Below are positions 1 through 35,896 of a DNA stretch of 35,896 bases, piece after piece. The translations under genes were made by a program, and so were the position numbers. Source of the stretch: Azonexus sp. (GTDB taxonomy: Bacteria > Pseudomonadota > Gammaproteobacteria > Burkholderiales > Rhodocyclaceae); assembly GCA_030691385.1 (NCBI GenBank), contig JAUYEI010000087.1:1-35896 (forward strand). Direction: 5' to 3'. Positions within the stretch are counted from its first letter, which is position 1. Every line of letters starts with the position of its first letter. The notes below the pieces were generated by a model. The model did not search any database and was not told the origin of the DNA. It saw nothing but the letters and a program-made list of their open reading frames with translations.

Positions 1-416
1 TTCGGCCACGGGTTCGGATAGAGGTTGTAATGGCGGGCCAGACGAACGCCGTTGTCAGCCAGCAGACGCCAGAAATCGACCAGATCGGCGCGGATCAGCC
101 GGGCATTGGCCGACATGGGCAAGGGTTTGCCGCGACTGATGCGGTCGACCGACTGATCGACGCCAAAAACGAAATGATCGGGAAAGGTCTCGGCGATACG
201 CTGCGTGCTCCAGCCGACGCCGCAGCCGGCGTCGAGGATGAGCGGCGCCTGCGGATTCCACGCCGCGCGCGCCGCCATGGCCAGCGCAAAAGCCTCGCGG
301 TTGTAATCGGCAACCGGCTTCCGGAACGGGTGCGCCATGTGGCGGCGGACGAGCGCTTCGAGATCGCGGTGCGGTCCGTCCTGGGCGCTGGAAATGAAGC
401 GGGAGTTACCGTCCAT
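1..416 (-). CDS. TrmB-like SAM-dependent methyltransferase (partial, 3' end outside window)
   Basis: The minus strand from the ATG at 416 reads open to the window edge, giving about 138 residues. A class I methyltransferase motif I is visible (LILDAGCGVG, about residues 69-78), followed by an acidic residue after the next strand (FGVDQS). The visible C-terminal part RHYNLYPNPWP resembles the LYPNPWPK-type motif of tRNA (guanine-N7) methyltransferases of the TrmB family, so the substrate is probably a tRNA or another RNA. The start codon overlaps the dusC stop by one base (TGATG), so the two are probably translationally coupled; both would act on tRNA. The rest of the gene is not in the window. 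It could be a divergent TrmB paralogue rather than TrmB itself. Confidence 0.8.
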   Translation of the reverse strand, partial: MDGNSRFISSAQDGPHRDLEALVRRHMAHPFRKPVADYNREAFALAMAARAAWNPQAPLILDAGCGVGWSTQRIAETFPDHFVFGVDQSVDRISRGKPLPMSANARLIRADLVDFWRLLADNGVRLARHYNLYPNPWP

Positions 417-1387
417 CACGCCGCCAGCCGTTCCGGCGTCAATAACCCCTCGGCGACCAGCGCTGCATCGATTTCAGCCGCGCCTTTGATCGGCCGCAGG
501 CGGTCGTAGAGTTCGCCGGCCTCCGGGTAATTCCGGCGCAGCATGGCCAGCCATTGCTTGAGCCGGCCACCGGCATGCACCGCCACCACTTTCTTGCGCA
601 CGCCCAGCCAGTAGTCGGCAACGGCCGGCCGGATTTCATCCCAGCCGCCGCATGCCTCGTCAAATTGCTCGCCGCGCACGCGCCGGGCCAGCAACGGGTC
701 GGCGACGGCGCCGCGGCCGATCATGATGTCGGCGCAACCGGTCGCCGCCTGGCAATTGCGAAAATCCTCGACGCTCCACACCTCGCCATTGGCGATCAGC
801 GGGATGTCGATGCTGGCGCGCACCCGGTCGATCCATTCCCAGCGGGCCGGCGGGCGATAGCCATCGGCCTTGGTCCGGCCATGCACAATCAGTTCGTCGA
901 TGCCGGCGGCGACCAGCGCCTGGGCGTTGTCGACGGCCCGGCTGGTATTGTCGATGCCAAGGCGCATCTTGGCCGTAAACGGAATGTGCGCCGGCACCAC
1001 GGCGCGCACGGCGCTGGCGATCTCGTTCAGTAGCTTGGGTTCGCCGAGCAAGGCAGCCCCACCGCGATGGCGATTCACCGTCGGCGCCGGACAGCCGAAA
1101 TTGAGGTCGATGCCGGCCGGTTTGAGCGTCACCAGCCGCGCCGCATTCGCGGCCATCAAAAACGGATCGGAGCCGAGCAACTGGACGCGCATCGGCGTCC
1201 CGGCCGCCGTCTTGCTCCCATTCATCAGTTCCGGACAAATCCGCTCGTAGGTCTTGGCCGGCAGCACATTGGCCGAGACCCGGACAAACTCGCAGATACC
1301 CCAGTCGTAGCCACCAATGGCCGTCAGCACGCCGCGCAACAAATCGTCGGCGAGCCCTTCCATGGGGGCGAGAAGAATGCGGGACAT
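416..1387 (-). CDS. dusC: tRNA-dihydrouridine(16) synthase DusC
   Basis: FMN-dependent enzyme that reduces a uridine in the tRNA D-loop to dihydrouridine. The N-terminus MSRILLAPMEG is the family TIM-barrel start. EFVRV, RVQLLG, the DLNFGCPAPTVNRHRGGAALL block with the catalytic Cys, the VHGRT motif and IANGE/MIGRGA phosphate-binding motifs all follow in order. The EFVRV and RICPEL blocks favour DusC over DusA or DusB. Length is 323 residues, normal for the family. I chose the ATG at 1387 because family proteins begin right before LLAPMEG; an upstream in-frame ATG at 1423 would add 12 unconserved residues. It heads a two-gene unit with the downstream methyltransferase. Confidence 0.93.
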   Translation of the reverse strand: MSRILLAPMEGLADDLLRGVLTAIGGYDWGICEFVRVSANVLPAKTYERICPELMNGSKTAAGTPMRVQLLGSDPFLMAANAARLVTLKPAGIDLNFGCPAPTVNRHRGGAALLGEPKLLNEIASAVRAVVPAHIPFTAKMRLGIDNTSRAVDNAQALVAAGIDELIVHGRTKADGYRPPARWEWIDRVRASIDIPLIANGEVWSVEDFRNCQAATGCADIMIGRGAVADPLLARRVRGEQFDEACGGWDEIRPAVADYWLGVRKKVVAVHAGGRLKQWLAMLRRNYPEAGELYDRLRPIKGAAEIDAALVAEGLLTPERLAA

Positions 1388-1421
1388 GCGGCGAAATCCG
1401 GGTCGGGAAAGGAAGGGGCGC

Positions 1422-1427
1422 ATTATA
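1422..1427 (-). promoter_or_regulatory. Candidate -10 box for dusC
   Basis: A perfect TATAAT reads on the minus strand 34 nt before the dusC ATG. No convincing -35 hexamer lies at 17 nt, so this is a weak call resting on the hexamer and its position alone. Confidence 0.35.
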
Positions 1428-1579
1428 AGCCGCCAACGCTGACGAGTTGGCGAGGCCAGGAAAACGCGAAGATCAGGGAAGCTGGGAACGATTTGAATTG
1501 GCAGACATCGGCCAAGAGCGGCCGGTCGAATTTTCTAGGCTGCGTTAGCAATAGGCTGATCTGAGACATTCATGCCCGG

Positions 1580-1631
1580 CAGTGCTGGTTAGCACTGCAA
1601 TTATCACCCGACTCTCGGCGGGCTGAGAGTC
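1580..1631 (-). terminator. Two tandem hairpins after the DUF4041 gene
   Basis: Immediately past the stop of the minus-strand DUF4041 gene lie two perfect 7-bp stems: GACTCTC/GAGAGTC (1610-1631, 8-nt loop) and CAGTGCT/AGCACTG (1580-1597, loop GGTT). Neither has a clean T-run, so they may act as a processing or stabilising structure rather than an intrinsic terminator. Confidence 0.5.
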
Positions 1632-1635
1632 AGCC

Positions 1636-3057
1636 TTATGCACTCGGAACAATACGTTTTGAGCTTTCGCCCAACGCAATCCGCTCCGAGGCCAGAATAG
1701 ACTCCAGCGGTATGGCCAACCGAAGGCTCTCGCGGTACTGTTCCGCTGGGGCCGCATGGACCACTTCCACCACCGCGTCATAGTTGGTCCGAATCACGGC
1801 CTCTATCTCATTTAGGTCGGCGCGGAAAAACTCCTTGCGTCCATTGACCTTGTTGAGTCTGCCAGCCGCGAAATGGGAGTGCAGCTTGGCCTCCAGTGCC
1901 GGGGCGTTGTCAGAAAATATCAGTGCGTGTACATCGAACCGGAAGGGTACCGAGGCATCCCCCAACTCATCCACTCGGTCCATAGGCTCAAGCCTTCGGG
2001 TCATGCCTATCTTGTAGACGTCCTCCCCAAACGCGCCGATGTTGGATATCACGTAGACATAGCCCGCCCGGGCGTTCTGTTCGCGGTAATCGAGCAGCCT
2101 TTCCTCTTCATCGAGCTTGCTGTTCTGGCTAGAAAGTTCGTCGATCCTGGTCTGCAGGTCGTCACGCTCTTGCTGGTCGTTAGAAGCACCAAGGCGCAAT
2201 TGCAGCTTCTGGAGAGCGCTGGCGAAATGCCTGCGCTCCTTTTCAATCTTGGCGCGCGCCTCCCGGATCTCCCTTTCGAGCTTTTCTTGCTCGCGTTGGT
2301 CGTCCCGCGCCTGCCGGGCGGCTTCTTTTTCCTCCTGGCGTTTCACCTGGTATTCGTGTGCCAGATACAATTCCTGCAGCTTGCGCTCCAAGACGATGTC
2401 TTTCCAAAAAGCATCGACGGCATTCAACAGCTTGTTGCAGGTCTCGAATGACCGTCGAATGCGCTCCTCCATTTTCTCTAAGTTGCTGAATTTGACGTTG
2501 TCAACGCAATACTCGCTCTCGCTGTTGAATGACCTCAATGCCAGCTTCAATACGTCCTTGCGCAATTTCTTCCACTGCGCCTTGGTGAGCTCGACGGCAT
2601 GGTTGTCCCATGCATCCACCTCTGCACTCAACCTTCTGGCCGTTTGCTTCTGGTCCTCGCGAATCTCATCGAGTCGTGCCTTGTAGTCGATGCTGTTTGT
2701 GAATTGATACTTGGGCTCGTAGAGTGCAAATGATTCCAGCAAAACGGTGTCCTCTGCTCCCAAAATCTGTTGCTGAACCGCCCGAAGCTGGGCTCGTGCT
2801 GCTTCCAGATCACTCTGTGTCGTAGCGACTTGGGCCTGAATACCAGCCAGTCGGGATTCTTCGGCCTGAATCTGCTTTTGAACCGCCAGCATATCCAGCA
2901 ATCCCAACTCCCGGGCCTTGGTTTCCAAATCGTCGTACTTGGCCTGCAGCGCTTGGATGTCAGCCTGGGATTGCTGTCGGTGCGCCTGCAATTCGGCTTC
3001 CAGCCTAGCCGCATTGGCCTTGTGTTCCGGGCCTTTGAAATAGTCGCCCAATGCCAT
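1636..3057 (-). CDS. DUF4041 domain protein with C-terminal T5orf172 (GIY-YIG-type) nuclease domain
   Basis: 473 residues. Residues about 20-110 are Gln/Glu/Ala-rich and look like coiled coil. The middle (about 110-320) fits the DUF4041 architecture with a long charged coiled coil. Residues about 332-425 are a T5orf172/MUG113 domain of the GIY-YIG superfamily: GYVYVISN, VYKIGMTRR, then LEAKLHSHF and the RKEFF segment. Proteins of this build occur in phages and accessory regions; the substrate is not known to me. The ATG at 3057 has a strong ribosome site (GCAGGGAGAG, about 7 nt upstream), so the ATG at 3090 is rejected. The gene is less GC-rich than dusC and pgm around it and shares no function with them, which suggests horizontal arrival. 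Confidence 0.8.
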   Translation of the reverse strand: MALGDYFKGPEHKANAARLEAELQAHRQQSQADIQALQAKYDDLETKARELGLLDMLAVQKQIQAEESRLAGIQAQVATTQSDLEAARAQLRAVQQQILGAEDTVLLESFALYEPKYQFTNSIDYKARLDEIREDQKQTARRLSAEVDAWDNHAVELTKAQWKKLRKDVLKLALRSFNSESEYCVDNVKFSNLEKMEERIRRSFETCNKLLNAVDAFWKDIVLERKLQELYLAHEYQVKRQEEKEAARQARDDQREQEKLEREIREARAKIEKERRHFASALQKLQLRLGASNDQQERDDLQTRIDELSSQNSKLDEEERLLDYREQNARAGYVYVISNIGAFGEDVYKIGMTRRLEPMDRVDELGDASVPFRFDVHALIFSDNAPALEAKLHSHFAAGRLNKVNGRKEFFRADLNEIEAVIRTNYDAVVEVVHAAPAEQYRESLRLAIPLESILASERIALGESSKRIVPSA

Positions 3058-3232
3058 TTTTTCTCTCCCTGCCCGCTCTACTGCAGGCATGCTTGAATTG
3101 GGATTATCGTCTCGATTCCTTTGAGTCTGTTCCCCAATCTTGCGAAATGTATGTCGGCTCCCGTTGCATTACCGTCGTAGCGGCTTTGAGTCGCTGCTTC
3201 AGCAAAGGGTACGAAGCAGTCCGTCCGACCCC

Positions 3233-4870
3233 CTACTCCGCCAGAGCTGCCGTGACGATGGCCTGCGCCTCGCTGACTAATTCGGCGAGGTGTTCGGCGC
3301 TCTTGAAGCTTTCGGCGTAGAGCTTGTAGATGTCTTCGGTGCCCGATGGACGGGCGGCGAACCAGCCGTTGGCGGTGCTTACCTTGAGGCCGCCGATGGC
3401 TGCGCCGTTGCCGGGGGCTGTGGTCAGGCGGGCGGTGATGGCTTCGCCGGCCAGGGTTGAGGCGCTGACCTTGTCGCCGGTCAGTCGCTTGAAGGCAGCT
3501 TTCTGTTCGCGGCTGGCCGGGGCGTCGATGCGGGTGTAGTACGGCGTGCCGTAACGCGCGGCGAGTTCCTGGTAATGGCGGCCCGGGTCCTGGCCGGTGA
3601 CGGCAGTGATTTCGGCGGCGAGCAGGCCGAGGATGATGCCGTCCTTGTCGGTCGTCCACACCGCGCCGTCGCGCTTGAGGAAACTGGCCCCGGCGCTTTC
3701 CTCGCCGCCGAAGCAGATGCTGCCGTCGAGCAGGCCGGCCGAGAACCACTTGAAGCCGACCGGCACCTCGTAGAGCGTACGCCCCAGGCCGGCGACGACG
3801 CGGTCGATCAGGCCGCTCGACACCAGGGTCTTGCCGACAGCCGAGGCCGCCGACCATTGCGGACGATGGGAGAGCAGGTACTGGATAGCGACGGCGAGGT
3901 AATGGTTGGGATTGACCAGGCCGAGCGAGGGCGTGACGATGCCGTGGCGGTCGACGTCGGCGTCGTTGCCCCAGGCGATGTCGAAGCGGTCCTTGAGGGC
4001 GACCAGGCTGGCCATGGCGTAGGGGCTGGAACAATCCATGCGGATCTTGCCGTCGTGATCGAGGGTCATGAAGCCGAAGCCGGGATCGACCGCCGGATTG
4101 ACCACCTCGATGTCGAGGCCGTAAAGCTCGGCAATCGGCTGCCAGTAGGCCACTGCCGCGCCGCCCAGCGGATCGATGCCGATGCGCAGTTTGGCCTTGC
4201 GGATCGCCTCCATGTCGATGGCTTCGCCGAGTTCGGCGATGTAGGGCGTCATCAGGTCGACCGCTTTGGTCGTCGGCGCGGCCAGGGCCTGCGCGTAAGA
4301 AAGGCGATTGACGCCGCGATTGCCGTCGGCCAGCAGGGTGTTGGCGCGCTGCTCGATCCACCCCGTGACGTCGGTATCGGCCGGGCCGCCGTGCGGCGGG
4401 TTGTACTTGATGCCGCCATCCTGCGGCGGATTGTGCGAGGGCGTGATGACGATGCCGTCGGCGCGGTCGGCCGGATTGCCGGCGTTATGGACGAGAATGG
4501 CGCGCGAAATGACCGGCGTCGGCGTGTAGCCGTCATCGGCCTGGAGATGCGTCAGCACGCCGTTGGCAGCGAGAACTTCGAGGGCAGTCTGCTGGGCCGG
4601 GCCGGATAGCGCGTGGGTGTCCTTGCCGAGGAAGAGCGGGCCGTTGATGCCGGCCTGGGCGCGGTATTCGGCGACGGCCTGGGCGATGGCAAGAATGTGC
4701 GCCTCGTTGAAACTGCCATTGAGCGCCGTGCCGCGATGGCCGCTGGTGCCGAAGGCAACGCGCTGGGCGGGATCGCTGGCGTCCGGCAGATTCCGGTAGG
4801 CCGCCAGCAGGGCGGGAATGTCGGTCAGGCTGGATTTCGGGGCCGGCTGGCCGGCAAGGGGATGCGCCAT
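3233..4870 (-). CDS. pgm: Phosphoglucomutase (alpha-D-glucose phosphate-specific)
   Basis: Interconverts glucose 1-phosphate and glucose 6-phosphate, linking glycolysis with glycogen and cell-surface sugar synthesis in the cytoplasm. 545 residues, the usual length. Motifs: FGTSGHRG (40-47), catalytic phosphoserine loop TPSHNPP with Ser145, metal loop [10 protein letters not shown] with Asp303/305/307, sugar loop [10 protein letters not shown], and the C-terminal phosphate loop RPSGTED. Similarity to E. coli Pgm is close throughout (for example the NHRAGQPA-like start and [12 protein letters not shown]). AGGA lies about 8 nt before the ATG. It stands alone on the minus strand, divergent from the PIN gene. 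Confidence 0.97.
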
Positions 4871-4946
4871 GGTGATGTCCTGGGGTAGAGGTTTTCCGGC
4901 CGCTTGCCGGCATCAGCCAACAGCGGGGACGACATGGTAACAAAGG

Positions 4947-4975
4947 TTTATGACCGGCAAGTATTTCGCGCTCAA
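4947..4975 (-). promoter_or_regulatory. Candidate pgm promoter
   Basis: On the minus strand, TTGAGC (4975-4970) and CATAAA (4952-4947) are separated by exactly 17 nt, each matching 4 of 6 sigma70 consensus positions, about 76 nt upstream of the pgm start. Confidence 0.35.
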
Positions 4976-5038
4976 CAATGGGACGACCAACGACTGGATT
5001 CTGCCCCCGACCGCCGGCCGGAACCGTGTCCTGGCGCA

Positions 5039-5044
5039 TATAAT
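5039..5044 (+). promoter_or_regulatory. -10 box of the PIN gene, likely leaderless
   Basis: A perfect TATAAT lies 8 nt before the ATG at 5053, which would place transcription start at or within a base or two of the start codon. No ribosome-binding site is present. No clear -35 is visible. The same TATAAT-N8-ATG arrangement precedes yciB at 18007. Confidence 0.5.
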
Positions 5045-5052
5045 CCCGCCCC

Positions 5053-5472
5053 ATGCTGCGCTTAGTTCTCGATACCAATGTCGTCCTCGACCTCTTCCAC
5101 TGGGGCAATACCGATGCCGTGCCGATCATGGCGGCGCTGGAGGCTGGGCGGATTCAATGCGTCGTCGACGCCCGCACGCTTGATGAGCTGCAACGCGTGC
5201 TGACCTACCCGCAACTAAAATTGACCCCGGACATGATGGCCGAGCGTTACGCCCGCTACACCCGGCTGGTCGAGGTTTTCCCCGAAGGCGAAGCGCCGAA
5301 GCTGCCGCGCTGCAAGGATAGGGACGACCAGAAGTTCCTTGAGCTGGCCGCCCGCTGCGGCGCCGACCTGCTGGTCAGCAAGGACAAGGCGCTGCTCAGG
5401 CTGCGCGGACGGACGACGCTGGGATTTCAGATCGTCAAGCCGGCAGCCGCATCGGCATTGCTGACAACGTGA
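5053..5472 (+). CDS. PIN-domain protein, putative orphan toxin (COG1569-like)
   Basis: 139 residues forming a single PIN fold, a Mg-dependent RNase family in which four acidic residues bind metal. Visible: LVLDTNVVLDLF with Asp7, an acidic LDELQ segment (about residues 42-46), then CKDRDDQKFLELAARCGADLLVSKD, which supplies the remaining acids. This last block is typical of the family annotated as toxin-antitoxin toxin component, PIN family. No antitoxin-sized gene lies directly upstream: the neighbouring 180 nt are the divergent pgm promoter region. It is either an orphan toxin or a PIN RNase with a housekeeping role. The start is set by the only in-frame ATG near the -10 box. Confidence 0.82.
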   Translation: MLRLVLDTNVVLDLFHWGNTDAVPIMAALEAGRIQCVVDARTLDELQRVLTYPQLKLTPDMMAERYARYTRLVEVFPEGEAPKLPRCKDRDDQKFLELAARCGADLLVSKDKALLRLRGRTTLGFQIVKPAAASALLTT

Positions 5473-5511
5473 GGCAAATTTAGTCTCTGGTGGGCGCCGC
5501 CCCACAATCCC

Positions 5512-5544
5512 ACGGTCAACCGGAAATAATGGCCAAAATTGAAA
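5512..5544 (+). repeat. Dispersed 33-bp A-tract repeat, copy 1
   Basis: Starts with the core ACGGTCAACCGG, then AAATAA and a second A-rich tract ending TTGAAA. It lies in the 97-nt gap between the convergent PIN and lipoprotein genes. See the finding on the repeat family. Confidence 0.85.
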
Positions 5545-5569
5545 AGGGATGCGCGGCGAATCGGCCTCG

Positions 5570-6526
5570 CTACTTCCCGTCAATTTCATATATCTGCGAG
5601 AGCAACTGGCGGAATGCCGAGGTGTGCCCGGGTTCGGTCGGACGAACTACCCCATGTTCCTGCAGGACGGCGATCAATTTCATTGGCGCAACGCGCTTGT
5701 CCCCAACGATCTCGACATGCCCGGCCTGCACTTCGACGCGCGTCAGCCGGTGATCGTCTTCAACCATTGAATTGCGCTGTTCGGCCAGCGAGAAAATGTC
5801 GTCATCCTCGATGCAACGGCCGTTCTCCTCATAGCGACAGGTATCGCGCTCATCGGTATCGATTTTCAGATAGCTGGCGACTTGATCGGTCAATGCGCCC
5901 GGCTCGCGAATAAACCGCGACGAGTAGGTGATGTCGGCCCACTTCGGGCCGGTCGCCACGTAGCAACTCAAGGGCAGTAGCCCGAGCGTCAGCGGGTACA
6001 ACCAGGATTTGCCACAGGTGCGGGCGGCCTCTATTCCCGAGAATGGCCCCGAGACGGTCACCAGGCGCAAATCGACGTGCGGCGTGCGGGTCGATTCGGT
6101 CAGCGAGCCGCGGGCGATCAGCGCGCCCTGGCTGTGGCCGATCACCGTCACCTGCGGCACATGCGATTGCTCGACGAGTTGCTCGATTGCGGTCCTCAGT
6201 GCAGCCGCACTGTGCGCCAGTTTGGCCCGGTCATCGTAGGTAAAACAGGCCGATTGCTGACCGTGGAAGGCCAACACCTGAGCCAGACCACGAAACTGGC
6301 CCGACGAGCCGAAACAGCCATGGACCAGCACGTTGATCGGCTGGCTCGCATCAAAGCGCAGGCGCCGATCCGGATTGTCCGTGCACGGGCCGAGGCCGGG
6401 AATGTTGATGGTAACGCTGGGTGGCGATTGGTGGCCGGGTTCGAGATCGAGCGCATGCGTCGCCTGGCGCGTCGCGCAGCCACCAAGAAGACTGACGGCG
6501 ACCATGAAGAAACCGATGCGAACCAT
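5570..6526 (-). CDS. Lipoprotein with alpha/beta-hydrolase fold
   Basis: 318 residues. The N-terminus has a signal peptide ending in the lipobox LLGGC, so the mature protein is probably lipid-anchored at Cys17. A hydrolase core follows: NVLVHGCFGS (oxyanion region), then VTVIGHSQGALIA, which holds the nucleophile in GHSQG. A late histidine (VQAGHVEIVGD) could complete the triad. The substrate is unknown; an esterase or lipase is the safest description. Start: the ATG at 6526 has AGGTG 6 nt upstream; a GTG at 6535 is possible. The gene is bracketed by two same-direction copies of the 33-bp repeat (5512 and 6566). Confidence 0.8.
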   Translation of the reverse strand: MVRIGFFMVAVSLLGGCATRQATHALDLEPGHQSPPSVTINIPGLGPCTDNPDRRLRFDASQPINVLVHGCFGSSGQFRGLAQVLAFHGQQSACFTYDDRAKLAHSAAALRTAIEQLVEQSHVPQVTVIGHSQGALIARGSLTESTRTPHVDLRLVTVSGPFSGIEAARTCGKSWLYPLTLGLLPLSCYVATGPKWADITYSSRFIREPGALTDQVASYLKIDTDERDTCRYEENGRCIEDDDIFSLAEQRNSMVEDDHRLTRVEVQAGHVEIVGDKRVAPMKLIAVLQEHGVVRPTEPGHTSAFRQLLSQIYEIDGK

Positions 6527-6565
6527 GTTGGACACCTGACAGATTTGGCGGGAGCGCTGAATCCT

Positions 6566-6598
6566 ACGGTCAACCGGAAAAAATAGCCAAAATCAAAA
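6566..6598 (+). repeat. Dispersed 33-bp A-tract repeat, copy 2
   Basis: Core ACGGTCAACCGG followed by AAAAAA and AAAA tracts. It sits between the eutC stop and the start of the lipoprotein gene, both on the opposite strand. Confidence 0.85.
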
Positions 6599-6623
6599 TG
6601 ACGGGCGAACTTTTGTTTGTCCT

Positions 6624-7388
6624 TCAAACACCGCCCGGATTCCCCGGCAGCGTGTGTATTTCGCTGTCATCCTTCAAACCGATGCCAGTCAATTGACGGG
6701 CCAGGGCGGCACGGATCAGCCAGGCCAGCTTGACCGAGGCGGCGGCCGGCGTCAGCCCGGCCGGGCGGATGTTGGAAAGGCAATTGCGTTCAGCGTCGAG
6801 CCGGCCGATCTTCGGCGCAAAAGTCAGGTAAGCCCCGAGGCTGTCGGGCGACGAGAGGCCCGGTCGCTCGCCCAGGATGACGAGCACCAGCCGCGCCCCG
6901 AGCACGGCGCCAACCTCGTCGCCGAGTGCCACCCGGCCCTGGCGGGCAATGACCGGCGGTGCGATACGCAAGCCGTCGAGCAGGGGCAACAGGGCATGCA
7001 GCAGCGGCAAGGCGTTCTCATGCACGGCGGTCGCCGACAGGCCGTCGGCAATCACGATGGCCACATCGGGCGCCTCGGGAAGACGCCGGGCGAGAAGCGT
7101 CGCGGCGCTGGCCTCGTCCAGACAGCGGCCGAGGTCCGGGCGCTGCAAGTATGTGTGGCGGTCGATGGCCTGGCTATGGACGACGAAGGGTTCAGCCCCG
7201 CCTATCTCGCGCCAGCGGGTAGCCAGCCCGTCGACATCAAGCGCCTGATGCACGGCGTCGCGGGCCAGCGCGTGGGCGACATCGAAATTGAGGACGGCGG
7301 CCGTCGGCAGGCTGTTGCCGGCACGCCCCAGGGCGATGCGGGCGGCGGTCAGCGTCGCCAGCGCTTGCCAGGGGTCCGGACGGCTCAT
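6624..7388 (-). CDS. eutC: Ethanolamine ammonia-lyase small subunit
   Basis: Small subunit of the adenosylcobalamin-dependent enzyme that splits ethanolamine into acetaldehyde and ammonia. 254 residues. Family hallmarks: TAARIALGRAGNSLPT near the N-terminus (B12/substrate region), IVIADGLSATAVH, LVLILGERPGLSSPDSLGAYLT, and a C-terminal ERNCLSNIRPAGL block. The ATG at 7388 overlaps the eutB stop by four bases (ATGA), the usual coupling of these two subunits. No microcompartment, permease or reactivase gene is in the window. Confidence 0.95.
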   Translation of the reverse strand: MSRPDPWQALATLTAARIALGRAGNSLPTAAVLNFDVAHALARDAVHQALDVDGLATRWREIGGAEPFVVHSQAIDRHTYLQRPDLGRCLDEASAATLLARRLPEAPDVAIVIADGLSATAVHENALPLLHALLPLLDGLRIAPPVIARQGRVALGDEVGAVLGARLVLVILGERPGLSSPDSLGAYLTFAPKIGRLDAERNCLSNIRPAGLTPAAASVKLAWLIRAALARQLTGIGLKDDSEIHTLPGNPGGV

Positions 7389-8773
7389 GACAGGCACCGC
7401 CGCAAGTCGGCCAGCAGTCGATGATCGGGGCTGGCCAGCAGCAGGCGCCCGGCACCATCGGTCAAACCCATGCTCGCCAGCCAGGCTTCGAATTCCGGCG
7501 CCCGCTGCAAACCGAGCGCCTGACGGACGAATAGCTGGTCGTGGAAGGAGGTGCTCTGGTAATTGAGCATGATGTCGTCGGCCCCCGGCACGCCCATGAT
7601 GAAATTGACGCCGGCCGTGCCGAGCAGCACGAGCAGGTTGTCGATGTCGTCCTGATCGGCCTCGGCGTGGTTGGTGTAGCAGATGTCGCAACCCATCGGC
7701 AGGCCGAGGAGCTTGCCGCAGAAGTGATCTTCGAGCCCGGCACGGATGATCTGCTTGCCGTCGTAGAGGTATTCAGGGCCGATGAAACCGACCACGGTAT
7801 TGACCAGCAAGGGCTTGAAATGACGGGCCACGGCATAGGCCCGCGCCTCGCAGGTCTGCTGGTCGACGCCGTGGTGGGCGTTGGCCGACAGGGCGCTGCC
7901 CTGCCCCGTTTCGAAATACATGACGTTGTCGCCGACCGTGCCGCGCTTCAGCGACAGCGCCGCCTCTCGCGCTTCGTGGAGCAGGGCCAGGTTGATGCCG
8001 AAGCCGGCGTTGGCTGCCTCGGTGCCGGCGATGGACTGAAAGACCAGATCGACCGGCAGTCCCGCCTCGATGGCGCGGATCTGGCTGCTGACATGAGTCA
8101 GCACGCAGGATTGGGTGGGAATTTCGAAGCGCCCGATCAGTTCGTCGAGCATGCGCCACAAGCTGGCCAGCGCCGGCAGGCTGTCCGACGCCGGGTTGAT
8201 GCCGATCACCGCGTCGCCAACGCCGTACATCAGGCCGTCGAGCATCGAAGCGGCGATACCACCGGCGTCGTCGGTCGGATGATTCGGTTGCAAGCGCACG
8301 GCCAGCCGGCCGGGCAGGCCGATGGTGTCGCGGAAGGCGGTGACGACCCGGCACTTGCGGGCCACCGCGATGAGGTCCTGGTTGCGCATCAGCTTGCTGA
8401 CGGCCGCCGCCATTTCCGGCGTGATACCCGGCGCCAACGCCGCCAGTTCGACCTCTACGGTTGAATTGTCGAGCAGCCATTCGCGGAATTCACCGACCGT
8501 CAGCGCGGCGACCGGCGCGAAGGCGGCGGAGTCGTGGCTATCGACGATCAGGCGGGTGACTTCGTCGATTTCGTAGGGGATCAGCGCTGTGTCGAGAAAG
8601 GAGCGCAAGGGCAGATCGGCCAGCACCAGCCGCGCCGCCATCCGCTCGGCCGCACTCTGGGCGGCAATGCCGGCCAGCGCGTCGCCGGAACGGGCCGGGC
8701 TGGCCTTGGCCAGCACCTCGCGGAGATCGGCGAAGCGATAGCCTTGCGAACCGACGCTGGCCCGATAGCTCAT
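7385..8773 (-). CDS. eutB: Ethanolamine ammonia-lyase large subunit
   Basis: Catalytic TIM-barrel subunit that binds ethanolamine and, with EutC, adenosylcobalamin. 462 residues, close to the 453 of E. coli. Highly conserved blocks are visible: FETGQGSALSANAHHG, NTVVGFIGPEYLYDGKQ, IRAGLEDHFCGKLLG, MGCDICYTNHAEADQ and GADDIMLNYQSTSFHD. I start it at the ATG at 8773 (MSYRASVGSQGYRF), since the upstream in-frame extension overlaps yaaA and is not family-like. It begins one base after the yaaA stop (TGACATG), so yaaA, eutB and eutC look like one transcript. Confidence 0.96.
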   Translation of the reverse strand: MSYRASVGSQGYRFADLREVLAKASPARSGDALAGIAAQSAAERMAARLVLADLPLRSFLDTALIPYEIDEVTRLIVDSHDSAAFAPVAALTVGEFREWLLDNSTVEVELAALAPGITPEMAAAVSKLMRNQDLIAVARKCRVVTAFRDTIGLPGRLAVRLQPNHPTDDAGGIAASMLDGLMYGVGDAVIGINPASDSLPALASLWRMLDELIGRFEIPTQSCVLTHVSSQIRAIEAGLPVDLVFQSIAGTEAANAGFGINLALLHEAREAALSLKRGTVGDNVMYFETGQGSALSANAHHGVDQQTCEARAYAVARHFKPLLVNTVVGFIGPEYLYDGKQIIRAGLEDHFCGKLLGLPMGCDICYTNHAEADQDDIDNLLVLLGTAGVNFIMGVPGADDIMLNYQSTSFHDQLFVRQALGLQRAPEFEAWLASMGLTDGAGRLLLASPDHRLLADLRRCLS

Positions 8774-8774
8774 G

Positions 8775-9545
8775 TCATTGGCGCCGGCGGAACACCCAGC
8801 TCTTGTCGTCGGATGCTTCGGGCGCGAAAGCGTAGCCGTCTTCGGCAAAATCCTTGAGCCCTTCCGGCTCGCTCAGCCGGTTCACCACGGCGTAGCGCGT
8901 CATCAGGCCGCGCGCCCGCTTGGCATAGAAACTGATGATCTTGTATTGGCCGTTCTTCCAGTCCTCGAACACCGGCTGGATGACCGTTCCATTGATCTTG
9001 CGGCCAACGGCGGCCTTGAAATATTCCTCGGAAGCGAGGTTGACCGCGACCGGCCGCGGCATGTCGGCCAGTTCCGCATTGATCGCCTTGAGCAGGCGCT
9101 CGCCCCAGTAGGCGTAAAGATCCTTGCCGGCCTTGTTGGCAAACTTGGTCCCCATTTCCAGGCGGTAAGGCTGCATGAGGTCGAGCGGCTTGAGGATGCC
9201 GTAGAGGCCGGACAGGATGCGCACACGTTGCTGGGCGAAGTCGAGATCGTCGGCACCCAGCGTTTTTGCCGCCAGCCCGTCGTAAACATCGCCGTCGAAG
9301 GCGAGCACGGCCTGCTTGGCATTTTCCGGCGTGAAGGGCAGCGACCAGTCGGCGTAGCGAGTGAAATTGAGCAGCGCCAGCGGGTCGGAGAGGTCCATCA
9401 AATTGGAAATATCGGCCGGCGACAGCTTGCGCAGCTTCTTGATCAAGGCTTCCGACTGCTTCAGATAGGCCGGCTGGGTGTGCGTGGCGACGTGCGGCGG
9501 GGTCTTGTAATCAAGCGATTTGGCGGGTGACAGGAAGATAAGCAT
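8775..9545 (-). CDS. yaaA: Peroxide stress protein YaaA (DUF328)
   Basis: 256 residues, the family length. YaaA lowers free intracellular iron and protects DNA and proteins during hydrogen peroxide stress in E. coli. The sequence starts [12 protein letters not shown], the diagnostic DUF328 opening, and contains [37 protein letters not shown]-like and [13 protein letters not shown] blocks. It is the first gene of the presumed yaaA-eutBC unit; the pairing with ethanolamine degradation is unusual. A perfect dyad (9576-9595) sits just upstream, between it and the divergent DUF2863 gene. Confidence 0.95.
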
Positions 9546-9575
9546 GGGCTGACTCGAAGGTTTGTGCTGTGCCTC

Positions 9576-9595
9576 ATTTTACCGGCTGGTAAAAT
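9576..9595. promoter_or_regulatory. Palindrome with back-to-back -10-like hexamers
   Basis: ATTTTACC-GGCT-GGTAAAAT is a perfect 8-bp dyad in the 77-nt divergent gap. Each arm reads TAAAAT outward, so it could hold both -10 boxes (for yaaA and DUF2863) or an operator shared by them. Confidence 0.45.
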
Positions 9596-9622
9596 TACAT
9601 CTTTGAATTTTCTGGACACCCG

Positions 9623-10795
9623 ATGAAACGTACCCGCTTTGGCTCGCGCGACCGACTTTCCCGCGACGCGGCCGAACTGCAACGTCTGGCCAGCGGCCTT
9701 TCCGAATCCGGTGGCAAGCTGGAAGACGCCTACTGGGAAGCGCAACTGGCCGAAGTCGTCGACAGCCTGCTCAAAAATGGCGCCGAGGACGACATCAACA
9801 CCGCGCTCGACCGCCTGTTCGAGGCCAACCCGCGCGCTCACGACGAACTGGCCGACATGGTCGAATCGCGGGCCGAAACAAACCGGGTCGAAGCTCAGGG
9901 TCAGGAATACGACATCCAGCTCTTCGCGGCGCCCGTCCTCGCCTGGTCACGATTCTCGATCCCCGCCAGTCCGCTGCCCAAGAGCACGCTGCAGGCGCTG
10001 CATGTGCATCTCGGCGCCCATGTCTTTGGCGGCGACGCCCGCGTCGCGCTGGCCGATTTCCTGTTCAGCCCGGACCAGTTGCCGCGCAGCTTCTGCGACA
10101 CCTGGCAACTGACCAAACTGCTCGGCGAAGCGGCGCTGGCCGGCAAACATCTGGGTATCGACACCGCCGACATGGCCGAAACCAACCGTTTCCTCTCCGA
10201 CGTCCGCTACATCGTCGGCACCGTCGTCGTGCCGCGCGGCAAGCCGCTGTTCCGCTGGAACGAAAAGGACGGCAACAAGGAAACCGCGCTCAAGGAATGG
10301 ATCAAGCAGGGCAGCCCGAATATCGAGCCGCTGCTCACCGGCTGCGCCTGGCAACCGCTGCTGCCGGATTCCTACCATGCCTCCTGCCGCAACGCCGACC
10401 GCCTGTCGCGGCCGTATTCGCTCAAGGCCTCGGTCGCCTTCCTGCAGAGCATGCTCGCGCTCATGCCGGCTGACATCCGCGCCGTCGTCGGCCCGTGCTA
10501 CGACCGCCGCATGGAGGAATACCGCGTCGGCCTCGGCCCGACGACCGGTGACGAGGTCTATCACGGCATCGTCTGGCCGCTGCTCGGCGCCGAAGACGAA
10601 GCCACCGACGCCGCCGGCGAAATCGAAGCCGTGCTGCGCGAAGCCGGCGTCAAGGATGTGGTTTTCCTCGACCACCACTTCCCGATGGAATTCTGCGACG
10701 ACTGCGGCGCCCCGCTCTTCCCCAACCGCGAAGCCGAACTGGTGCACGCCGAAATGCCGGAACAGCCGGCGGCCGACTCGCAGGTGCTGCACTGA
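9623..10795 (+). CDS. DUF2863 family protein
   Basis: 390 residues. I recognise the betaproteobacterial DUF2863 pattern: a polar N-terminus (MKRTRFGSRDRLSRDAAEL), an ILE/ASP-rich middle with VLAWSRFSIP, SYHASCRNADR, and a C-terminal Cys pair (FCDDCGAPLFPN) that could bind a metal or form a disulfide. There is no signal peptide, so it is probably cytoplasmic. No biochemical function is known to me. Start: the first ATG after the -10-like TAAAAT at 9590. It is monocistronic on the plus strand, followed by an inverted repeat and then bioA. Confidence 0.85.
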   Translation: MKRTRFGSRDRLSRDAAELQRLASGLSESGGKLEDAYWEAQLAEVVDSLLKNGAEDDINTALDRLFEANPRAHDELADMVESRAETNRVEAQGQEYDIQLFAAPVLAWSRFSIPASPLPKSTLQALHVHLGAHVFGGDARVALADFLFSPDQLPRSFCDTWQLTKLLGEAALAGKHLGIDTADMAETNRFLSDVRYIVGTVVVPRGKPLFRWNEKDGNKETALKEWIKQGSPNIEPLLTGCAWQPLLPDSYHASCRNADRLSRPYSLKASVAFLQSMLALMPADIRAVVGPCYDRRMEEYRVGLGPTTGDEVYHGIVWPLLGAEDEATDAAGEIEAVLREAGVKDVVFLDHHFPMEFCDDCGAPLFPNREAELVHAEMPEQPAADSQVLH

Positions 10796-10818
10796 GTGCG
10801 ATGAAATGCTTGATTGAA

Positions 10819-10897
10819 ACGCAGAGACGCAGAGACGCGGAGAAAACCCCACAAAGATTTTCTCGTTGTATCTCTCTGCGTCTCCGCGTCTCCGCGG
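10819..10897. repeat. Inverted repeat built from short GACGC(A/G)GA units
   Basis: The left arm (10819-10843) repeats the unit ACGCAGAG / ACGCGGAG. The right arm (10872-10897) carries the same units on the other strand (TCTCTGCGTCTCCGCG). This is a widespread dispersed intergenic motif in environmental Proteobacteria. It could fold into a long hairpin in the DUF2863-bioA gap and act as terminator or mRNA stabiliser. There is no T-run. Confidence 0.7.
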
Positions 10898-10913
10898 TAA
10901 GGTTTTGACCTTG

Positions 10914-12266
10914 ATGCCCTCACCGTCGAACGCCGACTGGCTGGCGCGCAGCCAGGCCGCCGTCTGGCATCCGTGCACGCAGATGCAGCACCACGCGCAG
11001 ACCGGCAGGCCCGGCCACCTGCCGCTCGTGCCCATCGCCCGCGGCGAAGGCGCCTGGCTTTACGACTTCGACGGCAAGCGCTACCTCGACGGCATCAGCT
11101 CGTGGTGGACCAACCTGTTCGGCCACGCCAACCCGCGCATCAACGCGGCTTTGCGCGACCAGCTCGAAACCCTCGAACACGTCATGCTGGCCGGCTTCAC
11201 GCACCAACCCGTGGTCGAGCTTTCCGAACGGCTAAGCGCCCTGACCGGCGGCGCCCTCGGCCATGCCTTCTACGCCTCGGACGGCGCCTCGGCCACCGAG
11301 ATTGCGCTCAAGATGAGCTTTCACTACTGGCGCAACATCGGCCGGCCGGAGAAAGCCGAATTCCTCTGCCTGCAGGGCAGTTACCACGGCGAAACGGTCG
11401 GTGCACTGGCCGTCACCGACGTCGCCATCTTCAAGAATGCCTACGCGCCGCTCGTCCGCGCCGCCACGGTCGTCCCCTCGCCCGATTTCCGCCAGGCCGA
11501 AGCCAGTGAGTCGCCGGCCGATGTCGCCCGCCGCGCCGCTGCCGCACTGGAAGCTCACCTCGAAAAGCATGGCGAAAATATCGCCGCCCTCATCGTCGAA
11601 CCGCTCGTGCAAGGCGCCGCCGGCATGGCGATGTACGACCCCGAATACCTGCGCCTCGCCCGCCAGCTCTGCGACCGCTACGAAGTGCACCTGATCTGCG
11701 ACGAAATCGCCGTCGGCTGCGGCCGTACCGGCAGCTTCTTCGCCCACGAGCAGGCTGACATCCGCCCCGACCTCATGTGCCTGTCGAAAGGCATCTCCGG
11801 CGGCTACCTGCCGCTCTCCATCGTCCTGTCCAGCGACACCATCTACAACGCCTTCCTCGACGATTCGGTCGCCCGCGCCTTCCTCCACTCGCATTCCTAC
11901 ACCGGCAACCCGCTGGCCTGCCGCGCCGCGCTCGCCACGCTCGACATTTTCCAGTCCGACGACGTTCTCACGGTCAACCGGAAAAAAGCGCAAAAAATGA
12001 AATCCGCCCTCGCCCCGCTGGCCGACCACCCGCAAGTCAAACACCTGCGCCAGCGCGGCATGATCGCCGCCTTCGACGTCGCCACCGCCGACCCGCACTT
12101 CTCGCGCAAGTTCTACCGCGCCGCACTGGAGCGTGAAGCGCTGATCCGGCCGATCGGCAACACGGTTTACCTGATGCCGCCGTACATCGTCAGCGACGAG
12201 GACATTGACCATCTGGGCGCAGCGATCAAGGGCGCACTGGCAGATTCAATAGCTGGGCACATATGA
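10914..12266 (+). CDS. bioA: Adenosylmethionine-8-amino-7-oxononanoate aminotransferase
   Basis: Biotin pathway enzyme: transfers an amino group from SAM to KAPA to form DAPA, using PLP. 450 residues. Visible: VWHPCTQM near the N-terminus, FYASDGASATEIALKM, QGSYHGETVG, ICDEIAVGCGRTG with Asp263, the Schiff-base lysine in CLSKGISGG (Lys292), and the C-terminal VYLMPPYI. I start at ATG 10914 (MPSPSNADW); the upstream in-frame ATG at 10866 falls inside the inverted repeat. Odd: residues 353-363 (TVNRKKAQKMK) are encoded by a copy of the 33-bp dispersed repeat, with A-rich codons unlike the rest of the gene. Family members have a similar NR...A..M stretch here, so function is probably kept. Confidence 0.96.
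   Translation: MPSPSNADWLARSQAAVWHPCTQMQHHAQTGRPGHLPLVPIARGEGAWLYDFDGKRYLDGISSWWTNLFGHANPRINAALRDQLETLEHVMLAGFTHQPVVELSERLSALTGGALGHAFYASDGASATEIALKMSFHYWRNIGRPEKAEFLCLQGSYHGETVGALAVTDVAIFKNAYAPLVRAATVVPSPDFRQAEASESPADVARRAAAALEAHLEKHGENIAALIVEPLVQGAAGMAMYDPEYLRLARQLCDRYEVHLICDEIAVGCGRTGSFFAHEQADIRPDLMCLSKGISGGYLPLSIVLSSDTIYNAFLDDSVARAFLHSHSYTGNPLACRAALATLDIFQSDDVLTVNRKKAQKMKSALAPLADHPQVKHLRQRGMIAAFDVATADPHFSRKFYRAALEREALIRPIGNTVYLMPPYIVSDEDIDHLGAAIKGALADSIAGHI
11970..12002 (+). repeat. Dispersed 33-bp repeat, copy 3, inside bioA
   Basis: Core ACGGTCAACCGG, then AAAAAA and a second run of six A ending TGAAA; no indels against the consensus. It is read in frame as Thr-Val-Asn-Arg-Lys-Lys. Confidence 0.85.
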
Positions 12267-12583
12267 ACGTACTGAGACAACGATTAGTTGATTCGGCCGC
12301 TATGCAAGGAATGACCTCCGTACAAAAGGGTTACGACTTCAAATTCAACGGGGCTCGCTACCAAGTCAAAGGCAATCGCCCCAGTGGCAAGCCCGGAAGT
12401 TTGGTTACATGGGTGCCCAAAGCGACAAATTACGAATGGGATTATCTGGTCTGGGTTCTCTATAGTCCTCGGTATGAGATTCAAGAAGCTTGGCTTTGGG
12501 ATGTATCAGACTACAAATCATCCTTCGATTCGGTTAAGCGGCTTTCCCCGGCACATTACCGACGGGGAAAACAACTAGCCTGA
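12263..12583 (+). CDS. Small hypothetical protein, probably a 5'-truncated remnant (DUF6998-like)
   Basis: 106 residues, ATG overlapping the bioA stop by four bases. The segment KGYDFKFNGARYQVKGNRPSGKPGS through the C-terminus RLSPAHYRRGKQL resembles a family of small proteins of about 150 residues that I associate with DUF6998; the assignment is from memory. In those the KGYD block is preceded by some 40 residues that are missing here, so the present start probably recruits a chance ATG. Base composition is less GC-rich than bioA and bioF. It may be expressed through coupling to bioA, but is more likely a decaying import. Confidence 0.55.
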   Translation: MNVLRQRLVDSAAMQGMTSVQKGYDFKFNGARYQVKGNRPSGKPGSLVTWVPKATNYEWDYLVWVLYSPRYEIQEAWLWDVSDYKSSFDSVKRLSPAHYRRGKQLA

Positions 12584-12625
12584 TAACTCAACCGAGCATC
12601 AGACAATCATATAGAACCACCATCC

Positions 12626-12654
12626 TTGCCAATTTTTGCCAAGCCCTCTACGAT
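12626..12654 (+). promoter_or_regulatory. Promoter of parDE inside the biotin operon
   Basis: TTGCCA (12626-12631), a 17-nt spacer and TACGAT (12649-12654) give a good sigma70 match. The -10 lies only 6 nt before the parD ATG at 12661, so the mRNA would be leaderless or nearly so. Confidence 0.55.
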
Positions 12655-12660
12655 AAGCCC

Positions 12661-12900
12661 ATGAGCACGATGAACATTTCCCTACCCGATTCGCTGAAAA
12701 CCTTCGTCGACGAGCAGGTTAGCCAGCGCGGCTACGGCACGAGCAGCGAGTATGTGCGCGAGCTGATTCGCAAGGATCAGGATCGCCTGCAGTTGCGCGG
12801 GCTATTGCTGGCTGGCGCAGCTTCGGCGCCGGCGGTAGTAGCTGATGCGGCCTATTTTGCAGGCCTGCGCGCGCGTGTGGCCCAACAAACCGGGCAGTGA
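12661..12900 (+). CDS. parD: ParD-family antitoxin
   Basis: 79 residues. The N-terminal half is a ribbon-helix-helix: MNISLPDSLKTFVDEQVSQRGYGTSSEYVRELIRKDQ, the classic ParD/CC2985 signature with a beta strand that binds DNA and helices that dimerise. The C-terminal tail would wrap the toxin. ParD antitoxins neutralise ParE and autorepress their promoter. The parE start overlaps the parD stop (GTGA). The start is either the ATG at 12661 or the in-frame ATG at 12670; there is no clear ribosome site for either. Confidence 0.9.
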   Translation: MSTMNISLPDSLKTFVDEQVSQRGYGTSSEYVRELIRKDQDRLQLRGLLLAGAASAPAVVADAAYFAGLRARVAQQTGQ

Positions 12901-13226
12901 GGACCAAGCCGGTCATCCCGCGCGAACAGGCCAATCGGGATATCGACGAAACGCTTGCCTACTATCTGGGCGAAGGTTCGGAAAGCGCAGCCCTCGGCTT
13001 CATCGACACTCTCGAGCAGGCCTACGCACACATTGCCCGTCACCCGGCTTCAGGCGCAGTTCATTACGCCCACGAACTGAATCTCCCCGGCCTGCGTTTC
13101 TGGCCGCTCAAACGCTATCCTTACCTGGTTTTTTACGTCGAGCAGGAAACGCATATCGATGTCTGGCGCGTACTCAATGCTAAACGCGACATTCCCGCCT
13201 GGCTTCAGGAAAATAACGCCCCATGA
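12897..13226 (+). CDS. parE: ParE-family toxin (RelE/ParE superfamily)
   Basis: 109 residues starting with GTG that overlaps the parD stop. ParE toxins poison DNA gyrase. Features: IPREQANRDIDETLAYYLGEGSESAALGFIDTLEQAYAHIARHPASG, the two-helix hairpin of the family, then LRFWPLKRYPYLVFYVEQETHIDVWRVLNAKRDIPAWL, the beta-sheet core with the usual conserved Arg and the VWRVLHARRD-like strand. It ends with an ATGA overlap into bioF, so ribosomes leaving parE may re-initiate on bioF. It looks intact. Confidence 0.9.
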   Translation: MRTKPVIPREQANRDIDETLAYYLGEGSESAALGFIDTLEQAYAHIARHPASGAVHYAHELNLPGLRFWPLKRYPYLVFYVEQETHIDVWRVLNAKRDIPAWLQENNAP

Positions 13227-14398
13227 CCACCTCCCCGCTTGAAGACCGCCTGACCGCCGAACTCGCTGACATCGAAACCGCCGGCCTGACCCGCCGCCGC
13301 CGCGTGCTGGAAAGCCCCTGCGGCCGCATCGCCACGGTGGACGGGAAAAATCTGCTGAATTTCGCCGCCAACGATTACCTCGGGCTGGCCGGCAATCCCG
13401 GGATTGCCCGGGCGCTGGCTGACGGGGCAATGCAATGGGGCGCCGGCAGCGGGGCGTCGCATCTGGTCAGCGGCCATCTGGCGCCGCACGAGGCGCTGGA
13501 AAAGGAAATCGCCGCTTTCAGCGGCTTTCCGCGCGCCCTCACTTTTTCCACCGGCTACCTCGCCAACCTCGCCGTCACGCCGACGCTGGCCGGGCGCGGC
13601 GACGCGGTGTTCGCCGACAAGCTCAACCACGCCTCGCTGATCGACGCCATGCAGCAGGCCAAGGCCAACGGCGCCGACGTTCAGCGCTACGCGCACAACG
13701 ACGTCGCGGCGCTCGAAAAGCTGCTGGCCGCCAGCACCGCCGCGCACAAGGTCATCGTCACCGACGCGGTCTTCAGCATGGACGGCGACCTCGCGCCGCT
13801 GCCGCTGATCTTCGCGCTGGCCGAGCGTTACGACGCCTGGCTGGTCATCGACGACGCGCACGGCTTCGGCGTCCTCGGTGCACATGGCCAGGGCAGCCTC
13901 GCCCACTTCAACCTGCCCGCCTCACCGCGCATTTTGCTCATGGGCACGCTGGGCAAGGCGGCCGGCGTCGGCGGCGCCTTCGTCGCCGGTTCGGAAACCG
14001 CCATCGAATACCTGCTGCAAAAAGGCCGCAGCTACATTTTCACGACGGCCCAGCCGCCGGCGATCGCCTGCGCGCTGTCGAAGAGCCTGCAACTGATCAA
14101 AAACGGCGACGCCCTGCGTGCCAACCTGATGACCCGCATCGGCCAGTTGCGCGACGGGCTGGCCGGCCTGCCACTCACGCTGCTGCCATCACTGACGGCC
14201 ATCCAGCCGCTCATCGTCGGCGACAATGACGCCGCCGTCGCCCTCGCCAAAGCCTTGTGGGAGCGCGGCCTGTGGGTGCCGGCCATCCGCCCGCCGACGG
14301 TACCGAAAGGCACGGCACGCCTGCGTATTTCGGTTTCCGCCGCACACACTGAAGCCGACATCGACCAACTCGTCACCGCCCTGAAGGAACTGGCATGA
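13223..14398 (+). CDS. bioF: 8-amino-7-oxononanoate synthase
   Basis: PLP enzyme condensing pimeloyl-ACP with alanine to give KAPA. 391 residues. Motifs: NFAANDYLGLAG (47-58), GSGASHLVSGH, FSTGYLANLAV, DEV-type strand SMDGDLAPL, LVIDDAHGFGVLG with the PLP-ring Asp, and the Schiff-base lysine in MGTLGKAAGVGG (Lys245). Its ATG overlaps the parE stop and its stop overlaps the bioH ATG (ATGA both times), so expression is tied to both neighbours. No ribosome site of its own is evident. Confidence 0.96.
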   Translation: MTTSPLEDRLTAELADIETAGLTRRRRVLESPCGRIATVDGKNLLNFAANDYLGLAGNPGIARALADGAMQWGAGSGASHLVSGHLAPHEALEKEIAAFSGFPRALTFSTGYLANLAVTPTLAGRGDAVFADKLNHASLIDAMQQAKANGADVQRYAHNDVAALEKLLAASTAAHKVIVTDAVFSMDGDLAPLPLIFALAERYDAWLVIDDAHGFGVLGAHGQGSLAHFNLPASPRILLMGTLGKAAGVGGAFVAGSETAIEYLLQKGRSYIFTTAQPPAIACALSKSLQLIKNGDALRANLMTRIGQLRDGLAGLPLTLLPSLTAIQPLIVGDNDAAVALAKALWERGLWVPAIRPPTVPKGTARLRISVSAAHTEADIDQLVTALKELA

Positions 14399-15108
14399 CC
14401 GCTCCCCTCGTTTTCCTCCCCGGCTGGTGCCTGGGCAGCACCCCGCTCAATGCCACGGTGAACCGGATAAATGGCCAGATTTTCGAATTGCCCGGCTACG
14501 GCAGTGCGCCGCTGATTGCCGATTTCTACACCGCGGCCGACGATATCGCCACCCGCCTGCAAGCCGGCACGACGCTGGCCGGCTGGTCGCTCGGCGCCCA
14601 ACTGGCGCTGGCCGTCGCCGCCCGCCATCCGGACAAGGTCGGCAAGCTCATTCTCGTTGCCGGCACCACTTCCTTCGTCCAGCGCGACGGCTGGCCGCAC
14701 GCCATGGCCCCGGCCATGCTGGCCGAGTTCGCCGCCAGCATCGCGGCCGATGTCGAAGCCATGCTGCCGCGCTTCGTCGGCGGCTTCAACCGCGGCGATG
14801 CCCGCGCCAAGACCGTCACCCTCGAACTGCTCCAACTGGCCGACCCGCGCCCGTCCGGCGACGTGCTGGCGACCGGCCTCAACTGGCTGCGCGACATCGA
14901 CCTGCGCGACATCGCGCCGCAGGTCAAGGCACCGACCCTGCTCATCCACGGCGCCGCCGATCCGCTCATGCCGCTCGGCGCCGCCGAAGCCCTCGCCGCC
15001 CTGATTCCCGGTGCGAAACTGGCAGTTTTCGACGACTGCGCCCACGCCCCCTTCATGTCCAGGCCGGACGATTTCGTCGCCACCGTGCACCAATTCCTGA
15101 ATGACTAG
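14395..15108 (+). CDS. bioH: Pimeloyl-ACP methyl ester carboxylesterase
   Basis: Hydrolyses the methyl ester of pimeloyl-ACP, ending the BioC-BioH route to the pimeloyl chain. 237 residues with an alpha/beta-hydrolase fold: LVFLPGW (oxyanion), GWSLGAQLA with nucleophile Ser65, HGAADPLMP with Asp189 and CAHAPF with His217. Shares eight bases with bioC. Odd: residues 21-31 (TVNRINGQIFE) fall on a diverged copy of the 33-bp repeat, between the oxyanion strand and LPGYG. The segment is 20 residues long between GW and LPG, about as in other BioH proteins. Confidence 0.92.
   Translation: MTAPLVFLPGWCLGSTPLNATVNRINGQIFELPGYGSAPLIADFYTAADDIATRLQAGTTLAGWSLGAQLALAVAARHPDKVGKLILVAGTTSFVQRDGWPHAMAPAMLAEFAASIAADVEAMLPRFVGGFNRGDARAKTVTLELLQLADPRPSGDVLATGLNWLRDIDLRDIAPQVKAPTLLIHGAADPLMPLGAAEALAALIPGAKLAVFDDCAHAPFMSRPDDFVATVHQFLND
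14455..14486 (+). repeat. Dispersed repeat, copy 4 (diverged), inside bioH
   Basis: ACGGTGAACCGG (one mismatch in the core), ATAAA instead of six A, then a degenerate second tract. It is one base shorter than the other copies and is read in the same frame (Thr-Val-Asn-Arg). Confidence 0.6.
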
Positions 15109-15862
15109 ACCTTCCAAGGCGCGTATCCGGCAATCCTTCGAGCGCGCCGCCCCGACCTACGACAGCGCCGCCGACATCCAGCGTCGCATCTGCACGCAAC
15201 TGGCCGACGGCCTGCCGGCCATCGCCCCGGCCCGCCTGCTCGATGCCGGCTGCGGCACCGGCTTTGCCCAGGCCGACCTGCTCGCCCGCTTCCCGGAGGC
15301 CCACGCCGTCGCCCTCGACCTCTCGCCGGCCATGCTCGACCGGGTCAGCGCGCCGTGCTGCCGCATCGCCGGCGATCTCGAACACCTGCCACTGGCCGAC
15401 GCCAGCCTTGATCTTTACTGGTCCAGCCTCGCCGTTCAGTGGTGCGATCTGGCCACGGCGCTGCGCGAAGCCCACCGCACGCTGCGCCCGGCCGGCCTTG
15501 TTGCCCTGGCCAGCCTTGGTCCGGCGACCTTCCACGAGCTTCGCCACGCCTTCGCCGAGGTCGACCACTACCGCCACACGCTGAGTTTCCACAGCGTGGA
15601 CGAAATCCGCAAAATCGCCGTCAATCTCGGGTTTGCTACGGTCAACCCGAAAAAAGGCACAAAAATCGCACACTACGCCGACTTCAAGACGCTGCTTCGC
15701 GCCGTCAAGGCCATCGGCGCCAACCAGCTCGGCGACGGCCGGCGCACCAGCCTCATGAGCCGCGCTACCTTCCTGCGCGCCGAAGCCGCCTACGAGCAGC
15801 TGCGCACCCCGGCCGGCCTGCCGCTGACCTACGACGTGATCTACCTTTACACCAGCAAATGA
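15101..15862 (+). CDS. bioC: Malonyl-ACP O-methyltransferase
   Basis: SAM-dependent methyltransferase that caps malonyl-ACP so that fatty-acid synthesis can build the pimeloyl chain. 253 residues. RIRQSFERAAPTYDSAADIQR is the BioC opening; motif I is LLDAGCGTG (46-54), then VALDLSPAML, and LYWSSLAVQWC is the characteristic LxxSNLALQW-type block. The C-terminus HYADFKTLLRAVKAIGANQ is also typical. Residues 180-190 (TVNPKKGTKIA) are encoded by a copy of the 33-bp repeat without change in the expected length. Confidence 0.94.
   Translation: MTRPSKARIRQSFERAAPTYDSAADIQRRICTQLADGLPAIAPARLLDAGCGTGFAQADLLARFPEAHAVALDLSPAMLDRVSAPCCRIAGDLEHLPLADASLDLYWSSLAVQWCDLATALREAHRTLRPAGLVALASLGPATFHELRHAFAEVDHYRHTLSFHSVDEIRKIAVNLGFATVNPKKGTKIAHYADFKTLLRAVKAIGANQLGDGRRTSLMSRATFLRAEAAYEQLRTPAGLPLTYDVIYLYTSK
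15638..15670 (+). repeat. Dispersed 33-bp repeat, copy 5, inside bioC
   Basis: Exact core ACGGTCAACC, then CGAAAAAA, and a second A5 tract. No indels against the consensus. It is read as Thr-Val-Asn-Pro-Lys-Lys. Confidence 0.8.
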
Positions 15863-15872
15863 GCGCCCCAAA

Positions 15873-16538
15873 ATGAGCTCCGCCTATTTCCTGACCGGCA
15901 CCGACACCGAAATCGGCAAGACTTTCATCACCTGCGCCCTGCTCCACCGCGCCGGGCTGGATGGCTTCAAAGGGGTCGGCCTCAAGCCGATCGCCGCCGG
16001 CACCGATGCTGCCGGGCTCAACGACGATGTCGAAGCGATCCGCGCCGCCAGCAATGTCGAACTGCCGCGCCAGATCATCAACCCCTATTGTTTCCAGCCC
16101 GCCATCGCCCCGCACATCGCCGCGGCGGAAGCGGGCGTAGCCATCGATTTCAAGACGATCAAGTCGAGTTGCGACGCGGCCAGGCAGCAGGCCGATCTGG
16201 TCATCGTCGAAGGCGTCGGTGGATTTTGTGTGCCGTTAAGCGGCGAGCAGAGCACGGCCGACCTCGCCGTCGACCTGCGCTTGCCGGTCATCCTCGTCGT
16301 CGGCATGCGTCTTGGCTGTATCAACCACGCGCTGCTCACGGCCGAAGCCATCGCCGCCCGCGGCCTGCAGCTAGTCGGCTGGGTCGCCAACCGTATCGAC
16401 CCGATGATGTCCCGCTTTGAAGAAAATTTGGCAACGCTGCAAACCTTGCTGCCGGCCCCCTTGCTCGGCATCGTGCCCTACGGTCCGCAAGGCGGCGCCA
16501 GAGGCGCCGCCGCTTTCCTCAAACTACCCGGCGCTTAA
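15873..16538 (+). CDS. bioD: ATP-dependent dethiobiotin synthetase
   Basis: Closes the ureido ring of dethiobiotin from DAPA, CO2 and ATP. 221 residues. The P-loop GTDTEIGKT is at residues 9-17, followed by GLKPIAAGTD, the ENPYCFQPAIAPHIAA-like segment, VEGVGGFCVPL (motif EGAGG variant with Val) and GCINHALLTAEAI. Ten bases separate it from bioC. It is the last gene of the operon; bioB, needed for the final step, is not in the window. Its end overlaps the convergent Hpt gene by 15 bases. Confidence 0.95.
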   Translation: MSSAYFLTGTDTEIGKTFITCALLHRAGLDGFKGVGLKPIAAGTDAAGLNDDVEAIRAASNVELPRQIINPYCFQPAIAPHIAAAEAGVAIDFKTIKSSCDAARQQADLVIVEGVGGFCVPLSGEQSTADLAVDLRLPVILVVGMRLGCINHALLTAEAIAARGLQLVGWVANRIDPMMSRFEENLATLQTLLPAPLLGIVPYGPQGGARGAAAFLKLPGA

Positions 16539-16862
16539 AACCGCAGCAATTTCCCGCAGGCGCTGCTGCAGTCCGGCCACTGCCTCGGCCTGATCAGCGA
16601 CAAGCCCATCGCGCGCCCGTTGCTCGACGAGACTGGCATTCTCTGCGCCAATGTCATCAGAAAAGGTAGCCAGCAAGCCTTTGACCGTGTGGGCCTCGCG
16701 GCGCAGCACGGCAGGATCGCCGGACGCCAGGGCGGTAGCCAGGGCAGCACAGTTGCTGTCGACATCCTGCACAAACATGTCGACCATCATCGCGAAAATT
16801 TTTTCGTCGCCGCCCAGACGGTCGAGAATCGACGCCTTGTCCAACACGAAAGCCCCTGCCAT
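16524..16862 (-). CDS. Hpt-domain phosphotransfer protein
   Basis: 112 residues, an isolated histidine phosphotransfer domain. The phosphorylatable His lies in LRREAHTVKGLLATF, matching the HxxKG core (here HTVKG), within a four-helix bundle. Such proteins relay phosphoryl groups between hybrid kinases and response regulators. Start: the ATG at 16862 has GGAGAAG about 5-7 nt upstream, better than the ATG at 16874. It lies 53 nt downstream of the HD-GYP regulator on the same strand, so the two may be co-transcribed and functionally paired. Confidence 0.85.
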   Translation of the reverse strand: MAGAFVLDKASILDRLGGDEKIFAMMVDMFVQDVDSNCAALATALASGDPAVLRREAHTVKGLLATFSDDIGAENASLVEQRARDGLVADQAEAVAGLQQRLREIAAVLSAG

Positions 16863-16915
16863 ATTCTTCTCCATGCAGGCCGCCTGCCGAAGCAGGAAAT
16901 CGGCTGAAATCAAAT

Positions 16916-17968
16916 TCAGATCTGCGGCATCTCTTCGTCGCGGAAGCGCTGGCGGATATCCAGCACATGCTCCCAACCGGCCAGAAAAGCCTCGACACAC
17001 ATCGGATCGAAATGCTTGCCGCGCCCGTCTTCAAGAAACCTGCAGGCATCGTCAAGCGACCAGGCGCGCTTGTAGGGCCGCTCGGAAGTCAGCGCATCGA
17101 ACACGTCTGCCACCGCGACAATCCGCCCGAACAGCGGAATCTGGTGGCCTTTGAGGCCATACGGGTAGCCCGTCCCGTCGTATTTTTCATGGTGTGAAAT
17201 CGCCACCTCGGCCCCAGCCTTCATGATTTCCGAACGGCTGTCCTTGAGCAGTTCATGGCCCAGCCTTGAGTGCCCCTTCATCACCTCGAACTCTTCCGGT
17301 GTCAGCTTGCCGGGCTTGAGGAGGATGTAGTCGGGAATGCCGATCTTGCCGACATCGTGCATCGGCGCCGCTTCGAGAATCAGCTTCTGCTGCGCGATGC
17401 TCAGATCAAGGCCCAATGCGATGATCTGCGAATAATGCGCCATGCGCTGGATGTGGGCGCCGGTTTCCGGATCGCGAAACTCGGCCGCCCGCGAGATGCG
17501 GAAAATCAGCTCCTTCTCGCGCTCGCGAATTTCTGCCGTGCGCTCGTCGACCAGCGAGGACAAATGCTCGGCGCGGTCGGCCAGGTACTTCTGCCCGGTG
17601 CGCAGCGACAGCATGTTGCGGACGCGTGCTGAAAACTCGACACGGTCGATCGGCTTGGTCAGGAAGTCGTTGGCGCCACCAAGCAGGGCATCGTAACGAA
17701 TGTCCCTCTGGTCGTTGGCGGTAATCATCAGCACCGGGATCTCGTTGCGCCCGTGCAGGGCGCGGAAGGCACTGATGAACCTGAGGCCGTCCATGTCCGG
17801 CATCATGTAATCGACAATGACCAGATCCGGCACATTGCTGCGGCACCACTCGAGCGCCGCCAGGGGATGATCGAACAAGGTCGGGCTGCAGTCACCCAGT
17901 TTGAGCACCAGCGCCTTGACCAGCGCCAGGTTGATGTCGCTGTCATCGATGATCAGGACGTTGTGCAT
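16916..17968 (-). CDS. Response regulator with HD-GYP phosphodiesterase domain
   Basis: 350 residues. Receiver domain 1-120: acidic pocket Asp8/Asp9, phosphoacceptor Asp53 (VDYMMPD), Lys in FLTKPID. A coiled-coil linker (about 125-160) leads to the HD-GYP domain: ETGAHIQRM, MHDVGKIGIPD (the HD pair), GHELL, and HHEKYDGTGYP (the GYP motif). HD-GYP domains degrade cyclic di-GMP, so this should lower c-di-GMP in answer to a phosphorelay. The ATG at 17968 (MHNVLIIDD) has AAGGGAG just upstream; the longer reading frame beyond it runs into the divergent yciB gene and is rejected. Confidence 0.95.
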   Translation of the reverse strand: MHNVLIIDDSDINLALVKALVLKLGDCSPTLFDHPLAALEWCRSNVPDLVIVDYMMPDMDGLRFISAFRALHGRNEIPVLMITANDQRDIRYDALLGGANDFLTKPIDRVEFSARVRNMLSLRTGQKYLADRAEHLSSLVDERTAEIREREKELIFRISRAAEFRDPETGAHIQRMAHYSQIIALGLDLSIAQQKLILEAAPMHDVGKIGIPDYILLKPGKLTPEEFEVMKGHSRLGHELLKDSRSEIMKAGAEVAISHHEKYDGTGYPYGLKGHQIPLFGRIVAVADVFDALTSERPYKRAWSLDDACRFLEDGRGKHFDPMCVEAFLAGWEHVLDIRQRFRDEEMPQI

Positions 17969-18006
17969 GAACTCCCTTGCTTGCGGGTTAGTTGTTTTCC
18001 GCAGTA

Positions 18007-18012
18007 TATAAT
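18007..18012 (+). promoter_or_regulatory. -10 box of yciB, likely leaderless
   Basis: TATAAT lies 8 nt before the yciB ATG, with the intervening bases GCCCCGCC. The spacing to the ATG is identical to that at the PIN gene (5039). No Shine-Dalgarno site is present. A -35 match is not convincing (TTGCGG at 20 nt). Confidence 0.5.
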
Positions 18013-18020
18013 GCCCCGCC

Positions 18021-18629
18021 ATGAAACTGCTCTTCGACCTCTTCCCCGTCATTCTCTTTTTCGCCACCTTCAAATATGCGGAAAAGAGCCCTGAACTCGC
18101 GGCCAGCTGGATGGGCTCGCTGCTTGGTTTCGTCCCCGACGACGCCAAGATGGCGCCGATCCTGCTCGCCACCGTCGTCGTCATCGTCGCCACCGTCGCC
18201 CAGATCGCCTGGGTGCATTTTCGCCACGGCAAGGTCGACAAGATGCTCTGGGTCAGCCTTGTCCTTGTCGTCGTTTTCGGCGGCATGACGCTGGCCTTCC
18301 AGAACGAAGCCTTCATCAAGTGGAAGCCGACCATCCTGTACTGGGTATTCGCCGGCAGCATGGCGTTCAGCGCCTACGTTCTCAGGAAAAACGCCATCAA
18401 GGCCATGCTCGGCGAGCAGCTAACCCTGCCCGAGCCGGTCTGGGCCAAGGTCAATCTGTCGTGGATCGCCTTCTTCGCAGCCATGGGTGCGCTCAACCTG
18501 ATCGTCGCCTTCAATTTCTCGACCGATGCCTGGGTCAATTTCAAACTGTTCGGCGGCATGGGCCTGATGCTCGTCTTCATGCTCGGCCAGGGGATGCTGC
18601 TTTCAAAATACATTGAGGAAGAAAAGTAA
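18021..18629 (+). CDS. yciB: Inner membrane septation protein YciB (IspA/IspZ family)
   Basis: 202 residues, almost entirely hydrophobic with five likely membrane helices. [18 protein letters not shown] is the family opening, and [11 protein letters not shown] plus [32 protein letters not shown] are conserved family stretches. Loss of YciB affects septation and envelope synthesis in other bacteria; the molecular role is not settled. It heads yciB-yciI-bolA, with a one-base overlap to yciI (TAATG), and is divergent from the HD-GYP gene. Confidence 0.95.
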
Positions 18630-18931
18630 TGCTCTACGCCATCATCGCTGAAGACAAGGCCGGCACGCTGGACAAGCGCCTGGCTGCCCGCCCCGCCCAC
18701 GTCGAGCGCCTGCAGGCCCTGCAAGCCGAAGGTCGCCTGATCCTGGCCGGCCCCTGCCCCGCCATCGACTCGCCCGATCCCGGCCCGGCCGGCTTCTCGG
18801 GCAGCATCATCATTGCCGAATTCGCCTCTCTGGAAGCTGCCCGGACCTGGGCCGACGCCGATCCCTACATCGCCGCCGGCGTCTATGAAAAGGTCGTCAT
18901 CAAACCATTCAAGAAGGTTCTGCCGGCGTGA
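18629..18931 (+). CDS. yciI: YciI family protein
   Basis: 100 residues, a dimeric ferredoxin-like alpha-beta fold. [31 protein letters not shown] has the conserved His of the family, and the C-terminal half [26 protein letters not shown] has the Asp-Pro-Tyr block. Enzymatic function is unknown in most members. It is placed between yciB and bolA, as in many Betaproteobacteria, with one- and four-base overlaps. Confidence 0.92.
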
Positions 18932-19194
18932 GTGCCGAAACCATGGCCCTGCTGCGCCAGCGACTGGCTGCGCTGCAACCGGAATCGATCAGCATCGAAG
19001 ACGAGTCGCATCGCCATGCCGGCCATGCCGGCGCGCGCGGTGGCGGCCACTACCAGTTACAAATTGTTGCACAGGCATTCGCCGGTAAAAGTACCATTGC
19101 CCGTCACCGCATGATTTATGATGCTGCCGGTGACTTGATGCGCAGCAGAATACATGCGCTCAGCATTCGCGCCGAAGTACCCGGCGAAGTATAA
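18928..19194 (+). CDS. bolA: BolA family protein
   Basis: 88 residues starting with GTG that overlaps the yciI stop (GTGA). BolA proteins bind monothiol glutaredoxins and [2Fe-2S] clusters and influence morphology and stress responses. Features: [11 protein letters not shown], the conserved His-rich loop, then [33 protein letters not shown], the family core including the RHR segment, and IHALSIRA. The stop codon lies within the -10 box of the next gene. Confidence 0.93.
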
Positions 19195-19195
19195 T
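19190..19195 (+). promoter_or_regulatory. Candidate -10 box for the parvulin gene
   Basis: TATAAT overlapping the bolA stop codon, 33 nt before the ATG at 19229. No good -35 is seen. Confidence 0.4.
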
Positions 19196-19228
19196 TTTTC
19201 GATATTCCCTTCACCCAAGGATAGATAC

Positions 19229-20020
19229 ATGCTCAAGCTCTCCCGTCTGGCCGCTCTGCTCATCGCCGGCGCCATCGTTTCTGCCCCGGCTTTTGCTGCC
19301 GAGAAGGGCAAGGCCTTTGCCACCGTCAACGGCCAGCCGATTTCCAAAGCTGTCTATGACGCTTTCGTCACCGAACAGAAAGCCCAGGGCGCCCCCGACT
19401 CCCCGGAACTGCAAAACGCCGTCAAGGAAGAACTCGTCCGTCGCGAAATTCTCGCCCAGGAAGCCAAGAAGAAGGGGCTCGACAAGAGCGCCAATATTCA
19501 GGGCCAGATCGAACTCGCCAAGCAGGCCGTGCTCATCCGCGTCTATCTGACCGACTACGTCAAGGCCAACCCGATCAGCGAGGCCCAGCTCAAGGCTGAA
19601 TACGAACTGATCACGACCAACCTCGGCACCACCGAATACAAGGCTCGCCACGTGCTGGTCGAGAAGGAAGACGAAGCCAAGGCGATCATCGCCAAGCTCG
19701 AAAAGGGCGAGAAGTTTTCCGAGCTGGCCAAGGCTTCGAAGGATCCCGGCTCCAAGGACAAGGGCGGCGAACTCGGCTGGAGTTCCCCGAACGCCTACGT
19801 CAAGCCGTTTGGCGAAGCGCTGGGCAAGCTCAAGAAGGGCGAGTACACGAAGACCCCGGTCAAGTCCGACTTCGGCTACCACGTCATCCAGCTCGATGAT
19901 TCCCGTCCGATGACCCCACCGCCGTTCGATCAGGTCAAGCCGCAACTGCAGCAGCGCGCCAGCCAGCAGCAGGTTGAAAACCTGGTCAAGGAACTGCGCG
20001 GCAAGGCCAAGGTCGACTAA
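19229..20020 (+). CDS. Secreted parvulin-type peptidyl-prolyl isomerase
   Basis: 263 residues. The signal peptide MLKLSRLAALLIAGAIVSAPAFA ends in a type I cleavage site, so it should fold proteins in the periplasm. An N-terminal helical domain (VNGQPISKAVYDAF...) precedes a rotamase domain (about 135-235): ARHVLVEKEDEAKAII, FSELAKASKDPGSKDKGGELGW, and FGYHVIQLDD. Related to PpiC/SurA-type foldases such as Bordetella Par27. AAGGA lies 8 nt before the ATG, so the upstream in-frame ATG at 19154 inside bolA is rejected. A clear terminator follows. Confidence 0.93.
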   Translation: MLKLSRLAALLIAGAIVSAPAFAAEKGKAFATVNGQPISKAVYDAFVTEQKAQGAPDSPELQNAVKEELVRREILAQEAKKKGLDKSANIQGQIELAKQAVLIRVYLTDYVKANPISEAQLKAEYELITTNLGTTEYKARHVLVEKEDEAKAIIAKLEKGEKFSELAKASKDPGSKDKGGELGWSSPNAYVKPFGEALGKLKKGEYTKTPVKSDFGYHVIQLDDSRPMTPPPFDQVKPQLQQRASQQQVENLVKELRGKAKVD

Positions 20021-20040
20021 ACCTCCGCCGAGATGCGAGA

Positions 20041-20067
20041 ATGCCCACCCTGCGGTGGGCATTTTTG
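20041..20067 (+). terminator. Intrinsic terminator after the parvulin gene
   Basis: ATGCCCACC-CTGC-GGTGGGCAT, a 9-bp perfect stem followed by TTTTTGTTT. Confidence 0.9.
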
Positions 20068-20083
20068 TTTGTGGGAGACGAGC

Positions 20084-21403
20084 GTGTTCAACAGCCTGAA
20101 AAAACTGTTCAGCGGAAAATCCGGGCCAGCCAGCGCTCCCCAGCCCGTCGCGGCAGCGCCAACGACCACCGTAGCGACCCAGTTTCTTCGCCGCGAAGCT
20201 GTTTTCGACCGCAACAATCGCCTGTCCGGCCATATTTTTACGCTGCAGGAATCGACAATACTGGCCGACGCCGATGATGCCTGCCAGCACGGCTTTGACG
20301 AAACCCTGCTCGACACGCTGAACACCAGCACCGACGCCTGGAATACCAGCCTCGCCTTCATTCCGCTCAGTTCCGCCAGCCTCGACCTGGCTGCGGTCGA
20401 CCGCCTCAAATCGTCAAATATCGTGCTGCTCGTCCAGTTGGCTGCCGACGCCGAAGCGGACATCGTTTGCGAAGCCATCGACCGGTTGCACGAGCGTGGT
20501 TTACTGATCGGTGTTTTCCGCCAGCCGAAGAACCCGGCTTTTGCCAGGGTCATCCAGGTGGCCGACTATGCGGCCATCGATATCGGCGCCAACGAAGCCG
20601 ATACCGCCCGTGATTTTTCCGCCGCGGTACGGGCCAGTGCGGCAGAACGCCCCAAGAAGCTGCTCGCCTGCAATGTCGAAACGCTCGACGACCTGCGCTT
20701 CTGCCAGCAGTGGCACTTCGACAATTTCCACGGAAAATTCGCCAGTTCAGCCTCGGGCAGCCGCTCTGAAAACAGTGGCGACCCGCACAAGGCCCTGTTG
20801 CTGAACATCATGCGCCTGGTCCAGGGCGATGCCGAAACAGCCGAAATTGCAGCGGCGATGAAGCAGGACCCGCTGCTCAGCTTCCGTATCCTGCGCTACT
20901 TGAACTCCCCGGCCCTTGGGCTGAGCAACCACATCGACTCGCTGGCTCAGGCCCTGGTCATTCTTGGACGCCAGCGCCTGACCCGCTGGCTTTCGGTGCT
21001 GCTTTTTTCCGTGCGCGACCCACATTTCGGCGACTGGCTGCTGGTCGAAAATGCGCTGACCCGCGGCCGCCTCATGGAAGTCCTCGGCGAACAGTCGATG
21101 CCGGGCGTCGGGCATGACCCGCTGTTCCTGACCGGGATTTTTTCCTGCCTGGGCGAATTGCTGCACCGGCCGCTGGCGGAAACCCTGAACGACATGCTGC
21201 TGGCCGATGACATCAGGAACGCCCTGCTTCAACGCAGCGGCCCCTATGCCGCGCTGCTGGCAGTGGCCGAAGCGAGTGAAGACTTCGATCTGCCACGCAT
21301 GAGAAGCACGGCGCTGGCAGCCGGCGTTGCCCCGGAAACCGTCAACCGTGCTCTGCTTGCCGCCACGGCCTGGGCCAGTGAAGTGACCGAATACTGGGAA
21401 TAG
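20084..21403 (+). CDS. EAL/HDOD signalling protein with degenerate EAL domain
   Basis: 439 residues in the two-domain YuxH-like layout. Residues about 30-200 resemble an EAL fold (RREAVFDRNNRLSGHIF corresponds to the RQPIFDR opening), but no EAL, DDFG or other metal-binding motif is present, so it should not cleave c-di-GMP. Residues about 225-400 are an HDOD domain: LLNIMRLVQGDAETAEIAAAMKQDPLLSFRILRYLNSPALG, the diagnostic block. These proteins act as signalling scaffolds. Start: GTG at 20084 with GGGAG about 6 nt upstream; an ATG at 20033 in the terminator is rejected. Confidence 0.85.
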   Translation: MFNSLKKLFSGKSGPASAPQPVAAAPTTTVATQFLRREAVFDRNNRLSGHIFTLQESTILADADDACQHGFDETLLDTLNTSTDAWNTSLAFIPLSSASLDLAAVDRLKSSNIVLLVQLAADAEADIVCEAIDRLHERGLLIGVFRQPKNPAFARVIQVADYAAIDIGANEADTARDFSAAVRASAAERPKKLLACNVETLDDLRFCQQWHFDNFHGKFASSASGSRSENSGDPHKALLLNIMRLVQGDAETAEIAAAMKQDPLLSFRILRYLNSPALGLSNHIDSLAQALVILGRQRLTRWLSVLLFSVRDPHFGDWLLVENALTRGRLMEVLGEQSMPGVGHDPLFLTGIFSCLGELLHRPLAETLNDMLLADDIRNALLQRSGPYAALLAVAEASEDFDLPRMRSTALAAGVAPETVNRALLAATAWASEVTEYWE

Positions 21404-21482
21404 GCCTGGCAGTCTGACATTCGCCAGAAAACTTGATGCAGGTTGAGGCCGTAATTGGCCGACGGTGGCTAAATCCGCTGCA

Positions 21483-22712
21483 ATGGACATTCGTCTTTTC
21501 TTCGCTGCCCTCTGCCTGAGCCTGTTGCTGCCGGCCCACGCCGCCGACCAATCCCTGCAAGCCTGGATCGATACCGCGCTGCCAGGCACCGTCCTGCGCC
21601 TGCCGCCCGGCACCTACCGCGGCCCGGCCAGCATCACCAAGCCGCTGACCCTGGAAGGTAACGGCAAGGTCATTGTCGATGGCGGCGGCAAGGGTACGGT
21701 GCTGACCATCAAGGCCGACAGGGTGACGATACGCGGCCTGACCCTGCGCGCCAGCGGCGATTCGCATGACGCCATCGACGGCGCCATCATGGTGGCCGAA
21801 GGGAGCGGGCTGCTCATCGAAAACAACGTGATCGAGGATGTGTTGTTCGGCATCTCGCTGCACCGGACGACCGACAGCATCGTGCGCCACAACCGCATCC
21901 GCTCGCGCCCCGGCGATTCAGCCGACCGTGGCGACGGCCTGCGCCTGTGGTACAGCAGGGGCAACCGCATCGAGAACAACGACATCGCACAGATTCGCGA
22001 CATCACGATCAGCAATTCGCCACGCAACCGCTACACCGGCAACACCATCCGCGACAGCCGGCGTGCCTTCAATTTCCTTTTTTCGCATCGCAGCCTGGTC
22101 GACCGTAACCTTCTCGAAAAAAACTCGACCGGCATCATCGCGCTCAATTCGGATGGCCTGATCATCCGCAACAACCGCATCCTGCACGCCATGGACGCCT
22201 CCGGCGCCGGCATCGCGCTCAAGGAAACATCGGCGGCGCTGATCGTCGGCAACGAAATCGTCCATTGCGCCCACGGCATCATGGCGGATTCGCCGATGGA
22301 CGCGATCAACCGCATCGTCTTCATCGACAACCTGATTGCCCACAACATCACCGGCATCTACTTTTATGGTGCCAAGGGCGGCCACATTGCCATTAACAAC
22401 ACCTTTCGGAGCAACCTGTGGCCGGTCACCATCATCGGCGATGGCGATCCGATGAACGATACCTGGTGGGGCAACACATGGGATACCTACGAGGGTTTTG
22501 ACCTTGATGGCGACGGTTTCGGCGACCGGCCGCACGAACTGCACGCTTACGCTGATCGGTTGTGGATTGAAACGCCGAGCGTCACATTCTTCCGCAACTC
22601 GCCAGTGCTTGAACTGCTCGACTTTCTCGAACGGCTGGCGCCTTTCTCGGCGCCTTCCCTCATCCTGCGCGACACGGCGCCGCGCATGCGGCCGGCCAAA
22701 ACCTATAACTGA
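21483..22712 (+). CDS. NosD-like periplasmic right-handed beta-helix protein
   Basis: 409 residues. Signal peptide MDIRLFFAALCLSLLLPAHA, then a long run of parallel beta-helix turns with N-rich corners (IENNVIEDV, VRHNRIRS, IENNDIAQI, IRNNRILHA, VGNEIVHC, FIDNLIAHN). The C-terminal part WWGNTWDTYEGFDLDGDGFGDRPHEL and SPVLELLDFLERLAPFSAPSLILRDTAPR is the NosD signature. NosD serves assembly of the copper sulfide centre of nitrous oxide reductase. No nosZ, nosF, nosY or nosL is nearby, so this is either an isolated paralogue or has another task. The C-terminus overlaps the convergent cysB by 10 bases. Start: ATG 21483; a GTG at 21465 is possible. Confidence 0.88.
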   Translation: MDIRLFFAALCLSLLLPAHAADQSLQAWIDTALPGTVLRLPPGTYRGPASITKPLTLEGNGKVIVDGGGKGTVLTIKADRVTIRGLTLRASGDSHDAIDGAIMVAEGSGLLIENNVIEDVLFGISLHRTTDSIVRHNRIRSRPGDSADRGDGLRLWYSRGNRIENNDIAQIRDITISNSPRNRYTGNTIRDSRRAFNFLFSHRSLVDRNLLEKNSTGIIALNSDGLIIRNNRILHAMDASGAGIALKETSAALIVGNEIVHCAHGIMADSPMDAINRIVFIDNLIAHNITGIYFYGAKGGHIAINNTFRSNLWPVTIIGDGDPMNDTWWGNTWDTYEGFDLDGDGFGDRPHELHAYADRLWIETPSVTFFRNSPVLELLDFLERLAPFSAPSLILRDTAPRMRPAKTYN

Positions 22713-23644
22713 TATTCCTCGCCGCCGCCCTGCATGACCATTTCGACAACGCGTTTCGACAGATGCGGGGCAAACAGGGAAATCAGGTCGTAGTCGTAGC
22801 GGCGCAGATAGGTGCCGCGACGCAGGGCGAGCCGAGTCGTGTTGGACTCGAACAGATGGGCGGCATCGATCGCCACCAGACCGCTATCGCGCTGGGCGTC
22901 GAAAGCCAGCGCCGAAATGATGCCCAGCCCGAGGCCGAGGCTGACGTAGGTCTTGATCACGTCGGCATCGAGGGCGGTCAGCGCCACATTCGGCTGCGCC
23001 CCGATGCGCTCGAATGCCCGGTTGATGCGCGAACGGCCGGTAAAGGCCGTGTCGTAGGTAATCAGCGGCCAGCGCGCCAGTTCGTTGAGCGACAGCGGCT
23101 GCGATTTGAGAATGGGGTGACCTTCCGGCGCGATGACGCAATGCGTCCATTGGCGCACCGGCAGCGTGATCAGTTGCGGATACTGGTCGAGAGATTCGGT
23201 GGCAATCCCGATGTCGGCCTCGCCGGCGACTACCCATTCGGCGATCTGGATCGGGCTGCCCTGGTGCATTTCGAGCTTGACGTCGGGGTGCTGCGCGACG
23301 AAATCGCGGACCACCACGGGCAGCGCATAGCGCGCCTGAGTGTGCGTCGCGGCCAGGATCAGGCGGCCGGAATTTCCCGTGGCGAACTCGCTGCTTGCTC
23401 GTTTGAGGTTTTCCGCTTCGCGCAAAATTTTTTCGGCAATGGTCAGCACCGCCTTGCCCGGCTCGGTGACGCCCGTAAACCGTTTGCCGCTGCGCTCGAA
23501 GATGGCGATGCCGAGTTCGTCCTCGAGCAGCTTGACCTGCTTGGAAATACCGGGCTGCGAGGTGTAGAGCGATTCGGCGGCCTCGGAGACATTGAGTCCC
23601 TGGCGCTGGATTTCGACGATGTAGCGTAGCTGCTGAAGTTTCAT
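22703..23644 (-). CDS. cysB: CysB-type LysR transcriptional regulator
   Basis: 313 residues. The N-terminal winged helix MKLQQLRYIVEIQRQGLNVSEAAESLYTSQPGISKQVKLLEDELGI is the CysB/Cbl version of the LysR DNA-binding domain. The effector domain contains ATHTQARYALP, HQGSPIQIAEWV, and DADVIKTYVSLGLGLGIIS, as in CysB proteins that sense O-acetylserine. It should activate sulfur assimilation; the divergent cysI-DUF934-cysH genes are the obvious targets. A repeat-rich stretch (23649-23714) abuts its start, and no ribosome site is visible. Confidence 0.94.
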   Translation of the reverse strand: MKLQQLRYIVEIQRQGLNVSEAAESLYTSQPGISKQVKLLEDELGIAIFERSGKRFTGVTEPGKAVLTIAEKILREAENLKRASSEFATGNSGRLILAATHTQARYALPVVVRDFVAQHPDVKLEMHQGSPIQIAEWVVAGEADIGIATESLDQYPQLITLPVRQWTHCVIAPEGHPILKSQPLSLNELARWPLITYDTAFTGRSRINRAFERIGAQPNVALTALDADVIKTYVSLGLGLGIISALAFDAQRDSGLVAIDAAHLFESNTTRLALRRGTYLRRYDYDLISLFAPHLSKRVVEMVMQGGGEEYQL

Positions 23645-23648
23645 TTTA

Positions 23649-23714
23649 GTAGGGAGTATGGAGTAGGTAGTCGGTAGCTAAAAACTAGCGACTCCCGACT
23701 AATAACTAAAAGCT
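23649..23714. repeat. Low-complexity repeat of GTCGGGAGT-like units upstream of cysB
   Basis: Short units of the type AGTCGGTAG, CTAAAAACTAG, GCGACTCCCGACTA recur with partial inverted symmetry (AGTCG...CGACT). It resembles widespread intergenic repeats of Proteobacteria and lies between the cysB start and any upstream promoter. Composition is AT-rich compared with the genes. Confidence 0.6.
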
Positions 23715-23772
23715 ATACCAATCTAACTCAATATTCTTTTTGATTCAATTGGCCGCTGTTAACATGCCGGCC

Positions 23773-23988
23773 ATGGATTATCTCTACCCCCTTTCCGGCT
23801 TTGTGGTTGGCGCTGGCACGCTGGGCATCGCCACACTGTTTTTTCTTCACCCCAAACTTTCTGCGGCTCACATTGTCGGACCGGATGTCGCCCATGCCGT
23901 GCCGTTGACGCTGGCTGCCGGCCCTGATCTCTGGATGCTCGGTGGCGTCGACAGGACGCGGCTCGGCAGCAAGCTGGTTTTTGCCTGA
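23773..23988 (+). pseudogene. Remnant of a TauE/SafE-type sulfite exporter
   Basis: A 71-residue reading frame. MDYLYPLSGFVVG matches the N-terminal membrane helix of TauE/SafE exporters. The text then jumps to AGTLGIATLFFLHPKLSAAHIVGPDVAHAVPLTLAAG, which is the second half of the family repeat (G-S-G-x-L-G, hPxLSAxxIVGTDhxHAhPL). The protein ends soon after GSKLVFA, where intact proteins continue for several helices. It therefore looks like a gene with a large internal deletion and a lost C-terminus. An intact exporter would fit its place between cysB and cysI. It is unlikely to function. Confidence 0.72.
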
Positions 23989-24009
23989 CGCTTACCTGAA
24001 GGACGTTTC

Positions 24010-25701
24010 ATGTACAAATACGATGCCATCGACCGCCAGCTCATCAACGAGCGCGTCGACCAGTTCCGCGATCAGGTCCGCCGCTGGAAAGCCGGCGAGC
24101 TGAGCGACGACGAATTCCGCCCGCTGCGCCTGCAGAACGGCCTCTACATCCAGCGCCACGCGCCGATGTTCCGCATTGCCGTGCCTTACGCCATGCTGAA
24201 TTCGGCCCAGCTACGCAGGCTCGGCCAGGTCGCCAGCAAGTATGACCGCGGCTACGGCCACTTCACGACGCGCCACAACCTGCAGCTCAACTGGCCGAAG
24301 ATCGAGGACGTGCCGGAGATTCTTGCCGAGCTGGCTGAAGTCGAGATGCACGCCATCCAGACCTCAGGCAACTGCCTGCGCAACATCACGACCGACCAGT
24401 TTGCCGGCGTTGCGGCCGATGAAGTGATCGACCCACGCCCGCTGGCTGAAATCCTCCGCCAATGGACGACTTTCCACCCGGAATTCGCCTTCCTGCCGCG
24501 CAAGTTCAAGATCGCCATTTCCGGTACGAAGGAAGATCGCGCCGTGACCTGGTTCCACGACATCGGCCTGCAATTGCAGGAACAGAACGGCGAAGTTGGC
24601 TTCCGCGTCATCGTCGGCGGCGGCCTCGGCCGGACGCCGATCCGCGGCCAGATCGTTCGCGAATTCCTGCCCTGGCAGCATCTGTTGACCTATTGCGAAG
24701 CCATCCTCCGCGTCTATAACCGCCAGGGCCGCCGCGACAACGCCTACAAGGCGCGCATCAAGATTCTCGTCCAGGCGCTCGGCGTCGAAGCCTTTGCCCA
24801 ACTCGTCGAAGAAGAATGGGCGCATGGCAAGGATGGCCCGGCCACCCTCACGCAAGCCGAGTTTGACCGCGTCGCCGCCCATTTCAGCGCGCCGGCCTAC
24901 GAAACGCTGAGCGCCGACGATGCCGGCCTGAGCGAAAAGCTGGCATTTGAAAAATCGTTCAAAAACTGGGTTGACCGTAGCACTCACCCGCACAAGGTGC
25001 CGGGCTACGCCGCCGTCACGCTGTCGCTCAAAAAGCACGGCGTTGCACCGGGCGACATCACTTCCGAGCAGATGGCCGCTGTTGCCGACCTTGCCGACCA
25101 GTACAGCTTCGGCGAACTGCGCATCAGCCACGAGCAGAACATCATCCTGGCCGACGTCAAGCTGGCCGACCTCCACGAGGTCTGGCAAAAGGCCAAGGCG
25201 GCCGGCCTGGCGACGCCGAACACCGGCCTGCTGACCGGCATGATCTGCTGCCCGGGCGGCGATTTCTGCGATCTGGCCAACGCCAAGTCCATCCCCATCG
25301 CCACCGCCATCCAGGCCCGTTTCGACGATCTCGACTACCTGTTCGACATCGGCGAAATCGACCTCAACATCTCCGGCTGCATGAACGCCTGCGGCCACCA
25401 CCACGTCGGCCACATCGGCGTGCTCGGTGTCGACAAGAACGATTCCGAGTTCTACCAGGTCACGCTGGGCGGCCGTCAGGGCAACGATGCCAAACTCGGC
25501 AAGGTCATCGGCCCGTCGTTCGCGGCCGATGAAATGCCGGATGTCGTCGACAAGATCATCAAGGTTTACATCGAGAGCCGTCACGCCGACGAGCGTTTCC
25601 TCGACACCTTCGATCGCATCGGCATCGACCCGTTCAAGAACCGCGTTTACGAAGGCCGCGCCCACGGCAAGGCCAAAGTCGCACAACAGGAGGCCGCATA
25701 A
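24010..25701 (+). CDS. cysI: Assimilatory sulfite (or nitrite) reductase, siroheme hemoprotein
   Basis: 563 residues. Reduces sulfite to sulfide with siroheme and a [4Fe-4S] cluster. The two duplicated ferredoxin-like/siroheme halves are visible: RGYGHFTTRHNLQLNW and NCLRNITTD in the first, HPHKVPGYAAVTLSL and GELRISHEQNIILADV in the second. The cluster ligands are in CCPGGDFCDLA and SGCMNACGHHHVG. AAGGACG lies 6 nt before the ATG. No cysJ flavoprotein is linked, so electrons may come from ferredoxin or from another partner. It heads cysI-DUF934-cysH, divergent from cysB; the sulfur context favours sulfite over nitrite. Confidence 0.93.
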   Translation: MYKYDAIDRQLINERVDQFRDQVRRWKAGELSDDEFRPLRLQNGLYIQRHAPMFRIAVPYAMLNSAQLRRLGQVASKYDRGYGHFTTRHNLQLNWPKIEDVPEILAELAEVEMHAIQTSGNCLRNITTDQFAGVAADEVIDPRPLAEILRQWTTFHPEFAFLPRKFKIAISGTKEDRAVTWFHDIGLQLQEQNGEVGFRVIVGGGLGRTPIRGQIVREFLPWQHLLTYCEAILRVYNRQGRRDNAYKARIKILVQALGVEAFAQLVEEEWAHGKDGPATLTQAEFDRVAAHFSAPAYETLSADDAGLSEKLAFEKSFKNWVDRSTHPHKVPGYAAVTLSLKKHGVAPGDITSEQMAAVADLADQYSFGELRISHEQNIILADVKLADLHEVWQKAKAAGLATPNTGLLTGMICCPGGDFCDLANAKSIPIATAIQARFDDLDYLFDIGEIDLNISGCMNACGHHHVGHIGVLGVDKNDSEFYQVTLGGRQGNDAKLGKVIGPSFAADEMPDVVDKIIKVYIESRHADERFLDTFDRIGIDPFKNRVYEGRAHGKAKVAQQEAA

Positions 25702-26210
25702 TGGCGCAACTGATCAAACAAGGCATTGCTGCGGTCGACACCTGGAATACGCTAGAAATCGCTGAAGGCGAAACGCCGGAAACGGTCGCCCTGCCGGCCG
25801 GCGACGTCATTTTCCCGCTCGCCGTCTGGCAGGCGCGCAAGGCCGAAATCATCTCCTGCCACAAACGCATCGGCCTGCTCATCCAGCCGGATGAGCGCGT
25901 CGAGGACGTCGCCGCCGATCTCCATTATTTCGTGGTAATCGCCGTTTCCTTCCCGAAATTCGTCGATGGCCGCGGCTATTCGACAGCCAGCCTGCTCCGC
26001 CAGCGCTACCACTATCAGGGCGAATTGCGCGCCGTCGGCGACGTGCTGCACGACCAGCTTTTCTACATGCAGCGCGTTGGTTTCGACAGCTATGCGCTGA
26101 AGGACGGCAAGAACGCGGTGTACGCCATCGAAGCCGGCTTCAGCCCGTTCAGCGATGCCTACCAGGCTTCGACCACCCAGCCGCAACCCCACTTCCGCCG
26201 CCGCGCCTAG
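25701..26210 (+). CDS. DUF934 protein of the sulfite reductase operon
   Basis: 169 residues, COG3749/DUF934. Family stretches: LPAGDVIFPLAVWQARKAEI, IGLLIQPDERVEDVAADLHYFVVIAVSFPKFVDGRGYSTASLLRQRY, and GELRAVGDVLHDQLFYMQRVGFDSYALKDGK. The FPKFVDGRGYS-LLRQR block is the hallmark. Members sit almost always beside cysI or cysH and have been proposed to aid electron supply to sulfite reductase when cysJ is missing; the role here is inferred from context. The ATG overlaps the cysI stop (TAATG) and has GGAGG upstream. Confidence 0.92.
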   Translation: MAQLIKQGIAAVDTWNTLEIAEGETPETVALPAGDVIFPLAVWQARKAEIISCHKRIGLLIQPDERVEDVAADLHYFVVIAVSFPKFVDGRGYSTASLLRQRYHYQGELRAVGDVLHDQLFYMQRVGFDSYALKDGKNAVYAIEAGFSPFSDAYQASTTQPQPHFRRRA

Positions 26211-26218
26211 GAACAGCC

Positions 26219-26938
26219 ATGTCCCCCAGCCTGCTCAACATCACACCCGAACTGACCGCCAGCGTCGCCACCAAGACCAAGGCCGTGCAAGCCCTGCTCG
26301 CCGACATCGCCGCCAACTGGTCGACCGCCGCCTTCGCCAACAGCCTGGGCGCCGAAGACATGGTGCTGACCGACCTCATCGTCAAGGCCAAGCTGCCCAT
26401 CGAAATCTTCAGCCTCGACACCGGCCGGCTGCCGCTCGAAACCTACGACCTGATGGACGCCCTGCGCAAGCACTACAGCCTCAAGCTCAAAATCTACTTC
26501 CCGCAAGCCGAAGAGGTCGAAGCCTTCGTCCGCAACCACGGCATCAACGGCTTCTACGATTCCGTCACCCTACGCAAAGCCTGCTGCCACGCCCGCAAGG
26601 TCGAGCCGCTCAAACGCGCCCTGGCCGGCAAGCGCGCCTGGATCACCGGCCTGCGCACCCAGCAGGCCACCACCCGCACCGGCCTGCCCTTCCGCGAATA
26701 CGACGAAGGCAACGGCCTGGAGAAATTCAATCCCCTGTCGGACTGGACCGAGAAGGAAATCTGGGCCTACATCAAGCAAAACGCCGTGCCCTACAACGCC
26801 CTGCACGACAAGTTCTACCCCAGCATCGGCTGCGCCCCCTGCACCCGCGCCATCTCGCCGGGAGAGGACGTCCGCGCCGGACGGTGGTGGTGGGAGAATC
26901 CGGAAACCAAGGAATGCGGGCTGCACGTCAAGGGCTGA
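26219..26938 (+). CDS. cysH: Adenylylsulfate (APS/PAPS) reductase
   Basis: 239 residues. Reduces activated sulfate to sulfite using thioredoxin or glutathione. TAAFANSLGAEDMVLTDLI holds the nucleotide-binding loop, FSLDTGRLPLETY follows, and GLRTQQATTRTGLPF is the substrate loop. Two cysteine pairs (KACCHARK and IGCAPCTR) are the [4Fe-4S] ligands, which favour APS over PAPS as substrate. The catalytic Cys is in the C-terminal ETKECGLHVKG. Eight bases separate it from the DUF934 gene, with AGGAACAG as ribosome site. A strong terminator follows. Confidence 0.95.
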   Translation: MSPSLLNITPELTASVATKTKAVQALLADIAANWSTAAFANSLGAEDMVLTDLIVKAKLPIEIFSLDTGRLPLETYDLMDALRKHYSLKLKIYFPQAEEVEAFVRNHGINGFYDSVTLRKACCHARKVEPLKRALAGKRAWITGLRTQQATTRTGLPFREYDEGNGLEKFNPLSDWTEKEIWAYIKQNAVPYNALHDKFYPSIGCAPCTRAISPGEDVRAGRWWWENPETKECGLHVKG

Positions 26939-26956
26939 CCCGTTCAAGACAATCAG

Positions 26957-26982
26957 AACCCGGCTTCGAGCCGGGTTTTTTG
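26957..26982 (+). terminator. Intrinsic terminator after cysH
   Basis: AACCCGGCT-TCG-AGCCGGGTT, a 9-bp perfect stem with a following T-run. The flanking text (TTCAAGACAATCAG) recurs before the second terminator at 27109. Confidence 0.92.
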
Positions 26983-27039
26983 TTGGCTAACGCTACAATG
27001 TTGGGCGGATACAGTATCTACGCCATAAGCATGATTTCC

Positions 27040-27072
27040 ACGGTCAACCGGAAAAAATGGGCGAAAATGAAA
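27040..27072 (+). repeat. Dispersed 33-bp repeat, copy 6
   Basis: ACGGTCAACCGG, AAAAAA, TGGGCG, AAAA, TGAAA; one mismatch to the best consensus. It sits between the two related terminators after cysH. Confidence 0.88.
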
Positions 27073-27108
27073 TGACTCTGACCCTTTGACTCTGTTCAAG
27101 ACCATCAG

Positions 27109-27133
27109 AACCCGGCTTCTGGCCGGGTTTTGA
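27109..27133 (+). terminator. Second, duplicated terminator-like hairpin
   Basis: AACCCGGC-TTCTG-GCCGGGTT with a short T4 tail. The preceding TTCAAGACCATCAG almost repeats the text before the cysH terminator, so about 45 bp appear duplicated around repeat copy 6. Confidence 0.7.
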
Positions 27134-27182
27134 TGGCTGGCGCCTGGATGGTCAAGGAGATTTACGTCGGAATCAGGATTGC

Positions 27183-27215
27183 TACGGTCAACCGGAAAAA
27201 ATGGGCAAAAATGAA
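27183..27215 (+). repeat. Dispersed 33-bp repeat, copy 7 (consensus-like)
   Basis: ACGGTCAACCGG followed by AAAAAA and AAAAA tracts and TGAAA; it matches the majority base at every position. Preceded by GGATTGCT, shared with other copies. Confidence 0.88.
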
Positions 27216-27258
27216 AGGTTTCGGTGCCCTTTCGACCTCCAACATCGAGGCAAACAGC

Positions 27259-27843
27259 CTACTTGGCGAAAGGCCCCGTGCACCACTGAGACTCACAGGG
27301 AATACCGTCCCCGTCTCCATCCATCTCGGTGTTCGGGCAGTTTCTCAGGAAGTACGTGGCTTCCTCGCAGGAGGTCATGTCCGAGCAAAAACGCCTGCCA
27401 TCGCAATTGAAGCGACCAGCAATCGTGGCTGGCGAACTCTGTATGGCCTGCACCTGCGGACCTTTCGACTTTGGCTGCAACGCCAGATAGCCCATGTAAC
27501 CCAGCGCAGCAACGAAGCAGACGGAAAGGAGGGTACCGAAGAAGGAGCCTTTGCCTCTCGCCTCAGAACCAGAAGCACCGCGAGACGGCTTAGATCTCGC
27601 TGGTTTTGCCTGGCCGGGACGCAGCACATTAACGGCGCTCTTCTTGCCGTCAGCATTGAGGGCCAACTCAAAACTTAGCGCTTCGCCAATAACCGGTTTG
27701 CCGCCTTGGCGAGGATATTTTGAGATATGAACAAGAACAAAGATATCTTGGCCGCCATTAGTCGGGGTAATGAAGCCGAAGCCCTTCTCGTCGTTCCATG
27801 TCTTCAGCTTTCCGTCGATTCGAGTATCCATGCGTCCCATCAT
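27259..27843 (-). CDS. Cold-shock-domain protein with membrane helix and Excalibur domain
   Basis: 194 residues in three parts. A cold-shock domain (about 5-70): GKLKTWNDEKGFGFITPTNGGQDIFVLVHIS, containing the RNP-1-like KGFGFI and RNP-2-like DIFVLVH motifs for single-stranded nucleic acid. A basic linker (PARSKPSRGASGSEARGK) leads to one membrane helix (about 100-120, GTLLSVCFVAALGYMGYLAL). The C-terminus is an Excalibur domain: FNCDGRRFCSDMTSCEEATYFLRNCPNTEMDGDGDGIPCESQWC, with the DxDxDG calcium loop. The two domains would face opposite sides of the membrane. Start is uncertain between the ATG at 27843 and that at 27831 (MDTRIDG). Less GC-rich than its neighbours. Confidence 0.87.
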   Translation of the reverse strand: MMGRMDTRIDGKLKTWNDEKGFGFITPTNGGQDIFVLVHISKYPRQGGKPVIGEALSFELALNADGKKSAVNVLRPGQAKPARSKPSRGASGSEARGKGSFFGTLLSVCFVAALGYMGYLALQPKSKGPQVQAIQSSPATIAGRFNCDGRRFCSDMTSCEEATYFLRNCPNTEMDGDGDGIPCESQWCTGPFAK

Positions 27844-27904
27844 CCCTGAGCCGAACCATGATTATCACACGTCATTAATCAGAGCGATCAGGCTCGACTG
27901 ACAT

Positions 27905-29227
27905 CTAGTCCAGCAGCAAGTGCTGCCCTCCAATGTTTCCAATTTCCGCGTCAGGCACCCCGGTTTCCCGCGCAAACTCGGGCCAGTTTTTGACGGCCTC
28001 CCTGACCTTCCTGATCACCCTCGGCGCCGTGCCGATCTTGAAGCGGTCGGCTTCGGCCAGCAGGTCGGCTTCTGTGAAATTCCTGAATTTCCCATTCACC
28101 GACATGAGGTGCTGGTGGGTCCATTCGCCGGCCGGGTTGTGGGCGAAGGTGATGTCGTAGGCGGGGGACAGAGCCCAGGTTTCGTCGGCTTTCAGGCGAA
28201 ACGAGATGTTCTTGGTGTGGTCGTCGCAGTTGCGGGCCATGACGTTGAAGGCCATGCGCCGGAAGGCCTCTTCCTTCTGCTCGTAGGGCAGCCCGAGTTT
28301 TTCCATGACCAGGAACAGCTGCGAGTAGGCGTTGGTGCCCTTTTTCTTGTAGTCCAGGTGGTCCATGGCGCACAGGGTTTGCATGTGGTGGCGGACGGCG
28401 CCGTCTTCGCGGTCGAAACGGCGCGTCATGAAGTGCGCCCGGCCGTTTTCTTCGAGCAGCCGGCATTCCATCATCTCGATGCCGGCCGCCGTGGCCATCA
28501 GGTAATAGGCCTGCTCGATGCGGCCATAACCGCCCGAGGCGCCGAGTTCGAGGTCTTTGCCGATGCCGTCGAACTTGAGCAGCCAGTGCTCGAAGCCATC
28601 GCCGGCTTCGAACTGCCCGGAGCGCACTTCGTTGGTCCTCCTGTTCCAGGCGATGACGGCCTTGGCGCGCGCCCCGCCGGCCGAGGTGCCAACGTCGATG
28701 ATGCTGCGCAGAGCGGCGTCGGTCTGCTCGTCGTCTTCAATCGTCCCGGCGACTGCCTTGCGCGCTTCGCTGACCAGATCGCTCAGTTCGATGGGCGTCG
28801 GCTTCTGGCGAATGGGCCCGCGCCCCGGCTTGAAAACCATGGCGCCCATGGCGCGGTTGCCCATGTAGGCCAGGCGGTCGATTTCAGAAACCTGATTGGC
28901 CGGGATACCGCGGTCGGCCATGTATTTGTTGATCAGGGCGTTGCCGAAATCGTCCGGCAGGGCATCGCTGAGCAGCGCGGGCAGCGCCTTGTAGGTTTCC
29001 CGCGGCAAATCCGTGAATATGTAAGGCTCTTCGCGCAGCGGCATGCGCAGGGGCGCAGGCTCGATCCCTTTGGCAATGAAGCTCGGAGCGTAGGCAAAGG
29101 CGTAGAAGCCATAGGCAGGATCGAGGGCGACGGCGCCCATCAACAGGCCCCAGAGATGGACTTCCACGCGGTCGACGTGCTTGTACGGCGCAGCGCGGGA
29201 ACGACGGTGCTTGGAAGGAGTAGCCAT
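27905..29227 (-). CDS. hipA: HipA-family Ser/Thr kinase toxin
   Basis: 440 residues, the usual length. HipA toxins phosphorylate a cytoplasmic target (glutamyl-tRNA synthetase in E. coli) and induce dormancy. Visible: VHLWGLLMGAVAL at the N-terminus, the Gly-rich loop TSAGGARAKAVI (181-192) with HWLLKFDG following, the catalytic loop RNCDDHTKNISF (Asp335, Asn340) and the metal-binding AYDITF (Asp358). All catalytic motifs are intact. It follows hipB by 20 nt on the same strand. The N-terminus begins with a basic tail (ATPSKHRRSRAAPYK) that E. coli HipA lacks. Confidence 0.93.
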   Translation of the reverse strand: MATPSKHRRSRAAPYKHVDRVEVHLWGLLMGAVALDPAYGFYAFAYAPSFIAKGIEPAPLRMPLREEPYIFTDLPRETYKALPALLSDALPDDFGNALINKYMADRGIPANQVSEIDRLAYMGNRAMGAMVFKPGRGPIRQKPTPIELSDLVSEARKAVAGTIEDDEQTDAALRSIIDVGTSAGGARAKAVIAWNRRTNEVRSGQFEAGDGFEHWLLKFDGIGKDLELGASGGYGRIEQAYYLMATAAGIEMMECRLLEENGRAHFMTRRFDREDGAVRHHMQTLCAMDHLDYKKKGTNAYSQLFLVMEKLGLPYEQKEEAFRRMAFNVMARNCDDHTKNISFRLKADETWALSPAYDITFAHNPAGEWTHQHLMSVNGKFRNFTEADLLAEADRFKIGTAPRVIRKVREAVKNWPEFARETGVPDAEIGNIGGQHLLLD

Positions 29228-29247
29228 GGGAGTCTTTCAGGCGCGCG

Positions 29248-29565
29248 CTATTTGGCCGGCGACGACTTGACGCGGGTAGACGTTGCCCGCAGCCGTTCGC
29301 GACGGGCGCGAACCATGTTCAGGGGATTGATCGTGGCGGTCGGCGCCAGGAGGGTCAGCCAGTCTTCCCGATCAAGCGCGCGAACCACGGAGAGCAGGCT
29401 GGCGGTACTCGACCCCGTGCCCGCCTCCAGATTCTGCAGCGCCCGGCGACTGATCCCGGCCCGTTCGGCCAGCAGGGTCTGGTCGATGTTTCGGCTCAGC
29501 CGGAGCTTTTTTACCTGCTCGCCCAGGACCGCTTCGAGTTCGGCGAGCGTACGACTGGTTTGCAT
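29248..29565 (-). CDS. hipB: HipB-like XRE-family antitoxin
   Basis: 105 residues. A Cro/C1-type helix-turn-helix: LGEQVKKLRLSRNIDQTLLAERAGISRRALQNLEAGTGSSTASLLSVVRAL, residues about 14-65. HipB binds HipA and represses the operon through palindromic operators. The C-terminal tail is basic (MVRARRERLRATS), which may add contacts to DNA or to HipA. GGAG lies about 7 nt before the ATG. It is first in the operon, as usual, with the operator-rich region upstream. Confidence 0.92.
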   Translation of the reverse strand: MQTSRTLAELEAVLGEQVKKLRLSRNIDQTLLAERAGISRRALQNLEAGTGSSTASLLSVVRALDREDWLTLLAPTATINPLNMVRARRERLRATSTRVKSSPAK

Positions 29566-29584
29566 GTCAAATTCTCCACAAGAC

Positions 29585-29723
29585 GCACTATTACGCGCTT
29601 AGTTTAAATATTAGACAACTAAGCGCATCTTTTGACGCACCATATCATAAATTTAATATTCTGTAACGCGCATAATATTGCGCTAAATAAACAATATTAC
29701 ATATAACGCACATAATATTGCGC
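29585..29723. promoter_or_regulatory. AT-rich operator array upstream of hipBA
   Basis: A 140-bp stretch much richer in A+T than the rest of the window. GCGCATAATATTGCGC (29668-29683) and GCACATAATATTGCGC (29708-29723) are near-identical and exactly 40 bp apart. A 9-bp inverted repeat GCGCTTAGT...ACTAAGCGC spans 29595-29626. Further GCGC-type pairs lie at 29585-29598 and 29623-29638. The form GCGC-N8-GCGC has the half-site spacing of E. coli HipB operators (TATCC-N8-GGATA), though the bases differ. Likely HipB-binding sites and the hipBA promoter. Confidence 0.65.
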
Positions 29724-30127
29724 TTTCGTGAAATAAATTATGTATCAATCAGTGCAACCCGTACAGCGAACCTGGCATTAAACCCTCCGTTCACGCTGCA
29801 GCAAGACCGAATCGCCGCCTGAGTGCTGGTTTTCGGCCATAAACGTGATTGCCACGGTCAACCCGAAAAAACGGCCAAAATTGAAATCCATGAAACCCCT
29901 TTCGCCCCCGACCGCTGATGCCGATGCCAGCCGGACTGGATACTGGCGGACCGCCGGAGGAGGCGCAGGCAATGAAGCGTTTCGGGAGTGCGTAGAATTA
30001 CCCGGACTGACTTATCATGCAGACTTCGTAACGGATTTTGACTCGACCGTACCTCACACAAAAACAGAAACGCCGGGCGCGCCTATGCTTTCGCCCATCA
30101 CGCTTCCGAACCCCCAGCCCCCGACTC
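29724..30127. other. Intergenic stretch before the penicillin-binding protein gene
   Basis: About 400 nt between the hipBA operators and the penicillin-binding protein. Apart from repeat copy 8 (29853-29885) I see no gene with family resemblance, no hairpin with a T-run, and no RNA motif that I recognise. An open frame across it (from 29845) starts inside the repeat and has no recognisable domain. Confidence 0.6.
29853..29885 (+). repeat. Dispersed 33-bp repeat, copy 8
   Basis: Exact core ACGGTCAACC, then CGAAAAAA and AAAA tracts ending TTGAAA. The 15 nt upstream (CATAAACGTGATTGCC) resemble those before copy 6 (CATAAGCATGATTTCC), so the similarity extends beyond 33 bp. Confidence 0.88.
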
Positions 30128-33100
30128 ATGGCCCGCTTCGACCCGCAACAAAGCTACCTGCTCCAGCCCCACCCGCCACGCTGGAAATTCCAGCTTTTCC
30201 TTGGCCTCATCGTCGTCGGCGCCGCCCTGGCCGGCGTTGCCTGGGTCGAGTTGGAGGAATCCTTCATCCAGGCCAGCCACTTCGCCGAAAGGGCGAAAAC
30301 CTCGACCTGGACCGTTGAACCCGGCGCCGACAAGGACATCTGGCTACCCGGCACCGGCCCCTACGAGCAGCGCCTGGGCTATGCCCAGCTCAACACCTTC
30401 CTGCCGCGCCTGGCCAGTGCCGGTTTCACCGTTGCCGCCCAGGCCCGCCAGTCCGAGGGCTTCCGCGCCATTGTCGGGCGTGGCCATTTCCCCATTTACC
30501 GCGAAAAGTCGCGGGCCGGCCTGAGCATCCTCGATCGCCACGACCAGCCGCTTTATGACAGCCAGTACCCGCGCGTCCAGTACGCCGACTTCGAGGCCAT
30601 TCCGCCGGTGCTGGTCGAGGCCCTGCTCTTCATCGAAAACCGCGACCTGCTCGACGCCAATTCGCCGAAACACAATCCGGCCGTCGACTGGGGCCGGCTG
30701 ACCCGCGTCGCGGCCGGCCAGGCGGCGCGCCAGGTCGGCCTTGGCGGCGGCCGGGCCGGTGGCAGCACGCTGGCGACGCAGATCGAGAAATTCCGCCACT
30801 CGCCGGGTGGCCGCACGCATGACAGCAAGGATAAATATCACCAGATGATGTCGGCCGCCCTGCGCGCCTACCAGGACGGCGAAGAAAACCTGCCGGCCCG
30901 CCGCCGTATCGTGCTCGATTTCGTCAATTCCGTGCCGCTCGGCGGCATCCCCGGCTATGGCGAGGTCAATGGCCTGGGCGATGGCCTGTGGGCCTGGTAC
31001 GGCCAGGATTTCAGCCAGATCAACCAACTCCTGGCCGACCCCCAGGCCGATCTGACGCAACGCGCCAAGGCCTTCAAGCAGGCGCTTTCCCTCTTCGTCG
31101 CCCAGCGCCGGCCGTCCGGCCTGCTCGGCGACAACACCGGGCGTCTCAACACGCTGACCGACAGCTATATCCGTCTGCTCGCCGACGACCAGTTGATCCC
31201 CGCCGACCTGCGCGAAGCCGCCCTGCTCGTGCAGATCAGTCCGGCCCGCCAGGCCCGGCCGGCTGAAGAGGTGTCCTTCGTCGAGCGCAAGGCGGTCAAC
31301 GAAATCCGCGGCACGCTCGGCGAACTGCTCAACGTCGAGAACCTCTATGCCCTCGACCGCTACGACCTGACCGTGCACAGCACGCTCGACGGCCCCAGCC
31401 AGCAGGCCGTGACGCGCACCCTCAACCGCCTCGCCGACCCGGCCTTCCTGGCCTGCGCCGGCCTCAAGGAAACCCGACTACTGGCCAGGGGCGACCCGAA
31501 ACAGGTCAATTACAGCCTGACTCTCTACGAGCGCACGCCGACCGCCAACGTCCTGCGCATCCAGGCCGACAACCTCGACCAGCCGCTCGACATCAACGCC
31601 GGCACCAAGCTCGATCTGGGCTCCAGCGCCAAGTTCCGCACCCTGGTTTCCTACCTGCTGGTCGTTGCCGACCTGCACAAGCGCTACGCCCAGACGCCAC
31701 CGGAAGAACTGGCCAAGCTGCCCCGCCACCCGGCCGATCGCCTGAGCAACTGGGCCATCGACACCCTGCGCGCCAAACCCGAAACGACGCTGGAAGAACT
31801 GCTCGAAGCGGCCATGGAACGCCGATATTCGGCCAGCCCCGGCGAAACCTTCTTCACCGGCGGCGGCATCCACCGTTTCGGCAATTTCAAGCACGAAGAC
31901 GACAGCAAGGTGCCGAGCGTCGCCGAAGCCCTCGAACAGTCGGTCAATCTTTCCTTCGTGCGCATCATGCACGACGTCGTCCATTACCACGCCTACGAGG
32001 CTGTCGGCGCCCCGGCCCGCGGCCTGCGCGACAAGGAGGACGACGATACCCGCCAGGCCTTCCTCAACCGCTTCGCCGAGCGCGAGGGCCTGGGTTTCCT
32101 GCGCACCTACTGGCACAAGTATCGCGATGTGGCCCCGGCCGATCGTCTCGAAGTGCTGAGCGACTCGGTCCCCTCCCGCCCCGTTCCGCAGGCCGCTGCC
32201 TACCTGAGCGTGCTGCCGAAGAGCGATTTCGAGAGCTTTGCCGCCTTCATGCGCAAACAGCTCGGCGAGCGGGCCGGTACCGACGCCGGCCTGCGCCGCC
32301 TGTTCGACATGCACGCCACGCGCCAGTACAACCTGGCCGACCAGGGCTACCTGGCCCGCGTCCATCCGCTCGAGCTGTGGCTGGTCCGCCACCTGCAGAG
32401 CGATCCGAAAGCGACACTCAAGGACATCGTCCCGGCCAGCGTCGAAGCCCGCCGCGACGCCTCGAAATGGCTGTTCGCACCGCGCTTCAAGCACGCCCAG
32501 CAGGTGCGCATCGACATCGTCGTCGAGGTCGCGGCTTTCGAGCGCATTGCCGAAGAGTGGCGGCGTCTGGGTTACCCCTTCGAGCATCTGGTGCCCTCGC
32601 TGGCCACCGCTATCGGCAGTTCGGCCGACCGCCCGGCCGCCCTCGCCGAACTGATGGGCATCGTCGTAAACGACGGCATCCGCCGGCCGACGGTGCGCAT
32701 CGACGAACTCCACTTCGCCACCAATACCCCATTCGAAACCCGCCTGCAGCACCAGACCGCAACCGGCCAGCGGGTCATGCCGGCCGAAGTCGCCCAGGTC
32801 ACGCGGCGCGCCCTGCTCCGCGTCGTCAATAGCGGCACAGCCCGGCGCATCAAGGACACCTACCGCGACGCCGAGGAACAGCCGCTAGCCATGGGCGGCA
32901 AGACCGGCACCGGCGACCACCGTTCCAAGGTCATCGGCGCCGACGGCGGGGTGCGCAGCGCCAAGGTCATGAACCGCGCCGCCACCTTCGCCTTCTACAT
33001 CGGCGAGCGTTTCTACGGCGTCGTCACCGCCTTCGTTCCCGGCTCGAAGGCGGCCGGCTATGACTTCACCTCGGCGCTGCCGGTACAGATCATGAAAGAG

Positions 33101-33166
33101 ATGGAACCGGCCCTGCGCCCGTTGATCTCCGACCGGCCGGCGGCCGAAGGAAAGTGCAAGGGCTGA
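30128..33166 (+). CDS. Large class A penicillin-binding protein (transglycosylase/transpeptidase)
   Basis: 1012 residues. A short cytoplasmic tail and one membrane helix (about 20-41) anchor it. The glycosyltransferase 51 domain has ALLFIENRDL (Glu170) and GGSTLATQIEKF (second conserved Gln/Glu region). The transpeptidase domain has all three motifs: Ser499-Ser-Ala-Lys502 (SxxK), Ser605-Val-Asn607 (SxN) and KTGTG (from Lys925). It should polymerise and cross-link peptidoglycan. The 320 residues between SxN and KTG are about twice the usual distance, so an extra domain is inserted there. Start: ATG 30128 just before MARFDPQQSYLL; an in-frame ATG at 30038 would add 30 basic residues of no family likeness. 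Confidence 0.88.
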   Translation: MARFDPQQSYLLQPHPPRWKFQLFLGLIVVGAALAGVAWVELEESFIQASHFAERAKTSTWTVEPGADKDIWLPGTGPYEQRLGYAQLNTFLPRLASAGFTVAAQARQSEGFRAIVGRGHFPIYREKSRAGLSILDRHDQPLYDSQYPRVQYADFEAIPPVLVEALLFIENRDLLDANSPKHNPAVDWGRLTRVAAGQAARQVGLGGGRAGGSTLATQIEKFRHSPGGRTHDSKDKYHQMMSAALRAYQDGEENLPARRRIVLDFVNSVPLGGIPGYGEVNGLGDGLWAWYGQDFSQINQLLADPQADLTQRAKAFKQALSLFVAQRRPSGLLGDNTGRLNTLTDSYIRLLADDQLIPADLREAALLVQISPARQARPAEEVSFVERKAVNEIRGTLGELLNVENLYALDRYDLTVHSTLDGPSQQAVTRTLNRLADPAFLACAGLKETRLLARGDPKQVNYSLTLYERTPTANVLRIQADNLDQPLDINAGTKLDLGSSAKFRTLVSYLLVVADLHKRYAQTPPEELAKLPRHPADRLSNWAIDTLRAKPETTLEELLEAAMERRYSASPGETFFTGGGIHRFGNFKHEDDSKVPSVAEALEQSVNLSFVRIMHDVVHYHAYEAVGAPARGLRDKEDDDTRQAFLNRFAEREGLGFLRTYWHKYRDVAPADRLEVLSDSVPSRPVPQAAAYLSVLPKSDFESFAAFMRKQLGERAGTDAGLRRLFDMHATRQYNLADQGYLARVHPLELWLVRHLQSDPKATLKDIVPASVEARRDASKWLFAPRFKHAQQVRIDIVVEVAAFERIAEEWRRLGYPFEHLVPSLATAIGSSADRPAALAELMGIVVNDGIRRPTVRIDELHFATNTPFETRLQHQTATGQRVMPAEVAQVTRRALLRVVNSGTARRIKDTYRDAEEQPLAMGGKTGTGDHRSKVIGADGGVRSAKVMNRAATFAFYIGERFYGVVTAFVPGSKAAGYDFTSALPVQIMKEMEPALRPLISDRPAAEGKCKG

Positions 33167-33175
33167 ATTAAGGAA

Positions 33176-33211
33176 ATGCATCATTCCCGCGCCAGCGGGA
33201 ATGACATGCAT
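33176..33211. repeat. REP-like palindrome
   Basis: TCATTCCCGC-GCCA-GCGGGAATGA is a perfect 10-bp stem (33181-33204), enclosed by ATGCA(T) on both sides. It is of the CATTCCCGC type common between genes in Proteobacteria. There is no T-run; it may protect the upstream mRNA end or act as a weak terminator for the penicillin-binding protein gene. Confidence 0.7.
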
Positions 33212-33237
33212 CACCCAAACACCGTAAAAACCACACT

Positions 33238-33251
33238 TTGCTGCGGCGCAA
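33238..33251. promoter_or_regulatory. Candidate CRP/FNR-family binding site
   Basis: TTGC-TGCGGC-GCAA is a 14-bp dyad. The outer TTG-N8-CAA matches the frame of FNR/CRP-type sites (FNR: TTGAT-N4-ATCAA). Its centre (33244.5) lies 41.5 bp before the start site predicted from the -10 box at 33274-33279, the standard class II activator position. Confidence 0.45.
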
Positions 33252-33273
33252 CAAAATGGTAGTCTTTGGCGCA

Positions 33274-33279
33274 TAAAAT
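33274..33279 (+). promoter_or_regulatory. -10 box of the acetate kinase-PduL fusion gene
   Basis: TAAAAT, 24 nt before the ATG at 33304, with no good -35 hexamer, as expected for an activator-dependent promoter. Confidence 0.5.
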
Positions 33280-33303
33280 AACGCGATCAAAGCGAGAAAC
33301 AGC

Positions 33304-35622
33304 ATGAGTGAAATCGACCTGAAACGCTTCTTCCTCGAGCAGGTCCGCCTGTTCGAAAACTTCCCGGCCGACAAGGTCGAGGAAATCGTCATCAAGTCCC
33401 GCCTGGCCACCTACGAGGGCAACGAAGCCATCCTCGAAACCGGCGACGACGGCCGTTTCATCGGCGTCATGATCAGCGGCCACGCCGAGATCTCGATGAC
33501 CGACAACACCGGCACCCGCGCCGTCATCACCCAGCTCGGCGTCGGCGACGTCTTCGGCGTCATGTCGCTGCTCACCGGCGACCGCATCGTCGCCGACGTC
33601 ATTGCCGGCAACCGCTGTTTCGTGCTGATGATCCCGCAGGAAGTCTTCAACACCCACATCCTGACCAACCCCAAGGCTGTCGGCTACCTCTCCCGCCTGC
33701 TCGCCGACCGCACGCGCGCCATGTCGGTCGATCTGGTCACCGCCCAGGCCAATGCCATCGTCCGCTCGCGCGACCCCTACGCGCTGTCGCTGACCACCAA
33801 CGAACCGGGCAAGGTCGTCGTCCTCAATGTCGGCATCAGCCAGATTCATTTCGGCATCTACGACACCGAAGAGAGCGGCGCCGATGTGCACGGCATCATC
33901 GACCACGCCGACCAGCAGGTCACCCGCATTACCGTCAAGGTCGGCACCCAGCAGAAAAGCATCGACCACGCGCCATTCAAGCTGTCCGACCTGTTCAAGA
34001 TCATGCAGGAAGCCACCGCCCTGCTCGGCGAGCACTTCACCTTCCATCCCGAAGACGTCAGCGCCATCGGCCATCGCGTCGTCCATGGCGGCAACAAGTT
34101 CTCCAGCTCGGTCGTCATCACCCCGGCCGTGATCGCTGACATCGAGGAGCTGTCTGTCTTCGCGCCGCTGCACAACCCGGTCAACGTGGCCGGCATCCGC
34201 GTCGCCATGAAGCTGTTCCCGAACGTGCCGCAGGTCGCCGTTTTCGACACTGCCTTCCACCAGACGCTGGCCCCCTACGCCTACCTCTACGGCCTGCCCT
34301 ACGACCTTTACAAGCAGCACGGCATCCGCCGCTACGGCTTCCACGGCACCTCGCACCGCTACGTTTCGCTGAAATCGGCTGAAGTCCTCAAGCGTCCGCT
34401 CGGCGAGCTCGAAATCGTCTCCTGCCACCTCGGCATCGGCGCCTCGCTGTGCGCCATCGACCATGGCCGTTCGATCGACACGACCATGGGCATGACGCCG
34501 AGTGACGGCCTGATCATGCCGAGCCGCTCGGGCAGCATCGACCCGGCGGTGATGATCCACCTCATGGAAAAGCACCACATGTCGCCCGAGCAGCTATCGA
34601 CGCTGATCAACACCGAAAGCGGCCTCAAGGGCATCTCCGGCATTTCGAGCGACATCCACGACATCGAGGCTGCCGCCGCCGACGGCCACCACCGCGCCCT
34701 GCTCGCCCACAAGGCCTACTGCTACCAGGTGCGCAAGAACATCGGCGCCTACGTCGCGGCGATGGGCGGCATCGACGTCCTGGCCTTCACCGGCGATGTC
34801 GGCGAAACCAGTGCGGCGGTACGCAGCCTGGCCTGTCAAGGCCTCGGCTACATGGGCATCAAGCTCGACGAGGAAAAGAACCGCAATGTCGGCAGCGTCG
34901 ATAATTTCGCCATCATCTCGGCCGACGATTCGCCGGTCGCCATCCTCGTCGTCGCCAATGACGACGAGCGCCTGGTCGCCTGGGAAACGCTGCGTTCCAT
35001 CGAGCGCAATGCCTTGCTGCTGGCGGCCAATGCCGAAGAGATCGCCATTCCGGTCGAAATCTCGGCCCACCACGCCCACCTCTCGCAGGCCGATGTCGAA
35101 AAACTGTTCGGCCCCGGCCACCAGCTGACGCCCATGCACGAACTGTCGCAGCCCGGCCAGTTCGCCTGCGAGGAACAGGTCCATCTGGTCGGCCCCAAGG
35201 GCCGGATCGCCAAGGTCCGCGTCCTCGGCCCGACGCGCAAGGAAACCCAGGTCGAGATCGCCATGACCGAGCAGTTCAAACTCGGCATCCAGCCCCCCAT
35301 CCGCCAGTCCGGCGATCTGGCCGGCACGCCCGGCGTGACGCTCGAAGGCCCGTACGGCAGCTCGGTGATCGAACGCGGCGTCGTCTGCGCCCAGCGCCAC
35401 ATCCACATGACGCCGGAAGACGCCATGCGCTTCCATGTGCGCGACAACTACGTCGTCCGCGTGCGCATCGAAGGCGAACGCCAGCTGATCTTCGGCGACG
35501 TCGTCGTCCGCGTGAATCCGGCCTTCCGCCTGGCCATGCACATCGATACCGACGAAGGTAACGCCGGCAACATCCAGACCGGGATGCTGGGCTACATCGA
35601 GGAAATTCAGAGCCGGCATTGA
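33304..35622 (+). CDS. Three-domain fusion: cyclic-nucleotide-binding-like, acetate kinase, PduL phosphotransacylase
   Basis: 772 residues. Residues 15-135 are a CRP-type sensor domain (ETGDDGRFIGVMISGHAEI, GDVFGVMSLLTGDR); the Glu that contacts cAMP ribose in CRP is Val86 here, so the ligand is open. Residues 170-566 are acetate/propionate kinase: GHRVVHGG (Arg258), FDTAFHQT (Asp315), RYGFHGTSHRYV (His347), SRSGSIDP (Arg408). But the first phosphate loop NxGSSSxK reads NVGISQIH (175-182), HLGNGSS reads HLGIGAS, and the late NEE reads NDDE. Residues 580-769 are PduL: SAHHAHLS (His590, His592), LGPTRKETQVEI, RHIHMTPEDA (His699, His701) and AMHIDTDEGNA (His746). PduL turns acyl-CoA and phosphate into acyl phosphate, and the kinase domain would make ATP and acetate from it. 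The gene has its own promoter and terminator. Kinase activity is uncertain; PduL looks competent. Confidence 0.92.
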   Translation: MSEIDLKRFFLEQVRLFENFPADKVEEIVIKSRLATYEGNEAILETGDDGRFIGVMISGHAEISMTDNTGTRAVITQLGVGDVFGVMSLLTGDRIVADVIAGNRCFVLMIPQEVFNTHILTNPKAVGYLSRLLADRTRAMSVDLVTAQANAIVRSRDPYALSLTTNEPGKVVVLNVGISQIHFGIYDTEESGADVHGIIDHADQQVTRITVKVGTQQKSIDHAPFKLSDLFKIMQEATALLGEHFTFHPEDVSAIGHRVVHGGNKFSSSVVITPAVIADIEELSVFAPLHNPVNVAGIRVAMKLFPNVPQVAVFDTAFHQTLAPYAYLYGLPYDLYKQHGIRRYGFHGTSHRYVSLKSAEVLKRPLGELEIVSCHLGIGASLCAIDHGRSIDTTMGMTPSDGLIMPSRSGSIDPAVMIHLMEKHHMSPEQLSTLINTESGLKGISGISSDIHDIEAAAADGHHRALLAHKAYCYQVRKNIGAYVAAMGGIDVLAFTGDVGETSAAVRSLACQGLGYMGIKLDEEKNRNVGSVDNFAIISADDSPVAILVVANDDERLVAWETLRSIERNALLLAANAEEIAIPVEISAHHAHLSQADVEKLFGPGHQLTPMHELSQPGQFACEEQVHLVGPKGRIAKVRVLGPTRKETQVEIAMTEQFKLGIQPPIRQSGDLAGTPGVTLEGPYGSSVIERGVVCAQRHIHMTPEDAMRFHVRDNYVVRVRIEGERQLIFGDVVVRVNPAFRLAMHIDTDEGNAGNIQTGMLGYIEEIQSRH

Positions 35623-35638
35623 TCGGGGGCTGAGGATG

Positions 35639-35667
35639 ATGGCCGGCTTTGTCCGGCCATTTTTTTG
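35639..35667 (+). terminator. Intrinsic terminator after the fusion gene
   Basis: ATGGCCGG-CTTTGT-CCGGCCAT, an 8-bp perfect stem followed by a run of T. Confidence 0.92.
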
Positions 35668-35776
35668 AAGCGGCTTTCCGGATATTGCTGTTGGGGTGCA
35701 TTGAATTGGCTTGGGGTTCCGCCCTTGCGGGGCGTCTCACTTTTTCTTGCTTCGTCAAGAAAAAGTAAGCAAAAAG

Positions 35777-35885
35777 AAGGCGACCCTGGGTCGGTGCCGG
35801 CTGCGCCGGTTCCCTGCGCTACTCGGAAAGCCGCCCGGCCTGCCGAGTAGCGCAATGAACCCGGCGCCGACCCGGGGGTCGCCTT
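35777..35885. repeat. Nested inverted repeat at the right edge
   Basis: The outer arms (about 35777-35800 and 35861-35885) pair AAGGCGACCC...GGGTCGCCTT over some 23 bp with few mismatches. The inner arms TGCGCTACTCGG (35815-35826) and CCGAGTAGCGCA (35843-35854) are perfectly complementary. It resembles long intergenic inverted repeats common in Betaproteobacteria that produce spurious small reading frames. No transposase is visible before the window ends. Nothing gene-like is seen between 35668 and 35776. Confidence 0.65.
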
Positions 35886-35896
35886 TTAGCTGCGCT

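Follow-up and report, generated by a model that had tools for sequence, protein, structure and literature searches.

The 35,896-nt stretch of DNA analysed here, referred to as the window, belongs to a 3.45-Mb genome (G000) of the genus Azonexus, here including Dechloromonas, and carries a repeat that lies both within and between genes. Two copies on the plus strand are intergenic, at 5512..5544 (weight-matrix score, PWM, 52.9) and 6566..6598 (52.2), and three more, also on the plus strand, are called intergenic, at 27040..27072 (50.5), 27184..27216 (52.8) and 29854..29886 (56.8, the best of the window). Four plus-strand copies fall within genes resembling those of biotin synthesis: at 11970..12002 (50.0), in a bioA-like aminotransferase class-III gene (10866-12266), where the alignment to the related genome G240 is gap-free; at 13334..13366, a weaker copy (30.6) in a bioF-like gene (13223-14398), the core of which has one mismatch here and is intact in 24/28 motif-rich relatives; at 14455..14487 (40.5), in a bioH-like alpha/beta hydrolase gene (14395-15108), again with one mismatch in the core; and at 15638..15670 (44.6), in a bioC-like methyltransferase gene (15101-15862). 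A copy absent from an earlier note on this DNA lies on the minus strand at 24946..24978 (33.3), in a nitrite/sulfite reductase-like gene (24010-25701), and is also gap-free in G240. The remaining sites are weak candidates: 141..173 (plus, called intergenic, 22.4), 20393..20425 (plus, coding, 23.7, the aligned place in G240 being without the motif), 22074..22106 (minus, coding, 18.3), 25731..25763 (plus, coding, 22.1) and 9015..9047 (minus, 18.1), which reads GCGGTCAACC and was placed between genes by the gene finder, yet sits inside a YaaA-like gene (8775-9545).

The eight copies listed in the earlier note are all present, although two of its coordinates were wrong by one (27184 and 29854 are correct, not 27183 and 29853). 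As described there, seven of them hold the exact 10-mer and the eighth, at 14455, has one mismatch. The enrichment over chance was likewise borne out, with 13 matches at up to one mismatch against 1.77 expected, a number reached in 0/100 shuffles. By contrast, the claim that all copies face the same way fails, since an exact ACGGTCAACC with its AT tracts is found on the minus strand at 24978-24946, within a gene. The weight matrix places 12 of its 15 window sites on the plus strand and 3 on the minus strand, and the one-way orientation noted in the window is local chance. The description of two phased A-tracts holds in part: there are two tracts (matrix columns 23-28 and 34-39), their centres about 11 bp apart, but A and T interchange within them, and they are therefore AT tracts rather than strict A-tracts.

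The repeat in the window is no artefact but the local part of a motif that extends over the whole genome. Searching the window's genome with an 18-mer at up to 3 mismatches returned 538 copies (273/265 by strand; 4 in the reversed control), and a spaced pattern returned 649 exact copies (333/316; control 1). The consensus reads gatTgCT(A/G)-CGGTCRAC-cgg-WWWWWW-nnggcc-WWWWWW and exists in several dialects (ACGGTCAACC, TGCGGTCAAC and GCGGTCGAC), with ACGGT in the window's own dialect and GCGGT in those of G240 and G236; the first AT tract is weak in G236, of which 120 kb were sampled. Matrices were scored on their own training sequences; the reversed sequence served as the control, and about 5% control hits are expected by design. 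The 436 kb of G000 sampled in this way held 149 sites, a density that leans high because the stretches came from contigs known to hold exact copies. For G240, 1.08 Mb was sampled in 54 stretches, evenly spaced except for one 400-kb block around bioH. Because the core is nearly palindromic, about a quarter of the sites there also score on the opposite strand, and merging such double scores reduced 565 raw matches to 448 sites. This corresponds to a rough matrix estimate of about 1440 sites per genome, or one per some 2.4 kb.

Whether exact copies outnumber near-exact ones depends on the word counted. The 12-mer ACGGTCAACCGG occurs 46 times in the 436 kb of G000, against 31 occurrences for all 36 single-mismatch variants summed; for the 10-mer in G000 the corresponding counts are 58 and 70, and for TGCGGTCAAC in G240 they are 135 and 249, the exact word exceeding every single variant. 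In G240, TGCGGTCAAC is 54-fold enriched over composition, and it shows no enrichment in the motif-free G232, where the matrix drifted to codon periodicity, indicating that this genome has no motif. The CGGTCAAC core of G000 is retained in G240 at 34 of 43 places, compared with 3594 of 11125 for permuted 8-mers; for the core form CGGTCGAC, retention between the two genomes (16/44) was no better than in controls (32%). Among changed A/T positions in the tracts, 22 of 37 remain A/T, compared with 1486 of 10201 over all alignments (P=4e-10); the AT tracts are selected for A/T identity.

Among the genomes of the order examined, the motif was seen only in the genus Azonexus, where 35 of 60 genomes carry it, as against 0 of 393 others. 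Motif-rich strains include D. denitrificans ATCC BAA-841, D. hortensis MA-1 and A. fungiphilus DSM 23841, while D. agitata is5 and D. hankyongensis XY25 are motif-free. The classing into motif-rich and motif-free took 49 of 62 loci, and the labels depend on the pattern used: the genome of locus L176 is motif-free by the spaced pattern (12 matches) and has 81 matches by another, and three weak genomes together with G112 (45-47) are borderline. Four motif-poor 20-kb stretches were also inspected, and their gene layout and 10 scanned proteins did not mark them clearly as mobile DNA. One (L213) holds RND and Cus-type efflux genes, another (L222) a chaperonin, a symporter and a sensor kinase, and a third (L258) a flagellar protein, the one protein scanned there; in the fourth (L231), gene lengths and order resemble an rpoBC-ribosomal operon.

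The earlier note preferred to see here a replication-oriented motif of the KOPS or Chi kind. FtsK KOPS and RecBCD Chi are 8-mers with strand bias, and the Azonexus motif resembles them in being short, chromosomal and dispersed, with 9 of the 10 strongest window copies on the plus strand. The strand bias, however, is theirs alone: copies in the window's genome are divided equally between strands, and in the complete genome of G240 the 448 sites (225 plus, 223 minus) show no leading/lagging bias (P=1.0; P=0.61 for raw hits before de-duplication). With GC skew as the replichore proxy in this one genome, regions of positive skew hold 92 plus and 91 minus sites and those of negative skew 133 and 132, and within the contiguous 400-kb block neighbours share a strand in 84 of 158 cases. 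An oriented motif thus has practically no chance of being the explanation. A mobile mini-repeat of the REP or MITE type, spreading by insertion, was another option raised in that note and would account for numerous similar copies with a partial intergenic excess, but it fails at the tested sites, which are gap-free against motif-less orthologues. The bioF, bioH and bioC sites align without gaps in all 48 genomes compared, 17 of them motif-free, so that none of these three coding sites has an empty counterpart, and the core is intact in 24, 23 and 21 of the 28 motif-rich genomes, respectively, as against 2, 0 and 0 of the 17 motif-free ones. The copies in the bio operon therefore came and went by point mutation. 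(The tree of this operon was built on about 2.6 kb, motif columns included, and its 48 genomes comprise a few outgroups.) Between G000 and G240, 51 of 61 spanned sites were gap-free, somewhat below nearby controls (94%), but only one indel of length at least 20 was found, and there the core is present in both genomes; this comparison covers 61 of 149 sites, the counterparts of the other 88 lying mostly outside the sample. G240 and the motif-free G232 share 47 kb with 18 spanned sites, 15 of them gap-free, too few to decide. Spread by insertion is accordingly very improbable.

The position of the motif relative to genes bears on three further explanations. Coding sites make up 60% (90/149) of those in G000 and 69% (311/448) in G240, compared with a random expectation of 81%, and intergenic sites 31% and 25%, respectively, compared with 15%. 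This roughly twofold intergenic excess rests on a simple codon-usage gene finder that overlooked at least one gene, the YaaA-like one in the window, and some "intergenic" sites may therefore be coding. Together with the window's five best copies, all called intergenic, it would suit sites that act as operators or transcription terminators for a large regulon; but most sites are genic and occur in both orientations (52 with and 38 against the gene in G000, 177 and 131 in G240), and inverted core pairs 10-60 bp apart are rare, with 5 in 1.08 Mb of G240. Regulation is thus a poor candidate for the motif as a whole, although some intergenic copies may have such a secondary role. In-gene copies favour certain reading frames, as they might if the motif resulted from codon usage or mutational bias, but G232 is without the motif at equal G+C (58.0% vs 57.8% in G240, sampled over 400 kb) and the reversed-sequence controls are near zero, leaving this explanation with next to no plausibility. 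An as yet unknown intracellular DNA-organising protein, such as a nucleoid or segregation factor needing a site every few kb, appears unlikely rather than implausible: a bending protein would fit the 30-bp layout of core plus AT tracts, sites are found across all 54 sampled stretches of G240, and no competence gene tracks the motif. Known segregation sites are unlike a motif so dense, so largely genic and so strong in its consensus, and since motif-bearing genomes share their bio-gene order with relatives nearly without the motif, its near-absence in the latter would require repeated loss of such a system.

The earlier note proposed that equal strands together with competence genes would favour an uptake sequence, and by this test the uptake reading wins, since both were found. 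Within the genus, comEC is present in 56 of 60 genomes, dprA in 59, the ComEA family in all 60 (54 over the cut-off) and a PF16732-type pilin in 56. One cluster in the window's genome encodes PilY1, FimT/GspH, a further N_methyl pilin, PilW, PilX and the PF16732 pilin. Competence genes are equally present in motif-free relatives, and the presence of the machinery therefore does not explain the patchy distribution of the motif. Single matches are missing in some motif-rich genomes, namely ComEA over the cut-off in G240 and G213 (each estimated to be 100% complete) and dprA in G217 (99% complete), and comEC is split in G200; read by eye, comEC integrity did not visibly separate motif-rich from motif-free genomes. 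Nor did any pilin group separate five motif-rich from five motif-free genomes in a comparison of 127 prepilin-like proteins from the fetched clusters of these 10 genomes (136 N_methyl matches there), in which 7 pilin genes of G216, G232 and G248 were left out and the largest group, of 39 proteins, lumps PilA- and PilE-like pilins. The minor pilins are of several dissimilar types, and these do not follow the motif classes. The model of the FimT protein of G000 has FimU of P. aeruginosa as its best structural match (E 7e-6, TM 0.57), which confirms the family only, and among the 20 matches listed for its PF16732 pilin against solved structures there were other pilins but not ComP.

Taken together, we consider it probable (about 0.8) that the repeat serves part of the Azonexus/Dechloromonas group as a DNA uptake sequence, in keeping with the resemblance to the Pasteurellaceae uptake signal that the earlier note had ranked below an oriented motif. 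It would be a third DNA uptake sequence, apparently undescribed, with a layout like that of the Pasteurellaceae uptake signal sequence (USS). On this uptake reading, the type IV competence pilus would have a receptor, most probably one of the minor pilins, that binds the CGGTCRAC core (the full form being (T)(G/A)CGGTCRAC). The two downstream AT tracts, about one helical turn apart, may aid kinking or melting of the DNA and hence its entry into the pore of the outer membrane, a role already proposed for those of the Pasteurellaceae USS. Cells would thus favour DNA of their own kind over foreign DNA, and as the favoured fragments recombine, point mutations that create the motif could be driven to high frequency throughout the chromosome. 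A literature search found no uptake or transformation experiment in Azonexus/Dechloromonas, and we know of none; the uptake reading predicts that motif-rich strains are naturally transformable. The genus is a natural experiment: its members differ in having or lacking the motif, the motif itself comes in several dialects, and there are named strains of both sorts. More tentatively, and in our view less likely than not, this could be a third, separately evolved uptake system with a receptor in the FimT/FimU/PpdA minor-pilin class. The layout of (G)CGGT plus two AT tracts common to Azonexus and the Pasteurellaceae would then go back to a single ancient way of recognising DNA, or to a physical requirement that DNA be kinked at the pore, and not to two unrelated origins; the near-palindromic core would also make some sites double-headed and usable from either side.

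Published statements of a strong sequence preference in uptake concern species of two families, the Pasteurellaceae and the Neisseriaceae, according to the part of PMC7811141 consulted. The Azonexus motif shares with the USS, as set out in the sections of PMC1626085 drawn on here, the inner core GCGGT (for the dialects of G240 and G236), two AT segments on the same side spaced by about one helical turn (11 bp vs 12 in Hin), copies that also lie in genes, an origin by point mutation, dialects and a strong consensus, the last being a named USS trait. It differs from the USS of that account in several respects: Azonexus is a betaproteobacterial genus; the window's dialect has ACGGT, not GCGGT; the 9-mer cores of Hin (AAGTGCGGT) and Apl (ACAAGCGGT) do not occur in the consensus, which shares (G)CGGT only; and the core extends as CRAC(CGG) and is near-palindromic, with few inverted pairs. 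By our derivation, the first AT tract begins 7 bases past CGGT, compared with about 1 in the USS, so that the tracts are shifted by about half a helical turn. The Neisseriaceae DNA uptake sequence (DUS), in the sections of PMC3630211 drawn on, is likewise high in copy, with dialects within one taxon and some family members lacking it, but the two motifs are unrelated: the DUS is continuous, has CTG as its core and lacks AT tracts, and the Azonexus matrices do not match it; its receptor is given as ComP in the portion of PMC12616744 seen. If the third case is true, environmental betaproteobacteria have the Pasteurellaceae layout, and comparing these systems could test whether specificity in uptake arose a single time or more than once, and what role the AT tracts play.

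Its abundance, equal use of both strands, lack of replichore bias, origin by substitution, location mostly within genes, strong consensus, division into dialects, patchy occurrence and accompanying competence genes together give the repeat the profile of a DNA uptake sequence, and we regard it as a candidate of that kind, classed neither with the Pasteurellaceae uptake signal sequence (USS) nor with the Neisseriaceae DNA uptake sequence (DUS). The genome-wide count proposed in the earlier note gave hundreds of copies in the window's genome (G000; 3,448,501 bases, 99.93% complete, the window being contig 126). At up to 3 mismatches, ACGGTCAACCSGAAAAAA had 273 forward and 265 reverse matches, where the same sequence read backward had 2 on each strand, and the spaced pattern CGGTCRACNNNNNWWWNNNNNNNWWWW matched exactly 333 and 316 times by strand, against 1 for its control. 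Since the strands are nearly equal genome-wide, the window's strand bias reflects local chance. All eight copies reported there are present, with two coordinates off by one base, but the motif does not face one way throughout: an exact 10-mer on the minus strand at 24978-24946 had been overlooked, as had several weaker copies. A weight matrix places 15 sites in the window, 12 plus and 3 minus, and the count of the motif family there is far in excess of chance. In the same window, at 12661-13226, a ParE-like toxin gene lies between the bioA-like and bioF-like genes, and the frame ahead of it matches ParD below threshold; a HipA-like gene (27905-29227) is flanked by two motif copies.

The supposed one-way orientation had led to the proposal of a replication-oriented motif, which is contradicted by the complete relative G240 (OU015322.1), where strand compared with GC skew shows no leading/lagging preference (92 plus and 91 minus at positive skew, 133 and 132 at negative skew, P=1.0; raw hits before de-duplication, P=0.61). 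Coding sequence holds 60% of sites in G000 and 69% in G240 (random 81%), intergenic sequence holds 31% and 25% (random 15%), and the in-gene sites occur in both orientations relative to the gene.

Weight matrices were built from 436 kb of G000, 1.08 Mb of G240 and 120 kb of another compared genome, G236, and gave 149, 448 and 81 sites, respectively, once double-scored ones were dropped. The consensus sequences were gatTgCta-CGGTCAAC-CGG-aaaaa-nnggcc-aAAatt in G000, tTgcTg-CGGTCaAC-CGg-aaaAa-nnggcc-aAaatt in G240 and cag-CGGTCGAC-nncnnnn-aaa-nggcc-aattTc in G236. They share a near-invariant core, CGGTCRAC, followed by two AT tracts with centres about 11 bp apart, the first being weak in G236. 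Exact copies of the 12-mer ACGGTCAACCGG numbered 46, versus 31 summed over all 36 single-mismatch variants; the corresponding counts were 58 versus 70 for the 10-mer ACGGTCAACC and, in G240, 135 versus 249 for TGCGGTCAAC, the exact count of which is 54-fold over composition. In A. fungiphilus (G288, locus L162), double-headed sites were seen at C1:10383-10426, 12769-12812 and 68447-68490, where pairs of exact sites on opposite strands have the palindrome CGGTCGACCG in common and an AT tract lies to either side of it.

At the bioF, bioH and bioC sites, all of the 48 named genomes compared aligned without gaps; by exact spaced-pattern counts, 28 of them are motif-rich, 3 are weak and 17 motif-free, and the core was intact in 24, 23 and 21 of the 28 motif-rich genomes, in 1 of 3 weak genomes at each site, and in 2, 0 and 0 of the 17 motif-free ones. 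Between G000 and G240 (82% identity), 61 of the 149 sites were comparable and 51 of these (84%) were gap-free, compared with 94% of nearby control windows; at the sole indel of at least 20, the core is present in both genomes. CGGTCAAC was conserved at 34 of 43 places (permuted words, 32%), and CGGTCGAC at 16 of 44, not above its controls. Changed A/T positions stayed A/T in 22 of 37 cases in the tracts versus 1486 of 10201 overall (P=4e-10), and in 2 of 22 in the spacer. Selection here acts on the AT-richness of the tracts, not on a particular sequence.

The carrier genus is Azonexus, Dechloromonas included. At up to 1 mismatch, CGGTCRACCNNNAAAAA had 31-532 matches in 35 of 60 genus genomes and 3-20 in the remaining 25, with reversed controls of at most 17. 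Exact spaced-pattern matches numbered 474 in A. fungiphilus DSM 23841, 378 in A. hydrophilus ZS02, 354 in D. denitrificans ATCC BAA-841 and 338 in D. hortensis MA-1, and 18 in A. hydrophilus DSM 23864, 7 in Dechloromonas sp. CZR5 and 3 each in D. agitata is5 and D. hankyongensis XY25; a class label may vary with the pattern, as in G227 (locus L176), with 12 exact spaced-pattern matches versus 81 to CGGTCRACCNNNAAAAA at up to 1 mismatch. Among 399 genomes of the order, six of the genus had 47-652 exact spaced-pattern matches, with no more than 8 in any of the 393 others; matches did not exceed 10 in the 275 others of a 276-genome class sample, or 17, with 3 mismatches allowed, in 194 family genomes of other genera. 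On a bio-operon tree the motif-rich label requires 11 changes; shuffles averaged 15.5, and 8 of 500 needed no more than 11. The distribution is thus patchy, with several losses or gains. Records labelled Desulfobulbus sp. (L179) and Gammaproteobacteria bacterium (L130) hold an Azonexus-type bioH (67% and 88% identity) and are probably mislabelled or contaminated bins.

Competence genes, suggested as a check on an uptake sequence, were found across the genus, motif-free genomes included. Of 60 genomes, 56 have comEC, 59 have dprA and 56 have a minor pilin of the PF16732 type; ComEA-family matches occur in all 60, 54 of them exceeding the cut-off. The window's genome has a stop-free comEC frame of 782 aa and one cluster encoding PilY1, FimT/GspH, a PilV-like pilin (by position), PilW, PilX and the PF16732 pilin. 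No pilin group tracked the motif among 10 genomes; with the cut-off applied, ComEA had no clear match in the motif-rich, near-complete G240 and G213, nor had dprA any match in G217, likewise motif-rich and near-complete. Because the machinery is common to both classes, no pilin group follows the motif and some motif-rich genomes lack ComEA or dprA matches, these genes do not account for the switch between motif-rich and motif-free states; we infer that a changed receptor, or competence loss followed by slow decay, is the likely cause. PMC1626085 describes a weak USS alongside broken competence genes in H. ducreyi. In G200 (C33:109525-144033, the short part below cut-off) and G241 (C1:2218607-2251879), some 33 kb separates two portions of the match to the comEC Competence domain, and the break falls at one domain position in both genomes (1-28/29 and 26-267), which suggests insertion of a large element into comEC; matches in G216 and G217 likewise start at domain positions 26-27. 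In the motif-free G232 (locus L207, C1:1952000-1966000) the domain match is made up of two pieces that overlap but occupy separate open frames, and its comEC looks broken.

In the open-access literature searched, no report was found of a DNA uptake sequence in Rhodocyclales or Dechloromonas, or of an overrepresented uptake signal sequence in Betaproteobacteria. Among the matches listed, the 10-mer returned only papers with unrelated titles, and an Azonexus uptake sequence only a Neisseria paper citing the genus description; natural competence of Dechloromonas gave one paper, whose abstract concerns rat gut microbiota. Judged on this literature, which excludes subscription papers and preprints, the motif is probably new as an uptake sequence. 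PMC7811141 names two families for uptake specificity, and PMC3630211 reports dialects of the DUS as well as Neisseriaceae that lack it. For the USS, PMC1626085 and PMC12616744 describe two dialects with GCGGT in common and a pair of AT segments, whose spacing in the Hin dialect is 12 bp. The likeness to this Pasteurellaceae signal drawn in the earlier note stands for the layout, which is the same in the Azonexus motif, but the two are not in the same register and belong to distant lineages.
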